Source: Bartonella henselae str. Houston-1
Lineage (GTDB): Bacteria; Pseudomonadota; Alphaproteobacteria; Rhizobiales; Rhizobiaceae
Assembly (NCBI RefSeq): GCF_000046705.1
Contig: NC_005956.1
Coordinates: 1,647,001 to 1,711,000 of the forward strand
Direction: 5' to 3'
DNA: 64,000 nucleotides
A program made the translations under genes and the position numbers. Below, piece after piece: positions 1-64,000 of this stretch. Each line of letters begins with the position of its first letter. Within the stretch, counting starts at the first letter, position 1. Under the pieces are notes generated by a model. That model did no database searches. It worked only from the letters and a program-made list of their open reading frames with translations, and had not been told where the DNA came from.

Positions 1-1
1 T

Positions 2-550
2 TCTAAGGAGACACCAGGAAGAGGTTCAGGCGTTTTTACAGCAAAGAACGGAGCACGTGTTCTTGTTGTGAATCTTTTAGGACGTATTTTTATGCCGTGC
101 AAAGTTGATGATCCCTTTGAAATAGCTGAGAAGATTCTTCTGGCGTGCTCTTTGCAAGAACAAGCAGATGCGATTATTTTTGACTTTCACGCAGAAACGA
201 CGAGTGAGAAGCAATGTTTTGCTCATTTTCTTGATGGTCGTGTCAGCGTTATTGTAGGCACCCATACGCACACTCCAACAGCTGATGCGCAAATTTTAGA
301 AGGTGGCACTGCTTATTTATCGGATGCGGGAATGTGCGGAGATTATAATTCGTCTCTTGGAATGGATAAGGAAGAACCATTACACCGTTTTCTTTATAAG
401 AAGAAGCAAGACCGTTATGAGCCAGCGCGAGGTCCTGCAACGCTTTGCGGTTTAGCGGTTGAGATTTCAGAGAAAACAGGTTTAGCAGAAAAGGTCTCAC
501 CGGTACGGATTGGTCCGCATTTGAAACCTGCAAGTCCAGATTTTTGGTAA
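2..550 (+). CDS. YmdB-like metallophosphoesterase (TIGR00282 family), 3' part
   Basis: The gene runs in from the left edge; the open frame begins at base 2 and ends at the TAA at 548-550, giving about 182 C-terminal residues. The translation contains DFHAETTSEK, followed by FLDGRVSVIVGTHTHTPTAD and DAGMCGDYNSSLGMD. These match the metal-binding blocks of the YmdB/TIGR00282 calcineurin-like family, members of which hydrolyse 2',3'-cyclic nucleotides. The family is usually about 260-280 residues, so roughly a third is missing from view. It is read toward murA, which is convergent, across a 2-kb repeat-filled gap. The family assignment is firm; the physiological substrate in this organism is unknown. 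Confidence 0.85.
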   Translation, partial: SKETPGRGSGVFTAKNGARVLVVNLLGRIFMPCKVDDPFEIAEKILLACSLQEQADAIIFDFHAETTSEKQCFAHFLDGRVSVIVGTHTHTPTADAQILEGGTAYLSDAGMCGDYNSSLGMDKEEPLHRFLYKKKQDRYEPARGPATLCGLAVEISEKTGLAEKVSPVRIGPHLKPASPDFW

Positions 551-565
551 CCCCCCCATTATTTC

Positions 566-770
566 CATCACCCTCTTCGCCCCTTTTAAGGGTTCGGGGT
601 TGTCCCTGTCCTGTGTAGTTTTTTCAAACTCTTTCCCCCTTTGACTAAACACTGCCCCTCGAAGAAATTATCCCTCAAAGAGCCCCCTTCATCCCCTTTC
701 AGGGGTTTGGGATTATCCCCCTGTCTTAGTGCAGTTTCTTTAAGCTCTCTTCTTTGATTAAGCACTTTCC
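566..770 (+). repeat. Two diverged tandem units of a GC-rich ~110-bp repeat
   Basis: Two successive stretches share the order: TTTCAGGGG/TTTTAAGGG hairpin-like core, then CAGTTTCTT-type pyrimidine tract, CTCTTTC, GACTAAACACTGCCCCTCGAAG. A better-conserved third unit sits at about 1080-1193 inside the left inverted arm, and inverted units lie at 1991-2110 and near 2450-2515. No gene is visible between 550 and 2525; the weak open frames there are lysine/phenylalanine-rich and do not look like proteins. Confidence 0.6.
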
Positions 771-1193
771 CTCGAAGAAGGTCGCTCTAATAAGCGTTTT
801 CCCCAATAAGCGTGCTCCAGTGAGGCCTTCCCTTGAAGATGAGGCAGCCTTTTAAGCAAGCTTTTAAGCAAGGTTATTGCGGTGGATGATCATCCGTCAG
901 ATTTCCACCTTTAAAAACGGTGTTCAAGAAAGAGAAACTCGAAAAGAAAGCTTCTTAAAAGGAGGGGCTCAGGAGTCTGCGTAAAAGGGGCTTTCTCACC
1001 TCCACAATATGTCTCATATGCCTTGAAAAGGTGGCTCCTCGTAAAAAGATTCTCTGAAGAAAAGTTCCAAAAGCTGCCTTCATCCCCATCACTCCCTTCA
1101 GGGGATCAAGGGTATATTTTTGTTCCAGTATAGTTTCTTCAAGCTCTCTGTCCTTTGACGAAACACTGCCCCTCGAAGGGGTGATCCTTCAAA
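771..1193 (+). repeat. Left arm of a ~420-bp inverted repeat
   Basis: This arm, beginning CTCGAAGAAGGTCGCTC, is the reverse complement of 1991-2411 over almost its whole length, with scattered mismatches and short indels. Shared landmarks are GGTGGATGATCATCC, GACATATTG/CATATGAGACATAT and CACTGCCCCTCGAAGGGG. The 0.8-kb spacer holds AT-rich sequence with no convincing gene. Confidence 0.85.
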
Positions 1194-1990
1194 AAACGTT
1201 GCCGCAAAGAAGCTATCTCTCAAGGAACTAAGTCTCCAAAGTCTCTTCACAAGGTAAGAAGAGACCCTAAAGCAAGAAAACACCCCAAGAAGTTTCATTT
1301 ACAGGATCTCAGCTTTCTCATACAAAGAAACTTCCTCGAAGATTTTTTTCTTGCAGATAATCGTAACTTGTCAGCAAATTTTATAGGAGTGTATTTTTTA
1401 AAGGTCTTTCAAACGAAATTTGAGAAGACTTTTTTTTAATCTTAAAAGACTTTCCGCAACCTTCTCTCCTTTTTTGCCATTAAATTCTAACTTTTGTAAT
1501 TTTAGGTCTTTTTTTGATTTTTTACTCTCTAAATCCAATTTGAGAAATAATTAAAAACAATGAATTACCACATATCTTTCATGCCAGCTTTTCCTCCTTA
1601 GTACAAAACGCCTTTAAAACCATAATGGGATGGGATACGGAAAATCCTCATCAAAAGAGCGCCCTTCAAAGGAAACACTCCTGAAAAGCTTCATTCCCCG
1701 AAATGCTCTGCTAGAAAGAATTTTTTTCCCAAGATTCTCCTTGAAGAGGTTGTTCAAAAAGCACAAATTCCGAAAGGAAATTTCTCCCAAAGACAAGGAG
1801 ACACAGAAAGAGATGCCCAAAAGCAAGAGAGCGCTGAAGAGAGTCCTTTTGAAAAAGCCTTTCTAAAGCCCCTATACTCGAAGGAGTTTTCGTTCCAATT
1901 CTCCAACAGAGGTAACAAAAAAACATTTCATAAAAAAACTGTCTAAAGAAGCACTCTTTTTGGCTGCTTCACCTTCAAAGGTTAGTCCTC

Positions 1991-2411
1991 TTTGAAGGAT
2001 CACCCCTTCGAGGGGCAGTGTTTCGTCAAAGGACAGAGAGCTTGAAGAAACTATACTGGAACAAAAATATACCCTTGATCCCCTGAAGGGAGTGATGGGG
2101 ATGAAGGCAGCTTTTGGAACTTTTCTTCAGAGAATCTTTTTAAAAAGAGCCACCTTTTCAAGGCATATGAGACATATTTGGGGTAAGAAAGCCCCTTTTA
2201 CGCAGACTCCTGAGCCCCTCCTTTTAAGAAGCTTTCTTTTCGAGTTTCTCTTTCTTGAACACCGTTTTTAAAGGTGGAAATCTGACGGATGATCATCCAC
2301 CGCAATAACCTTGCTTAAAAGCTTGCTTAAAAGGCTGCCTCATCTTCGAAGGAAAGCCTCGCTGAAGCATACTTATTGGGGAAAACGCTTATTGGAGCGA
2401 CCTTCTTCGAG
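1991..2411 (-). repeat. Right arm of the ~420-bp inverted repeat
   Basis: Partner of 771-1193 in opposite orientation. It ends at GACCTTCTTCGAG, about 120 bp before the murA stop codon. A further short piece of the same family follows at about 2450-2515 and contains CCCCCCGAAGGGGGG, a GC-rich hairpin that could act as a terminator for murA read on the minus strand, although it lacks a clear T-run. Confidence 0.8.
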
Positions 2412-2528
2412 AAATAAATTCTTTAGAAGAAAAGTCATCGAAAGTAGGAGAGAGAGCTTGAAGAAACGACACCTAAACAAGGAGAACCCTCTACCCCCCG
2501 AAGGGGGGTGAAGAGAGTAGAGAGGAAA

Positions 2529-3824
2529 TTATACTGTGATGCGTTGAATGGTAGCCCCACAGCGTGCTAATTTTTCTTCCAACCTTTCAAACCCACGATC
2601 AAGATGATACACGCGATTAACGGTCGTTTTTCCCTTTGCAGCGAGTGCAGCAATCACAAGAGAGACAGAAGCACGCAAATCGGTTGCCATTACCGGCGCA
2701 CCTTGTAGGTGCTCTGTTCCAAAGACGGTTGCCGTCTGACCATCGAGCTTTATTTGCGCACCCAAACGATTGAGTTCCTGCACATGCATAAAGCGATTTT
2801 CGAAAATTGTTTCGGTAATATGAGAGATTCCCTGAGCGCGGGTCATCAGAGCCATGAATTGGGCTTGGAGATCCGTTGGAAAAGCCGGATAAGGACCTGT
2901 TTTAATATCAACGGGCATTATTTTTGTTTGGCGTAAATTTCTTTTAAGATGAATTCCTTGAGGTTTGATTTCGATATCAAGTCCAGTTTTTTGGAGGATC
3001 TCAAGCACTTGTGTAAGATGGTGAGGGTTAGCATTTTTGAGCATCACATCCCCCCCAGTCATAGCAACAGCCATTGCATAAGTTCCGGCTTCAATTCGGT
3101 CAGGGATGACAGATATTCTTGCTCCGTTAAGTTTTTGAACGCCTTCGATGGTAAGAATTGTTGTTCCTTCACCGGTTATTTTTGCGCCCATTGCATTAAG
3201 GGCTTGAACAAGGTTTGTCACTTCAGGTTCACAAGCAGCATTTTCGAGGACGGTTTTTCCATTTGCGGTTACAGCAGCCATGATCATAACATGTGTTCCG
3301 CCGACAGTGACTTTAGGAAAACGATAGTGCGCACCTTTTAATCCTTTTGGGACCTTAGCATGGACATATCCATTTTCGATAGTAATACGTGCGCCTAAAG
3401 TTTTGAGCCCCTCGAGGATAAAATCAACGGGTCTTGTTCCGATAGCGCATCCTCCTGGCAGTGAAACATAGGCCTCTCGGCATCGTGCGAGCAGTGGGCC
3501 GATGACCCAAAAGCTTGCGCGCATTTTTCGAACGAGATCGTATGGTGCATATGTTGTGGTTATTTTTTGTGCCGTAAAATGAATTGTTCTTGAATGAACA
3601 CATTCGGTATGGTTTTTTTGCCCATCGACAGCATATCCGACACCGTGATTATTGAGGATACGAATGAGCAGTTCGATATCAGCAAGATGGGGGATATTGT
3701 CTAAAGAAAGGGTTTCTTCTGTAAGCAAAGCAGCAATCATAAGAGGCAATGCAGCATTTTTTGCCCCTGAGATAGGAATGATACCTTTAAGTTTTTTTCC
3801 CCCAACAATTTCAATAGAATCCAT
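2529..3824 (-). CDS. murA: UDP-N-acetylglucosamine 1-carboxyvinyltransferase MurA
   Basis: MurA transfers enolpyruvate from phosphoenolpyruvate to UDP-GlcNAc, the first committed step of peptidoglycan synthesis, in the cytoplasm. The 431-residue product has the usual family length. It starts MDSIEIVGG and carries ISGAKNAALP near residue 20 with the catalytic Lys-Asn pair, and LPGGCAIGTRPVD near residue 115-125 whose Cys is the residue attacked by fosfomycin. The repeated inside-out alpha/beta barrel halves are evident in length and motif spacing. AAAGAGGGAAAG just upstream of the ATG is a good ribosome-binding site. It is transcribed downstream of the small basic protein gene at 3976-4128 and faces the YmdB-like gene. 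No sign of decay. Confidence 0.97.
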   Translation of the reverse strand: MDSIEIVGGKKLKGIIPISGAKNAALPLMIAALLTEETLSLDNIPHLADIELLIRILNNHGVGYAVDGQKNHTECVHSRTIHFTAQKITTTYAPYDLVRKMRASFWVIGPLLARCREAYVSLPGGCAIGTRPVDFILEGLKTLGARITIENGYVHAKVPKGLKGAHYRFPKVTVGGTHVMIMAAVTANGKTVLENAACEPEVTNLVQALNAMGAKITGEGTTILTIEGVQKLNGARISVIPDRIEAGTYAMAVAMTGGDVMLKNANPHHLTQVLEILQKTGLDIEIKPQGIHLKRNLRQTKIMPVDIKTGPYPAFPTDLQAQFMALMTRAQGISHITETIFENRFMHVQELNRLGAQIKLDGQTATVFGTEHLQGAPVMATDLRASVSLVIAALAAKGKTTVNRVYHLDRGFERLEEKLARCGATIQRITV

Positions 3825-3975
3825 AGAACTTTCCCTCTTTTGCTTTGCGTTTCCCCTTCGAAAGCTTTTGCCCTCTTGGGAATTTATTGTTTGTTATGGT
3901 TTTAGAACGAATTCCAAACTTTAGAACGAATCATGAAGAAGTTTGGTTGCAAAGAAGCCGTAAAGGGCATTCTTT

Positions 3976-4128
3976 TTAGAATTCTTTTTGCGCCCTTTTT
4001 CGACTTTGCTCTTTTCGACGTTTTAAGTTTTGACGCAATTGTTGCGCCAACCTTTCCTGGCGCTGTTTTTCTTTTTGTTCTTGGTGATTCATTTTTTCTT
4101 GCTTTTGGTTTTGATGCATTTGTGTCAT
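3976..4128 (-). CDS. Small basic protein upstream of murA
   Basis: A 50-residue, Gln/Lys/Arg-rich product ending LRQNLKRRKEQSRKRAQKEF. A short protein with a terminal 'RLAxxLRxNLxRRKxQxR' motif is commonly seen beside murA in Rhizobiales, which is the main reason for calling it real; its function is unknown. The ATG at 4126-4128 is preferred because AAAAGG lies 7 nt upstream; an in-frame TTG at 4165-4167 would add 13 residues. The composition predicts a helical, nucleic-acid-friendly peptide, but no recognised DNA-binding domain is present. It is followed by about 150 bp before murA. Confidence 0.6.
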   Translation of the reverse strand: MTQMHQNQKQEKMNHQEQKEKQRQERLAQQLRQNLKRRKEQSRKRAQKEF

Positions 4129-4307
4129 TGCGCAGCCTTTTGCGTAGTCTTGAGCATTTTTAAGCAACCCACTGCTGTTATATAAAGGTTATAGAAAGAA
4201 AGAATATATGTCATGACACAAGACGTGTTTTCTTTCAAGAATGCATAAATGCTCTCTTGCCTATTTCATGACAATATGGCACAAGGCAGCATAGCGACTA
4301 AGAAAAT

Positions 4308-4382
<75 letters not shown>

Positions 4383-4445
4383 TTGCGATACAGGTTCCTT
4401 TTTTTTCAATGGGTTATTGAAAATAAGAGAAAATGAAACAACCTG

Positions 4446-4602
4446 TAAAACCACCTTTTACGTTGTATTTGGAACATTCTTATCTGAGATCAAAACGACA
4501 GATACCAGAAATAAAATGTAAGAAAAACAATTCATTAAAAAGAAAAGTGATAGAAAACGCTCTTAAATGATATCGTAAAGTATGCTAAGGGAAGAAAAAA
4601 AG
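4446..4602 (+). repeat. ~155-bp element downstream of tRNA-Thr (copy 1)
   Basis: This stretch (AAAACCACCTTTTACGTTG ... GATAGAAAACGCTCT ... TCTAAGGG/GCTAAGGG) recurs at 35514-35678 next to tRNA-Leu. Identity looks around 80% by eye. No open frame is shared, so it is a non-coding repeat. The two copies have the same genomic orientation although the tRNAs are on opposite strands. Confidence 0.75.
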
Positions 4603-4762
4603 AGTGCGTTTACAGCACCATTGTTGAGCAGTCTTCTTGCGCACAATCTAGGAACGCTCTTACGAACTTCTAAACTTTTGTTTCAGTCTTTTCTGTGAAT
4701 TTTAAGCACTGTACTCATCCACCTTTTTTCTGTCTCTGCTTGAGCTTTTTTCGCCTTTTTCC

Positions 4763-5645
4763 CCAAAAGCCTTCTCCCCCCCCACACGCATCCCGTTGAT
4801 ACTCTTCCCCAAAAGCCTCCTTCCCCTCACACACGTACCCCGCTGATACTCTTCCCCCTAAGCATCCTCCCCCACACGCATCCCGTTGATACTCTTCCCC
4901 AAAAGCCTCCTTCCCCTCACACACGCATCCCGTTGATACTCTTCCCCAAAAGCCTCCTCCCCCTCAACACACCCCGCTGATACTCTCCCCTCAAAGCATC
5001 CTCCCCCTCACACGCATCCCGCTGACACTCTTCCCCCTAAGCATCCTCCCTCACACGCATCCCGTTGATACTCTTCCCCCAAAGCATCCTCCCCCTCACA
5101 CGCATCCCGTTGATACTCTTCCCCCTAAGCATCCTCCCTCACACGCATCCCGTTGATACTCTTCCCCCAAAGCATCCTCCCCCTCACACACGTACCCCGC
5201 TGACACTCTTCCCCTAAGCCTCCTTCCCCTCACACACGTACCCCGCTGACACTCTTCCCCCAAAGCATACTCCCCCCCCACACGCATCCCGCTGATACTC
5301 TCCCCCAAAGGATCCTCCCCCCCACACGTACCCCGCTGACACTCTTTCCCCTAAGAGTGCTTCCCCTTACACACGTACCCCGCTGACACTCTCCCCTCAA
5401 AGCCTCCTCCCCTCACACACGTACCCCGTTGATACTCTTCCCCAAAAGCCTCCTCCCCTCACACACGCATCCCGTTGATACTCTCCCCTCAAAGCCTCCT
5501 CCCCCTCACACGCATCCCGTTGATACTCTCCCCTCAAAGCCTCCTCCCCCTCACACGCATCCCGTTGATACTCTTCCCCCTAAGCCTTCTCCCCCTCACA
5601 CGCATCCCGTTGATACTCTTCCCCCAAAGCATCCTCCCCTCACAA
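4763..5645 (+). repeat. Minisatellite, about 19 units of 42-47 bp
   Basis: Pyrimidine-rich units follow the scheme AAGC(A/C)TCCTCCCC, then CACACGCATCCCG or CACACGTACCCCG, then TTGATACTCTTCCCC or CTGACACTCTTCCCC. I count 19 whole units and one partial. Unit length varies (42-47 bp), so reading frames drift on both strands and the array as a whole cannot encode one protein. Its right end provides the last codons of the YqaJ-like gene on the minus strand. Confidence 0.93.
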
Positions 5646-6312
5646 GCCTCCTACTTGTACCCTCCTCCGAAGTATTTTGGATTCTCACACCTTCTGCTGT
5701 TTTGACACACTGAATTTGTTGCACCATCATTTCTAAAGCTTCATTAAAACGGTTAATCTCACTTTCCAGTTTACGAATATAAGCTTCATCACGATAAGCA
5801 CGTTTAATCAGAAGCGGCATATCAGGCCAATAGAGCATCAAATCGATCCATTCGCGTTGAGCGATCCATAATCCTCCCTGACATTGCGCTTTATGCTCTG
5901 CAGGAAAACTTTTTTGTGTGAAATACGGAATCAGGATTTCAGGTTTTTTGGTTTTAATTTCCAAGAGTCCATTTGTTCCAATAAAAGCATCGGGAGAAAA
6001 CCCTTTCATGCGATCATCGGCCAGAACGAAACCAACCGACTGAGGTTCGGTATGCGTGAGTGTAGCATACAGCTTGCGTGCAGTTGGTTCCAATTCTGTA
6101 CCGCGGCGCATAGAAAGCGTTGTCGCCTCTTCGACGGTTTTTCCGGTGATTCTTTCTCCCGCGAGTTTCCTCATAACAGCATGATATTTTGAGGTTTTTT
6201 GCCCCTGTTTTTTTTGTGCCATCACCATTTCAAATAAAGACGCCGTAATCAAGCCATTGCGTGCTTGATACCATTGCTCTGTTCCTTGAATACAATCGAT
6301 AATAATTGGCAT
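5596..6312 (-). CDS. YqaJ-like viral recombinase (lambda-exonuclease family)
   Basis: A 238-residue product with the YqaJ nuclease fold. Near the N-terminus is CIQGTEQWYQARNGLITAS; the catalytic Asp is in GFSPDAFIG (about residue 131) and the Glu-X-Lys pair is in LLEIKTKKP (about residue 140). Such enzymes process dsDNA ends 5'-3' for phage single-strand annealing recombination, usually with a Bet/RecT partner, which I do not see here. The final ~20 codons (RRLVRGGCFGGRVSTGCV) are read from the minisatellite, so the native C-terminus has probably been replaced. GGGGGAATAAT precedes the ATG. Prophage origin is likely. Confidence 0.85.
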   Translation of the reverse strand: MPIIIDCIQGTEQWYQARNGLITASLFEMVMAQKKQGQKTSKYHAVMRKLAGERITGKTVEEATTLSMRRGTELEPTARKLYATLTHTEPQSVGFVLADDRMKGFSPDAFIGTNGLLEIKTKKPEILIPYFTQKSFPAEHKAQCQGGLWIAQREWIDLMLYWPDMPLLIKRAYRDEAYIRKLESEINRFNEALEMMVQQIQCVKTAEGVRIQNTSEEGTSRRLVRGGCFGGRVSTGCV

Positions 6313-6660
6313 ATTATTCCCCCTAATATTTAAAGCACCTTCACTTTTTGAAAAGGCTTGAAGAAGCCTTTTCTATAAAGCAGCACCTCTTTCGAAGCTC
6401 ATCTGCTATTTCCATACTTTTGCAACATTGTGCGCTATGCTCCCACCCCCATGGATACGCGCCCACATCCCCATGGGCGCACTGTCTATCCCCTGCAAAC
6501 CCCGCATCCCCATAGACACACTACACCTCTTTCCAGTATAAACACTTCCCCCCTTGTCTACCCCACCTAGACACTCCCCCCAAAAAACCAAGCAACTTCT
6601 CTATACAGCTGTAAGAGCCTCAAGAACCTTCGACCCGTAGAACCTCCGATCTGAATCTTC
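6313..6660. other. Intergenic C-rich stretch
   Basis: No gene is visible. The stretch contains short imperfect repetitions of CATCCCCATGG/CATCCCCATAG, then leads into the 348-bp tandem array. Its minus-strand open frames are glycine-rich and unlike proteins. Confidence 0.5.
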
Positions 6661-6671
6661 GATCCGAAGGA

Positions 6672-7720
6672 ACTTCAGCCTGAAGAGCTTGCTCTTTTGC
6701 CGCTAACCTCACAATCTCTGCCTTCCCCATCAACCCGATGCAGCTTTTCCCAAAACACCTCAGTCATAAAGCACTTTGAGCATTTTGCAGCCTATCTTAA
6801 GGAGCCATCAACCAAGTCACAGAAGACCTCTAAATCTACATCCCCACTTCATTGACTAATCATGATCCTCCCCTCAATAAATGCCCACATCCCCGATAAG
6901 CGCACGACACTTCCCCCTTGCTTGCCTCACTTAGCCTCCCAAGTGAAGCAAACAACTTTTCTGTTTTGCCATGAAACCTCACAGAACCTCTGACCCGTAG
7001 AATCCTTCGACCCAAAGGATTTTCAGCCTGAAGAGCTTGCTCTTTTGCCGCTAACCTCACAATCTCTGCCTTCCCCATCAACCCGATGCAGCTTTTCCCA
7101 AAACACCTCAGTCATAAAGCACTTTGAGCATTTTGCAGCCTATCTTAAGGAGCCATCAACCAAGTCACAGAAGACCTCTAAATCTACATCCCCACTTCAT
7201 TGACTAATCATGATCCTCCCCTCAATAAATGCCCACATCCCCGATAAGCGCACGACACTTCCCCCTTGCTTGCCTCACTTAGCCTCCCAAGTGAGGCAAA
7301 CAACTTTTCTGTTTTGCCATGAAACCTCACAGAACCTCTGACCCCGCAGAATCCTTCGACCCAAAGGAACTTCAGCCTGAAGAGCTTGCTCTTTTGCCGC
7401 TAACCTCACAATCTCTGCCTTCCCCATCAACCCGATGCGGCTTTTCCCAAAACACCTCAGTCATAAAGCACTTTGAGCATCTTTCATGCCTATCTTAAGG
7501 AGCCATCAACCAAGTCACAGAAGACCTCTAAATCTACATCCCCACTTCATTGACTAATCATGATCCTCCCCTCAATAAATGCCCACATCCCCGATAAGCG
7601 CACGACACTTCCCCCTTGCTTGCCTCACTTAGCCTCCCAAGTGAAGCAAACAACTTTTCTGTTTTGCCATGAAACCTCACAGAACCTCCGACCCGTAGAA
7701 CCTCCGATCTAAAGAACCTT
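6672..7720 (+). repeat. Tandem array, three copies of a 348-349-bp unit
   Basis: The landmark GAGCTTGCTCTTTTGCCGC occurs at 6685, 7033 and 7382, giving a period of 348-349 bp. Copies are nearly identical; differences are single bases such as GATGCAGC/GATGCGGC. Each unit includes AATCTCTGCCTTCCCCATC and CATGATCCTCCCCTC. On the minus strand part of the unit reads MGKAEIVRLAAKEQALQ, which may be a relic of a gene start, but no unit carries a complete protein. Flanking sequence holds diverged shorter motifs such as GAACCTTCGACC. Confidence 0.92.
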
Positions 7721-7871
7721 CGCCTTGCAGAATCTTCGATCCGCAAAATCATCGATCCGAAGCACTTTCATTCCAAAGGACTTTCAGCCTGAAAAATTTT
7801 CAGCTAGCCGCATCTTCGATCTGAAGAATTCTAAGGGCTTTTTTATTCTGAGCTACCATAACAAAAGATTT

Positions 7872-8069
7872 TCAATCACGCTGTTGCACAACGAAAAAAT
7901 CATTTCGCAGATATTTTTCTGCCAAATTTTTTGCCACACACTCTGCGGCCTTTTGCGATATGAAAAGAACAGCGTTGTGTTTTTGCGGCTCGAGTCTGAT
8001 TTTATTTTGAGCATTCCCGGCGTAGTAAAGTGGAAATCCCTGATAAAAAGTCTTCAAATAACGTGCCAT
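7872..8069 (-). CDS. Small hypothetical phage protein
   Basis: A 65-residue product starting MARYLKTFYQGFPLYYAG and containing a long mixed-charge helix region (SQKAAECVAKNLAEKYL). I do not recognise the family. The ATG at 8069 lies 5 bp after the stop of the upstream gene (8075) with GGTGGTAAAG as a possible ribosome-binding site, so the two are probably translated as a pair; a GTG at 8081 would make them overlap. Location between the YqaJ-like gene and the XRE repressor suggests a phage accessory gene on the leftward transcript. Confidence 0.55.
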   Translation of the reverse strand: MARYLKTFYQGFPLYYAGNAQNKIRLEPQKHNAVLFISQKAAECVAKNLAEKYLRNDFFVVQQRD

Positions 8070-8074
8070 GATCT

Positions 8075-8464
8075 TTACCACCAGTAATCGTTCAAAACGT
8101 CACATGGGCGCAAACGATGCTGTTTTTCGTAAGAACCATAGAGATTATCGTCATACTCGTGCGCGACTTTTTTATCTAAACAAGCATGATAAGCATCACT
8201 ATTGAGAATGAATGGCTGCAGTTGGGTATTTTGTTCGTCAATTTCATAATTGAGGACGTATGCATCAGCGATTTGTTCACTCACATCATCAGCATGCAGT
8301 GTTGTAAGATCAAGACGTAAGATTCTGTGAACAGTTTCTTTCTCATCAATAAATTCGAGCACTTCTTCGACTTGTTCGATTGGTCCTTCAAGAGCATCAC
8401 AACTTTCATCTTCACAGAGAAGTACGATAATTTCGTCCTCTTTAACGAATGCAATATTTTTCAT
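8075..8464 (-). CDS. Acidic hypothetical phage protein
   Basis: A 129-residue, strongly acidic protein (many Asp/Glu, e.g. KEDEIIVLLCEDESCDALEG and QVEEVLEFIDEKETVHRI). It has no signal peptide or membrane segment and no domain I recognise. High acidity is seen in DNA-mimic and small regulatory phage proteins, but that is only a possibility. GGGGGGAAATC precedes the ATG. It is the first gene of a leftward pair with 7872-8069 and is divergent from the rightward small gene at 8717. Confidence 0.65.
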   Translation of the reverse strand: MKNIAFVKEDEIIVLLCEDESCDALEGPIEQVEEVLEFIDEKETVHRILRLDLTTLHADDVSEQIADAYVLNYEIDEQNTQLQPFILNSDAYHACLDKKVAHEYDDNLYGSYEKQHRLRPCDVLNDYWW

Positions 8465-8716
8465 GATTTCCCCCCTTTGTAAGTTAATAAAGCAAAGCTT
8501 TGTCTTGACATAAACAAATATAGCGTTAGTCTTATATCCTCTATGGGAGAGATGTCAAATTATTTTATCCTTAATAAAAGATATATTTTTAGTCTATACG
8601 ACGTTCCAAACGGCATGTGTGAACAAAAGTTTGCCTTATTTTGCTCACCTCATGTCCTTGTATTGTTCTCTATTTGTTCTTACTCAACGCAACCACAAAC
8701 AGACAGGAGAGCTAAA

Positions 8717-8857
8717 ATGAGTGATTTAGAACTGATAAAGTACTGGCGCACTCTTGATTTAAAAACACAGAAAGAACTTATTCTGATGCTTCATCGGATG
8801 GCCGCCGCAAAAGAGTCAAAATCGCTTGCCTCTCCTGAGGAGAGAGCTTTGAAATGA
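8717..8857 (+). CDS. 46-residue hypothetical protein, antisense to repressor end
   Basis: The product begins MSDLELIKYWRTLDLKTQKE and continues as a probable amphipathic helix. Its ATG is preceded at the right distance by AGGAG (8704-8710). The last 80 bases overlap the 3' end of the XRE gene on the other strand. In that overlap both strands read like protein. The start at 8717 is preferred over an upstream frame-mate ATG at 8543 because the ribosome-binding site is here and the upstream residues look random. Function unknown. Confidence 0.45.
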   Translation: MSDLELIKYWRTLDLKTQKELILMLHRMAAAKESKSLASPEERALK

Positions 8858-9095
8858 GATCGAGGAATTCTTTATCTTCAGGACTAGCTCCCTGTCCATA
8901 GAGAATATAATTCATACTGATATTAATTTCATGACAAACGCGCGCTAAAGATTCAATTGTTGGTTCTTTTCCTTCAACGAGGATAGAATGAAGATACCCC
9001 GCACCTTTACCGGCTGCGAGGGAAATAGATCTTTTAGAGCGGCCACTTTTTTCGAGTGCTGCTGCGAGTCTTTGACGCCAACCATTAATATACAT
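8778..9095 (-). CDS. XRE/Cro-CI family phage-type repressor
   Basis: A 105-residue protein with an N-terminal helix-turn-helix: RLAAALEKSGRSKRSISLAA, then GYLHSILVEGKEPTIESLAR, typical of XRE domains, and a C-terminal helix SKLSPQERQAILTLLRR. It probably represses the divergent prophage promoter upstream of the DUF1376 gene at 9551. The start at 9095 (MYINGWRQ) is chosen because the HTH begins soon after; an earlier start would add a poorly coding leader. The gene lacks a CI-type peptidase domain, so it is a short repressor. Its 3' end overlaps the convergent 46-residue gene. Confidence 0.85.
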   Translation of the reverse strand: MYINGWRQRLAAALEKSGRSKRSISLAAGKGAGYLHSILVEGKEPTIESLARVCHEINISMNYILYGQGASPEDKEFLDLISKLSPQERQAILTLLRRPSDEASE

Positions 9096-9550
9096 AGTTT
9101 CACCATATAGCGCGTCTTTTAAAAAAAACACGTCCTTTTTTATAAAACAGACTTGCATTATCCTCTAAAAAGGATAAAATTAAGGAAACAAATTTTAATT
9201 TTTTAGGGGGGTAAGAGCTCATTTTCGGGTCAAAAGAACACTTTCCCACCCCAAAGGATGTGAAAAGGCGCCCCCCGAAAGGCCGTGCGTCTCTCAAGTT
9301 TTGTACTGTTTATCCTTTGTCATCCATACAATCTCAAACTGTAAGCATGCACCCGAAAATGCACAACACGCTGTTAGAGTGCACAAAAACCTTTCAAGAG
9401 CACGTTCTCTAACAGAACAACCGCAACAAACCCGTAACACACTGCACTAAAGGGTAAAAACTTTAATCGCACATCAACAACTGCACAAGAACATTGTTTT
9501 GGTTTTGTTGTGAACAAAAATATATAAAAAAGAAGAAAGTGGATTGAAGT
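9096..9550. other. Divergent control region between repressor and replication genes
   Basis: There is no gene in these 455 bp. The right half repeats TGCAC several times (about 9348, 9360, 9380 and 9491) and holds a 9-bp dyad. It would carry the promoters and operators for the leftward repressor and the rightward replication genes. Confidence 0.5.
9371..9415. promoter_or_regulatory. Candidate operator: 9-bp inverted repeat
   Basis: CTGTTAGAG (9371-9379) and CTCTAACAG (9407-9415) are perfect inverted copies separated by 27 bp, in the gap between the repressor and the gene it would be expected to control. Assigning it to the XRE protein is inference from position only. Confidence 0.35.
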
Positions 9551-10579
9551 ATGCAACACGCCAATCAACAAGAAAATCCATATTATGAATCGTGTACACT
9601 TCCTTATGTTTGTTGGTATCAGAATGATTTTCTAGGAGGTGTTCGTGGGATGCGAGCACATGAAATTGGAATTTATACGATTCTTCTCAACGAAATGTAC
9701 GCACGTGGTCGTCCTCTAGAGTTATCGATAGAACGTTTAGCGCGCCTTTGCGGTTGTGACAAGCGCACTTTTGTAAATGTTTTAGAAATGCTTGTGCGAG
9801 AGGGCAAGATTTTAAATTTAGCGCATGGTTTATGGAATAAGCGGTGCGAAAATGTATTTTATGAGCGAGCGAAATTGCTTGAACAAAAATCTTTTGCGGG
9901 TCGTTCTTCGGCAAAAAAACGCAAGAAAATCAATGCTGAGATTCAACAACTGCTCAACGAGAGAGCAAGAGATGATAAACGTAACTCAGAATCTCAGAAG
10001 GTTAAAGAAAAGGAAACACCTTACGGTGTTTCAGAAAAGCCCTCTTTTTTGACGCAAACAGGAGAAGAGAAAGGGCATGAGACAACCTGCACAGACCTAT
10101 GTTCTGGATGCACGTCCACACAGACATCCACACAAGCTTGTTCTCTTACGGCGCCTCCAGAGCAAGAGGGCACCAAGCACTGTGCTGATTTTATCGGCGA
10201 GCAAGCAAAGTTTTCCGGCTCTAGTGGCCAAACCAAAAGCCGGTCAATGCTCCCCAAAGGGCAACGTCTTCCCAGCGATTGGCAAGCAGACATCGGTGCA
10301 GCGATTTCAGAAGGTTTAAGTGAAGAGCAAGCGCGTTGGCAAGAAAAGAAATTTCGTGATTACTGGCATGCAAAAAGCGGCAAAGAGGCGCTAAAAGTAG
10401 ATTGGCAAGCCACATGGCGCAACTGGTTTCGCCGTGAGATTGAACGGATAAAAGACCATCAAGAAAGACTTGCCATGTTTTCTTCTCACGCATCTCTCAC
10501 ACGGCATTCTAGCGACAGCGATGCCCTCTACCGAACTCTCATAAACTACCGCACGAATAAACATGAACACGATTGTTGA
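9551..10579 (+). CDS. DUF1376 phage replication-initiation protein
   Basis: A 342-residue protein. Residues about 15-100 (PYVCWYQNDFLGGVRGMRAHEIGIY and the following winged-helix-like part) match DUF1376/YdaU proteins, which sit beside helicase genes in phages. A low-complexity Cys/Thr-rich linker follows. The C-terminal module (LPSDWQ ... RDYWHAKSGKEALKVDWQATWRNW) is the usual tail of this family and is thought to help load the replicative helicase. The gene overlaps a truncated primase start at 10563, as it would have overlapped the original downstream gene. The linker and tail have been copied twice downstream. Confidence 0.85.
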   Translation: MQHANQQENPYYESCTLPYVCWYQNDFLGGVRGMRAHEIGIYTILLNEMYARGRPLELSIERLARLCGCDKRTFVNVLEMLVREGKILNLAHGLWNKRCENVFYERAKLLEQKSFAGRSSAKKRKKINAEIQQLLNERARDDKRNSESQKVKEKETPYGVSEKPSFLTQTGEEKGHETTCTDLCSGCTSTQTSTQACSLTAPPEQEGTKHCADFIGEQAKFSGSSGQTKSRSMLPKGQRLPSDWQADIGAAISEGLSEEQARWQEKKFRDYWHAKSGKEALKVDWQATWRNWFRREIERIKDHQERLAMFSSHASLTRHSSDSDALYRTLINYRTNKHEHDC

Positions 10580-10649
10580 AATCCAACAAAAGCTTAACTC
10601 TCAAGCGAGCACAAGAACAAACGCATTGGCAAGAAAAGAAATTTCGTGA
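10563..10649 (+). pseudogene. Truncated primase start (copy 1)
   Basis: MNTIVEIQQKLNSQAS is the beginning of the primase-helicase product; the frame then runs into duplicated DUF1376 tail sequence and stops after 28 codons. It is a remnant of the original DUF1376-primase junction before duplication. Confidence 0.6.
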
Positions 10650-10869
10650 TTACTGGCATGCAAAAAGCGGCAAAGAGGCGCTAAAAGACAATTGGCAAGC
10701 CACAAAGCGCAATTGGTCTCAAAGTGAGACTGAACGGATAAAAGACTATCAAGAAAGACTTGCCATGTTTTCTTCTCACGCATCTCTCACACGGCATTCT
10801 AGCGACAGCGATGCCCTCTACCGAACTCTCATCAATGACCATAGGAATGAACATGAGCACCATTGTTGA
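10618..10869 (+). pseudogene. DUF1376 C-terminal fragment (copy 2)
   Basis: About 84 codons nearly identical to the end of the 9551-10579 gene (WQEKKFRDYWHAKSGKEALK ... ALYRTLINDHRNEHEHHC). It lacks the DUF1376 domain and has no convincing start; an in-frame TTG at 10573 would give a 98-residue product. It ends overlapping another primase start at 10853, exactly as copies 1 and 3 do. Confidence 0.75.
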
Positions 10870-11998
10870 AATCAAACAAAAGCTTAACTCTCAAGCGAGC
10901 ACAAGAACAAACGCATTGGCAATATCGCAGTGTGAAATAATTTTGTTTGGCAGGCAAGTTTTTTACCCTACAGACTATGCACCTACCCCAACACACCACA
11001 CACCTGCCTTCTCCTCCACGCATCACCTGCCCTCTTCCAAGCACCTCATCTCCAACACGAACAGCAAAACCCAAAGCCTTCCTGCCACACCGGCAAACGA
11101 GGAAAGCTCTAACCATTCACAGACAAACACCAAGAATCCCACAAGCTTGCAGACAAATACAAAAAACGCACCCTCTTTCTCAGATCGCACAAAGTCCTCC
11201 ACACACCACGCGTCTGCTTCAACACACCACGCTCCCACCCCCACAGACCACACACCTGCCTTCTCCTCCACGCATCACCTGCCCTCTTCCAAGCACCTCA
11301 TCTCCAACACGAACAGCAAAACCCAAAGCTTTCCTGCCACACCGACAAATGAAAAAAGCTCTAACCGTTCACAGACAAACACCAAGAATCCCACAAGCTT
11401 GCAGATAAATACAAAAAACGCACCCTCTCTCATAGATCGCACAACGTCCTCCACACACCACGCGTCTGCTTCAACACACCACGCTCCCACCCCCACAGAC
11501 CACACGCTCTCTTCCATGAACTGCATCCTCGAAACGAACAGCAAAACCCAAAGCCTCCCTGCCACACCGGCAAACGAGGAAAGTTCTAACCATTCACAGA
11601 CAAACACCAAGAATCCCACAAGCTTGCAGATAAATACAAAAAACGCATCCTCCTCCACAAACCACACACCTACCCAAAAAGATCACACATCTCCCTCAAC
11701 AGACCGGGCTTTTGCCTCGACGGTTGCATCAGGTTTGAGTGAAAAACAAGCACGTTGGCAAGAAAAGAAATTTCGTGATTACTGGCGTGCAAAAAGCGGC
11801 AAAGAGGCGCTAAAAGACAATTGGCAAGCCACAAGGCGCAATTGGTTTCAAAGCAAGATTGAACGAATAAAAGACCATCAAGAAAGACTTGCCATGTTTT
11901 CTTCTCACGCATCTCTCACACGGCATTCTAGCGACAGCGATGCCCTCTACCGAACTCTCATCAATGACCATAGGAATGAACATGAGCACCATTGTTGA
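10853..11998 (+). CDS. Chimeric ORF: primase start + repeats + DUF1376 tail
   Basis: A 381-residue open frame fused by recombination. It begins MSTIVEIKQKLNSQAS (primase start, AGGA 6 nt upstream), jumps at once to CEIILFGRQVFYP, which corresponds to about residue 180 of the intact primase, continues through three Ser/Thr/Asn/His-rich repeat units (spacing 252 then 225 bp) and ends with the DUF1376 tail KQARWQEKKFRDYWRAKSGK. It therefore lacks primase zinc-binding, TOPRIM and helicase regions. It could be expressed but probably has no replication activity. An alternative ATG at 10847 adds two residues. Confidence 0.6.
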   Translation: MSTIVEIKQKLNSQASTRTNALAISQCEIILFGRQVFYPTDYAPTPTHHTPAFSSTHHLPSSKHLISNTNSKTQSLPATPANEESSNHSQTNTKNPTSLQTNTKNAPSFSDRTKSSTHHASASTHHAPTPTDHTPAFSSTHHLPSSKHLISNTNSKTQSFPATPTNEKSSNRSQTNTKNPTSLQINTKNAPSLIDRTTSSTHHASASTHHAPTPTDHTLSSMNCILETNSKTQSLPATPANEESSNHSQTNTKNPTSLQINTKNASSSTNHTPTQKDHTSPSTDRAFASTVASGLSEKQARWQEKKFRDYWRAKSGKEALKDNWQATRRNWFQSKIERIKDHQERLAMFSSHASLTRHSSDSDALYRTLINDHRNEHEHHC

Positions 11999-14741
11999 AA
12001 TCAAACAAAAACTTAACTCTCAAGCAGGCGCAATAGCAGAAATGTTGCTTCCCCAAGGGCGGAAACGTGGCAATGATTGGGTTGTCGGCAACACAAGAGG
12101 AGAAGCGGGCCAAAGTTTATCGGTCTGCTTGAGCGGCAGTAAAGCCGGTCTCTGGTATGACTTTGCAGAAGGCAGCGGCGGTGATCTTTTAGACCTTTGG
12201 TGTGCAGTCAAAGGGATTAACCTCTCTCAAGCGTTAGAGGAAGCACGTACCCTCCTCAATCTAACCCGTCCCAAACCCTTTATAGCACCGCATCGTTCCT
12301 ATCGGCGTCCACCAGTTCCCACAGGGGGCACACCCCAAAATTTGGTCAAGATCTACTTAAACAAAGAACGCGGCATTCCCCTTGAGATTTTAAAGCGTTA
12401 CCGCATAGGAGAAGAAGGCGAAAAAATCATTTTTCCCTTTTATAAACCTGATGGCACCCTTGCTTTGGTAAAAGAACGATTGGCACAAGCGGGAGCAAAA
12501 GCAAAACCAACAGCAGCACAATGTGAAGCAATCTTGTTTGGCTGGCAAGCTCTTTACCCCATGAACTGCACCCCCGAAACGAACAGCAAAACCCAAAGCC
12601 TCCCTGCCACACCGGCAAACGAGGAAAGTTCTAACCATTCACAGACAAACACCAAGAATCCCACAAGCTTGCAGATAAATACAAAAAACGCATCCTCTTT
12701 CTCAGATCGCACAGCTTCCTCCACACACCACGCGTCTGCTTCAACAGACCACGCTCCCACCCCCACAGACCACACGCTCTCTTCCATGAACTGCATCCTC
12801 GAAACGAACAGCAAAACCCAAAGCCTCCCTGCCACACCAGCAAACGAGGAAAGCTCTAACCATTCACAGACAAACACCAAGAATCCCACAAGCTTGCAGA
12901 TAAATACAAAAAACGCATCCTCTTTCTCAGATCGCACAGCTTCCTCCACACACCACGCGTCTGCTTCAACACACCACGCTCCCACCCCCACAGACCACAC
13001 GCTCTCTTCCATGAACTGCACCCCCGAAACGAACAGCAAAACCCAAAGCCTCCCTGCCACACCGACAAATGAAGAAAGTTCTAACCATTCACAGACAAAC
13101 ACCAAGAATCCCACAAGCTTGCAGATAAATACAAAAAACGCACCCTCTTTCTCAGATCGCACAGCTTCCTCCACACACCACGCGTCTGCTTCAACACACC
13201 ACGCTCCCACCCCCACAGACCACACGCTCTCTTCCATGAACTGCATCCTCGAAACGAACAGCAAAACCCAAAGCCTCCCTGCCACACCGACAAATGAAGA
13301 AAGTTCTAACCATTCACAGACAAACACCAAGAATCCCACAAGCTTGCAGATAAATACAAAAAACGCATCCTCTTTCTCAGATCGCACAGCTTCCTCCACA
13401 CACCACGCGTCTGCTTCAACAGACCACGCTCCCACCCCCACAGATCAGGCTTTTTGCTTCACGAATCGTACACTTGTCATCACTGAAGGAGAAATTGATG
13501 CCCTTTCGCTCGCTGCCTATGGTTATCCAGCGGTTTCAGTTCCATTTGGAGGAGGTGTTGGAGGTAAACAGAATTGGATTGAAAATGAATTTGATCATTT
13601 AGAATCTTTTGAAATCATTTTTTTAGCCACCGATATGGACAAACCTGGTGAAGAAGCAGCCCATGAGATTGCCAATAGGCTTGGTCGTCATCGCTGCTAC
13701 CGTGTACAACTCCCCTGCAAGGATGCCAATGACTGTTTAACCGCTGGTATTGATGCAGCCACCATAAAAGCTGCCTTTTCCTCAGCAAAAAGCTTTGCAC
13801 CAAAAGGGTTACGACGCGCCTCAGATTATAAAGATCAAGTTATAGGGCTCTTTTGGCCAGAGCCTAAGCAGCATCTTGGCTATACGGTTCCCTATCCTAA
13901 ACTCAACGGCAAGCTGTATTTTCGTCCAGCGGAATTAACGCTATGGAGTGGTGCCAGTGGTGCTGGAAAAAGCCAATTGTTATCAGACTGTATTCCCCAT
14001 TGGATTTCGCAAAAGAGTCGTCTTTGCTTAGCCTCACTGGAAATGAAAGGAGCACAATCTTTACGTCGTTTAACGAAACAAACGGGAGGTTTAGAACACC
14101 CCACCAGAGAGATGATTGAACGAATTTTACAGTTTTTAGATGACGGACTTATTCTCTATGAGCATGTTGGCAAGTCGAGCGTCGACACATTGCTGGATGT
14201 TTTTGACTATTGCCGTGCGCGCTATGGCTGCGACCAATTTATCATCGACAGTCTCATGCGGCTTGGCATTGCCTCAGATGATTATACCGGTCAAGAACAA
14301 GCAGTTTATAAAATGGTTGATTGGGCTATTTTAAACAATGTACACATTCACCTTGTTGCCCATGCACGCAAAAGCGGTTTGGATAAGGATATCCCAGGCA
14401 CTGAAGACATTAAAGGCGCCTCAGAGATTGGAGCCAATGCCTTTAATATTATCACAATTTGGCGCAATCGATCCTTAGAAGACAAAATTTTTGCTGCCTC
14501 TCTCGAGCAAGAAAAAGCAGATTTAGCAAAACGTCCAAGCGTTATTATGAATATCGCCAAACAACGTTCTGGTGACTTTGAAGGTAAAATAGGTCTTTGG
14601 TTTGACCGGCAAACCTACCGCTATCGTTGTTCCTCTGAACACCCCCTAACCCCACGGCGTTATCTGGAACACCCGATCCAAAACACCAACTTATTGAAGA
14701 ACCAAAGCCAAGTCAAACCAGAACGCTTTGCACCTATATAA
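11982..14741 (+). CDS. Prophage TOPRIM primase-helicase with repeat insert
   Basis: A 919-residue bifunctional replication protein. Residues 1-190 resemble the N-terminal template-binding part of phage primases (SGSKAGLWYDFAEGSGGDLL). Residues 194-488 are a low-complexity insert of four 75-residue repeats. The TOPRIM core follows: VITEGEIDALSL near 497 and LATDMDKPGEEA near 550. A DnaB/RecA-type ATPase comes last, with Walker A SGASGAGKSQ near 656 and Walker B FIIDSLMRLG near 753. It would prime and unwind prophage DNA. The ATG at 11982 is chosen for the AGGA six bases upstream; it overlaps the preceding chimeric frame. Similar proteins lacking the insert would be about 620 residues. Confidence 0.85.
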   Translation: MSTIVEIKQKLNSQAGAIAEMLLPQGRKRGNDWVVGNTRGEAGQSLSVCLSGSKAGLWYDFAEGSGGDLLDLWCAVKGINLSQALEEARTLLNLTRPKPFIAPHRSYRRPPVPTGGTPQNLVKIYLNKERGIPLEILKRYRIGEEGEKIIFPFYKPDGTLALVKERLAQAGAKAKPTAAQCEAILFGWQALYPMNCTPETNSKTQSLPATPANEESSNHSQTNTKNPTSLQINTKNASSFSDRTASSTHHASASTDHAPTPTDHTLSSMNCILETNSKTQSLPATPANEESSNHSQTNTKNPTSLQINTKNASSFSDRTASSTHHASASTHHAPTPTDHTLSSMNCTPETNSKTQSLPATPTNEESSNHSQTNTKNPTSLQINTKNAPSFSDRTASSTHHASASTHHAPTPTDHTLSSMNCILETNSKTQSLPATPTNEESSNHSQTNTKNPTSLQINTKNASSFSDRTASSTHHASASTDHAPTPTDQAFCFTNRTLVITEGEIDALSLAAYGYPAVSVPFGGGVGGKQNWIENEFDHLESFEIIFLATDMDKPGEEAAHEIANRLGRHRCYRVQLPCKDANDCLTAGIDAATIKAAFSSAKSFAPKGLRRASDYKDQVIGLFWPEPKQHLGYTVPYPKLNGKLYFRPAELTLWSGASGAGKSQLLSDCIPHWISQKSRLCLASLEMKGAQSLRRLTKQTGGLEHPTREMIERILQFLDDGLILYEHVGKSSVDTLLDVFDYCRARYGCDQFIIDSLMRLGIASDDYTGQEQAVYKMVDWAILNNVHIHLVAHARKSGLDKDIPGTEDIKGASEIGANAFNIITIWRNRSLEDKIFAASLEQEKADLAKRPSVIMNIAKQRSGDFEGKIGLWFDRQTYRYRCSSEHPLTPRRYLEHPIQNTNLLKNQSQVKPERFAPI
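12561..13446 (+). repeat. Four in-frame 225-bp repeats inside the primase gene
   Basis: ATGAACTGCA recurs at 12561, 12786, 13011 and 13236, an exact 225-bp period equal to 75 codons. Units encode NSKTQSLPATPANEESSNHS, then TNTKNPTSLQINTKNA, then SSTHHASAS and HAPTPTDHT. They differ by a few substitutions (ATPAN/ATPTN, DRTA constant). The fourth unit ends at TDQAFCF just before the TOPRIM domain. Confidence 0.97.
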
Positions 14742-15357
14742 CCCAAAATAAAAAACGCCAATAAAGCAATAGAACACCACCCACTTCCAAAAATCCACCC
14801 TGTAAGACTGAGACACTTCGCGCCGATATAAATAAAAACCAAAGCGAGAGTAAAAAGGCAGAAAAACACCAACAACGGTAAAAACTACGAACCATGCGAC
14901 ATCAACATCCCCCACCTCTTAGAAAAGTAAAACTAAAGATAACGCCGGCAATGAAGCAAGACACCAATCCTTTTCAAGAGTGCCTCTCCCATCACACGAG
15001 CACCCCCCATGAATAAAAGAAGAAACAAATCCAATTATGACGAAAAAGACTCTCCTCTTGAGAGCCAAAGCCAAATCATATCAAAACGCTTTGCATCTCT
15101 ATATAAGCAAACCCAAGATGCTTTGCTTCCTCATAAACAAAACAAAAGATAAGTCAAAAAATGCAGCAAGACACCACAAAATTCAAAAGCCACAATGACC
15201 TCTGCAATATCGAATCGCCTTGCTTCCGCATAAGAAAACGCAAGAGCAATAGCGAAAAAGCAGCAAAATCCCACCGCCTGCAAGAATAATTCCCACGTAA
15301 CAGCTTTACTCCCGGCTCCCACAGAAACAAACCCAAGGACAACGCCCACAATACAGT

Positions 15358-15510
15358 AAAACGCCCAAGCGTGATTATGAATATTTCCAAACAACGTTCC
15401 GGTGATTTTAAAGACAAAACAGAAACTGTGGTTTGACCAGCAAACCTATCACTATCGCTGTTCCTCTGAATACCCCTTACATCTTACAGCACTATCCAGA
15501 ACGCGCCCAC
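15358..15510 (+). pseudogene. Primase-helicase 3'-end fragment
   Basis: CGCCCAAGCGTGATTATGAA, then CAACGTTCCGGTGATTTT and GGTTTGACCAGCAAACCTA, matches primase positions 14531-14680 (RPSVIMNIAKQRSGDF, WFDRQTYRYR) with several indels. The frame is broken. Confidence 0.8.
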
Positions 15511-15911
15511 ACTTTCTTGAAAAACCACCCCCCATAATACCACAACACCTTATGCCCTCATGAACAAAATCATAAATAAAAGGAAAGAAAAACCCAAATA
15601 TGCAAATAAACGCGCAACTTCCTCGAGAAGCAAAGCGCTCTCAAATCCAAGATGCTTTTCTCCCATATGCACCAAACCAAAGGATAATACTGGCAATGCA
15701 GAAAAATGCCCACCTTTTCAAGAACCAAATTCACACACCATCAATGCGCCATCTCATGAGAAAAAAATCAACAACAACTCTCACTGTACAGCAAAACCCT
15801 TCCCTTTCGAAAACCAAAGCCATGTCATACTAACACCTTTCGCCACCTCATTAGCAAAACTCCCTTCATAGGCACCCCTAAGGACACTTCCAACAATACA
15901 GATCAAGATCC

Positions 15912-16000
15912 ACTCACCCAAGAACCCCCACTCACCCAAGAACCCCCACTCACTCAAGAACCCCCACTCACTCAAGAACCCCCACTCACTCAAGAACCAA
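15912..16000 (+). repeat. 18-bp tandem repeat, about five copies
   Basis: CACTCACCCAAGAACCCC / CACTCACTCAAGAACCCC is repeated five times head to tail with C/T variation at one site. The last copy merges into GAACCAAAGTCAGC, a degraded primase-end motif. Confidence 0.9.
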
Positions 16001-16282
16001 AGTCAGCTAAAACCAAAATGCTTTGCTCCCATAGAAGTAAAAGCAAAGACAGCGCTCACAATGCAACAAAACACTAACCAATTAAAAACAGCAATCTACG
16101 CAATATTAACAGATTCTCTCATGAGCAAAGCCCCATAGAACTCGCAACAATAAAGGCAACTTCAACTTTTCAAAGACTCCCTCTATGCAAAAGAGCACGC
16201 ATAAAAACTTTCTCTCAACAGGCATACATTGAACAGCATCCAATTTCTTTAAAGCAAAACTTATAACTTTTGAGGAGATGAC

Positions 16283-16849
16283 ATGAAACATCAAGATAAA
16301 AGAAAAAACACGACACCACCTTCTGCTCGCTCCCACTGTGATAAAGAGCAACCGCATCTTGGCCATTTAAAGACGCAAGAAGTGGTGATTGAAACAAGCA
16401 ACCCTTATTTTCAACCAACGCATTTAGAAAGCTCTAACAACCCGCGCACCATCAAAGCCATTGTCAATGCCGGGAGCCGTCCCATTGCGCTTTTATATGC
16501 GAAAGGGCATATCAGCAAAGCGCAATATAGAGCAGCAGAACGTTTTTATGTTTATTGGCGTCAAAGTCAATCTGACTTGCATATGAGTCCTGATTACACA
16601 CGCCCAAAAATTGCGTGCGGACAGAGTTACACACACCCCATTGAACGACAAATAGAAGCATCCAATCATTTACAAAAGGTCAAAGTTTTGCTTGGTATTC
16701 TTGGCTATTCGCTTATTGAACAAGTTGTTGGTTATGGTCAAGCGATCAAAGACTTAAATCCTTCAAAACGCAAACAAAACTCCCTTGCAGATCATTTACG
16801 AGATTGCTTAGAGCTACTTGCGTGCCATTGGGGATATACAAGCGGTTAA
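16283..16849 (+). CDS. Phage-related hypothetical protein
   Basis: A 188-residue protein with GAGGAG seven bases before the ATG. After a polar N-terminal ~60 residues comes NAGSRPIALLYAKGHISKAQ, then YRAAERFYVYWR, and a C-terminal helix-rich part (KVKVLLGILGYSLIEQVVGY, then DHLRDCLELLACHWGY). The 'IS..QY.AA.RF' pattern occurs in phage proteins of the DUF6456-like type; I cannot name it more precisely. The gene at 29143 has a similar pattern (INKEQYDTAQRYLQIR). It follows the primase on the same strand and is the next intact prophage gene after 1.5 kb of relic sequence. Confidence 0.65.
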   Translation: MKHQDKRKNTTPPSARSHCDKEQPHLGHLKTQEVVIETSNPYFQPTHLESSNNPRTIKAIVNAGSRPIALLYAKGHISKAQYRAAERFYVYWRQSQSDLHMSPDYTRPKIACGQSYTHPIERQIEASNHLQKVKVLLGILGYSLIEQVVGYGQAIKDLNPSKRKQNSLADHLRDCLELLACHWGYTSG

Positions 16850-16989
16850 GACTCTAAATAATCTCTGTGCCTTTTTTTCCCATCCCTCCCTACGCCTTTT
16901 TCTCTCCATCTTTCTCCACGCAACTTTCTACACGTTTCCCCTGCCACCTCTCATTTCCCACTCTTTTTCCTACTCTCCAGCCTCTTCTC

Positions 16990-19720
16990 TCCCACCGATA
17001 CCTCAACCAAATGAGCTTCCAATCATCTAAGCCCCTCTACCGACAAATATCTCAAAGACAACCACCAGTTATACAAAGACCAGGAGATATCCACCCTTAG
17101 CGCACCTACTCCTTACCTCAATCAGCGCACCACTTTTTGCTTCCCCTTATCCTTTAGTGAAACCTTTCAACCCGCTTGCCAGCCTCTTTTCCCCCACCGG
17201 CAATCAATGCACTGGCAACCAGCACACAAGCAACAAACACTCAAAACCGCCTCACAAACCTCCAAGTCACCCTTCCAGCACCTTCTCACCCTCCCCTCCA
17301 TCGAGCCAACCTCCCCATGAGCAGCCACCACTCTTCTCCCTACTCTCTAGCCCCTTCTCTTCCATCGGAAGCCTGCCCACAAGCAACCAACCATCCCAAG
17401 CCACCTCATCAACAGCCACTACCTCAAAGACAACCGTCAGCTATCTAAAAACCAAGAGAGATACACACCTCTAATGCACTCTACTCCTTACCCCAATTAC
17501 CACGCTAGTTTTCGTCTTACTTTATCCCTTCATGCAACCCTTCACTTTACTCTCCAGCCCCTTCTCTTCTACCGGCAATCACCCCACAAACAGCTGTTTC
17601 CCAAAATCCTTCAATAAGAGCTAGCTCACCCTTCTCCCCACCCTTTTACCTTGCTCACCAATCCTTCTCTCCCACCAATAGCTCAACCTACGAGCTTCCA
17701 ATTACCAATCCCTTCTCCCCAATACCCACCTCATCTTCTCTCCAGTCTCTTCCCCCACGGCAGCTAACCTTATTAGGCACTGCACACACCGAAAGCCATC
17801 CCACCAAAAGCTACTCCACCAACCATCACCTCACTGGAAATAATCCTCGTGATGTAATCTTTTTTCTTCATTAAAGGTAAAAACGCTCATTTGAATGTCC
17901 ATTTTGCTCTGTTTTGTTCAGGACTTTTTATAAACTAAAAACAAGCAAACAGCCCAGTAGCCAATACATCCCAGGCGACCAATAGTTATCCAACAAGCAG
18001 GAGATACACACCTCTAATGCACTCTACTCCTTACCCCAATTACCACGCCACTTTTCGCCTCATCACACCCTTTCACTGGCTCGTCCAGCCCCTTCCCCTC
18101 TACCGGCAATCACCCCACAAACAGCTGTTTCCCAAAATCCTTCAATAAGAGCTAGCTCACCCTTCTCCCCACCCTTTTACCTTGCTCACCACTCCCTTTT
18201 CCCAGCAACCAACCCATCTTCCTCCATCCATTCACCCTGTTCACCTGTCCTTTTTCCCCCACCGGCAATCAATACACCGACAGCCAATCCACGGGAAGCC
18301 CTCCTAAACAGCAACCTCTACCGGCAACCAACCCATCCTTCCTCCATCCATTCAACCCAATCACCACACTACTTTTTCCTTCACTCTTTCAAAAGCCCTC
18401 AACCCATTCTTTCATTCTTTACACGGTATTGATAAGGGCACGTACCTTGCGCAATCCTTATGCTTTCCGCTTTTGCGTATTCACGCTTTATCGTTTTTGC
18501 GTTTTTACAAATTTACAGAAAGCAGGCAATAAACTTCTGATAAAAAACCCCAATCAAAAGACCAGAGCAACATATTCGAGGGCTCCTTGAATCGAATAAA
18601 ACGCTTTTAAAATCAGTTCCACTGATCCACACAATTTTTCTCCACCCCTTTCACTTGCTCGCCTGTCCTTTTTCCCCCACTGGTAATCAATACACCGACA
18701 GCCAATCCACGGGAAGCCAATCACCCAAGCCCCTCTACCAGCAACCAGCACACAAGCAACAAACACTCAAAACCACCTCACAAACCTCTAAGTCAACCCT
18801 TCCAGTACCCTTCTCATCCTCCCCTCCATCGAGCAACCTCCCCATGAGCAGCCACCACTCTTCTCCCTACTCTCTAGCCCCTTCTTTTCCATCGGAAGCC
18901 TGCCCACAAGCAACCAATCACAACAAGCACCCTCACCAACAACCACTACCTCAAAAACAACCGTCAGCTATCTAAAAACCAAGAAAGATACACACCTCTA
19001 ATGCACTATACTCCTTACCCCAATTACCACGCTAGTTTTCGTCTTACTTTATCCCTTCATGCAACCCTTCACTTTACTCTCCAGCCCCTTCCCCTCTACC
19101 GGCAATCACCCCACAAACAGCTGTTTCCCAAAATCCTTCAATAAGAGCTAGCTCACCCTTCTCCCCACCCTTTCACTCTGCTCACCAATCCCTTTTCCCC
19201 AGCAACCAACCCATCTTTCTCCATCCATTCACCCTGTTCACCTGTCCCTTTTCCCCCACCGGCAATCAATGCACCAGCAGCCAATCCACGGGAAGCCCTC
19301 CTAAACAGCAACCTCTACCGGCAACCAACCCATCCTTCCTCCATCCATTCAACCCAATCACTAGACCACTTTTCGTCTCACCTTATCCCTCACCGACAAC
19401 CAACCTTGAAGCCACTCTACCGACCATCACCCCACTGGAAACAAGCCTTTTGGTTTAACCGTTGCAAAAAAACCATTTTTGTTCGTTAATAGTAAAAACG
19501 CTCATTTGAATGTCCATTTTGCTCTGTTTTGTTCAGAACTTTTTATAAACTAAAAACAAGCAAACAGCCCAGCAGCCACCACCTCTTTTAACAACCACAG
19601 GTTATCCAATAGCCAGAAGATACCCACCCTTAGCGCACCTACTCCTTATTCAATCAGTACGCCACTTTTCGCCTCACCTTATCCCTTAGTGAAACCTTTC
19701 AACCCGCTCTTCCAACATCT
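16990..19720 (+). repeat. C-rich region of interleaved direct repeats
   Basis: No gene is supported between 16850 and 20040. The stretch is built from direct repeats: 17290-17470 with 18800-18985; 17461-17650 with 17999-18186 and 18988-19172; 18187-18360 with 19180-19345; 17888-17990 with 19485-19585; and 17085-17190 with 19610-19710. Open frames in it are Ser/Pro/Thr/His low-complexity and terminate irregularly. It resembles the repeats inside the primase in composition but not in sequence. Confidence 0.75.
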
Positions 19721-20851
19721 TCTCCTCCACAGCAGCCAACCTACCAACAGCTAATTTCAATCCACTGCAAACGACTGCGCAATGACACAACCGTACGTAA
19801 TTTTCTTGCTCCTTTGTCTTGATTTTAAGACATTGATAAATCTTTATCTTATGAAATTTAAAAATTATGAGAAATGCGTGTAAACATCTTGGCAACAACA
19901 TTTCAAACAAGATTGTTATGCAATACAGAGTAAAAAAGAAAAAACAGAATAGACTGTTTTGCTGCTTTGAAAAAGCGACTACAGCTTTTAGAAAACGGTC
20001 GACATAAACCTGCTTGATAGGCAAACCGATAAAATCGGCCATGACACGTTTAACTTTTCACGAAACCTTCTCTAAATTCTTGCTCCTGAAAAACGCTACT
20101 TGGTAAATTTTATGCACTTAAGCCATATTTTACCGAGTTATGCCGCTAAAATACGAGAGAGATCCCCTTATTTTTATGATTGTCATAATTTTTCTTCTGC
20201 TTAAACGGGTGTAAAAACATCTGTTTTATTTAGAAGAATGTATATCATAGCACCCTCTTTTAACGGACATAAGAAAAGCTTTAGAGCAAATATTTTGCTG
20301 ACAAAATATTTTATATGAGAGTAATTTTTACTTCCCCCTAATAAAACCGAAAAAAGAAAACAAAAAGAGAACGGACAAAACGGGTGCGTGCAATAAAGTG
20401 AATGACAAAATATGATATTTTTGTGCACTGCCTTCATTATATAAGGTCTTAATTGACAACGAGATACCCTGGCCAATGATAAAATTACAACAAAGAAGCC
20501 ACCATACTCAGGAATAAAGTCCTATCATAGACCCTATAGCCTTCATCCTTATTGGCTCGTGATAAGTAAAGGATGAAACATTTATGGGCATAACAAAAAC
20601 ACAAACAGCAGGTTTTAACGCACCGACCATTCCTGCTAAACCTATGCAAAAGCTTTGACATATCTCTCCTACACACCCTATCGTGATGCAAAAATGAAAT
20701 CTCCTCTGAAGAGAGAACAGAATTCGCGACATAGCTTTCTGGAAAGTAGCAACAACTTATTCATCACATCAATGACAGCGAATAAGTTCAAGCGGGCTGT
20801 TCTCCTTATTAAAATTCCTTCTCCTCTTTTAAAAATTTATTGTACTTATGG

Positions 20852-20990
20852 ATGTCACAAAAAAGTATTAACCGCTTTTTGGATCCATGATGAAGGGGAC
20901 CCATCAAAGAGCGCAATACCCAAAAAACTCGGCAGATCTTGGAGATTTCGGCTATGATCTGTGCCGATTAGGTCTTTGCTGTGGAGGCTA
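20852..20990 (+). pseudogene. Broken copy of the 64-residue gene at 23127
   Basis: ATGTCACAAAAAAGTATTAA, then AAAGAGCGCAAT and GATCTGTGCC(G)ATTAGGTCT match the start and middle of the minus-strand frame at 22933-23127. Here it is broken by in-frame stops after 12 codons. The copies are inverted relative to each other and 2 kb apart. Confidence 0.65.
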
Positions 20991-21065
20991 TGTATCTAAA
21001 GCATCAAATTGAAGCTGCAACAGCATATCGAGCGATGATAGAAGATTCAACCTATGTATTTCTTT

Positions 21066-21785
21066 AATGAAAATTGCACATCGCCTCACGCTTTTGTTTC
21101 TCGCGTTCTTTAATGGGGGGACTCCCCTCAACGCAAAATAGAACGCCATTGCGTTACCAATTCACGCGCTAGTTTTAAAGAAACATCTCTTAAGACAATT
21201 CAGAACGTGAATGCTATAATGGTAAATCCATTGAGCACCCCCATCCTTACACTTATTGAGCATACAAACCGATACCATCCTACTCTTTGCCAGCTCAAAA
21301 TGTTACAGCAACTCTTGACACTTAAGACAATTCAGAACGTGAATGCTATAATGGTAAATTCATTGAGCACCCCTATCCTTACACTTATTGAGCATACAAA
21401 CCGATACCATCCTACTCTTTGCCAGCTCAAAATGTTACAGTAACTCTTGACACTTAAGACAATTCAGAACGTGAATACTATAATGGTAAATCCATTGAGC
21501 ACCCCCATCCTTACACTTATTGAGCGTGCAAACCGATACCATCATACTCTTTGCCAGCTCAAAATGTTACAGCAACTCTTGACACTTAAGACAATTCATA
21601 AGAGGTATCTTTACTCCTTATCTTTAAAAGTTTTTATCCACACATTAATCCCACTTGTAACGTGCAAGCGAGTGGTTGTAATTATTCAACATACACAGAT
21701 TTTCAATGAGAAAATCCACGGTATTTAGGGTTTTCATTGAATATGCACAACGCTAAATTATCATTATAAATCAATCTTTTATCCA
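21066..21785 (+). repeat. Dispersed ~500-bp non-coding repeat, copy a
   Basis: Shares the order CGCCATTG.GTT.CAATTCACG, GAAACATCTCTTAAG, GGTAAA.CCATTGAGCACC, TTTGCCAGC, GACA.TTCATAAG, TTTTTATCCACAC and ATTTATAAATCAAT with copies at 30045-30590 and 34400-34900. The central part is expanded here into a 132-bp tandem array. Frames are not conserved between copies. Confidence 0.75.
21191..21600 (+). repeat. 132-bp tandem repeat, three copies
   Basis: TAAGACAATTCAGAACGTGA recurs at about 21191, 21323 and 21455, with a terminal partial at 21587, giving a period of 132 bp (44 codons). Because the period divides by three, a 44-codon frame (MVNPLSTPILTLIEHTNRYH...) repeats in each unit, broken once by a TAA in unit 2. 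Confidence 0.93.
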
Positions 21786-22932
21786 ATAAAAAATTAAGAG
21801 GAAAATCTTTTTTGCTTTTTTGTTATTTTAAGCCGATTGCAAAGCAGTTTTATTTTTTATTTGATTTTTTCAAAGGTTTTTCAAAAACAGTTTTCTCATC
21901 TTTCGAAAACTTTTTAAAAATCTTTACAAGAATTTTAAAGGCCGTAGATTTAAAGACTCTTCATAACTTTCTCTTCTTTTTGCCATCAAATGTTGATTTT
22001 TGAAAGTGTTCGCTCTTTTTTTGCTTTTTGGCTCTCAAAATCCAATTTGATAAACAGCGTGAAGGGTAAAAACAGACATAAAACAAAGGAGGATCACCTC
22101 TTCCTTTCTCATTCCCCCTTTTCCCAATGAGGATAAAAGGGACTTCAAATGACATCCAGAGACAACCCTCTCCCATAAAGCCGCCAGAGGAGCAATCCAA
22201 CAATCCTCAGCTTTCTTGCAAGGCTGTCCTTTTACAACCATTGGTTCATTTCTTTCAGATTTTGATCAATGGTCCTTTATTTTTTCAGCTCTTCATTCCT
22301 CCAGTATAAGAAACCACTCTCATTATTTTGCAGACATAAGTAAATTTTTGCAGGCTTATTTTTCTTGTCAAAATTCCGTTTCGACAAATAAAAAAACCTT
22401 TTTATAAGAATACTATACTCTCGTACCTTTAGCACTCTAAGTTCTTCTTTTATAAGATAATAATATATCGAAGAAATAAATAACTTAAGAAAGAATAAAT
22501 AAAACAACAATCATTATAATAAATTGCTCTCTATAGAATTTTTTATTACATTTATACTCTACAACACTAGCATCTAAGATGAAGCGCACTTCATAAAGCG
22601 TATCAAAACACAATCAAAAAATGATTAGACACAGCATTGAGATTCACCAATTGCTATAGCTTTTTCCGCGTCTTACTCTCCTGGCTTACTCTGTTCAATC
22701 CTCATCATAGAATCACCCCATATGCAAGACATCAAAGAAACAGCCAAAAGAGAAAGATAAGCCTTTGGTATGAGAGACAGAAAGAACCAACGCTCCTTAT
22801 TTTTTCAACTTTTCTAAAAGAATTGACCACATTTCCACAGGATATCCACAGCTTCGCGGAATATCCAGCCTCACACAGAATGTCCCCCTCCAACCTCCAT
22901 AAAATCTCCCCACCCCACAAGAGAGATACACC
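21786..22932. other. AT-rich intergenic stretch
   Basis: No convincing gene. The part at 21820-22070 resembles, at low identity, the AT-rich spacer at 1380-1560 (TTTTTGCCAT.AAAT.TT and CTCTCAAAATCCAATTTGA). Confidence 0.4.
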
Positions 22933-23127
22933 CTATAGGAAATAGGCGCACCACAGGCAATACATATACACAACAAGAGATATAGAGCCTTCACTGCAGA
23001 GACCTAATTGGCACAGATCACAGCCGAAATCCTGAGGTTTTACCGAGTTTTTATGGATATTGCGCTCTTTAATGCGCCCCTTCACCACGGGAGCAAGAAA
23101 ATGTTGGTTAATACTTTTTTGTGACAT
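22933..23127 (-). CDS. Small hypothetical protein, possibly truncated
   Basis: A 64-residue frame beginning MSQKSINQHFLAPVVKGRIK and containing CDLCQLGLC, then a hydrophobic tail (SISLVVYMYCLWCAYFL) that looks like random extension. The first ~50 codons are conserved in a broken inverted copy at 20852-20990, which suggests that this part was once a real gene. No family recognised; the paired Cys could bind metal. Confidence 0.3.
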   Translation of the reverse strand: MSQKSINQHFLAPVVKGRIKERNIHKNSVKPQDFGCDLCQLGLCSEGSISLVVYMYCLWCAYFL

Positions 23128-23347
23128 CCTTTTTCGTATGAGTGTCCGGCAGAATTTCTTCTCCTTTACACAATCAATAAAACAATATTTGAAATAAATT
23201 ATGAAATATAAAAAGAACAAAATTTAGTTAAATAGAGTTTAAATTTATTCTTTTTTATGAGTGTTGTATTTTTACTATGGTAATCTAAAATTAATTTACG
23301 TATTATACATTTTGATATTTATTTATATTAAAAAATAGTAGGAGAAA

Positions 23348-23524
23348 ATGATGAACATTAGATATATTTTTATAGCAGGAGCAATTACAAGTAGTTTAGC
23401 TCTTGCTATGCAAGAAAATGATTATATTATTAATACCCAACAAGCCAATATTATTAATCCTTATACTATTCCTGGCAGCGATTTACAGTTCATTGAGCTT
23501 ATAAATATTGAATTAAATAAATAA
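23348..23524 (+). CDS. Small secreted peptide (signal peptide + 37 residues)
   Basis: A 58-residue product beginning MMNIRYIFIAGAITSSLALA, a standard Sec signal peptide with small residues before a likely cleavage after SLALA. The mature part (MQENDYIINTQQANIINPYT ...) is Asn/Ile/Gln-rich with no Cys. TAGGAGAAA lies just before the first ATG. A second ATG follows immediately. Local sequence is AT-rich. It is followed within 40 bp by a 36-residue membrane peptide and then by a strong terminator, which suggests an expressed short operon. I do not recognise the family; an exported host-interaction or colonisation peptide is only a guess. Confidence 0.55.
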   Translation: MMNIRYIFIAGAITSSLALAMQENDYIINTQQANIINPYTIPGSDLQFIELINIELNK

Positions 23525-23558
23525 AATATTTTAAAAAACTATTAACAACAAAGAAAAA

Positions 23559-23669
23559 ATGAATATAAATCTTCTCTATCCAAACAGAAAAAAACTATTT
23601 TATACGCCAGCTGCATTTTTGCATTTTGTGCTCTTATTTTTAATATATACAATTTTAAGATTGCATTAA
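23559..23669 (+). CDS. 36-residue single-span membrane peptide
   Basis: Starts MNINLLYPNRKKLFYTPAAF and continues with a hydrophobic segment (LHFVLLFLIYTILRLH). The ribosome-binding site is weak (AAAGAAAAA). It follows the secreted peptide gene by 34 bp and precedes the terminator at 23755, so it may be co-transcribed. It is too short to assign. Confidence 0.35.
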   Translation: MNINLLYPNRKKLFYTPAAFLHFVLLFLIYTILRLH

Positions 23670-23754
23670 TTGAGAATAAATAAAAAACAAAGAGGTACTT
23701 ATATAGTGTAATGTATTACCAAGCGGCAGTGATCTATTACAAAAATAAATATTG

Positions 23755-23786
23755 AAAAGGCTCCAGAAAAGACGGAGCCTTTTTTA
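23755..23786 (+). terminator. Rho-independent terminator
   Basis: AAAAGGCTCC - AGAAAAGAC - GGAGCCTTTTTT: a 6-bp GC-rich stem extended by A-T pairs and followed by a T-run on the + strand. It is well placed to end the transcript of the two small peptide genes. Confidence 0.85.
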
Positions 23787-24014
23787 AAGGGACTTTTCTT
23801 TTTATCAAAGATTTTCTTCTGCTTATGGATTCTCTTGTATTGATCTTTAGCACAGCTTTAATTGCTATATTCTTTTTCCACCAAAACACAGCAAAGGTCT
23901 TTTCTTGAAAGACAAGATAACAGTGAATTTGATCACAACAGTTTTCTTCCTCTGTTTCAACAATTCTCTTTCACTGTGTAGAGCAAATCATTTTCAGTCG
24001 ACTTTCTTTGAAAC

Positions 24015-24165
24015 TTTTAATTTTTCATTTTCTTTAAAATTTTTAAGAAATTCTTGAGCACATAAAAAAGCTTTTTATGTTCCCCAACAATGGGTTTCTT
24101 TCAACGCATCAATTTGTATATCGATAAACGCGCACTCACCATTTTTATAGAGACAATATTTCCTT
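24015..24165 (-). pseudogene. C-terminal relic of the small membrane protein family
   Basis: Minus-strand reading gives IQIDALKETHCWGT*KAFLC, then FLKNFKENEKL. This lines up with the C-terminal segment of the intact 25901-26323 product (NEPLLGETKSC...QLKNFKESEE). A stop interrupts the frame. Confidence 0.5.
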
Positions 24166-24398
24166 CCACTAACTTCAAACCCTTCCACTAACTTCAAATA
24201 TGAGCGCTTCATGACTTATATCATCGAATATCTTATTCCGTTAATTCCTGTTTCTTCTGCTTGACAAGTTTTCTATGTTAGGCTCTATTTTTATGACAAA
24301 AATTCGGATCTCTGGCTCTAAAACACTGATACTTCTCCACTTTTATAGACAGTTTCTCTGCAACCTGTTCAAAAAAATCGTAACTGAGGTGCTCTGTT

Positions 24399-25065
24399 TT
24401 AGCCATCTCGTCTGCAATCAATCAGCAAAGCATGTTTAAGATGGATTTCTTCACGATAAAAATCTTCTCTATTTTCATCAAAGCCAAGCTGATCAACTAC
24501 TGCAAAGCTTTTGCTGTAAAACTGTAAAACTTCTACATCACCAAGCAAAGTAAGAACCCCAAGATAGGTTAGAGCATAAGATATCACCTTTGTTTTGCCT
24601 GTTGACCAAGATAAAAAGTCTTTTTTCCAAGGTGGAATACTGAATTGAAAGCGCAGCATTTTATGCAGAACAAAATCACCCACTGCCCATTATAAAGTTT
24701 TATCAAGCGCCTTTTCTAAACGCTCTTGTGTGACTCTTACTTCAAAAATTTCCAGTCCCTTAACCCTAAAATTCAAAGCTACCGTTGGCAAAACATAAGA
24801 ATTGCAAGGATTAATGGTCTGACAAGTAGCAGTAAAGTAACAATAAAAACGCCGTTTATTATTAAAAGCCCGTAATCAAATTGTAGGTAATCTTTGCTGA
24901 TTTCATCATTATAGAGAAATTACACTTCGCAATCTGGTAAATAATAGATCATCAAATAGTCGCCTTTTCCCTCGATTTTCACCGGCCACCCCAGACTTTT
25001 CAAAAACGCAGCACGCTTTCCATAGTGAAGATTTCATCATCGTCATAAACTTTTTCTTACTCTTC
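24399..25065 (-). pseudogene. Broken hypothetical gene
   Basis: Successive minus-strand frames read as one protein: LKSLGWPVKIEGKGDYLMIY, stop, YNDEISKDYLQFDYGLL, frameshift, PTVALNFRVKGLEIFEVRVT, stop after ALDKTL, then GDFVLHKMLRFQFSIPPWKK to the end at 24399. At least two in-frame stops and one frameshift are present. The longest surviving piece is 94 codons (24399-24683). I cannot name the family. Confidence 0.6.
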
Positions 25066-25338
25066 TTTCTCACACATTTCCTTCATCCCCGTCTCCTTCA
25101 TCCTCGTTTCCTTTATCATTGTCTCTTTCCCTCTCATAGCTTTTCAAACGCTGTATCATATTCTTTCAGCACTCTTTTTAGTTCTTTTTTTACTTAGAAA
25201 TACATTTTCGCCCACTTGAAGACAGAATAATAAAACCCCGAAATGATAAAGGAGACACTCTCAGAAACAAAAAGTATCACGAAAAAAATTCCTAGAATAA
25301 ATAATCTTATAAGATGATTATTCATTTTCTCCCTATTA

Positions 25339-25690
25339 CCTTATTTATCCGGCTCATTTTGATAACAGGTTGTTTTACCTTTTTGCCGAATTGCTTTTTC
25401 CAGTTTTAGGATATTTTTTTCAAAAGATACGTAAAAAGCATGGAGAGTCCCAACATAACCGATATAAAAGCACTAACACACATACCGTGATAACTTTTAG
25501 CAACACAAAAACAACAAAAAAGCTGCTCTCCTTCTACATGGTTTATTCCCAGTCTTCCAGAATTAGATAGAGGGAAGATCATTTCACATTGCTTCTTCCA
25601 GCTTCTGAATGTTTTTTCAAAAGATACCCCCCTATAACTGATATAAAGAAAAGCGCACATATTATTATGGCTATCATCCATACAAAGCTA
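25339..25690 (-). pseudogene. Two tandem relics of the small membrane protein family
   Basis: Read with frameshifts, one copy gives a hydrophobic segment (SSFFVVFVLLKVITVCVLVL) followed by SFEKNILKLEKAIRQKG. The other gives AIIICALFFISVIGGYLLKK followed in another frame by a KLEEA-like helix. At the DNA level TTGCTTCTTCCAGCTTCTGA is shared with the intact gene at 25901. Confidence 0.55.
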
Positions 25691-25900
25691 ATGGCAAGAA
25701 TACTCTTTTAGCACTCTGTTAGCTTTTAAGCTAATAAGTCTTAATATTATAAAAAACCATAATTCATACGACAATCATAACAGAGATGTAAAAGCTGCGT
25801 TTATAATTTCTTTCTGAAAGAAATGCTTCTTCAAATAAAAAAGAGCGCAGTTTTTGATCACCCCCCTAATTCCTCCTTTAATTCCTGTGCTTCACTTCTT

Positions 25901-26323
25901 TTATTCTTCACTTTCTTTAAAATTTTTGAGCTGTTCTTGGTCTCGTATAAAACAGCTCTTTGTTTCCCCCAATAACGGTTCGTTCTGTAAACGGCTTATT
26001 TTAGCTCCTGTACAGATTGCTTCTTCCAGCTTCTGAATATTTTTTTTCAATTTACGATCTCGCAAACGGTTTATCCCCCACAAGATAGGGAGGGGTACAA
26101 AAATACAGGCCCAGAGAAAAACCGGGAGGGAAAATATCAGATAACCAATACCATTCCATCTGACTCCACCCAACATCTGTGTTTCACTCAATATATGCAT
26201 GAGAGACATTGCCAAAACAGGAGACCCTACAACCATTATAATGAGGAATATAGAGAGCGTGATAAGAAACTTGAGAGACGCTTTTTTATTATTTTTCAAT
26301 GTATAATTTTTCAACGAAAACAC
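25901..26323 (-). CDS. Two-span membrane protein (intact family member)
   Basis: A 140-residue protein with an N-terminal basic stretch and two predicted membrane segments (FLITLSIFLIIMVVGSPVLA and YLIFSLPVFLWACIFVPLPI). A cytoplasmic charged helix follows (RDRKLKKNIQKLEEAICTGA), then a polar tail ending LKNFKESEE. No catalytic motif is visible. It is the only complete copy among at least six related fragments lying in the same orientation between 24 and 27.7 kb. The organisation (short hydrophobic hairpin plus coiled segment) recalls small phage or toxin-like membrane proteins, but function is unknown. Confidence 0.6.
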   Translation of the reverse strand: MFSLKNYTLKNNKKASLKFLITLSIFLIIMVVGSPVLAMSLMHILSETQMLGGVRWNGIGYLIFSLPVFLWACIFVPLPILWGINRLRDRKLKKNIQKLEEAICTGAKISRLQNEPLLGETKSCFIRDQEQLKNFKESEE

Positions 26324-26587
26324 CCTTGTTTTTTAAACGAAAGAAAATATAAATCCCGAGCAGAAACTGAACTTTCCCCTTTATTTTCCTCTTACTTCTT
26401 CCATAACGAACCTCATAACTGCGCCTCCATCAATCCGCATATTTAGTCCTATGAAAGCTTCCTCCGTCATGACGAATTTACCCTTCACAGACTTATCTCT
26501 CCGTAACAAACTTACCCCCATAGGCCAACTTATCCTTGTCTGTTTACCTCTTAAAGATCGTTCAAACGAGGCTTCTTTTCCTAGATC

Positions 26588-26866
26588 TCATAACTGCTCC
26601 ATTTTTAAGAATCTCTCAAGCGCTCTGAGGCATGGTTTTATCACTTTTTTCAATTCCCTTACCATTTTGCTATAGAATTTCGAACATGTTATAATAGTGT
26701 TATACACTGCAATAATAACACCACCGTCACTGCAACAAAATGCTACCTTTGACTCATGAATGCACCTTCTTAACGAAAGAGCAAAAATCATAGCTCTGCA
26801 AACAACACAAACAAAGGATATAAAAAACTCTTCATTGTTCCCTTCTCCTGCATTCCGTGATGTCAT
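26588..26866 (-). CDS. Possible diverged member of the small membrane family
   Basis: A 92-codon minus-strand frame whose second half reads GGVIIAVYNTIITCSKFYSK, then RELKKVIKPCLRALERFLKM: a hydrophobic segment followed by a basic helix, the same layout as the intact gene at 25901. The first half is not convincing. It may be a fragment rather than a gene. Confidence 0.25.
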   Translation of the reverse strand: MTSRNAGEGNNEEFFISFVCVVCRAMIFALSLRRCIHESKVAFCCSDGGVIIAVYNTIITCSKFYSKMVRELKKVIKPCLRALERFLKMEQL

Positions 26867-26889
26867 CAGTATCTTACGGCTCCATCTTT

Positions 26890-27175
26890 TCTTTCAATTT
26901 CTAAATCATTTTCTTAACTGACCTATCACTCTTACACGAAGAAGCAAAAAGCTTGGCAGCAAAAAGAGCAGACACAACAATCCATGCGAGGAGCCGAAAT
27001 AGAATAAAGGAAAAGCTTTCTCCCCTCGCCCATTGACTGGAATGAAAGATATTACCTAGCATAAAAGAAAAGAGCAATTGGAAAAACCACCATTACCATT
27101 ACGAGAAAGATAAAGACTATTCTTTTATAATCTTTCTAGGTATAACCTTTCCAAGAAAAGGAATATATTTTTCTT
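26890..27175 (-). pseudogene. Relic of the small membrane protein family
   Basis: Frame pieces on the minus strand read IVFIFLVMVMVVFPIALFFY, then LLFLLPSFLLLRVRVIGQLR followed by KMI*KLKEKM. These reproduce membrane span, second span and charged helix of the intact protein. Two frameshifts and a stop separate them. Confidence 0.5.
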
Positions 27176-27240
27176 AAAGATTGAATTCTTCTTCTTTATG
27201 TTTTTTACTTCTTTTTTCACACAATTACCACATACGCTAT

Positions 27241-27399
27241 TCAATGATTGTTTTTCAGTTCTTTATTCATACGAAAGTATAATCTCGCACGTTTGATACA
27301 AAAGTAATAAATTCCAACAATCATCATATTGTTTAAAATAACCAGGATGATGAGTCCTAAAATAGCAAGACCAACCAATAATGTTGTAAAAAAAGTCAT
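27241..27399 (-). CDS. 52-residue single-span membrane protein
   Basis: Starts MTFFTTLLVGLAILGLIILV, a strong hydrophobic segment that continues through ILNNMMIVGIYYF, then a basic tail (CIKRARLYFRMNKELKNNH). GGGGAAAAA precedes the ATG. It lies 10 bp after the end of a broken family member at 27410-27699 and is probably co-transcribed with it. Too short for a family call; it may be a shortened relative of the 25901 protein. Confidence 0.4.
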   Translation of the reverse strand: MTFFTTLLVGLAILGLIILVILNNMMIVGIYYFCIKRARLYFRMNKELKNNH

Positions 27400-27409
27400 T
27401 TTTTCCCCA

Positions 27410-27699
27410 TCACGCTCTGTAGAGTGAGTGATTTATAGCACTGCTTTGTTGATTTTCCATTTTTTGAATCCTTTTTTTCAATTTATAATTCAGTACGATA
27501 TGGAGCAGCAGAATAATTGGCAAGAAGATGATAAGACATCCCCAGCAATCGACAGAAGAAACATAGAGGGAATAAAGCCATCCACTCAAACACCATCCAT
27601 AAAATGAAGCAAAAATTCAGTCCGAATAAAAGCCATTAAAACCAATAGGACAAGAGAGATGCAAAATATTATGGCGTAATCTTTCGAAGAAAGCACCAT
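27410..27699 (-). pseudogene. Frameshifted small membrane protein gene
   Basis: Begins MVLSSKDYAIIFCISLVLLV, runs 37 codons to a TGA, then continues in another frame as CLIIFLPIILLLHIVLNYKL, KKRIQKMENQQSS, ending SLYRA at 27410. The second half matches the charged helix of the 25901 protein (RKLKKNIQKLEEA). At least one indel separates the halves. Confidence 0.6.
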
Positions 27700-28500
27700 T
27701 GATTTTTTGAAAGAAGTTTAGATTCTGTGTCACATGTTGAATGTGATACAGAGAGTATATCAACATGCTCTTGAAAAAATTGGTATGATGGTGATTTGTT
27801 TGTTATCATACTGACATTTCCCCGCTTTTTAAAACTGCACAGCACTTTAACATTTCACCGCAGTAGCAACCAGCACTTTCTCTATAAAGTCTATAAAGAG
27901 CTTCTGACTGATCTTCCCCTATGTCATAAATATGAGAAGGAAAACTGCAGATACTGACGTAAAGCTGTAGGTTGTTTTCTCAATCAAAACACATAATGAA
28001 AACCGCCCCTGGACTTTCTGCAGCATTTGATCTTTCAAAAAGCAAAAGGCCCTTCACCACAACGCACATAGCTATACAATTTTCAATGTTCATACATTAG
28101 GGATTCGTGTAACAAATCCAACAAAAATTTTCAACCCTCTCTTTTAAAAAGCGATAAAGATTTCAATCAAAAGGTAAAAGTAGCGGAGCATCTCGCAAAC
28201 AGGGATGAACAGCAGTTCATAAAGAAAGATGAAGGCATAACAAAAACCGCTTTTTCAAAAGCAGATGACCATTTTTTCCCTCTCCATACTTTATAACAGT
28301 ACCATGATCAAAAATTACCAAATTGCGTTAGAAAACAGCAAAAATGAAGACAAAAACCTAAAAATATCCTCTATAAAGAATAAAGCAAAAAGAAATCAAC
28401 GAAAACGGGTCATTTTATCATTCATGTTGTATTCCCGCTATCTTATGGATATTTTATTTGAAAAGATAAGCCATTTTGTAGTATTATAAGAAAGGGGGAG
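27700..28500. other. Intergenic stretch
   Basis: Near 27726-27750 an imperfect palindrome (TGTGTCACAT / ATGTGATACA) lies just upstream of the broken membrane gene and may be an operator. No gene is convincing in the rest; an AT-rich lysine-rich frame at 28307-28489 was not accepted. Confidence 0.35.
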
Positions 28501-28696
28501 GTTTATTTTTTGTAAATATCCGCAGATTTTGTCTGTTAAACAGAGTCTAAAATTTCTTCGAAAGAGGATAGAGAGATTTGCTAAACAGGAGAGATACTCA
28601 AAAAAGTGCTCTCTCTGAGGTATTTTTTGGCAACCACCAACGGCAAAACTCCAAAAGAAATCCCAAGAAACAGAGCAATGGCTTCTAGAATAAAGT

Positions 28697-29035
28697 TTAA
28701 AGGCTGGTGCAAAGCTTTTTTTCACACACAAGCCCATAAAACAACCAGTCAGGAAACAAAAGGGCATTTTCTTGTGGCTTTTCATGCACATCTATAACAC
28801 TCGGATTTGGCATACCAGATTTGGTACCCCATAGGCACACCAGACCTGGTAAAAATTTTTCTTCCAAACGAAGCACAGGTTTAAAGATGACAAAAGCAAG
28901 CAAATGATCAGCTAGAAATGGCAGGTTAAAGAAGAGGGGAACAATGTGGAAGGAAGAGTATTTTTCTATACTTTCAAGAAGTATTGTCCTTTTTTGAGAA
29001 AGAAGGAAGATCATTTTAAACGCGTTGCTTTTCAT
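28697..29035 (-). CDS. Hypothetical protein, probably truncated by frameshift
   Basis: A 112-codon frame starting MKSNAFKMIFLLSQKRTILL with GGGAGG upstream. It contains FFNLPFLADHLLAFVIFKPV and VHEKPQENALLFPDWLFYGL. In another frame just downstream (to about 28600) the reading KALHQPLNFILEAIALFLGI, SFGVLPLVVAKKYLRES continues plausibly, with a hydrophobic helix. The gene therefore looks broken near 28730. I do not recognise the family. Confidence 0.35.
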   Translation of the reverse strand: MKSNAFKMIFLLSQKRTILLESIEKYSSFHIVPLFFNLPFLADHLLAFVIFKPVLRLEEKFLPGLVCLWGTKSGMPNPSVIDVHEKPQENALLFPDWLFYGLVCEKKLCTSL

Positions 29036-29142
29036 CGCCCTCCCACCGATAGGCGCCTCCCCATAAAAGCATGACTGAGAGAATTTTCCCCATGCTGTCA
29101 TCGTTAGCGAGAGAGTTCTTTTTTACTTCAAACGGTAAATTC

Positions 29143-29691
29143 ATGAAAACAGTTAAAAAACGCGGTAGACCTAGAATAACAGGCAAACCAAGAGAACCCA
29201 ATGGCCGTATTTCACGTGCAAAAAGACCAAACAAGGCTGTTCCACAAGTTACGATTGAAATGCGTGCGAAACATTTTGGTTTAAGCATAGAAGAAGCGAA
29301 AAACCCGCTTTCGAGTTCTTATATTGGGCGACTTTATATGCTTGGCACTAAACAAAATGGTTCAGGCATCAATAAAGAGCAATATGATACTGCGCAAAGG
29401 TATCTTCAAATCAGAAACGACTATCTATGCGCAAAAGGTTTGCCGAGTGGCTATTATGATAACTTTACGCATGCATTATCTGATGAAAAGGCAAAAAAAC
29501 AATGGGTTCGCAGAGCAACCGATCACTATGAAGAGATGCAAGAAGCAATCAAAGAAGCACAACAGTTGCATCGTCAACATAACTTTCATGGGGCTTTACA
29601 ATATCTTGTTGTAGAAGATCAATCGCTTCCCTCTCTCGTTTGTTCTCTCCGTCTTATTCTTGACGCACTTCACAAACATTTTGACGGTTAA
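29143..29691 (+). CDS. Phage-related hypothetical protein
   Basis: A 182-residue protein. The N-terminus is very basic (MKTVKKRGRPRITGKPREPN), an AT-hook-like RGRPR being visible. The central part contains SYIGRLYMLGTKQNGSGINK, EQYDTAQRYLQIRNDYLCAK, resembling the 'INKEQY.TAQRY' pattern seen in phage small-terminase or late regulatory proteins and in the 16283 gene. The C-terminal half is helical (EEMQEAIKEAQQLHRQHNFH). The start at 29143 was chosen because upstream codons look random; no strong ribosome-binding site is present. Possibly a DNA-binding late-gene protein. Confidence 0.6.
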   Translation: MKTVKKRGRPRITGKPREPNGRISRAKRPNKAVPQVTIEMRAKHFGLSIEEAKNPLSSSYIGRLYMLGTKQNGSGINKEQYDTAQRYLQIRNDYLCAKGLPSGYYDNFTHALSDEKAKKQWVRRATDHYEEMQEAIKEAQQLHRQHNFHGALQYLVVEDQSLPSLVCSLRLILDALHKHFDG

Positions 29692-29756
29692 ACAAAAAAT
29701 GATCATTCGCTGAGAAGCGCGTGTCTGCGCCCGACAACCCAACAATCTGTAAATAT

Positions 29757-30002
29757 TTAAGCATTCATGCATTTATATTGGAACATCATAATATTATTGT
29801 TTGAGAATGGAAGCACTGTCGTAAAATGAGAGGCTAAAAATTTATTACAAACCGCTACATGAGAACTTTGAATATACCAAATTAGAATAAGACTATTGCC
29901 TCTATCTGTTTGCATAATCTTTGAAACGGGAAGACAGCTTAATTTGGGAAGATATAAAACTTTAAAGACAAAAAAGCGCTCATCTTTACCATCACCTTTC
30001 AT
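29757..30002 (-). CDS. Weak hypothetical ORF
   Basis: An 81-codon frame (MKGDGKDERFFVFKVLYLPK ...) with mixed composition and no motif. It lies downstream of the 29143 gene in the opposite orientation. The ribosome-binding site is poor. Included at low confidence because it is the only plausible frame in the stretch. Confidence 0.2.
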   Translation of the reverse strand: MKGDGKDERFFVFKVLYLPKLSCLPVSKIMQTDRGNSLILIWYIQSSHVAVCNKFLASHFTTVLPFSNNNIMMFQYKCMNA

Positions 30003-30044
30003 TCGGCTTTATATTTTCCAAAACGATTTAGGGCAATATTTTTA

Positions 30045-30590
30045 TAAATAATGGGGAGTGCGCATTACCTCACACTTTTGTTTCTGACGTTTTTTAAGAA
30101 GAATCACGCCCTTCACGCAAAACAAAAACGCCACTGTGTTGTACAGTTACACGCTTGTTTTAAAGAAACATTTCTTAGCGCACAAAAGCACGCACTCCAA
30201 GCCCATTTCACAACGACGCTCATAAATAGTATATGATAAATCCAAATAATATTAACGATAAAGCCATTGTGCACCCCCTTTTTACGTGCACCCCCCTCTT
30301 TACGCTTATGAAGCGTATAAGCCAGGACCCTTATTCTCACAAACCGGCACCATTATTCCTTTGCCAGCTTTCAATGTTGCCATAACCCTTGGCCCTTGAA
30401 ATGATTCATAAGGGATTTCTTTAAAGAGTTTTTACCCCCACGACAACCGCACTTGTGACACACAAAGGAATGGTTTTTCTGATGATGAATGGAGCATTTG
30501 AGATGGAAGGATCTTACGATATGCGAGACTCTCATTCAAATTGAAAAAAGATGCATTATCTTTGTAAATCAATATGGTGACAGACAAATT
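30045..30590 (+). repeat. Dispersed ~500-bp non-coding repeat, copy b
   Basis: Same order of landmarks as copies at 21066-21785 and 34400-34900: AACGCCACTGTGTTG, GAAACATTTCTTAG, CATTGTGCACCCCC, CTTTGCCAGC, ATGATTCATAAG and TTTGTAAATCAAT. Not coding in a conserved frame. Confidence 0.7.
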
Positions 30591-30734
30591 CTTACCCCAT
30601 CAAAAATCCCTACAAAAGCAATAATTAAAAAGCGTCTCACCAGCATCAAGTCTTATTAACACCCCATTCACCACCCCTCCCACCTCACTGGAAAGGCTTC
30701 CCACCTCTTTCACAGCCTCTTCAGCCCACTTTCC

Positions 30735-30945
30735 AAGTTATTCCCCAACCTAATCTGATCTCACCAGCACACCCTTGATGAAAACCACCACCAAAAGTAA
30801 ACCACACCATCAGCAATCAACTACAAAAAACAACCTGATTTTAAACTTTACAAAATCTCATATCTCTTTTGTTTTTGAAAAGCACAAAAAATGCAATTTA
30901 AGAGTACGTCATGCTGCCCTGCCTTATGCAAAGCATTTTTTATAA
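30735..30945 (+). repeat. ~190-bp direct repeat, copy 1
   Basis: CTGATCTCACC, then ATCAGCAATCAACTACAAAA, CAACCTGAT, CTTTTGTTTTTGAAAAGC and ATGCAATTTAAGAGTA match 32430-32620, where the same sequence leads directly into the endolysin gene. Here it leads into no gene. Confidence 0.75.
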
Positions 30946-31680
30946 ACCAACAACACCAGAAACCATTTCCTCAGAAATCTCTCTATCAGCACCAAGCACG
31001 ACAAAAGCAGCAAACGGGAATGGGCATCCAGCCTCATCATCCTTAACCCCTCTTTAACACACTCGTTACCCCCACTCTCCAAACCCATTGTCCCTCTCAC
31101 TCTGTCCACAAAGAAAACCAACCAACAACACCAGAAGCCAACTCCTCGAAAATCTCTCCACCGGCACCCCGCACTCACACAAGTAATAATCGAAAAGCGC
31201 TTCACTAGCCTCCAAAATCACCCAAAAGCCACACTATAAACTGAAGAAAGATGAAAAAGTGCTTCTTATTCGTATTCGAAATAACTTCCGAATAAAACGG
31301 CACACTCTATTACAAAACCAGCGGAGTTGTTTAAAATAAAAAACACAAGATCTTAGTTTTTCTGTTGACAATGAAGAGAAAATCGTATTTAATGACACGT
31401 GCGGTATAAGTTTTTTTGTGACTAAATTTCACCGTTACTTCCAGCAGTGCCTTCATCATTATCTTTGTAAAGTTTTATTTCTGTTTTTAGAAAACAGGAA
31501 AAGTTTAATATGAGAGAATGTTCTTCAGCTTTAATTTACGCTGAGCATTTTTTATGTACGTCCCTCCCAGTAGAACCCATCCTCTCCAGAAATCTCTCCA
31601 CAATCCCTCCCCCCACAAAAGCAATAATCAAAAAGCGTCTCACCAACCTCCCACCTCTTTAGCACACTCTTCGCCCCGCT

Positions 31681-32411
31681 CTCCAAGCCACTGTTCCTCT
31701 TACTCTTCACGACAGAGAAAACCAACAACACCGCTGTAAAAAGGAAACCGCAGTAACACTCCTCTCATAAGCCATCCATCTCACTGGCAAACTCTTCCAC
31801 CTCTTGAGCACCCCCTTTGCCCCGCTCTCCAAGCCACTGTTCCTCTTACTCTTCACGACAGAGAAAACCAACAACACCGCTGTAAAAAGGAAACCGCAGT
31901 AACACTCCTCTCACAAGCCATCCATCTCACTGGCAAACTCTTCCGCCTCTTGAGCACCCCCTTTGCCCCGCTCTCCAAGCCACTGTTCCTCTTACTCTTC
32001 ACGACAGAGAAAACCAACAACACCGCTGTAAAAAGGAAACCGCAGTAACACTCCTCTCACAAGCCATCCATCTCACCGGCAAACTCTTCCGCCTCGTTAG
32101 CACCCCCTTTGCCCCGCTCTCCAAGCCACTGTTCCTCTTACTCTTCACGACAGAGAAAACCAACAACACCGCTGTAAAAAGGAAACCGCAGTAACACTCC
32201 TCTCATAAGCCAACCACCTCACTGGCAAACTCTTCCGCCTCTTGAGCACCCCCTTTGCCCCGCTCTCCAAGCCACTGTTCCTCTTACTCTTCACGACAGA
32301 GAAAACCAACAACACCGCTGTAAAAAGGAAACCGCAGTAACACTCCTCTCACAAGCCACCCACCTCACTGGCAAACTCTTCCGCCTCGTTAGCACCCCCT
32401 TTGCCCCGCTC
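31681..32411 (+). repeat. Tandem array, five copies of a 146-bp unit
   Basis: CTCCAAGCCA recurs at 31681, 31827, 31973, 32119, 32265 and 32411, an exact 146-bp period. Each unit holds CTTACTCTTCACGACAGAG, AACACCGCTGTAAAAAGGAA and CACTCCTCTCA. The period is not a multiple of three, so it is not a protein repeat. Degraded related units extend upstream to about 30950. The stretch 30600-32590 contains no gene. Confidence 0.95.
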
Positions 32412-32429
32412 TCCAAGCCATTGCCTAAC

Positions 32430-32620
32430 CTGATCTCACCTTATCCGCCCACCCCTAGCGAAAACCGCACTATCAGCAATCAACCACAAAAGACAAAAAG
32501 ACAACCTGATGTTTTAATCTTTGTCAAATCTCATGTCTCTTCTGTTTTTGAAAAGCGAGAAAAATGCAATTTGAGAATATGTCATGGTCATACTGCTCTG
32601 CTTTATGCAGAGTTTTTTTA
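32430..32620 (+). repeat. ~190-bp direct repeat, copy 2 (upstream of endolysin)
   Basis: Second copy of the 30735-30945 element. It ends with a terminator-like hairpin (32596-32619) only 12 bp before the endolysin start. Confidence 0.75.
32596..32619 (+). terminator. Hairpin with T-run just before endolysin
   Basis: CTCTGC - TTTAT - GCAGAG followed by TTTTTTTA: a 6-bp stem with a seven-T tail on the + strand. It would stop transcription entering the lysis cassette unless antiterminated, or mark the end of an upstream small transcript. The endolysin ribosome-binding site (GGAG, 32622) follows immediately. Confidence 0.75.
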
Positions 32621-32631
32621 TGGAGAAGTTT

Positions 32632-33294
32632 ATGCGAAAAATATCAAAAGAAGGACTTGCGCTGATTAAACAATGGGAAGGATTACGTTTGAGCGCCTAT
32701 CAAGATTCTATTGGTGTATGGACAATCGGTTATGGCCATACAAAGAGTGCTGGAAAACCCTTTGTGCGCAAAGGCATGACAATCACTGAAAAGCAAGCCG
32801 AAGAACTTCTTTGTCGAGACTTGCAACAATTTGAAAACGCTGTTGAGCAAGCTGTCACTGTTTCTTTAACAGATGAACAATTCGCAGCGTTAGTTTCGTT
32901 TTGTTATAATGTAGGAACAACAGCTTTTTGCAACTCGACACTCTTAAAGAAACTCAATAATGGTGATTATGAAGCAATCCCAACCGAATTACAGAAATGG
33001 ACCAAAGCAGGAGGCAAACGTCTTCAAGGTCTCGTCAATAGACGTGCAGCAGAAACAGGGTTATGGGCGAAGCGCTCTTATGTTTCTTCCAACACTCAAA
33101 AAGTAGAAATGAAAGATGCAACAGGTCTTTTCAAATTAGAAGCGCTTGCACCAATTATAGGCTCCGCTTCAGGGCTTGGAGGCTTGTTAACAGTCAATGG
33201 TCCGGTCCAATGGGCATTGGCAACGGTGATGATTATAGCTGCCTGTGCTGGAATTTTCTTCGTTGCGAAACGCTTTCAGGAGCATCGTCTATGA
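32632..33294 (+). CDS. Phage endolysin (GH24 lysozyme) with C-terminal membrane segment
   Basis: A 220-residue T4-type lysozyme that cleaves the glycan of peptidoglycan. The catalytic Glu lies in IKQWEGLRLSAYQDSIGVWT and the Asp/Thr pair in DSIGVWTIGYGHT, near residues 11-33. The rest of the fold is clear (FCYNVGTTAFCNSTLLKKLN, NRRAAETGLW). Residues about 160-215 form an unusual tail with hydrophobic stretches (PIIGSASGLGGLLTV and WALATVMIIAACAGIFFVAK), probably membrane-anchoring. The ATG at 32632 follows GGAG by 6 bp. Its stop overlaps the next start (ATGA at 33291). Confidence 0.92.
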   Translation: MRKISKEGLALIKQWEGLRLSAYQDSIGVWTIGYGHTKSAGKPFVRKGMTITEKQAEELLCRDLQQFENAVEQAVTVSLTDEQFAALVSFCYNVGTTAFCNSTLLKKLNNGDYEAIPTELQKWTKAGGKRLQGLVNRRAAETGLWAKRSYVSSNTQKVEMKDATGLFKLEALAPIIGSASGLGGLLTVNGPVQWALATVMIIAACAGIFFVAKRFQEHRL

Positions 33295-33518
33295 TCTGGT
33301 GGATGAAAAGAAACTTGATAGTAACAAGTGCGGTTTTGGCCGCTTTTTTTATGGCTTTAGCAAAAGCTTTTACGCTCGGCAAAAAGATTGAGCAGCAAAA
33401 GCAAACAGAAAAGACTCTAAAGTCAGCAACAACAAGGCTTGAGATAGAAAATGAAGTTAACAAAAAAAGTGATGCTGATGTGCGTGCTGAGCTCTCTAGT
33501 TGGCTGCGCGATAAATAA
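33291..33518 (+). CDS. Rz-like inner-membrane spanin subunit
   Basis: A 75-residue protein with one N-terminal membrane segment (LIVTSAVLAAFFMALAKAFT) followed by a coiled-coil periplasmic part (KKIEQQKQTEKTLKSATTRL, EIENEVNKKSD). This is the i-spanin layout; spanins fuse inner and outer membranes in the last step of lysis. It starts in ATGA overlap with the endolysin, and its 3' part contains the o-spanin gene in another frame. Confidence 0.8.
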   Translation: MIWWMKRNLIVTSAVLAAFFMALAKAFTLGKKIEQQKQTEKTLKSATTRLEIENEVNKKSDADVRAELSSWLRDK

Positions 33519-33654
33519 GCGTTCTTCCTGTGAAGGATGGTTGCCCATTTACTTAGAGAGGAAAGATCTCAATGTCATCAGTGCAAACTTAGCAAGAGAG
33601 ATCTTAAAACATAACAAACAGGGTGAGTACTTGTGTGGGTGGAAACATGGCTAG
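33451..33654 (+). CDS. Rz1-like outer-membrane spanin lipoprotein
   Basis: A 67-residue protein beginning MKLTKKVMLMCVLSSLVGCA, a lipoprotein signal with lipobox LVGC. The mature peptide contains CEGWLPIYLERKDLNVISAN, LAREILKHNKQGEYLCGW; a 'W.PI....D...S...A..IL.HN..G..LCGW' pattern is seen in alphaproteobacterial phage o-spanins. It overlaps the i-spanin gene by 68 bp in a different frame, the classical nested Rz/Rz1 arrangement. Confidence 0.85.
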   Translation: MKLTKKVMLMCVLSSLVGCAINKRSSCEGWLPIYLERKDLNVISANLAREILKHNKQGEYLCGWKHG

Positions 33655-33868
33655 AAAAAAAACTGAAAAAATGAAAGAACTCACGGAAGCAGAAAAAGAA
33701 ATGCTTCAAGAAATAATCCTGACCTATCAAAGTGTGAAAATGATGTCTCGTTTTATGAAATGGATTGCATTTTTTCTCTTTTTATTGATCCTTGATTTTG
33801 CTCGCCTCATAGACGCAATAGAGAATATCTTTGCACATTTAAAGCAGTGGGTCATCTCAAAGAAGTAA
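33647..33868 (+). CDS. Single-span membrane protein of the lysis cassette
   Basis: A 73-residue protein starting MARKKTEKMKELTEAEKEML, with one membrane span (WIAFFLFLLILDFARLIDAI) and a charged C-terminus. It overlaps the o-spanin end by 8 bp. Position makes a holin or anti-holin role possible, but one-span holins vary too much to assign by sequence. GGTGG precedes the ATG. Confidence 0.65.
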   Translation: MARKKTEKMKELTEAEKEMLQEIILTYQSVKMMSRFMKWIAFFLFLLILDFARLIDAIENIFAHLKQWVISKK

Positions 33869-34005
33869 AGAACAAAATTATTCTCTCTCTTTGTGTTGCA
33901 AGAGAGAGTAAAAAAACCCTTGTTTAAGAAAATCCACAAAGCTCTATTGTACTCTTCTTATCATTTTATATCTGCTCGAATAGCTTTTACGGTATCCCTT
34001 CAAAA

Positions 34006-34104
34006 GCATCGTCGTGAAATGGGCTTTTGTGCCTTGAAAGATGTTTCATGAATACACTATACGAGCACATTCACAAAATTGTCTAATCTTGCAGGCTTTC
34101 TCAC
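34006..34104 (-). repeat. Inverted copy of part of the ~500-bp repeat
   Basis: Reverse complement of 34495-34584 (GTGAGAAA..CTG.AAGATTAGAC, GTGCTCGTAT.GTGTATTC, GGCACAAAAGCCCATTTCAC). The two arms form an inverted repeat with a 390-bp spacer just beyond the lysis cassette. Confidence 0.85.
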
Positions 34105-34399
34105 CATTCGGCAAAATTTGAAATTCAAAGGCTTAGCGTCATTGCAGAAGATCTGTTAAAAGAGTCTTTGTTATTACTTTACTCTACTCTCTTATACTTC
34201 ATTCATGACAAAAACTAAATTAAGACGCAAAAGGATTGTGTTTTTAATCAACATATCCACTTAGTCTTTATAACAAAGTAGCGTAGAAAAATTTTTACGA
34301 AAGTAATAGGAGAAAATTTACATTTTATTTTTAAAAATATTTGTTTAACTTTTGCAGCTGAATGTGCCAAATTTGATAGTGAAGCTGATCATGTTTACT

Positions 34400-34900
34400 T
34401 GTTTAATAGGGGCACGTCTCTCATACAAAACAAAAACGCCCACACAAAAAAACGCCATTGTATTTCCAATTCATGTACTTTATAGTGAGAAAATCTGTAA
34501 GATTAGACAATTTTATGAATTGTGCTCGTATGGTGTATTCATGAAACATCTCTTAAGGCACAAAAGCCCATTTCACGACGATGCCCGTAAAGGACATAAT
34601 GGTAAAACCATTATGCACCATTCTTTTTACACTTATGAAAGCGCAAGCTGGCATCATCATTTTCTTTGCCAGCGCAAAATATCACGAAATCCTTGGCACT
34701 TGGACAATTCATAAGGAGCATTTTCACTTCTTTTTTGAAGAGTTTTTATCCACACGCCAACCCTGCTTGTGATATGCAAGTGAAGAGTTTTGAGTAATTC
34801 ATTACGAGAGTATTTGCAATGAGAAAATCTTACGCTTTTTCGGAGTTCTCATTCAAGTTGAATAGCTGCTAAATGCGCTTTATAAATCAATGCGTTGCCT
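34400..34900 (+). repeat. Dispersed ~500-bp non-coding repeat, copy c
   Basis: Third copy of the element at 21066 and 30045, containing AACGCCATTGTATTTCCAAT, GAAACATCTCTTAAGGCA, AATGGTAAAACCATTATGCA, CTTTGCCAGC, GACAATTCATAAGG, GTTTTTATCCACACG and TTTATAAATCAATGCG. Includes the perfect palindrome-like AATGGTAAAACCATT. Confidence 0.75.
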
Positions 34901-35003
34901 TCTCAATTATCCACCTAAAGTAGCAAGATCTATACTCATTAACAGCTTAAAAGGTGTTTCTAGCAGAATGCTAAAACAGAAAAATTGTTTATCACCCAAA
35001 AAA

Positions 35004-35409
35004 CTATGAAACAAGAACCTTTGGTCTCCATCCTTCTTTTCTAAGATCTGTGGTGCACCAGTTAACACTCTTCATCGATAGATCCAACAACAAAACACCT
35101 GATACATAAAGTTTTACAGACTTTATATTACCGCCTAAACGACGGTGTTTTACGGCATAAATAAGATAAAGAAGAAGCTTCTTATTCAATCATCTCAAGA
35201 TAAAACCGATGGTTCGAAGACGAAACCGTCTTGCTCTTTGCATCAGCTTTAAAGCAACCCTTTCTCTTTAAAACGACCTTTTCACTTGTGCTGGGAGCAA
35301 GAACCTTTGGTTTCCATCCTCCTTTGCTAGGAGCTGTATGGACGCCCCAATTAATATTCTTCATCAATAGATCCAGCAATGAAACACCTTGTAAAATTTT
35401 ACAGACCAT
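35004..35409 (-). pseudogene. Tandem pair of related broken frames
   Basis: Two adjacent minus-strand pieces share 'V.LLDL.MK..NW......K.GW.PKVL': GVSLLDLLMKNINWGVHTAP with GGWKPKVLA (35182-35409), and GVLLLDLSMKSVNWCTTDLR with EGWRPKVLVS (35004-35189). This is an internal duplication of an unidentified gene. The GAACCTTTGGT.TCCATCCT DNA motif is shared. Neither piece has a clear start. Confidence 0.45.
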
Positions 35410-35513
35410 ATTAGTGCCCTAAACCTGCTCCATCAGCATATTTTCTTTGGGAAGACTTTTACGGATAAGACGGAAAGAATGTTACGCATTCTTGTTCTTC
35501 GAACCATCTCTAA

Positions 35514-35678
35514 AACCACCTTTTGGACCACCTTTTGCGTTGTGTTTGGAACACTCTCATCTGAGATCAAAACTACATATACCAGAAATAAAAATCTAAT
35601 AAAAACAATTAATTAAAAGGAAAAAGTGATAGAAAACGCTCTCGGATGATATTGTAGAAAATTCTAAGGGGAAAGAAA
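35514..35678 (+). repeat. ~155-bp element beside tRNA-Leu (copy 2)
   Basis: Second copy of the 4446-4602 element (ACCACCTTTTGCGTTGTGTT, GATAGAAAACGCTCT, TTCTAAGGGGAAAG). It ends two bases from the encoded CCA end of tRNA-Leu. Confidence 0.75.
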
Positions 35679-35680
35679 AG

Positions 35681-35765
35681 TGGTGCGGGTGGTCGGACTC
35701 GAACCGACACTCCTCTCGGAACCAGATTTTGAGTCTGGCGCGTCTACCAGTTCCACCACACCCGC
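35681..35765 (-). tRNA. tRNA-Leu (anticodon CAA)
   Basis: On the minus strand: acceptor GCGGGTG pairs with CACCCGC, D-arm TGGTGGAACTGGTAGACGCG, anticodon stem CCAGA/TCTGG with loop CTCAAAA (anticodon CAA), a long variable arm (TTCCGAGAGGAGT) typical of Leu, T-arm GTCGG-TTCGAGT-CCGAC, and encoded CCA. Confidence 0.97.
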
Positions 35766-36049
35766 ACACTCTCATAAAGGACAAGGTTATCCATTGTCTT
35801 TTTGCACTATAGGAAGAAGAACAGATTCGTCAACAGTAGACTTCTTGTTTTTTAAAAAATCGTATTATTTTTGTTCCATAGTAATTTGATGGATCTTTGT
35901 GCTATCTCGTTTATAGGAGAATTTTCTTATTGGATTTAATGAGTCTTTGCCCTATCTGATTAATGAAGTACTTCCCGCAAAGATTGCTCGTTCTGTTTCC
36001 CAAACTGGTTTATGGATTACAATTTGTAAAGTCTTTACTTCTTCAGCTT

Positions 36050-36670
36050 ATGAAAGATCTCATGATATTGAACAAACTAAAGCTTTGGACGATTTCTTTA
36101 GCGAATCGACGCACAGCATCATATTGGCTTGGGTTCATTGCTTTTATTGAGAGTTCTTTTTTTCCGATTCCTGTAGATGTTTTGTATCTTCCGATGGCCC
36201 TTGTTCACCCTAAGAAGGCTTATCGCTATGCCTTTATTGCTACTGTATGTTCTGTTTTGGGAGGAGTTTCCGGTTGGTTTATTGGTCATTTTGCTTATGA
36301 CACACTTGCCAAACCGATTTTAGAATTTTACGGTAAAGTTGAAAGTTTTCAAACGCTAAAAAACAGTGCGACACTGAAATTTCTTGTAATTTTACTGATC
36401 ACTTCAGGTTTTTTACATCTTCCGCCTCTCAAGATTACTACACTTTTAGCAGGTGTTATGGGTGTGCATCTTGGACTTTTTATTCTCACCTGTATTTTTG
36501 CACGGGGAGCTCGTTTTTACCTTCTGGCGTGGTTGATTAAGCATTTTGGACGTCAAGCAATGCATTTTCTTGCCCGCCATTTCAAATGGATTGTTCTGAT
36601 TGGTTGTGTTACTCTATTTTTGGTTTATGGAATTTTCATAACTTTTGTGAACAAGTACCTTTTATTTTAA
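36050..36670 (+). CDS. YqaA/DedA-like inner membrane protein
   Basis: A 206-residue multi-span protein. After MILNKLKLWTISLANRRTAS comes FIAFIESSFFPIPVDVLYLP, the signature of the YqaA branch of the DedA (SNARE-associated) family. Then come several hydrophobic segments and the membrane motif GFLHLPPLKITTLLAGVMGV. DedA relatives act in lipid flipping and envelope homeostasis. The start is uncertain: ATG at 36050 or 36062 fits the family best; an ATG at 35963 would add a 29-residue leader. It lies 12 bp upstream of dsbB and is probably co-transcribed with it. Confidence 0.85.
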   Translation: MKDLMILNKLKLWTISLANRRTASYWLGFIAFIESSFFPIPVDVLYLPMALVHPKKAYRYAFIATVCSVLGGVSGWFIGHFAYDTLAKPILEFYGKVESFQTLKNSATLKFLVILLITSGFLHLPPLKITTLLAGVMGVHLGLFILTCIFARGARFYLLAWLIKHFGRQAMHFLARHFKWIVLIGCVTLFLVYGIFITFVNKYLLF

Positions 36671-36682
36671 GGAACATGCTCG

Positions 36683-37255
36683 ATGGCACATATTTTATCT
36701 TTTCGATATATTCTGCATAAGCATCTTCAGAATGAATCAAGCAGAAAAGAGCAGATTTTGTGGGCTTTTTCTCTTTCTTTTTTCTTCTTAAGCATAATAG
36801 GTTTAGCACTTGGTTTTGAACATATTGGGGGATATATTCCTTGCGATTTATGCTTCATTGAACGTTTTCCCTATTACGGTTCTCTACCATTTTTGCTTTT
36901 AGCAGGTGTTGGAGCATGGTTTTTTCGCACATCTTTTTGGGTGCAACTGTCATTTTGGTGTGTTTTTGTCTTAATGACCATCAGCCTTGTTTTAGCAGTA
37001 TATCATGCGGGTGTTGAATATGGCTTTTGGCCAGCGCCTCTCAGTTGTGGTGTAAACATGATAAGAAGAACACCAGATGTCAACCAGCTTTTCAATCAAT
37101 TAAACAACATCCATCCTCCCTCTTGTTCTGAAGCATCCATACGCTTTCTTTTTCTCTCATTTGCTGGTTGGAATGTCGTTGCCAGCCTCTTTTCTATGCT
37201 TACGAGCTTATATATTGCTTCAAAAGGGCTCTTAGCAAGTTATAAAAAACTTTAA
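36683..37255 (+). CDS. dsbB: DsbB-family disulfide bond formation protein
   Basis: A 190-residue four-span inner-membrane protein that reoxidises DsbA-type thiol oxidases and passes electrons to quinone. The first periplasmic loop holds the redox CXXC pair in GGYIPCDLCFIERFPY; the second loop has Cys residues in PLSCGVN and HPPSCSEA. The final hydrophobic part is FLFLSFAGWNVVASLFSMLT. GGAACA lies upstream of the ATG. The last ~150 bp are repeated 360 bp downstream as a fragment. Confidence 0.9.
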   Translation: MAHILSFRYILHKHLQNESSRKEQILWAFSLSFFFLSIIGLALGFEHIGGYIPCDLCFIERFPYYGSLPFLLLAGVGAWFFRTSFWVQLSFWCVFVLMTISLVLAVYHAGVEYGFWPAPLSCGVNMIRRTPDVNQLFNQLNNIHPPSCSEASIRFLFLSFAGWNVVASLFSMLTSLYIASKGLLASYKKL

Positions 37256-37462
37256 CCGCATCACGAAAACCAAACTCTGTACCCCTTGCTCTCCAGTCCC
37301 CGCTTTCCAGCCAAAGCACGCACGCACCTTGCAAAGCACACACATAAGCCCTCTCAAAGCACCAGTACCCTGCCCCCAATACCATCATCGCTCCTAACAC
37401 CGGCACCCTTTCCCAAGCATACCCACCCCCAATACTCGTATTTACCCCTCCCAATTTTCTTT

Positions 37463-37615
37463 TCTCCAGACAATTGAACAACATCCGTCCTCCCTCTTGT
37501 TTTGAAGCATCCATACGCTTTCTTTTTCTCTCATTTGCTGGTTGGAATGTCGTTGTCAGCCTCTTTTCTATGCTTACGAGCTTATATATTGCTTCAAAAG
37601 GGCTCCTTTCAGACT
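37463..37615 (+). pseudogene. dsbB 3'-end fragment
   Basis: CAATTGAACAACATCC(G)TCCTCC through GGGCTCCTTTCAGACTATAA repeats dsbB 37096-37250 with about seven substitutions. It encodes SIRFLFLSFAGWNVVVSLFS, matching the dsbB C-terminus, but has no N-terminal spans. The stretch to 38010 otherwise holds GCCATGCACCCTT tandem triplets and no gene. Confidence 0.9.
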
Positions 37616-38014
37616 ATAAAAACGATAACTGCAAAACAAGAGCAAACCCGCATGTTCCCATACTCTCCAACATACCGCCCCTCTTCCCATACCCAGCACC
37701 AGTACAAACCTCTCACAGCACTCCCCAACATACCTGGAAGCCTTGCCATGCACCCTTGCCATGCACCCTTGCCATGCACACCGCCAACACGCCACACCCC
37801 ATACCCTTCATCCTCACCGTCTTATCCACTGAAACGCTTTCTTAGTAGAATCTCCGGCATTTTTCTCATTTTTTCGCATACAGTTTTTTGGCCAGTTTAT
37901 GTTGTTTTTTAGCCAGTCTTTTACTTTCTTCACACACCAACGCTCTTCTTTTTCATCAGTGTTTTTTCAGATTTTTTAATTTTGGATTGACTTTCGTTCT
38001 TTTTCTCTTATATC

Positions 38015-38031
38015 TTTAGAATTATTCTAAA
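38015..38031. promoter_or_regulatory. Irr-type iron control element (ICE) upstream of mbfA
   Basis: TTTAGAATTATTCTAAA is a perfect 7-bp inverted repeat with a 3-bp centre. It matches the ICE consensus (TTTAGAA-N3-TTCTAAA) bound by Irr in Rhizobiales, and lies 18 bp before the mbfA ATG, overlapping the likely promoter or leader. Irr would repress mbfA at low iron or heme. Binding is inferred from the motif and the gene it precedes. Confidence 0.8.
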
Positions 38032-38048
38032 GTGCAAAGGAACAAAAA

Positions 38049-38858
38049 ATGTTGAGATCGTTTTTTTCATTTGTACAACGTAAAGCTTTATCCTTTCGTT
38101 CAGCACAAAGAGTAATATTTCGAGCACTCAAGACAAAAAAACAGCATGCAGCTCTTTATTTGGGATATGCAAGAGCTTTAAAGCCTTATTCTCCCAAGCA
38201 AGCAGCGGTTTTTACAGCAATGGGCATACAAGAGCTTGAAAATTATAAGCAGCTTCTGTGTCTTTCTTGTAGCAATCGTGCTGGAACTATGGATTCAGCG
38301 TGTGGTCGATCTTCTTTTGTAGCAAGAAAGCAACCCCATACATACTCTCGAACCAAAACGACAACGCAAACCACCAAAAAGCCATCGAAAGCGCAAAAAC
38401 AAACACTTTTAACGTGGATTCAGCCTGGCCTTGCAGGCTTAATGGATGGTTCTGTCTCCACGCTTGCCCCGATTTTTGCGGCAGCTTTTGCAACGGGTGA
38501 CACGCATCAAACCTTTTTGATAGGGCTCTCGGCTTCGATTGGAGCAGGTCTTTCGATGGGTTTTACAGAGGCAGCCCACGATGACGGCAAATTATCAGGC
38601 CGAGGTTCTCCATTTAAAAGAGGCCTTGCCAGCGGCATTATGACAACGATAGGAGGATTAGGTCACGCACTTCCTTATTTGATCAGCTCTTTTTATATTG
38701 CCACAATTATTGCCTTTATTATTGTTTTCTTCGAACTATGGGCCATCGTGTGGATTCAAAATAAATTTATGGCGACTCCATTTTGGCGAGCATCTTTACA
38801 GGTGCTGATTGGTGGTGCTCTGGTTTTTGCCACGGGTATTTTTATTGGTAGTATCTGA
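38049..38858 (+). CDS. mbfA: MbfA-like iron exporter with eroded ferritin domain
   Basis: A 269-residue protein. The C-terminal half is a clear VIT1/CCC1-type iron/manganese transporter: TWIQPGLAGLMDGSVSTLAP, IGAGLSMGFTEAAHDDGKLS, GRGSPFKRGLASGIMTTIGG, several spans to the end. In the MbfA family an N-terminal ferritin-like domain of about 150 residues senses or oxidises iron. Here only about 70 recognisable residues remain (ALYLGYARALKPYSPKQAAV, QELENYKQLL), the expected Glu/His ligands are largely replaced, and a Cys/Ser/Thr-rich linker follows. Family length is about 320-330. AAGGAAC is the ribosome-binding site. The ICE just upstream implies Irr control. Confidence 0.85.
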   Translation: MLRSFFSFVQRKALSFRSAQRVIFRALKTKKQHAALYLGYARALKPYSPKQAAVFTAMGIQELENYKQLLCLSCSNRAGTMDSACGRSSFVARKQPHTYSRTKTTTQTTKKPSKAQKQTLLTWIQPGLAGLMDGSVSTLAPIFAAAFATGDTHQTFLIGLSASIGAGLSMGFTEAAHDDGKLSGRGSPFKRGLASGIMTTIGGLGHALPYLISSFYIATIIAFIIVFFELWAIVWIQNKFMATPFWRASLQVLIGGALVFATGIFIGSI

Positions 38859-38904
38859 TATGAATACTAAAACACCTCTCACCCATAAGTTTCCATCATT
38901 GAGT

Positions 38905-39062
38905 TTTCCCAAAAAAAGCCATCAAAAGCACAAAAACAAACACTTTTAACGTGGATTCAGCGGGTATTTGCAAACTGAATGGATAGCTCTATCTCCACGC
39001 TTGCCACAATTGTACAGCAACTCTTGCAACGGATGATACGCATCAAACTTTTTTGAATGGAG
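38905..39062 (+). pseudogene. mbfA internal fragment
   Basis: AAGCCATCAAAAGCACAAAA, CACTTTTAACGTGGATTCAG, TCTCCACGCTTGCC and ACGCATCAAACTTTTTTGA match mbfA 38380-38520 with deletions and frameshifts. It sits 50 bp downstream of the intact gene on the same strand. Confidence 0.85.
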
Positions 39063-39289
39063 AACCCTCTCCCTTTTTAGCATGCATCTTAACAGATTAT
39101 CATTGGGAGGATTTTTTATTTTTACTCCAACGCTTTTTATCGACAAAATAACCAGCACTGAAACAAACAAGCATTGGGGACAATCTCCATGCGTAGTGCT
39201 TTATCAACTTGTTTTATGCGCGACTTTTGTTAGACTAGCAACTGTTTTGTTCTTTGAGATCTATTTTATAGTTTAGAAATGCTTTGATC

Positions 39290-39844
39290 ATGCCTCACAC
39301 TCAAACTGACGCACACCAAAACAATCAAGAGAATTTTTCTTCATCTCTTATTTCTTCTCGCCCTTCACAGCCAATGACATTATCAATCCAGCGTCTTGAC
39401 CATGGACAAGGTTTAGAACTTCCTCACTATGCCACAGCTGGTTCTGCTGGACTTGATCTAAGAGCAGCACTTAGTGAAGAAGAAACGGTTATCCTTGCCC
39501 CCGGACAGCGCGCACTCATTCCAACGGGTCTAATCTTTCACTTGTCTCCTGGGTTTGAAGCGCAAATACGTCCACGCTCTGGCTTAGCCTTAAAACACGG
39601 CATCACCTGTCTAAACACACCTGGAACCATTGATAGCGATTACCGCGGTGAAGTCAAAGTTCTGCTTATCAATTGTGGCCAGGAAGACTTTGCCATAAAA
39701 CGTGGCATGCGCATTGCACAAACGGTTATCGCACCAGTTCTTCAAGTCAATGTGTGCGCCCTTGAACCACAGCAAAACGAGAGCACAAAAAACACTGTGG
39801 GAAACCGAGGAGCAGGAGGCTTTGGCTCAACAGGACACGATTAA
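39290..39844 (+). CDS. dut: dUTP diphosphatase
   Basis: A 184-residue homotrimeric dUTPase that converts dUTP to dUMP and keeps uracil out of DNA. All five family motifs are present: [40 protein letters not shown] and the terminal [12 protein letters not shown]. The N-terminus has about 30 extra polar residues (Gln/Asn/Ser-rich) before the conserved fold. The ATG at 39290 is the likely start; a TTG two codons earlier is possible. Two partial copies follow on the same strand. Confidence 0.96.
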
Positions 39845-39856
39845 GCACCCCATTGC

Positions 39857-40224
39857 GCAAGAAGAAACGGTTATCCTTGCCCCTGGGCAACGCGCACTCA
39901 TTCTAACGGGTCTAATCTTTCACTTGTCTCCTTGAGTTTGAAGCGCAAATACGTCCACGCTCTCACTTAGCGCACGGCATCACCTGTCTAAACACACCTG
40001 GAACCATTGAGTGCGATTAGCCGGTAGTGAAGTCAAAGTTCTGCTTATCAATTGTGGCCAGGAAGACTTTGCCATAAAACGTGGCATGCGCATTGCACAA
40101 ACGGTTATCGCACCAGTTCTTCAAGTCAATGTGTGCGCCCTTGAACCACAGCAAAACGAGAGCACAAAAAACACTGTGGGAAACCGAGGAGCAGGAGGCT
40201 TTGGCTCAACAGGACACGATTAAG
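39857..40224 (+). pseudogene. dut 3' fragment, copy 2
   Basis: Begins at GCGCAAGAAGAAACGGTTAT, equivalent to dut position about 39478. It contains CACTTGTCTCCTTGAG (TGA stop where the gene has TGGG) and a deletion in the 'RSGLALKHG' region, then an intact motif 4-5 end. It cannot encode dUTPase. Confidence 0.93.
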
Positions 40225-40235
40225 CACCCCATTGC

Positions 40236-40611
40236 GCAAGAAGAAACGGTTATCCTTGCCCCTGGGCAACGCGCACTCATTCTAACGGGTCTAATCTTTC
40301 ACTTGTCTCCTTGAGTTTGAAGCGCAAATACGTCCACGCTCTCACTTAGCGCACGGCATCACCTGTCTAAACACACCTGGAACCATTGAGTGCGATTAGC
40401 CGGTAGTGAAGTCAAAGTTCTGCTTATCAATTGTGGCCAGGAAGACTTTGCCATAAAACGTGGCATGCGCATTGCACAAACGGTTATCGCACCAGTTCTT
40501 CAAGTCAATGTGTGCGCCCTTGAACCACAGCAAAACGAGAGCATAAAAGCTATACGGGAAATCGAAGTGCCACTATCGAGGCGCCAAAAACTAAATGCTA
40601 TGGGAATTTAG
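40236..40611 (+). pseudogene. dut 3' fragment, copy 3
   Basis: Almost identical to copy 2 (379-bp period) with the same stop and deletion, so it was amplified after those defects arose. Its end diverges after CAAAACGAGAGCATAAAAG and lacks motif 5. Confidence 0.93.
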
Positions 40612-40669
40612 CACAACAGAACACACGTAAGCAGCCAATAAATGGCAAAGCACACCCTTAACAGTCTAT

Positions 40670-41251
40670 TTATTCTCCAGGAGAAACAATTTCCATCGTA
40701 GCAGTATTGGCGTTTACCACCTCACCGCTTTTCGCTACCACGCCAGCATCGCCTGTAACATTTATCTCCGTAGCTTCTACCGCACCTGCCGTTTTATTAT
40801 TTTTTACACCTCGTGCAGAAATATTGGTAGATTTTTGCAATCCTATAAGACCGACTTTGGTATATCCAGCAGTACGTATTTGATTAAGCAAATCCACCAC
40901 AGTCCCATAATCGATTTCGCTATCGGCTTTGATCAAAACCTTTGTTTCTAGATTCTGATTTGTTTCCTTCAACAAGGCTTCTACAAAGGTTGTTTTGCTG
41001 ACAAGATGATCACCAACATAAAGAGAATGATCTTTTTGCAAGGTCACATAAAGAGGTTCGTCAGGCTGAATCACAGAAGGTGCCTGAGTAATGGAAGGTA
41101 ATTGAACAGGAATAACAGAGGTGGCCAAAGGTGCAGCAACCATAAAAACAATAAGCAACACTAAAACGACATCAATGAAAGGGGTAACATTGATCTCGTT
41201 GTGCAACCCACTCTCATCGAGATCCCAATCTTCATTAAAGTTTGCTTTCAT
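40670..41251 (-). CDS. exbD: ExbD biopolymer transport protein
   Basis: A 193-residue partner of ExbB that couples proton flow to TonB. One N-terminal membrane span with the conserved Asp lies in VTPFIDVVLVLLIVFMVAAP. The periplasmic domain follows (VTLQKDHSLYVGDHLVSKTT, DYGTVVDLLNQIRTAGYTKV). About 45 extra residues at the C-terminus (Asn/Thr/Val-rich, NKTAGAVEATEINV...) go beyond the usual ~140. Its start overlaps the exbB stop (ATGA), so the two are translationally coupled. Confidence 0.92.
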   Translation of the reverse strand: MKANFNEDWDLDESGLHNEINVTPFIDVVLVLLIVFMVAAPLATSVIPVQLPSITQAPSVIQPDEPLYVTLQKDHSLYVGDHLVSKTTFVEALLKETNQNLETKVLIKADSEIDYGTVVDLLNQIRTAGYTKVGLIGLQKSTNISARGVKNNKTAGAVEATEINVTGDAGVVAKSGEVVNANTATMEIVSPGE

Positions 41252-42090
41252 TGTTTATGACTTTTCTGTTGTCTATATCGATCGAGTTCACGGCTCAAGA
41301 GTCTCTCAAGTGCAGCAGCGATATCACCCAAATCATTGCGATAACCGCTCAAAGCACGCATCAGGCTATTATACATAACAACAGCGGGAATAGCCACAAA
41401 AAGGCCGATAGCCGTTGCAAGCAAGGCTTCGGCAATTCCAGGAGCGACGACATCAAGCCGTGTTGTTTGCGATTGAGCAATTCCGATGAAAGAATTCATG
41501 ATCCCCCAAACGGTTGCAAAAAGACCAACGAAGGGAGCAATAGCACCAATAGTTGCAAGAACAGCGCTCCCACATGCAACACGGCGTGTAGCAGCCAGTA
41601 AGCAACGCGACAAAAGTGAATGCACACGCTCCTTCAAGCCCTCATTAACACCACGAGCAGTCTCTCCATATCGCGCAATCTCTGCATAGGGGATAGCATC
41701 TTCACAGACAACCGTTTGTTCCCCTTGTCTTTCACTGGAATCCTCCGTTGCAATAAAGTTGACCTTTTGCGTGGAAAGATACACCTCTTTAAGCATTTCT
41801 TTAAAAAAAAACACACCAGGTCCTTTGCTGTCTTTCAAGCTAGCAGCCAAACGTGTCAGAGTTTGAGCGCTAAGAACCAAGCGCAGTTCATGACGTGCTT
41901 TTCGTTTTGCCAAGGTAATTTCAATGATCTTTACAAAAGCAATTGTCCAAGATGCCAGAGAAGCCAGCAACAACAACACAATAACGGCTTTCACCACAAA
42001 ATCAGCGGCCATAAACATAGAAAAAGGAGAAAGATCATGCGCTGCAAATACAGCAGGTGGAGTGTCTAAAGGTATTGTTTCAGATTCCAT
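41248..42090 (-). CDS. exbB: ExbB biopolymer transport protein
   Basis: A 280-residue MotA/TolQ/ExbB family proton channel. An N-terminal membrane span is at ADFVVKAVIVLLLLASLASW; the diagnostic later spans are at LATIGAIAPFVGLFATVWGI and APGIAEALLATAIGLFVAIP. The insertion between spans 1 and 2 is long. With ExbD it energises TonB-dependent heme or siderophore uptake. No tonB gene is visible here. An extended AT-rich dyad lies about 130 bp upstream. Confidence 0.92.
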   Translation of the reverse strand: MESETIPLDTPPAVFAAHDLSPFSMFMAADFVVKAVIVLLLLASLASWTIAFVKIIEITLAKRKARHELRLVLSAQTLTRLAASLKDSKGPGVFFFKEMLKEVYLSTQKVNFIATEDSSERQGEQTVVCEDAIPYAEIARYGETARGVNEGLKERVHSLLSRCLLAATRRVACGSAVLATIGAIAPFVGLFATVWGIMNSFIGIAQSQTTRLDVVAPGIAEALLATAIGLFVAIPAVVMYNSLMRALSGYRNDLGDIAAALERLLSRELDRYRQQKSHKQ

Positions 42091-42222
42091 TTTTGTCTCA
42101 CATTATTGTGGTTTTCATTGTGGTTTTCACTTTTTGATCTTACAGCTGTACCATCACCCGGCGTAGCATCACTTTGCCACAATACCATTTTCCTTTTCAT
42201 GTCACCCTACGCTGAGTCTAAA

Positions 42223-42257
42223 AAATAAAACTTGATAAATCAAGTATAGTTTTATTT
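42223..42257. promoter_or_regulatory. Extended palindrome upstream of exbB
   Basis: AAATAAAACT (42223-42232) and AGTTTTATTT (42248-42257) are perfect inverted copies, and within them ACTTGA/TCAAGT form a second dyad around TAAA. It is a good operator candidate for the divergent exbB and 42576 genes. A GC-richer hairpin (AGCCTCTT/AAGAGGGGCT) lies at 42265-42284. Iron or heme control is a guess from the gene's role. Confidence 0.45.
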
Positions 42258-42575
42258 CAAGAAAAGCCTCTTTCAAGAGGGGCTATTAAAGAATTTTTTT
42301 CTATACACAGTAATAATCATTTTATTTTAAAAACAGAAAATCCATTTTTTAAAGGATTAAAGCAGAAAAATACCTTTCCCATGCAACATGGATCAAACAA
42401 GCAAGATTGAGTTTATCAAAAACAGTTTAAAATCGCACAAAGGGATGGAACTAAGAAAATTGTTTAACGTTATCCAAGCAGTGAAAATTTTTACTCCAAA
42501 GCAAATGATCACTACGAACACACAAGAATGATAATGATAATGCGTAAAAATGAGTCAAGAGAGGGAAAAAGCATC

Positions 42576-42902
42576 ATGGCAAATAACAAAACAACAGAGC
42601 ATAATAAAACAGCAGCAGAAAAAGATCTTCAAACACAATTAGAAAATCTACGCACTGAAATTTCTGGTATAACCTCGACATTGACAGATCTTGGTTCGAG
42701 CAAATTGAATAGCGTCAAAAATAAGGCAGGAAAACTGTATAATTCTGCCAAGGAAAATAGTGAAGACATTCTGTCTCAAGCAAAAGACAAAATTGGTGAC
42801 CTTGAACACACTATGAACCAATGCGTTCGAGACAATCCTGGCAAAAGTGTTCTGTTTGCAGCAGGGATTGGTTTTATTCTAGCACACTTATTGCGTCGTT
42901 AA
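42576..42902 (+). CDS. DUF883/YqjD-ElaB-like membrane-anchored protein
   Basis: A 108-residue protein: an N-terminal helical, charged region (LQTQLENLRTEISGITSTLT, KNKAGKLYNSAKENSEDILS), then DNPGKSVLFAAGIGFILAHL, a glycine-containing C-terminal membrane anchor ending LLRR. This is the YqjD/ElaB/DUF883 layout, whose members tether ribosomes to the inner membrane in stationary phase in E. coli. The ATG at 42576 is favoured; an upstream ATG at 42540 adds 12 residues. Followed after 3 bp by the next membrane protein gene, as in yqjD-yqjE. Confidence 0.8.
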   Translation: MANNKTTEHNKTAAEKDLQTQLENLRTEISGITSTLTDLGSSKLNSVKNKAGKLYNSAKENSEDILSQAKDKIGDLEHTMNQCVRDNPGKSVLFAAGIGFILAHLLRR

Positions 42903-42905
42903 GGC

Positions 42906-43343
42906 ATGCTTATGTTTATCGCGCCTCTTTTAAACCATCTTGTCGGTGGGGAGCTGAAAAGCACTGTCAAGCAAGTCCGTCTCCAAGCAATTTGCTTTGG
43001 AATTATTGGCATTTCCTTGTTTATGTCTTTGATCTTTTTATCTGTCATTGGTTTTATTGCATTATCTTCAGTAATAAAACCTCTTACAGCAGCCAGTGTG
43101 CTATTTTTCATTTGGCTTTTTCTTGCAACCTTAGGTATTTTAATCAGCCGCTTTCTCAAAGCCTATCAGCACTATGATCAACAAAAGAAATCAGAAGAAC
43201 AACGCCATAAACTTATGACAGAAGCAACTCTAGAAAGTGTTGCATTGCTTAGCAAACATCTACCTTTTGCAAAATTAGGTATTCCGATCCTTGGACTTGC
43301 AACTTATTTTTTGTGGAAAAAAGAGAAAAAAGACCGTTTTTAA
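42906..43343 (+). CDS. YqjE-like (holin-superfamily) membrane protein
   Basis: A 145-residue protein with two adjacent membrane spans (AICFGIIGISLFMSLIFLSV and ASVLFFIWLFLATLGILISR) and a third near the C-terminus (LGIPILGLATYFLW). It resembles YqjE/phage holin-superfamily proteins that accompany DUF883 genes. Three bases separate it from that gene, so they form an operon. Function in the pair is not established. Confidence 0.7.
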   Translation: MLMFIAPLLNHLVGGELKSTVKQVRLQAICFGIIGISLFMSLIFLSVIGFIALSSVIKPLTAASVLFFIWLFLATLGILISRFLKAYQHYDQQKKSEEQRHKLMTEATLESVALLSKHLPFAKLGIPILGLATYFLWKKEKKDRF

Positions 43344-43509
43344 GATCAAAGTCTGTATTGTACAATTCATCTCTTCCGAGGTACTTTCTCCATGCGAGAG
43401 AAAGCGCCTCTTTTGCTTCTCATCCAGCAATGTTTTAGAAACCTTCATCCTTGCGAGTGAAGAGAAACAATAAGAACCGATAAGCTTTTACATCCCACGC
43501 ATCTACCAT

Positions 43510-43623
43510 CCCCTGTATCATAACATGCCTTTTCTCTAACAGGTTATATGCTCCCTTTAGACACCCCTCTGTTTCCTTTGCATCTTTACGCATTTCTTTC
43601 AGATGTTCACCGATACCCTTCAT
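43510..43623 (-). repeat. Duplicated coiled-coil segment (copy of 50988-51085)
   Basis: About 95 bp (TGCCTTTTCTCTAACAGGTT ... CATTTCTTTCAGATGTTCAC) nearly identical to the cpoB-region segment at 50988-51085. Both encode GEHLKEM.KDAKETEGCLKG, AYNLLEKRH on the minus strand. Here it is detached from any gene, 7.5 kb away from the other copy. Confidence 0.85.
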
Positions 43624-43799
43624 GTTATGGGTGATAAAATAAAGAGGATGTTCTACAAAAGGCTCTCCTACGGAAACTCCAGCGAATGAGCATTGTTTCC
43701 AGATGTATCTAACTATTCTGCCTCATTTGACTATTCTAAAAAGATGATGAAATTCTCAGCCGCAAAGTTTTATAAGAGAAAAGCAATGATGATCTCTTG

Positions 43800-44530
43800 T
43801 TTAAAAAAAAAGCCTTCACGATCCTTCAAGGGAAGCATGCGCTTTTGAAAAAGCATATCATGATACGCGATAACATCCACCATCTCGTATCACAACAGCA
43901 TCCAGCACTTCCCTCTCATCGCCTCCAGCCCTCATGCGGATAACCAGCTTATTTGTAGAAAACTAGATCACCAACAGAGCTTTTTTTACCAAACATAAAA
44001 CAGCATTGATCAGTGGTTTTGCTTGCCACTCTTCTCCTCAACCAGCAAATTTGCACAATCCTCTTCTCCCTCAAAAACACGCCATTTTCAAGAAAACTTT
44101 TCCTCAACATACTGCGTAAAACTTTGCATTTATACATTCAATCATAATACGGACTACGGGCTCGGTTCCAGAAGCACGAATCACCAGTCTTGCTTTTTTT
44201 CCTAAACGCTGTGTTGCTTGCTCTATTGCTGTTTTGACCGGATTTTTTTTCAGCACATTTTTGTTTTTAATCATTACGTTTTTGAAAATTTGTGGCACAG
44301 GTTCAAAGCGCTGACACAAGTGACTCATAGGAATTTGGATTTCTTGCATACAAGCTAAAATCTGCAAAGCAGCTACTAAACCATCACCCGTTGTACCAAA
44401 ATCACTCAGCACAATATGCCCAGAAGCTTCACCCCCAACATTATATCCCTTCTTGCGCATCGCATCGACCACATAGCGATCCCCTACCTTTGTCCGAACA
44501 AGATCTAACCCTTTGCTGTTTAAGAAGCGC
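43800..44530 (-). pseudogene. glmM 3' fragment
   Basis: 44140-44530 is virtually identical to glmM positions 44745-45127 ([20 protein letters not shown] ... [20 protein letters not shown]). 43800-43945 is a more diverged copy of the terminal 44612-44770. An unrelated insertion separates them. There is no N-terminal or active-site half. It lies directly downstream of glmM on the same strand. Confidence 0.92.
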
Positions 44531-44623
44531 TCGAGCCAAGATCGGTTTCAGAAGCACAGATTACCTGTCGAAGCTCTTTCCTAAGAATGTTACGTAATTA
44601 TTCGATCAATTCTCTCAAAATCT

Positions 44624-46003
44624 TCACGATCTTTCCAGAGAAGCACACGCTTTTGAAAGGGTATCATGATGTGTAATAATATCTACCATCTCTGTCACAA
44701 CAGCATCAAGCATTTCTCTCTCATCGCCTTCCCCCATAATACGAATTACGGGCTCGGTTCCAGAAGCACGAATCACCAGTCTTGCTTTTTTTCCTAAACG
44801 CTGTGTTGCTTGCTCTATTGCTGTTTTGACCGGATTTTTTTTCAGCACATTTTTGTTTTTAATCATTACGTTTTTGAAAATTTGTGGCACAGGTTCAAAG
44901 CGCTGACACAAGTGACTCATAGGAATTTGGATTTCTTGCATACAAGCTAAAATCTGCAAAGCAGCTACTAAACCATCACCCGTTGTACCAAAATCACTCA
45001 GCACAATATGCCCAGAAGCTTCACCCCCAACATTATATCCCTTCTTGCGCATCGCATCGACCACATAGCGATCCCCTACCTTTGTCCGAACAAGATCTAA
45101 CCCTTTGCTGTTTAAGAAGCGCTCGAGTCCAAGATTTGACATAATAGTTGTAACAACACCCTTAGACTGCAAACGTCCGTTTTTATGCCAATGTTCAGCA
45201 ATAACAGCGATCAACTGATCCCCATCAACGGTTTGAGCTTTTTCATCCACAAGAAGAACACGATCTCCATCCCCATCGAGAGCAATACCCACATCAGCGC
45301 GCACTTCATGAACTTTTTGTTTTAAAGAGGCCAAATCGGTTGAACCGCATTTGTGATTAATATTGGTACCATTTGGTGTATCATTAATCGCAAAGACCTC
45401 AGCTCCCAATTCCCATAAAGCACGCGGAGCCGCCTTATAAGCAGCACCATTAGCGCAATCGACAACGATACGCAAATTATCCAAACGAACATCGCGCGGC
45501 AAAGTTCTTTTGGCATATTCGATATAGCGGTAAATATCACCCTCGACCCGTTTTGCATAGCCAATTTCGGCACAACTGGCTAAAGATTTTGAAAGATCTG
45601 TATCGATCAATTGTTCAATTTTTTCTTCTATCTCATCTGAAAGCTTAAAGCCATCAGGACCAAAAAGTTTAATACCATTATCATAGAAGGGATTATGAGA
45701 GGCCGAAATCATCACCCCCAGATCAGCACGCAATGAGCGACAAAGCATAGCAACAGCAGGTGTTGGCACCGGTCCTAATAAGAACGCCTCCATTCCAGCA
45801 GCGGTAAATCCTGAAACCAAAGCATTTTCGAGCATATAACCAGACAAACGGGTATCTTTACCAATTACCACACGACGCGACTGATTTTGTGACCGAAACA
45901 AAATTCCCACAGCCATCCCCACTTTCATAGCAAAATCTGGTGTCATGGGAAAAACATTGGCTTTGCCGCGAATTCCATCTGTACCAAAATATTTTTGTGG
46001 CAT
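44624..46003 (-). CDS. glmM: Phosphoglucosamine mutase GlmM
   Basis: A 459-residue enzyme interconverting glucosamine-6-P and glucosamine-1-P for UDP-GlcNAc synthesis. It begins [20 protein letters not shown]; the phospho-Ser loop is [20 protein letters not shown] (near residue 100), the Mg loop is [14 protein letters not shown], the sugar loop is [10 protein letters not shown] and the phosphate loop is [20 protein letters not shown] precedes this ATG, so the longer in-frame extension to 46078 is unlikely. The C-terminus is slightly longer than usual. Downstream of tilS-ftsH, its usual neighbours. Confidence 0.96.
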
Positions 46004-46206
46004 TCCTCTTTCCTTTATATGCATTTCTTTTCTTGCAGTCTTAACCAAACAGCGCTCTAGTAGTGCAAAATCTCCCAAGAGATCATTAGAGTCTTACCAT
46101 TTTTTCAGACAATCAAGATACCCGCCTCACGTCTTCCTCCTGCACAAATCTCTGATTTTCTAAAGCCCCTGGACCATTGAACATAGTTTTATGCCCTCCA
46201 CATTCA

Positions 46207-46740
46207 ACAGTGTTTTTCTATGACGCATTTTGTCCCTACGCTCGCTTTGAACACTTACTTTAAACACCTAAAAGATAAACCCACAAGCTCTCACACCACA
46301 CACGCATACCTTTGCCAAAAACCACACCGGCTCTCTCTGACATTTTTCTCAATCAAGACACGCATCACAGCCCTTTTTCAAAGTCTCCTAAACCCAAAGC
46401 GGTGCAATACCTGTTTTCATGCCCCTTGGCAAATCGGAAAGCAATACATCACCTCTTTTACATCCTTTTGCAAACTGAGAGCACAGCACTACACACTGTT
46501 TTTCTATGACGCATTTGTCCCTACGCTCGCTTTGAACACCTCAAAGATAACGAAATACCCTCCTACACCACGCACGCATACCTTTGCCAAAAACCACACT
46601 GATTCTCTCTGACATTTTTCTCAATCAAGACACGCATCACAGCCCCTTTTCAAAGTCTCCTAAACCTAAAGCAGTGCACCACCTGTTTTCATGCCCCTTG
46701 GCAAACCCGAAAGTAATACATTACCTTTTATATCCTCTTC
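46207..46740 (+). repeat. Tandem duplication (~290 bp) between glmM and ftsH
   Basis: TTTTTCTATGACGCATTT recurs at about 46213 and 46499. CATACCTTTGCCAAAAACCA, TTTCTCAATCAAGACACGCA, TCACAGCCC and TTTTCATGCCCCTTGGCAAA follow in the same order in both copies. No gene lies here. Confidence 0.9.
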
Positions 46741-46822
46741 GAAAGAGTATTTCAAAACCTTAAGGCAAATTAGCACCTTGTCTTAAAGAATTTGGCGTAG
46801 GATTTTTCCAAGACAGAGTCCC

Positions 46823-48970
46823 TCAAGCTTTGGGTTCCTGTTTGCCTTTACGTTCAGCAGCATTTAGGTCTTTTTCAGTGTTTTCTTTGCTTCCAGAGAA
46901 GTTGGCTGCTTGGGGAGTTTTTTTTGTGCTTTGTGTTTTTTTCTCAGCCCCAGGAGATTTTTTTCTTTTAGACACGCTATCATTGGATTTAGCATGATTA
47001 GATTTTACTTTTTCCATTCCAGCTTTTAGTTTTTCCTTTTCTTTATCTGCTTTATGCGCATCTTTTTTATCCAGTGTTTCTTGATCGAATTCAGCTTTAC
47101 TTGCTCCAGCCTTAGGGACAGAAGAAGTCCGTGGAGAAGCATTTTCATTTTTTTGGGTTCGTGAAGGAGGTTTTCCTGCGATGACTTCTTGAATTTCAGC
47201 GCCAGTTAAAGTCTCATATTCCAACAAGCCTTGGGCAAGAGCGAACCATTCTTTCTTTTTTGCTTTCAAAATTTTGGTAGCATTTGTATAAGCATCATCA
47301 ATAAGCTTACGCACTTCAGCATCGATCATACGCGCTGTTTCTTCAGAGACATTTTGTGTTCGTGCAACGGAATGTCCTAAAAAGACTTCATCTTGGTTAT
47401 CGCCATAAGCGACATTTCCAAGTAGATCAGAAAAGCCCCATCTCGTAATCATTGCACGTGCTAATTTTGTTGCTTGTTCGATATCGGAAGAAGCACCAGA
47501 AGTGATATTTTCTTTTCCGAATTTCAATTCCTCAGCCACACGTCCCCCCATCATAATAGCCAGACGAGAAATCATCCACCGATAACTCATGGAATAGCGA
47601 TCACCCTCAGGCAATTGCATAACCATTCCCAAAGCCCTTCCTCTTGGCACGATTGTTGCTTTATGGACAGGGTCAGCCACAGGCACATTGAGAGCGACGA
47701 TAGCATGACCTGCTTCGTGATAAGCAGTAAGTTCTTTTTCTTCTTGTGTCATAGCGGTTGAACGGCGTTCAGCCCCCATCATGACTTTATCTTTTGCATC
47801 TTCGAACTCTTGCATAGTGACGACTCTTTTATTACGGCTCGCAGCCATGAGAGCGGCTTCATTGACAAGGTTCATCAGATCAGCACCAGAAAATCCTGGC
47901 GTTCCTCTTGCCAAAACTTTCAGATCCACGTTAGGAGCTAGAGGCACATTGCGCACATGGACTTTCAAGATTTGTTCACGCCCAGAGACATCAGGGTTTG
48001 GCACAACAACTTGCCGATCAAAACGTCCTGGTCTTAACAAAGCAGGATCGAGCACATCGGGACGGTTTGTTGCAGCAATGAGAATAATACTTTCATTGGG
48101 TTCAAAGCCATCCATTTCGACAAGCAACTGGTTTAAGGTCTGCTCCCGTTCATCGTTCCCGCCTCCTAATCCGGCGCCCCGATGGCGCCCGACAGCGTCG
48201 ATTTCATCGATAAAGATAATACAGGGAGCATTTTTTTTAGCCTGTTCGAACATATCCCGCACGCGACTTGCCCCAACACCGACGAACATTTCGACAAAAT
48301 CGGACCCTGAAATAGTAAAGAACGGTACATTGGCTTCACCAGCGACGGAGCGAGCCAGCAAGGTTTTACCAGTTCCAGGAGGACCAACAAGCAAAACGCC
48401 GCGTGGAATACGTCCACCTAAGCGTTGAAATTTTTGTGGCTCACGTAAAAATTCGACAATTTCCTGTAGATCTTGTTTTGCTTCTTCAACACCAGCAACA
48501 TCCTGAAAGGTAACGCGCCCCTGCGCTTCATTGAGCAATTTTGCTTTTGATTTGCCAAACCCCATTGCCCCACGCGATCCACTTTGCATTTGTCGCATAA
48601 AGAAGATCCAAGCTCCAACGATAATAATAACAGGCAACAAGGAAAAGAGAAGATTGAGGAAGATACTATTGCCAGAACTTTCAGGAACAGCTTTAACGTT
48701 CACATTTTTGCTTTCCAATTTTTGTATCAAGCCTGGATCCCGTGGAGCATAGGTTGAAATAACTCTGTTCTCAACGGTTTTTCCTGTTAACTTTTGTCCT
48801 TGAATGGTAACAGCCTGAAGCTCATTATTCTCGACTTTCTGCAAGAATTCGGAATAAGAGAGCTCTCCACCTCCAGAACGCTGGCTATCTCCATTAAAGA
48901 GAGAAAAGGATACAATCAAAATCAAGGCAATAACTCCCCAAATGAGGAGAGAGCGGTAATTGGAATTCAT
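46823..48970 (-). CDS. ftsH: ATP-dependent zinc metalloprotease FtsH
   Basis: A 715-residue hexameric inner-membrane AAA+ protease that degrades misfolded and regulatory membrane proteins. Two N-terminal spans ([18 protein letters not shown] and [20 protein letters not shown]) flank a periplasmic domain. Walker A is [20 protein letters not shown], Walker B is [13 protein letters not shown], and the SRH contains [20 protein letters not shown]. The zinc site is [13 protein letters not shown]. The last ~100 residues are a Lys/Ser/Glu-rich tail, longer than in most relatives. It is between tilS and glmM as usual in Rhizobiales. Confidence 0.97.
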
Positions 48971-49084
48971 ATCAAGTCCACTTAATAAAATACAGATCCT
49001 AAATAGTTACCCCTAACATATAACCTTGTCAGCTCCTTGCCAAGATATGAGAGGATGTTTATTCTCTTTTAGAGTGATTTTTCT

Positions 49085-50566
49085 TTATCCTTTCACCTTA
49101 ATATCAAAAAAAGGCTGCACAACATTCACAAAAGCAGCATCTTGAGAAGACAAAAGCCAATCGAAGGGAGCCATAATGCGTCTTATGGTGATAGTGTGTT
49201 GCATAGCAGCGTGATAAGCCAATTCTGGAATATCGTACCCCTTATCATTTGAGATCATCAACAGGGATTTTAGAGAAGGGAAATGGGTGTTTTCAAGATT
49301 GAAATTGTTGTTTTTGAAGAGAGATTTCAACTGTTGCAAACCCGCTGCTCCAACTTTTATGGGCTCATGGCTATGATTTGTGATCTGATAGCGCCCATCC
49401 CATAAAAAAGTTTGTCCTTTTTCAACAATAGCTTCTTTGATATTTCGCGCTTCACGCCAAAAAGCGATTCCGCTTCTGTTATATTCAATGACAGATCCAG
49501 CATAAGTAAAGCGGCGTTTTTCTGAAGAATGGAGAGATAATTTTTGAACGAGAGTGCTTAATTTTTTATGAGGGAGCAAGTAAAAGCCGCCTCCCATCAA
49601 AACAGCGAAAAGCCCCACGACAAAAGGAAAACCTGGATGTTTCTGTAAGAATAACGCAGGCTTTGCAATAAAACAACGCCCATATTCAACAGTGATATCC
49701 AGAGCCAAAATCAGATCCGCAATATTTTTTGCCTGTTGACGACGTTGAAGCGCCGCTTCATGAACTTTTCGCGCGATGCAGGTAAACTTTTTGGGTTGAA
49801 GGGATTGACGCACACGCACACGTTCAAAATTGCAATCTTCATTGGTTGGATCTTCAATCCATGTTTTTTCTTTTAAACGTAGATACGTCCGCAATGTTTC
49901 ACGCTTTACACCAAGGAGCGGACGAATTAAACGCACTGTTCCACGCAACAGTGCTTCACGCGGAATACAAGATAAACCGCGCTCATAGATCAGCCCATCA
50001 CTTTTTTCGGCAATATCTCCTCCATGACCTCCAACACCCATCCTCTCGCACCTCTCTGCAAAGGCTTCCTGCTGCAAAACATCCGCATGAACTCCCCCAC
50101 CCATTTCTGCAAAAGCTTCCTGCTGCAAAACATCCGCGCTCTTTTGGAGACGTTGATACCGCATTTGATAAGTTTCAACCTGATCATTAAGCGTATGCCC
50201 TGTCATAATAAGTGTTGCGCCTTGTTTTTGCGCTTCTTGAAAGAGCAGATCATAGCGTGCAACACGAGCGCTTGAAGCGATATGGGTCTTTGGCTTTTTA
50301 CCCTCCCAGCGCACAATGCGATGTTGAATATGATGAGCACGACAAATTTCCGCAACAATTGAAGCTTCACGCGCTGATTCTTGACGCAATTGATGATCAA
50401 CGGTCACGACAATTATTTCCGGAGGAACAGAGAGCGTTTTTAAATGGTCCTTGACCAGAAATAGCAAAGCAAGAGAATCACTTCCGCCTGAGACTGCAAG
50501 TATCAACTTCTGACACTGAATAAAATCTGATGTTTTAAAGAGATTTCCTGCTAGTCTAACGCACAC
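49085..50566 (-). CDS. tilS: tRNA(Ile)-lysidine synthase TilS
   Basis: A 493-residue N-type ATP pyrophosphatase that modifies C34 of tRNA-Ile(CAU). The PP-loop is LILAVSGGSDSLALLFLVKD near residue 22; HTLNDQVETYQMR is the second conserved block. Within the core, ADVLQQEAFAE occurs twice 17 residues apart (50057 and 50108), a small in-frame tandem duplication in a variable loop. Beyond it, IRPLLGVKRETLRTYL and DPTNEDCNFERVRVR are standard. Next gene downstream is ftsH; upstream is the broken cpoB. Confidence 0.93.
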   Translation of the reverse strand: MCVRLAGNLFKTSDFIQCQKLILAVSGGSDSLALLFLVKDHLKTLSVPPEIIVVTVDHQLRQESAREASIVAEICRAHHIQHRIVRWEGKKPKTHIASSARVARYDLLFQEAQKQGATLIMTGHTLNDQVETYQMRYQRLQKSADVLQQEAFAEMGGGVHADVLQQEAFAERCERMGVGGHGGDIAEKSDGLIYERGLSCIPREALLRGTVRLIRPLLGVKRETLRTYLRLKEKTWIEDPTNEDCNFERVRVRQSLQPKKFTCIARKVHEAALQRRQQAKNIADLILALDITVEYGRCFIAKPALFLQKHPGFPFVVGLFAVLMGGGFYLLPHKKLSTLVQKLSLHSSEKRRFTYAGSVIEYNRSGIAFWREARNIKEAIVEKGQTFLWDGRYQITNHSHEPIKVGAAGLQQLKSLFKNNNFNLENTHFPSLKSLLMISNDKGYDIPELAYHAAMQHTITIRRIMAPFDWLLSSQDAAFVNVVQPFFDIKVKG

Positions 50567-50589
50567 CGTAAACGACTCCTTTCCTTTTT

Positions 50590-51447
50590 AGAGGTTTACA
50601 AAAAACAGACTCCAACATTTTCTGATGCTTTGATCTTTCTACAAAAAGTGAACAAAACTCTTTATTCTGTTCAAGAGCAATCATATTCCTTGCTAATTTC
50701 AGCAAAATTTCAGAAGTGTAAAGTTTCTTTTTGTCTGTATACCATACGTTAAGATAAATTTGTGCTGCTTTGTGATAACGTTTTTATCTCAACAACGCTT
50801 CTGCCAACCAAAACAAAGCATCATCACACAAAGGGGCTTTTTTATAACACTGTTGAAAAGTGCAAAAGGCTTTTTCAGCATCAACATAATTGACAGAAAG
50901 AATAAAATTATACCCTTTTTATACAATGCTTGAGAAGAGAAGCTTGAGAAGAGAAAAATTTTCACCATAATGTAGTTCGACATGATCTCTTTCTTCATGC
51001 CTTTTCTCTAACAGGTTATACGCTCCCTTCAGACACCCCTCTGTTTCTTTTGCATCTTTATGCATTTCCTTCAGATGTTCACCGGTCTCGTTCAAATAAC
51101 CATGCATTTCTTGCAAACAGCTTTTATGATTATGGCTTTTCACAACAGCAACATTTTTCTCACCATTTTTGTATTATGCGCTTTCCAACCTTTCTTTATA
51201 ACCTGCACGTTTTCATCCAAATCAACACTCTCAAAAACACAAGAATAAAAAGAAGAGTCTTTTTATCAAAAAACCGATGGAATTGCTTTTGCACATTTTT
51301 CAAACCAGTATGCTCAAGCACCATCGGTATATTATGCAAGAGTTTATCCAAATCATAATCTTTAAAAAGAGTCTTCTGATTTTCTAAAATAAACTCTTGT
51401 CTTTGCAACATCTCCTGAAAAAAGAGATCCGTAGTATTCTTATTCAC
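50590..51447 (-). pseudogene. Degenerate cpoB/ybgF
   Basis: Frame pieces on the minus strand give a coiled region (LQRQEFILENQKTLFKDYDL; GYLNETGEHLKEMHKDAKET). Then comes a TPR-like C-terminus: YNFILSVNYVDAEKAFCTFQ, KKAPLCDDALFWLAEALLR, an in-frame TAA, KRYHKAAQIYLNVWYTDKKK, LLKLARNMIALEQNKEFCSL. That order and spacing match the C-terminal TPR of CpoB/YbgF. The location between pal and tilS is where cpoB sits in Rhizobiales. At least one frameshift and one stop break it. CpoB links cell division to the Tol-Pal system. Confidence 0.7.
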
Positions 51448-52189
51448 CTACATCGGAAGCCTTATCTGCAGCATCAGGAGCAGCCTCATCCATCGCATCA
51501 GAAGATTTATCTGCAGCATCAGGAGCAGCCTCATCCACCGCATCAGAAGATTTATCTGCAGCATCAGGAGCAGCCTCATCCACCGCATCAGAAGGTTTAT
51601 CTGCAGCATCAGGAGCAGCCTCATCCACCGCATCAGAAGATTTATCTGCAGCATCAGGAGCAGCCTCATCCACCGCATCAGAAGATTTATCTGCAGCATC
51701 AGGAGCAGCCTCATCCACCGCATCAGAAGGTTTATCTGCAGCATCAGGAGCAGCCTCATCCATCGCATCAGAAGGCTTATCTGCAGCATCAGGAGCAGCC
51801 TCATCCACCGCATCAGAAGGTTTATCTGCAGCATCAGGAGCAGCCTCATCCATCGCATCAGAAGGCTTATCTGCAGCATCAGGAGCAGCCTCATCCATCG
51901 CATCAGAAGGCTTATCTGCAGCATCAGGAGCAGCCTCATCCATCGCATCAGAAGGCTTATCCGTAGCCCCAGGAGCAGTCTCATCCACTGCATCAGAAGG
52001 CTTATCCGTAGCCCCAGGAGCAGTCTCATCCACTGCATCAGAAGGCTTATCCGTAGCACTAGACTCCGAGTCATGTGTAAAATATTTGGAAACCCAATGT
52101 GCTGCACTTTGAGCAAACGAAGCAGAGCAAGCTATAAATATCGCCATATAAAAGACAATTTTCAATTTTTTTCTACAATACATCCACAT
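51440..52189 (-). CDS. Secreted protein with 13 copies of a 15-residue acidic repeat
   Basis: A 249-residue protein. Residues 1-30 form a signal peptide (KKLKIVFYMAIFIACSASFA, likely cleavage near AQS-A). After SAAHWVSKYFTHDSESS come thirteen 15-residue repeats of the type AADKPSDAVDEAAPD (first two end TAPG), plus a partial ending ASDVGE. GAGGAG lies 6 nt before the ATG at 52189. The repeats are 45 bp, rich in Ala/Asp/Pro and predicted disordered. The gene sits between pal and the broken cpoB, so it may derive from the 5' end of cpoB with repeats expanded. Function unknown; periplasmic or surface. Confidence 0.75.
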   Translation of the reverse strand: MWMYCRKKLKIVFYMAIFIACSASFAQSAAHWVSKYFTHDSESSATDKPSDAVDETAPGATDKPSDAVDETAPGATDKPSDAMDEAAPDAADKPSDAMDEAAPDAADKPSDAMDEAAPDAADKPSDAVDEAAPDAADKPSDAMDEAAPDAADKPSDAVDEAAPDAADKSSDAVDEAAPDAADKSSDAVDEAAPDAADKPSDAVDEAAPDAADKSSDAVDEAAPDAADKSSDAMDEAAPDAADKASDVGE

Positions 52190-52238
52190 GCTTTTCTCCT
52201 CTTAAGAATCAGTCCAATAGTTTAAGCAAACCATTTTT

Positions 52239-52763
52239 TTAATTACGGTTTATATTATTTATCGTAGTAACAGCACGTCTATTCTGGTTCCAACAAGAAA
52301 TATCGTCACACACTGCTACAGGTCTTTCTTTTCCATAAGAAATTGTTTGAATCCGTTGTGCAGAAACACCAAGAGAAATTAAATAATTGCGTACAGCAAC
52401 GGCTCGGCGCTGACCAAGAGCCAAATTATATTCACGCGTACCACGTTCATCAGCATGGCCTTCAATGACAATAGAATAGAAGGGATAACGCAATAACCAT
52501 TCTGCTTGACGCATTAAAATAGCTTCGGCGTCAGGCTCAATAGAAGAAGAATCAAGACTAAAGAAAACACGATCTCCAACATTAACAGTAAAATCCTGAC
52601 TTGAACCTAAAGTTGCCTGATTAAAACCCGCATTATTCAAAAAAGCGCCATTTATACCGCTAAGTGCACCAACATTTTTTTTGTCGCCGCACCCCACAAG
52701 AGACAGTGAGAAGAAAAGGACCACTGTTAGGGGCTGAAAGATAATATTTTTGAGAAAGCGCAT
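52239..52763 (-). CDS. pal: Peptidoglycan-associated lipoprotein Pal
   Basis: A 174-residue outer-membrane lipoprotein that binds peptidoglycan and TolB. The lipoprotein signal ends at SLSLVGCGDKK (lipobox LVGC). The OmpA-like domain is clear: NVGDRVFFSLDSSSIEPDAE, IVIEGHADERGTREYNLALG, QRRAVAVRNYLISLGV and SYGKERPV. Terminal residues NNINRN are slightly extended. It is separated from tolB by yebC and trcR, so in this genome it probably has its own promoter. Confidence 0.96.
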   Translation of the reverse strand: MRFLKNIIFQPLTVVLFFSLSLVGCGDKKNVGALSGINGAFLNNAGFNQATLGSSQDFTVNVGDRVFFSLDSSSIEPDAEAILMRQAEWLLRYPFYSIVIEGHADERGTREYNLALGQRRAVAVRNYLISLGVSAQRIQTISYGKERPVAVCDDISCWNQNRRAVTTINNINRN

Positions 52764-52963
52764 GTACTGATTTTCCTTAGTTAGTAAACATCACTATTGA
52801 AGTGGATATATTCTTTAAAGAGCGCCTCAGGGATAACTTTTAATCCCTAATGAAGAAAAAATATTTTTTATTTTTTCCCTGACCATTCTTTTTAGTCTCC
52901 CATAGCCTTCTCATTGACAGCCTTTGAGCATCAATGTACAACCGGGATACCTTTTACTTTGTG

Positions 52964-53662
52964 TCATTCTGTTGATGCGTCATTCTCACGATTTTTCTGC
53001 AATGCATTGAGTTTAGCAAAAACTTTATCAGCATCGAAATTCTTGTTGAAATCTTGTTCATGTTCCTTTTCATGGATGGCAACATTTTCTGTAACCGATG
53101 CGGGAAGTAAAGATTTGTCTTCCTCATTAGAGAGAGGACGATTTTTTGCAGCACGCTTGAGTTCGATATCCAAATCGATTTGCAAACACAAGCCAAGCCC
53201 TACCGGATCAAGAGCGACCAAATTAGCACTATTCCAATGGGTTCTATTGCGAATTTGCTCAATAGTTCCTTTTGTTGTTCCAATCAACCGTGCAATTTGT
53301 GCATCCTTTAACTCAGGATGATTGGTCACCAGCCATAAGATACCATTTGGGCGATCTTGACGTCGCGAAAGAGGGATATAGCGAGCCCCTTTACGTTTTT
53401 TTTCTGGAATATGGACTTTTGACTGAGAAATTTTCAAGCGCGCATTTTTGTCTGCTTCCACACGTGCAATTTCACTGCGTGTCAACTGACCAGAACTAAT
53501 GGGATCGAGGCCTTTAATACCATAAGCAGCTTCACCATCAGCAATAGCTTTTACTTCCAACACATGCAATTTACAAAATTCTGCAATCTGATCAAAAGTA
53601 AGCGCTGTATTATCAACCAGCCAAACAGCTGTAGCTTTGGGCATCAAAAGTTGCGTTGCCAT
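52964..53662 (-). CDS. DUF1013 / TrcR-like cell-cycle transcriptional regulator
   Basis: A 232-residue alphaproteobacterial protein: MATQLLMPKATAVWLVDNTA, LTFDQIAEFCKLHVLEVKAI, GIKGLDPISSGQLTRSEIAR, then a central helix-turn-helix-like part (LKDAQIARLIGTTKGTIEQI) and NRTHWNSANLVALDPVGLGL. TrcR in related species is a cell-cycle regulator and RNA-polymerase-associated factor. The C-terminal ~70 residues are charged and less conserved. It lies between yebC and pal on the minus strand. Confidence 0.85.
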   Translation of the reverse strand: MATQLLMPKATAVWLVDNTALTFDQIAEFCKLHVLEVKAIADGEAAYGIKGLDPISSGQLTRSEIARVEADKNARLKISQSKVHIPEKKRKGARYIPLSRRQDRPNGILWLVTNHPELKDAQIARLIGTTKGTIEQIRNRTHWNSANLVALDPVGLGLCLQIDLDIELKRAAKNRPLSNEEDKSLLPASVTENVAIHEKEHEQDFNKNFDADKVFAKLNALQKNRENDASTE

Positions 53663-54074
53663 TTTTATAATATCCTCTTATTCGCCTTTTAATAGGCACG
53701 TTATCGCCCCCTTTGGAGCTTTGGAGTATTTTCTCCTATCTAGAGTATTTTTCCTATATTGTCAGGCTCTTTTCACCCACTCCGATAAAGCGAGACATGG
53801 AATAAACTACTTTTTCCAAGAAATCACGCTCTGTTATAGCGTGATTTTTGATTGACGACAAGACACCAGCCTAATGATGTCCTTCAAGAAAGCCTCTTTA
53901 CCTTTAAGGGGAATTTTTTTATGAAAGGGCTTATTCAGTCACTTCACCTTATGGTACAATGAATTTGTTGGCAGATTTGGGGCCCATTTATTCAATCGAG
54001 ATAGGTAGTTGACGCCTAAAGGGAGGGGTCTTTGAAAACTGAAAGGGAAACCTCAAAAAACTGAAAGGGAAGCC

Positions 54075-54821
54075 ATGGCAGGCCATTCACAATTTAAGAA
54101 TATTATGCACCGTAAAGGGCGTCAAGATGCAATGCGCTCGAAAATATTTTCAAAGCTTGCACGTGAAATTACCGTTGCAGCCAAACAAGGCTCTCCTGAT
54201 CCGGCTATGAATCCGCGTTTAAGGCTTGCAGTGCAAAATGCGAAAGCACAATCGATGCCGAAAGACAATATTGAACGTGCAATTAAGAAAGCTTCAGGGA
54301 GTGATGTCGAAAATTATGATGAAGTGCGCTACGAAGGATATGGTCCAGGTGGTGTTGCAGTTATTGTTGAAGCTTTAACGGATAATCGCAACCGCACTGC
54401 TTCAAACATACGCGCCGCTTTCACCAAATCAGGTGGCGCACTAGGAGAAACAGGTTCTGTAAGCTTCATGTTTAACCGGATTGGTGAAATCATCTATAAG
54501 CCGGAAGCAGGAACAACTGACAACATCATGGACGCAGCGATAGAGGCAGGGGCTGAAGATGTGCAATCGGAAGAAACTGGGCATCATATTATCTGTACAT
54601 TTGAAGATATTGGTGAAGTTTCTAAAATGCTTGAAGCAAAACTTGGCGAAGCAGAATCAATCAAAACTGTTTGGAAAGCCACCACCCTTACACCCGTAGA
54701 TGAAGAAAAAGCTTTGTCAATTTTACGGCTTATTTCGACATTAGAAGAAGATGATGACGTGCAAAATGTTTATGCCAATTTTGATGTCAGCGATGAGATT
54801 TTGGCGAAACTATCTGCTTAA
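54075..54821 (+). CDS. yebC: YebC/PmpR family regulator
   Basis: A 248-residue protein starting [20 protein letters not shown], the family signature. It goes on with [35 protein letters not shown] and [20 protein letters not shown]. YebC proteins act as DNA-binding regulators and, as shown for some members, relieve ribosome stalling on proline-rich stretches. GAAAGGGAAGCC precedes the ATG. In many Alphaproteobacteria yebC is next to ruvC; here it is on the opposite strand, between tolB and trcR/pal. Confidence 0.95.
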
Positions 54822-54954
54822 GTGGAGAGGCAATTTTTACTCTATCGATCCTCCCCTGTACTGTTTTCTTCTTAAGCGTGCTCTCCCCTTCTCCCTGAGA
54901 GCCTCTTAACCGCTTTTGACCAAGCATAAATATCCCTTATTTTTCCCAACCCAT

Positions 54955-54979
54955 AAAAAGCCCCGCATTACAGCGGGGC
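54955..54979 (-). terminator. GC-rich hairpin with T-run on the minus strand
   Basis: GCCCCGC - ATTACA - GCGGGGC is a perfect 7-bp stem. It is preceded by AAAAA on the + strand, which becomes TTTTT after the stem on the minus strand. It would end leftward transcripts coming from the tolB side before they reach yebC in antisense; it could also help end yebC. Confidence 0.75.
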
Positions 54980-56042
54980 CGCAATGTATATTTAAAAAAC
55001 TTTCAATAAAAATCTCAAATTTGAAGGATCCAAAAGCTTTTTGTCAAATTTTTTCCCCATGCAATCATTTCTCCATCATCGTCTGCGGATGTCTACTGCA
55101 ATACCATATTGATTTATAAAGATAATAAACATTCTACAAAGTGCATCCCCCTCGAATACAGTAAGATTTTCTCCTTTCACCCCCGTACATTCAAAATCAG
55201 AAAAAACCATACACCTACACCCCACAAAAGAGATCACCCTATGGATAAAAACCATTTCAGAAAAGAGTCAGCCTCTCATAAACCTTCTCAAAGCAAAAGC
55301 AGGCTACACCATTGGAAGTGAGCAAAGAGTATGATGATGCCGGCTTGCATCTCTCTATAGGAACCTTTCTGACCTTCTCCATACAATTTTGGTTGTACAC
55401 TTGCCCTCTTCAAAGTCACCACGCACCCCTGTCTGCATAGATGTTATCGGCTGTAGTTGTACTTCTCAACACAGAGACAAAAACCGCCTCAAAGCGAAGC
55501 TTCGTATGCATATTACATACGCCAAAACACGTTCAACGAAAACCTTAAGTGTAAATTCCCTAAAAATGCACCTTTCTCAAGGTCCAAAAATCGATCAACC
55601 ACTTTTCCTAATTACCCTAGCTATATCTTTTCCTGCACATTGAAAAATAAATTTTCCAATGCCTTTAAGCCTCTCTTTTTAAATGAACTTCCATTTAAAA
55701 AAATAATGCCCCCCAATTTTAAAATAAATGCCTTCAATAAAACAATGGGTAAGATGTTCACTCCTTAACAAGAGCAACCAACGCGGGCAAAATTATTCCC
55801 AAGGCATAAAAACACTTATCATGAAAACGTAAATGGGGAGGCAATTCACAAGTAATACCCCGCATGCGTAAATAAACCTTTGCTAAGGTATCTTTTATCG
55901 GTTGGCTTTATTGCCAAATCTTTTCTGCTTTATAAGCCTACTGTTTTGCCTTTTTGAGATCAGAACAGAACCGTTTTGAGAAAGAGAGCCTATTGACAAT
56001 AAGCCTTATCCTAAAATACTTGTTACCCCAATAAACCTATTC

Positions 56043-56240
56043 TTATGAGAGCTTGTATGATCTCTCTAAAAGAACAGCCAGCATAACAACAAAGTAAAAG
56101 ATGCGCATTCCATGCATAGGAAAACAATCAGCTAGACAGCCTATCATCATAGGCAGCAGAGCAACGGACAAGACCATAAGCCCCATAGCAAACACCAAGC
56201 ACGCATTTGTCATGCCTTGAGCATTTGTAAAAGAGCACAT
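56043..56240 (-). CDS. Possible small two-span membrane protein
   Basis: A 65-residue frame starting MCSFTNAQGMTNACLVFAMG with hydrophobic stretches (LVFAMGLMVLSVALLPMMIG and MRIFYFVVMLAVLL) and a basic end. AGGAAA is just upstream. In-frame ATGs at 56249 and 56267 are also possible. No family recognised. It lies alone in the tolB-yebC gap, so it could be a relic or chance frame. Confidence 0.35.
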   Translation of the reverse strand: MCSFTNAQGMTNACLVFAMGLMVLSVALLPMMIGCLADCFPMHGMRIFYFVVMLAVLLERSYKLS

Positions 56241-57107
56241 TTTCCTCATCCTATAACGTTGCGTCACAGGATGGATTTTGCTATTATTCGATGACTATTT
56301 TAGAGAATCTTTGTCATGTCCTTACATGACAAGTTTTTTATACCACGTCATTATAACGTTATAACGTTGTGTTTTTGCTTTTTCAATTAGCTGGAGAAGG
56401 TCTGATTGGAGCCAACGAGATAAAAAGCCGAATTTTAAAGGTTTTGGAAGTGAACTATTGGCCAACATAACGCCAGAATATTGAAATCTCAACGGGCATC
56501 ATAGAAACTTATCCTCAAATCGACGATAATACCTTTGTCAATTCTTAGCTGATATTATATTTTCTCACCTCGTAATATTCCTATCCTTTATAAAAGCAAC
56601 CTTTCCACCACACCACCTTGTCTTTCAAACATTAACTTAAAGGCACATAAGCACAAAGGGTTTTCATCAAAAAACCTAAGTGCAAAAGCCCTAAAAGAAT
56701 TCCTGAAAGAATTTTTTCTAAAGAAGTTTTCTCCCTAGAGGGTTTTTCTAAAGGAAATATTCTCGATAGAAATCCCCTTAAGAAAACCTTCTTCCTCCTC
56801 TATGACCTTTTCCATACAATTTTGGTTGTGCGCTTCCCCTCTTAAACACTCACCCCTGTCTTCATAGATGTCATCGGCTGTAGTTTTACCTCATAATACA
56901 CAGACAAAAATCTCCTTAAAGCAGAACACCCCATTGGTATTCTAGACTCCGTAAACCCGATGCTCTCAGCCCTAGAGGAAAATTGAAACGAGAATGATTG
57001 AAGCTCAAGGCAGCAATTCCTTAAAAAAGAAGCTTTTATCCAATCACGAGGAATACGTCTAAAATACTCATGTTAATTGAAGAAGCCTACAATACGTTGG
57101 TATTCTT

Positions 57108-57314
57108 TATAAAGGCAACCTTTCCACCACGCCACCGTGTCTTTCAAACCTTAACTAAAGGCACATAAGCACAAAGGGTTTTCATCAAAAAACCTAAGTG
57201 CAAAAATCCTAAAAGAATTCCTGAAAGGATTTTTTCTAAAGAAGTTTTCTCCCTAGAGGGTTTTTCTAAAGGAAATATTCTCGATAGAAATCCCCTTAAG
57301 AAAACCCTCCACAT
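57108..57314 (+). repeat. ~205-bp direct repeat (second copy at 56585-56793)
   Basis: The two copies agree over nearly every base (CTAGAGGGTTTTTCTAAAGG, GGAAATATTCTCGATAGAAA), differing at a handful of positions, and are 523 bp apart. AAGGCACATAAGCACAAAGG is shared. Non-coding on both strands as far as I can see. Confidence 0.93.
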
Positions 57315-57464
57315 GAAGAACTGTAATAAAAGTGTTATAAAACTTATCACCTATTCAGATAAACCAATTATCGAAAGCAATATCCCCCTTTTTTTAAGTT
57401 ATAGCTACAGTTACGCTTTCTGAGCGCATTGCTTATCTGCTGTTTTTTTATGAAAGAGTTGCCT

Positions 57465-58796
57465 TTATTGTATATTGAGCAATGGGGACCATGCTGGATC
57501 AGAAGCATCATTAGGTGTGGGCAATTGACGTTCATTGCGTCCAGTAATGTCAATTGTGTAGATTTTAGGCCCCATACCCGGATTTTTGCGAAAGAACATC
57601 AACACGCGGCCATTAGGAGCCCAAGTTGGTCCTTCATTGTGAAAACCGGTGGTTAAAATTCGTTCTCCTTGTCCATCAGGATGCATAACGCCAATAGAAA
57701 ATTGTCCCTCCAATTGTTTTGTAAAAGCAATATAATCACCACGTGGAGACCAAATGGGTGTAGAATAACTGCCCTCGTTTGAAGAAATACGCTGGAGATT
57801 GCTCCCATCGGCATTCATCGTATAGATTTGTGGCTTTCCACTGCGATCCGATGAAAAGACGATTTTTGTCCCATCTGGCGAATAAGAAGCAGAAGTATCA
57901 ATGGCAGAAGTTGTGGTAAGACGCGTCATCATGCGTGTACGTAAATCCATAGTGTAAAGATTTGCGCTCCCATCATTTTGCAACAAACTCATGATCACTT
58001 TTTGTCCATCAGAAGAAAAACGCGGAGCAATTGTCATATTGTTAAAAGTTCCTATCAACTCCCTTTGTCCCATTTCAATTTGTTGAAGATAAACATGAGG
58101 CACTTGATTATGTTCGTAAGCCATATAAGTAATTTCTTGCCGTTTGGGTGAAAAACGCGGTGTAAGCACCAATTCACTCCCATCAGAAATGTAGATCAAA
58201 TTTGCTCCATCTTGATCCATAATTGCTAAGCGTTTGATACGTGCATTTTGTGGACCTGTTTCATCGATAAAAACAATCCGTGTATCAAAATAACCACTTT
58301 CTCCGGTCATCTCACTATAGATCTCATCTGCAATCATATGCGCGACACGCCGCCAACGTTCTGTCGCTGTATAAAAGCGTCGTCCTTTCAGTTGTCGCTG
58401 TCCAAAGACATCCCATAAACGAAAATCGACTCTCAAGCGTCCGTCATTTTCTCTTATCACTTGCCCAATGACTAAACCTTGGGCTTTTATTTCTTGCCAA
58501 TAAGGAAAATGGGGTTGACGGTTAGGGTTGGAGATTTTTTCTAAAAAAGAGGCCTTATCAAGCGGTAAAAAAAGTCCTGACCGTTCAAGATCTGCTGCCA
58601 CCACCGCTGCAATCTTCAGTCCAATGGAATCGTTGGAAAAAAAGTCTGTAACCGCAATGGGAATGGGATTAAAATCAGCCGTTGAAATAGTGCCTTTCAG
58701 TTGTGCATGAACAGGAACAGATGAAAAACTTGTAAGCCAAAAAGCACAAATGACAATAAACCAAGAAAAAAATGTGCGTGTCGTCATAATCATCAT
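57465..58796 (-). CDS. tolB: Tol-Pal system protein TolB
   Basis: A 443-residue periplasmic beta-propeller. The signal peptide spans [20 protein letters not shown] to about VPVHA. The N-terminal alpha/beta domain includes [20 protein letters not shown]. The WD40-like propeller repeats carry [33 protein letters not shown] and [11 protein letters not shown]. TolB binds Pal and the C-terminal domain of TolA. AAAGGATACAC precedes the first of two adjacent ATGs. The gene is complete and follows tolA by 43 bp. Confidence 0.96.
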
Positions 58797-58839
58797 GGAT
58801 GTGTATCCTTTTACTGAAGAGCGAAAAATGAAGTATATA

Positions 58840-60027
58840 TCATCGTATTATCTCTTGAAGGGGATCAACATTAAAATCAAAACCCTGTCCCCATAAATCA
58901 TATTGATCACGTGGAAGGTCTGTATAAGGTTGGCATGAAAAAACAGCTGCATAGACCTGCCTTATCATAATAGCTTGCTGACTCTGTTCTCCACTTAAGG
59001 GGTCAATGATGGGATCTCCCATAATCATTCCTTCACGATTTAAGTAAAACCGCAAACGGACAACCGGACGGTTTTTTAAATCTCCGCCAAGAGCAACGAG
59101 TTTAAGCTTTTTTTGAATACATCCCCCAGCGATACTGACTAATGTTTGCGCCATTTTTGTGGTATCATTGATATTTTTTCTTGCCCCCAAAGATTCTAGT
59201 TCGCTGGAGCGCTTTGCCCCCCCTCCTTGGCTACGTGCATGATTGAGAAGATTATTTTCTTCCATTGCCAAAACATCTTCGATGGTCTTTTCTTTCATGC
59301 GCTGATTTTGCTTTTTCACTGCTTGCGCATTTTGCACAGCAGATTCTTTGACGGGTTTTGGTTTAAACTGTGGAAAAGGAAACTTTTCTGGCAGCGCAAT
59401 TTTGGGAAGCTGTTGATATCTTGTTGCTTGATCTCCAGGAACTTTTTTTTCCGTTGAAGCCAAGTCTTGTGGCAATATCCCGCCTTGATTTTTATGCGTT
59501 TGTTGGACTGTCTCAGATGCAACCTTCTCGGCAACCTCTGGATGCACCTCTTCAGGAGATGCTGGCGCAATCTTCTCGGCAACCTCTAAAGGTTTTTCTG
59601 AAACTTTTTCTGCTTTTGTTTCTCGTAATTCTTGTTCCCTAATTACTGGTAAAGATTTTTCCGACGCCTTCTCTTCTCCGGATGATGAAGGGGTTGTTTC
59701 AACGGAGCGTGGTTTTTCTTTTGGTTTAAAAGGCGCAAGACTATCTATCTGTCCCTCCCCAAAATGACGAGCGTCTTCTTTTTCTTGTGGTTTGGTAGTA
59801 GGCTTTACTGCAGGAATTGCACGCACAGGAGCATTCAAGGCACCCTGTTGAGAGGCAAATTCTTCAGTCACAGGAGCAAGAATGATGGGAACTGCTTCCA
59901 ATTGCTGTGGCAAAGAAACGGGATTGGTAAAATAAATACTTCCCCAACTGAGAAAAATCACATGGACAACCAGAGATAAAGCCAAGCCTCGTTTCATGCT
60001 ATGATAAGAGTCTCTGTTCATCTCCAT
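58840..60027 (-). CDS. tolA: TolA (cell envelope integrity protein)
   Basis: A 395-residue protein with a short cytoplasmic N-terminus and one membrane span ([20 protein letters not shown]). It has a long periplasmic Lys/Glu/Pro-rich domain with repeated [24 protein letters not shown] segments. A C-terminal globular domain contains [20 protein letters not shown] and [20 protein letters not shown]. It connects TolQR to TolB-Pal. The start is uncertain: ATG at 60027 or 60021 near the span, or GTG at 60054. Between tolR and tolB. Confidence 0.9.
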
Positions 60028-60099
60028 GGCCTTGCGTTTTTCACTTTTAATCACTGTTTGTTGTTTTTACAAATAACAAGCGATAGTTTCTAAAAAATT

Positions 60100-60552
60100 T
60101 TATTGTGCTAGACTTGCTAAAGCAACCTGTGAAAAACCTGCTTTTTGAAGTTCAGCAAGCAATTGTAACACTTTTTGATATTCAATAGTTTTAGCAGCAC
60201 GTACAAAAATACGTTGTTTTTTTTGTTCAACATCCGTTTTAAGCAGAGTCTTAAGTTGTGCAATCAAAGCTTCAAATGTTTCATAATAGTCTTGATTGAG
60301 AGCCAAGCGCCCTTGCCCATCGAGTGAAACTGTCAATGGCGTTTTCTCCATTTGCACCGGTCCGGCTTGACTACGCGGCAAATCAAGCGGAACACCATTC
60401 ACCAAAAGTGGAGCAGAAACCATGAAAATGATCAACAGCACCAGCATAACATCAACAAAAGGTGTGACATTGATTTCACTCATCAGTTGGCTATGTGAAC
60501 GACGCCGTCTGCGTGTGTTTTTGTGAGCAGAAGAAGCAACAGAAATCCCCAT
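60100..60552 (-). CDS. tolR: TolR
   Basis: A 150-residue ExbD/TolR family protein. After a basic cytoplasmic N-terminus (KNTRRRRRSHSQLMSEINVT) comes the single span with the conserved Asp (VTPFVDVMLVLLIIFMVSAP) and a periplasmic domain (VSLDGQGRLALNQDYYETFE, VFVRAAKTIEYQKVLQLLAE-like). GAGGAG lies before the ATG at 60552, which is why a longer frame to 60630 is rejected. It follows tolQ by 13 bp. Confidence 0.94.
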   Translation of the reverse strand: MGISVASSAHKNTRRRRRSHSQLMSEINVTPFVDVMLVLLIIFMVSAPLLVNGVPLDLPRSQAGPVQMEKTPLTVSLDGQGRLALNQDYYETFEALIAQLKTLLKTDVEQKKQRIFVRAAKTIEYQKVLQLLAELQKAGFSQVALASLAQ

Positions 60553-60565
60553 AGACAACTCCTCT

Positions 60566-61279
60566 TTATAATGGTGAATGAGATGTGAGTGTCTCATCAA
60601 TACGCCGTGAGATAATTGTCGAAAATTCATCGGCGAAGTTTTCTATCTGTGCAATAATTTGTGCACTTTCATTAACAAATTTGTTATAAGCAATAACGGC
60701 TGGGATTGCAGCAAACAAACCAATGGCAGTTGCTAAAAGCGCCTCTGCAATACCTGGTGCAACAATGGCCAATGAGGTATTTTGAGAGGCAGAGATAGAA
60801 AGAAACGACCCCATAATCCCAATAACCGTTCCAAAAAGGCCGATAAAAGGACCAGCCGATCCAAGTGTAGCAAGAAAGCTTAATTTTGCTTCTATTTTTG
60901 CGCTTTCACGCCCTAAAATAAGATCCATAGCCTTATCAATCCTGCTCTGCAAACTTATTGATGTATGGATTCCTTTTTCAAGAGATTTTTTCCATTCCAC
61001 CATTGCTGCCATAAAAACCGCTGATATGCTACTGGTGCGCTGACTTTTACAGGTTGCATAAAGGTCTTCAAGAGGTTTCCCTGACCAAAATATACGTTCA
61101 AATTGTTTTATTTCACGCCGTATTCTCCGATAGGTCAAGATTTTATCAAAAATAATTGCCCAACTCCATATGGAAGCCAGCAGCAACCCAATCATAACAG
61201 CTTTCACAACGAAACCCGCTTGCATAAACAAGTGCACTATGCCTATTGTTTCTGGATTTGTTAGTTCTATATGCGGCAT
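60566..61279 (-). CDS. tolQ: TolQ
   Basis: A 237-residue MotA/TolQ/ExbB proton channel protein. Span 1 is in FVVKAVMIGLLLASIWSWAI. Spans 2 and 3 are in LATLGSAGPFIGLFGTVIGI and APGIAEALLATAIGLFAAIP. The ATG at 61279 (MPHIELT) follows GAGGG; a longer frame to 61309 is less likely. With TolR it powers TolA. Paralogous to exbB at 41248 but shorter in the cytoplasmic loop. Confidence 0.95.
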   Translation of the reverse strand: MPHIELTNPETIGIVHLFMQAGFVVKAVMIGLLLASIWSWAIIFDKILTYRRIRREIKQFERIFWSGKPLEDLYATCKSQRTSSISAVFMAAMVEWKKSLEKGIHTSISLQSRIDKAMDLILGRESAKIEAKLSFLATLGSAGPFIGLFGTVIGIMGSFLSISASQNTSLAIVAPGIAEALLATAIGLFAAIPAVIAYNKFVNESAQIIAQIENFADEFSTIISRRIDETLTSHSPL

Positions 61280-61423
61280 AATTTTTGTCCCTCTAAATGA
61301 ACCTTTCATTTCTTAAAATTCAATAAAACAGATTGTTTTATAGTTTCTAAATTTAACAAAACAAACTGCACTTTGTCTTTAGAGAGAACCACTATCATAG
61401 CACTTTTTTAACAAAGGTCACTT

Positions 61424-61873
61424 TTAAACAACAATTGTTGAAAAAAGCTCTTTAGGTAAACGTCGTGGTTTTCCCTCTTCATTAATGAGGGCAATTTCAA
61501 CTTTTGCTGTGACCAACATGCTCTCACCATGTAGAATATATTGCTCCATAAAAAAGCGTGCGCCTTGAAGACGACTGATGCGTGTTTTAATGGTTAAAAG
61601 ATTGTCGATTTGTGCTGGCCTAGAAAAATTGATTTCCATATGACGTACAACAAAAAAGAGTTTTTCACCCTCAACACCTGATGCTAAAAGCGTGTTATTA
61701 AAACCTGTATCCCGTAAAAACTCTGAGCGTCCCCTTTCAAAAAATTCTAGATAGCGCGCATGGTAAACCACACCAGAAAAATCTGTATCAGCAACATAAA
61801 CCCGAGCCTGAAAATCATGAAAAGCATTTGTATGGCTACTTTTGAAAGTTTTTTTTTCCAGCATCAGCTTCAT
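61424..61873 (-). CDS. ybgC: YbgC acyl-CoA thioesterase
   Basis: A 149-residue hot-dog-fold thioesterase, usually first in tol-pal operons and acting on short acyl-CoA or acyl-ACP at the membrane. The active-site block is YVADTDFSGVVYHARYLEFF, with its Asp and Tyr-His in place; ERGRSEFLRDTG and VRHMEINFSRPAQIDNLL follow. The start used (MKLMLEKKTFKSSH) lies inside a copied piece of the ruvB end; an earlier ATG at 61927 would read through that piece. Complete fold; expression signals may be altered by the duplication. Confidence 0.9.
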   Translation of the reverse strand: MKLMLEKKTFKSSHTNAFHDFQARVYVADTDFSGVVYHARYLEFFERGRSEFLRDTGFNNTLLASGVEGEKLFFVVRHMEINFSRPAQIDNLLTIKTRISRLQGARFFMEQYILHGESMLVTAKVEIALINEEGKPRRLPKELFSTIVV

Positions 61874-62015
61874 CCCATAAAATCGTCTATCATAATGAAT
61901 TATTGAGCGTCTTGCGCAATTGAACATGCTTTTGTGTTAAAACCGTGAAGGCCAGAGCACAAAGCTCTCAATGGCTCCAAGCTTTTTGGGGAAGAATTCC
62001 CCTACGGGCAAATAG
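61860..62015 (-). pseudogene. ruvB 3'-end fragment
   Basis: GCTTCATCCCATAAAATCGT, TTTTTGTGT/CTTTTGTGT, GAGCACAAAGCTC, ATGGCTCCAAGCTTTTTGG and CCTACGGGCAAAT match ruvB 62085-62230 (DDAEDWLVTQ region read on minus) with indels. It lies between ruvB and ybgC on the same strand and overlaps the likely ybgC start. Confidence 0.8.
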
Positions 62016-62078
62016 GCTTATAATTCATGATATATCATCCATGCAAAACATCTGCATAGCATCTCTTGAAAAAGGAAA

Positions 62079-63164
62079 TCAATCATCAGCCTCATCCCAT
62101 AAAACCGTCTGGCGGGATGCATTGTCTGGCATATCGAACAATTGAGGATGTTTTTGTGTGGAAGCCGGGGCACAAAGCCCCAAATGACTCCAAGCTTTTT
62201 GGTGCAAAATGCGCCCGCGGGCAGTTCGCTGAATAAAACCTTGTTGGAGAAGATAGGGTTCAATAATATCTTCAATAGCATCCCGCGGTTCTGAAAGAGC
62301 AGCAGCAATGGTTTCAATACCCACTGGACCACCTAAAAAAGTCTGAGCAATCAGCAACAAATAACGACGGTCAAGTGGATCGAGCCCTAGATGATCAACT
62401 TCTAGACGAGACAGTGCTTCATCAGCAATTTTTCGATCAATTTTTTTTGCCCTTTTGACAAGAGCAAAATCACAAACCCGCCGTAAAAGTCGCCCGGCAA
62501 TCCGTGGAGTACCGCGTGCTCGACGAGCAATTTCATGAGCACCATCCTCACTGATCTGTACCGAAAAAAGCCGTGCATTACGCTGAACGATATATTCCAA
62601 TTCTTCTATGGTATAGAAATTCAATCGAATGGGGATACCGAAACGGTCTCGTAATGGTGTGGTCAAAAGCCCTAAACGCGTGGTTGCCGCAACCAAAGTA
62701 AATTTAGCAAGATCAATTTTAACCGAACGTGCTGCCGGTCCCTCACCAATAATAAGATCAAGCTGATAATCTTCCATGGCGGGATAAAGAATTTCTTCAA
62801 TAGCCGGACTTAAACGATGAATTTCATCAATAAACAAAACATCGCGCTCTTCTAGATTGGTTAAGAGAGCTGCCAAATCTCCCGCCTTAGCAATAACAGG
62901 ACCTGAGGTAGAGCGAAAATTAACCCCTAGTTCCTTAGCCATAATTTGTGAAAGCGTTGTTTTGCCTAAACCAGGTGGTCCTACAAACAAAACATGATCG
63001 AGGGCCTCTTGACGCGCTTTTGCCGCTTCAATAAATATTTTTAAATTGGCCCGTGCTGCCTCTTGACCAATAAAGTCATCAAGCACTTGTGGTCTTAAGG
63101 AACGATCTGGATCATTAGGAAGGGGGACGGCACCCAAAAGGCGTTGATCTTCATCTTTATGCAT
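62079..63164 (-). CDS. ruvB: Holliday junction helicase RuvB
   Basis: A 361-residue hexameric AAA+ motor that drives branch migration with RuvA. It has [20 protein letters not shown] at the start, Walker [21 protein letters not shown], Walker [21 protein letters not shown] and sensor 1 [20 protein letters not shown]. The C-terminal winged helix contains [20 protein letters not shown] and [16 protein letters not shown]. It lies 12 bp after ruvA. The last ~25 residues ([16 protein letters not shown]...) are a short family-specific tail; part of this end is copied downstream. Confidence 0.97.
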
Positions 63165-63176
63165 TGTGACCTTGCG

Positions 63177-63794
63177 CTAAGTAGGAGGAGAAAGCAATTT
63201 GAGGCTATGGCGAATAAGCAATGCAGAGGAAACAGTCTCCCCTTCAAGAGCGTTCACCGCTAAAGCAAGAGCTCTAGCTGCTTGATCACGTTCAAAACCA
63301 AGCTTAATCAAAGCGGAAAGTGCATCATTTGTAGGTTGATTGGTCACCTCCAAATGAGGGAGTGGAGCGCTATGGATCACCTTTTCACTAAAAGGGAGAG
63401 CTTTGCTTTTCAGTTCGCTCACAATTCTTTCACTGACTTTTTTACCAACGCCTGGAGCACGACTTATCATTGCAATATCGTTTAAGGCAATCGCCTGTGC
63501 CAGTTCATCTGGCGATAAAGTTCCCAAAATTGCCAAAGCAACTTTTGCTCCTACACCAGGCACATTTTGTAATAAGCAAAACCATTCTTGTTCCGCTTTC
63601 GCAATAAAACCAAAAAGGCGGATGGCTTCTTCACGAACATGCGTTTCAATAAACAAACTTAAACTCTCCCCCAAAGCTGGTAAAGAAGGACGCAGGCGAT
63701 TTGAAATAAAAACTACATAGCCCACACCCTGAACATTCACAATGATATGATCATCAAAGATGTGTTCAAGGATACCTTTTAATTTGCCAATCAT
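63177..63794 (-). CDS. ruvA: Holliday junction protein RuvA
   Basis: A 205-residue protein that binds four-way junctions as a tetramer and loads RuvB. It starts [20 protein letters not shown]; the OB-fold is followed by helix-hairpin-helix motifs [20 protein letters not shown] and [20 protein letters not shown], and domain III for RuvB contact ([20 protein letters not shown]). Its ATG overlaps the ruvC stop (63791-63794), so the longer frame to 63845 is rejected. Confidence 0.96.
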
Positions 63795-64000
63795 GCCATA
63801 ATCCTTGCATGATAAGAAGCGCCGATACGGTGAGTACTGTGACAAAGAGCAAGTGCAAGTGCATCAGCGGCATCACTGCTATCAAATTCAGCACGTGGAA
63901 GAAGAACTTTCACCATCATGTGAATTTGTTCCTTATCGCCATGACCAACTCCAATAACTGATTTTTTCACTTTGTTTGGAGCATATTCAAAAACAGGCAA
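63791..64000 (-). CDS. ruvC: RuvC resolvase, C-terminal part
   Basis: About 69 C-terminal residues are visible; the gene runs off the right edge. [20 protein letters not shown] and [20 protein letters not shown] match the end of RuvC, with the two catalytic Asp of the [11 protein letters not shown] block. RuvC cuts Holliday junctions held by RuvAB. The ATGA overlap with ruvA indicates coupled translation. Confidence 0.93.

Follow-up and report, generated by a model that had tools for sequence, protein, structure and literature searches.

Short duplications pile up around a captured phage origin that is known to over-copy its chromosomal neighbourhood in Bartonella henselae and its relatives, and the resulting gradient, which is centred on this run-off replication (ROR) origin, is an association seen both for copies of gene ends and for duplications that lie wholly between genes. 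We analysed 64,000 nucleotides of B. henselae str. Houston-1 (NC_005956.1, positions 1,647,001 to 1,711,000; hereafter the window) and surveyed 140 further stretches (2.8 Mb, window excluded) from six Bartonella genomes, in all of which the ROR position was located. A first-pass annotation of the window had noticed fragments of several genes downstream of their intact parents and had suspected a specific copying process acting on 3' ends. A regional chromosomal process is implicated, and its strongest pattern, the location around the ROR origin, was absent from that annotation. The origin presumably lies inside the window, in the region previously labelled as a prophage primase, where the following features were found.

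9551..10579, + strand: O-like gene of the phage-derived ROR module, presumed site of the ROR origin (match at E≤1e-40; place upstream of the helicase)
10613..12038, + strand: repeats of the O-like gene 3' end (10613-10869, 11721-12038) and related repeats reaching into the helicase 5' region (self-alignment)
11889..14741, + strand: ROR helicase/primase (Pfam Toprim and AAA_25), the former "prophage primase"
15355..16088, + strand: degraded helicase 3'-end copies (15355-15807, 15965-16088; self-alignment and gene-independent scan)

Of 61 sampled Bartonella genomes, 48 contain a match to the O-like gene at E≤1e-40, and 9 of 10 genomes searched contain a match to the helicase/primase. This conserved pairing of an O-like gene with an adjoining phage helicase is that of the ROR module, which is defined for mammal-associated Bartonella, and the place of the O-like gene upstream of the helicase agrees with "gene 4" of the module in the available part of its description (PMC3610622). 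In B. henselae and B. grahamii the region has been reported to over-replicate and, according to the accessible sections of three accounts, amplification peaks at the ROR origin and the frequency of transfer by the gene transfer agent BaGTA varies with distance to it (PMC2697382, PMC3610622, PMC6899734). In excerpts of a further study, synonymous change is reported as no more than slightly raised within the amplified segment (PMC3483213).

Elsewhere in the window, self-alignment placed every copy of a named gene downstream of its parent and on the same strand, as originally described, together with two purely intergenic repeats.

36683..37255, + strand: dsbB, intact parent (Pfam DsbB)
37471..37818, + strand: dsbB codons 139-189 (3' end) repeated in tandem, with intergenic tail (self-alignment)
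38049..38858, + strand: mbfA-like gene (VIT family), parent (Pfam/NCBIfam search)
38917..39055, + strand: inserted copy of mbfA codons ~110-158 of 269 (self-alignment)
39284..39844, + strand: dut, intact parent (Pfam/NCBIfam search)
39823..40570, + strand: dut 3' end copied twice head-to-tail, unit ~384 nt (self-alignment, scan)
43809..43994, - strand: older glmM relict, a decayed copy of the 3' end (self-alignment, 74%)
44143..44542, - strand: 99% copy of glmM codons 297-430, within the older glmM relict (self-alignment)
44624..46078, - strand: glmM, intact parent (NCBIfam TIGR01455)
46207..46744, no strand: intergenic tandem duplication between ftsH and glmM, 84%, offset 286 (self-alignment)
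56582..57309, no strand: intergenic direct repeat downstream of tolB, 95%, offset 519 (self-alignment)
61816..62010, - strand: decayed ruvB 3'-end copy in tandem, overlapped by the 5' region of the following ORF (61424-61927; self-alignment, scan)
62079..63164, - strand: ruvB, intact parent (Pfam/NCBIfam search)

Decaying copies of the gene's own 3' end lie in tandem at dsbB, dut, ruvB and the phage helicase, so the earlier observation stands for these genes, the primase included. The dsbB copy (37097-37427 against 37471-37818, 74% identity) has a length/offset ratio of 0.89 and has a counterpart in B. koehlerae (L005). The dut locus consists of three head-to-tail units (starting at 39439 and 39823, the third at 40202-40570; 88-94% identity, ratio 1.95), ruvB is repeated at 68% (61816-62010 against 62040-62223, ratio 0.82), and the helicase 3' end recurs at 64% (14525-14973 against 15355-15807) and again at 15965-16088. 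The description as 3' halves fails for the other two genes. The mbfA copy (38376-38520 against 38913-39056, 83%) is an internal segment, not tandem (ratio 0.27), inserted 55 nt past the stop codon, with a few bases of microhomology at both junctions as read by eye. The main glmM copy (44143-44542 against 44735-45135, 99%) is inserted 82 nt past the stop codon and covers codons 297-430 of 466 without the true 3' end, which is present in the older relict at 43809-43994; its ratio is 0.68, but the relict interrupts the repeat. The right junction of this copy is in-register homology; of its two junctions, one is homologous and the other hardly so. Both the mbfA insertion and the main glmM copy are absent from B. 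koehlerae, in which the sequence is uninterrupted at the mbfA insertion site, and in none of the 23 named loci holding this part of mbfA was a second copy of it found. The parents, earlier described as intact, are open reading frames; the mbfA match to its NCBIfam model starts only at model position 151, with a score below the cut-off.

Outside the window, gene-level events were counted as same-strand best hits within 400 nt of parents of ≥120 aa, and parents with a nearby paralog of ≥60% length were dropped. The gene set came from a second gene-calling model, the first having missed dsbB and mbfA. This gave 25 downstream and 6 upstream events. The length/offset ratio was ≥0.5 in 19 of the 25 downstream events, so that the second copy starts about where the first ends in most cases, not all. 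The strict count omits events with a ratio <0.5 or without an alignment: downstream L120, L156, L237, two in L238, and L229, for which no nucleotide alignment was obtained; upstream L146, L183, L197 and L231. The first three of these upstream events look orthologous. The helicase repeat was left out as lying inside the window. Strict tandem cases numbered 19 at 3' ends and 2 at 5' ends (p=0.0002), the former including one internal segment by gene position (L152:11949) and one of the latter (L200) belonging to the same array as a 3' case. By gene family the bias is 14:2, because orthologous events merge (L132/L203, L133/L204 and L153/L174/L219) and L218 is ruvB again. A gene-independent scan, in which two-ended and whole-gene cases were assigned to neither side, gave a weaker bias of 19 to 5 (p=0.007), and a broader count in four genomes, window excluded, gave 23 downstream 3' and 5 upstream 5' events (gap ≤1,500 nt; best hits within 4 kb, some of them likely phage or paralog cases). 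As the first-pass annotation had argued, tandem duplication alone leaves both ends equally often: random placement yields 39,920:40,556, or 1:1. The counts, which are of fixed copies only, depart from this, and the excess of 3' copies thus extends beyond the window. The claim of 3' fragments only holds for the named housekeeping genes and fails genome-wide, as 5' cases exist (e.g., L152:15647-16155). In eight named loci of divergent species, which represent one orthologous region and are not independent of the window, the 3' bias was slight or absent (2 three-prime and 4 five-prime by scan, 5 and 3 by gene). Within-gene repeats keep the reading frame, with offsets divisible by 3 in 32 of 38, vs 11 of 36 for intergenic and 6 of 24 for 3' duplications. 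We infer that the 3' bias stems from selection removing 5' and within-gene copies rather than from mutation; gene-tail copies probably dominate since they do little harm.

The frequency of downstream gene copies falls with distance from ROR, with 12 events among 151 genes within 100 kb, 5 among 128 at 100-200 kb, 4 among 367 at 200-400 kb and 4 among 1109 beyond 400 kb, i.e. from 7.95 to 0.36 per 100 genes (p=5e-5 by permutation of stretches, the smallest value possible with 20,000 shuffles). Intergenic-only duplications (n=29) follow the same course, at 1.45 and 1.09 per 10 kb of intergenic DNA on the two sides within 100 kb, 0 at 200-400 kb on either side and 0.08-0.20 beyond (p=5e-5; 0.00035 when weighted by intergenic length), and this gradient is stable without arrays of period <100 nt. 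The few 5' duplications also lean towards ROR (n=5, p=0.021), within-gene repeats show a weak gradient only (p=0.023), and whole-gene paralog arrays, a negative control, show none (n=20, p=0.77). Duplications thus concentrate around an over-firing origin. Genome G000 has its near events around ROR at 1.58-1.80 Mb; G057 has no gene-level event within 200 kb and three at 238-356 kb, the gene-independent scan adding one 3' case 23 kb from ROR; and one of two intergenic duplications in G034 is far from ROR. Coding density is lower near ROR, and relaxed selection there may contribute to the gradient. We found no published report of a ROR-centred gradient of small duplications in a search of openly accessible literature.

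From this pattern we infer that ROR/BaGTA activity causes the gradient, and how the junctions form. The explanation we favour, and consider fairly probable, is that the ROR/gene-transfer-agent cycle generates local duplications at a high rate and that selection then removes gene-body and 5'-end copies. DNA near the origin would be repeatedly over-replicated, broken, packaged by BaGTA and recombined back, which would make short local duplications and templated insertions (~100-800 nt, same strand, mostly head-to-tail) far commoner there. Founder repeats may arise from fork collapse with template switching, or from unequal or illegitimate recombination of extra copies, and homology between old copy and parent would permit later re-expansion, a step suggested by the dut arrays, ruvB of genome G026 and the glmM relict. 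Selection would purge copies that break frames or disturb a start or promoter and tolerate those past stop codons, and mostly 3' fragments beside intact parents would be left for that reason. A variant that may hold alongside this, and to which we give an appreciable chance short of even, is that duplications arise in recipients, where linear 14-kb BaGTA DNA, whose import frequency declines with distance from ROR, undergoes recombination that is either unequal or homologous at one end and illegitimate at the other. The glmM junctions show such an asymmetry and, in the available text of PMC6899734, transfer frequency is distance-dependent, uptake runs via ComEC/DprA and donors lyse; the microhomology at both ends of mbfA resembles template switching more, without being decisive.

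It is unlikely that the duplication rate is uniform and copies merely survive better in a junk-rich plasticity zone, with the 3' bias due to purifying selection and ROR non-mutational. Intergenic DNA is indeed more abundant close to ROR (14 stretches within 100 kb hold 135 kb of it, 84 stretches beyond 400 kb hold 421 kb) and selection clearly filters, given the frame-preserving offsets of within-gene repeats, but purely intergenic duplications, which should be near-neutral anywhere, are still about nine-fold more frequent within 100 kb than beyond 400 kb when counted per kb of intergenic sequence. Outward ROR forks colliding with head-on transcription might instead place breaks at gene 3' ends; counted by eye, 13 of the 16 strict 3' cases no further than 200 kb from ROR are head-on, but so are 180 of the 276 genes there (65%; one-sided p=0.14, on which head-on orientation was rejected as the cause of the bias), and dsbB, mbfA and dut are co-directional with the ROR fork, which makes this improbable. 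The same-strand, downstream placement of the named copies would follow from a process acting specifically on 3' ends, for instance if mRNA tails were reverse-transcribed or displaced 3' strands captured. However, repeat units run through the stop codon into intergenic DNA head-to-tail (dut, L191, L192), the main glmM and mbfA copies lack a 3' end, and purely intergenic duplications share the gradient, the very finding expected to refute it; judged from sequence, the copies do not have the structure of reverse-transcribed insertions, which would end at the transcript 3' end and lack intergenic or array structure. Such a process is very improbable and unneeded, the geometry being mostly ordinary tandem duplication, with internal-segment insertions at mbfA and glmM. 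The chance of an assembly artefact is negligible, as the genome is a single contig and related fragments with other boundaries occur in independently assembled relatives.

Among the 61 sampled genomes, downstream fragments were counted by eye for dut in 22, glmM in at least 11 and ruvB in at least 5. The glmM count omits G055, where the second hit appears to be a gene end shifted out of frame; the dut count includes G026, whose parent is perhaps broken, and G017, G047 and G057, whose copies extend back to codons 20-25. A control gene 780 kb from ROR had no second match in any of the 61 genomes; L145, considered as another far control, was discarded as a multi-copy family. The 13 genomes without a ROR-gene match have no dut, glmM or ruvB fragment among the matches listed, and the same is true of 13 moderately divergent genomes (glmM identity 78-85%) that do have the ROR gene (G004, G005, G009, G015, G016, G022, G025, G030, G031, G033, G045, G051 and G060). 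ROR presence is therefore not sufficient for fragments, and phylogeny confounds their absence where the ROR gene is missing.

Classical tandem duplication with unequal recombination has contiguous head-to-tail geometry and expands arrays; alone, it yields 5' and 3' copies equally often and has no position effect. Both of these expectations fail in Bartonella unless selection and a local rate increase are added. The pattern is similar to re-replication-induced gene amplification (RRIGA) in yeast, in which, according to the accessible part of PMC3536649, extra firing of one origin gives breakage-prone forks and head-to-tail duplications of the re-replicated region. RRIGA joins repeats flanking the re-firing origin, whereas the Bartonella units are mostly 0.1-0.8 kb, lack the origin, lie up to ~200 kb to either side and are seen as evolutionary footprints in a bacterium. 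Work on replification, or elevated chromosomal replication complexity, likewise puts forward DNA breakage by local over-replication as a possible source of tandem duplications, but in the available sections this is argued as models without a natural genomic footprint (PMC5053440). The origin, amplified region and distance-dependent transfer of the ROR/BaGTA system coincide with the duplication gradient, but the portions of its accounts available to us contain no mention of small duplications or gene-end copies forming a gradient (PMC2697382, PMC3610622, PMC6899734). A broader reading, which we hold only tentatively and think rather unlikely, is that the domesticated phage origin and gene transfer agent form a region-specific structural mutator over ~200 kb to either side, with duplications and templated insertions spread by the agent and spare gene tails next to intact essential genes serving as a source for new C-termini or genes. 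If the association is causal, gene-tail fragments beside essential genes would be explained without an exotic mechanism, a structural mutation gradient would be added to a system hitherto credited with targeted recombination, and Bartonella would offer a natural bacterial counterpart of re-replication-induced duplication, legible from genome sequence alone.

The same-strand downstream copies of dsbB, mbfA, dut (two), glmM, ruvB and the phage helicase were confirmed both by self-alignment of the window and by searching each predicted gene against its own flanks, in a genome represented by one contig of 1,931,047 bases. The copies of dsbB, dut, ruvB and the helicase are head-to-tail repeats of the 3' end together with intergenic sequence. 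The first-pass annotation had described each copy as a fragment of the parent's own 3' half; strand and position stand, but the mbfA copy (codons 110-158 of 269) and a 99% identical glmM copy (codons 297-430 of 466) both lack the gene end, as their codon ranges show. The closest named relative among the matches listed, from which near-identical records may be absent, is B. koehlerae (95% in glmM). It has a dsbB fragment, several named species carry dut fragments and the sampled genome G048 carries a ruvB fragment; judged by these relatives, the window copies other than those of glmM and mbfA are older.

38049-38858: mbfA-like protein, whose match to the MbfA model begins only at position 151 and scores below the cut-off
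38917-39055: extra henselae sequence forming the mbfA insertion

Many relatives align with the mbfA-like protein across all 269 residues, and the N-terminal part of the Bartonella protein may differ. At the insertion, B. koehlerae is uninterrupted (koe 16131/16132), and few-base microhomology was seen at both junctions by eye against the koehlerae site. The copy is 83% identical to its parent versus 92% between the henselae and koehlerae parents over the same segment; it may thus predate the species split and have been lost from B. koehlerae. No second copy was found in the 23 of 39 named loci that hold the segment. The 99% glmM copy is nested in a decayed glmM relict of greater age, which in B. 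koehlerae lacks the insertion. With 99% identity to its own parent and 93% to the koehlerae gene, the copy postdates the split. Homology is almost absent at the left junction, and at the right one it is in register with the relict. From their sequences, both insertions look like template switching, or recombination, that returned to the original site.

Outside the window, we surveyed at regular steps 40 stretches of 20 kb from the window's genome (G000) and 20 of the same length from each of the Bartonella genomes G013, G036, G058, G034 and G057 (140 stretches, 2.8 Mb, six genomes). A duplicated fragment was counted when its parent encoded ≥120 aa, had no nearby paralog and lay ≤400 nt away. 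The gene-based count was 25 downstream versus 6 upstream events, in agreement with the earlier proposal that 3' and 5' fragments are unequal in number. Events with tandem geometry (length/offset ≥0.5) numbered 19 versus 2 (p=0.0002), although one of the two upstream cases (stretch L200) comes from the far end of an array counted among the downstream cases as well. With orthologues merged into gene families and ruvB left out, 14 versus 2 remained (p=0.004). A gene-independent scan, which also found two-ended and whole-gene cases that are left aside here, gave 19 over the 3' end versus 5 over the 5' end (p=0.007), and the two sets of 19 three-prime cases overlap largely but incompletely. The claim of exclusively 3' fragments holds for the window's housekeeping genes but not genome-wide, as 5' cases exist. 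Random placement of the observed unit lengths on the same gene maps yielded 39,920 3' and 40,556 5' cases; the arrangement of genes therefore does not account for the bias. Eight named loci from divergent species (L031-L038, grouped by lower identity) gave 2 three-prime and 4 five-prime cases by the scan, and 5 and 3 in the gene-based count; for the other 31 the figures were 20 to 6 and 21 to 3, respectively.

Along the chromosome the events are spread very unevenly, being concentrated around the run-off replication (ROR) origin. Passages of PMC3610622 and PMC2697382 describe an ROR module in which a phage helicase is preceded by an O-like gene, close to the Bartonella gene transfer agent (BaGTA), and a passage of PMC3483213 gives 200-300 kb as the ROR-amplified region of B. 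henselae.

9551-10579: upstream (O-like) gene of the candidate ROR module
11889-14741: phage helicase of the module (the 'prophage primase')
4734-5675: C-rich array of ~45-nt units, just upstream of the ROR genes, running into the 3' end of ORF 5596-6312 (minus strand)

The first two features match the published module by gene content, gene order and conservation (48/61 sampled genomes), rather than by locus tags. Distances were measured from the O-like gene of each of the six genomes, with stretches binned by midpoint. Downstream events lay on average 210 kb from ROR versus 508 kb when stretches were permuted within genomes (p=5e-5). A tandem scan (offset 100-1500, length/offset ≥0.5) further identified 29 purely intergenic duplications outside the window, cases at orthologous sites of different genomes each being counted separately.

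Duplications by distance from ROR: downstream events per 100 genes; intergenic duplications per 10 kb of intergenic DNA on the two sides
<100 kb: 7.95 (12/151); 1.45 and 1.09
100-200 kb: 3.91 (5/128); 0.34 and 0.45
200-400 kb: 1.09 (4/367); 0 and 0
>400 kb: 0.36 (4/1109); 0.08 and 0.20

The intergenic gradient (p=5e-5) persisted when weighted per intergenic kb (p=0.00035) and was unchanged with periods <100 nt dropped (28 cases remaining); in the window's genome alone, 9/11 intergenic cases fell in 9/40 stretches. Whole-gene paralog arrays, the negative control, had no gradient (n=20, p=0.77), while within-gene repeats (n=36, p=0.023) and 5' cases (n=5, p=0.021) had weak ones.

Two further repeats were seen in the window.

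51316-52148: 45-nt repeat present as thirteen overlapping register copies, largely within ORF 51440-52189 (minus strand), which by its sequence is a predicted repetitive protein
33979-34612: imperfect palindrome, 64% identical to its own reverse complement over 660 aligned columns

Survival of the repeats appears to be decided by selection, since offsets were divisible by three in 32/38 within-gene repeats, compared with 11/36 intergenic and 6/24 3' repeats. Within 200 kb of ROR, outside the window, duplications numbered 23 intergenic, 15 3', 3 5' and 5 two-ended; the random-placement null for these classes is 134,738 : 40,600 : 38,272 : 35,661. Scaled to the intergenic count, ~7 are expected per gene end, indicating both a 5' deficit and a 3' excess. 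A copy of a 5' end would add a start site and shift the promoter, while a copy past the stop codon would spare promoter, start and frame; harm from the former and harmlessness of the latter would explain the bias. The 3' excess could arise because a copy paired with a conserved gene remains recognisable for longer than a pair of intergenic copies that both drift, although a true 3' hotspot is also possible.

Across 61 sampled genomes, listings counted by eye had adjacent downstream fragments of dut in 22, of glmM in at least 11 and of ruvB in at least 5, with no upstream fragments of these genes among the matches listed; a 324-aa gene ~780 kb from ROR had a single match in 61/61 and no second. 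No dut, glmM or ruvB fragment was among the matches listed either for 13 genomes without an ROR-gene match at E≤1e-40 (in one, G012, dut itself was not found) or for 13 intermediate-divergence genomes with the ROR gene. ROR presence is therefore insufficient for fragments, and in this comparison ROR is confounded with ancestry. Tandem duplications beside glmM numbered 1.46 per 20 kb in the eight divergent loci and 2.25 in the other 31, the former exceeding the 0.58 per 20-kb stretch that the six genomes show more than 400 kb away from ROR.

In the model of PMC6899734, ROR-amplified DNA is cut and packaged, then enters recipient genomes by recombination at a frequency that depends on ROR distance; the same source reports that Tol/Pal takes part in BaGTA uptake. 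In the window, the ORF listing shows no minus-strand ORF ≥80 aa at 54850-57465, between tolB and a yebC-like gene, and thus no obvious pal directly downstream of tolB. Head-to-tail copies could come from over-replication forks that break and then copy again, or from recombination in the recipient; the data fit either route. Once present, old copies may offer homology for further events. The glmM locus is an example, and the arrays of dut and ruvB in genomes G058 and G026 point the same way. PMC3536649 describes head-to-tail copies from re-firing of one origin in yeast, and related over-replication models are argued more generally in PMC5053440. Among the papers listed by our literature searches, none describes the ROR gradient or gene-tail copies for Bartonella, and an earlier mention is possible. 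Two arrays lie near ROR in G036.

L191:6087-8460: ~five units of 316 nt from the 3' end of a gene, 97% identity
L192:3138-4245: ~six units of 182 nt from the 3' end of a gene, 83% identity

Both arrays would be promising sites at which to seek strain variation.
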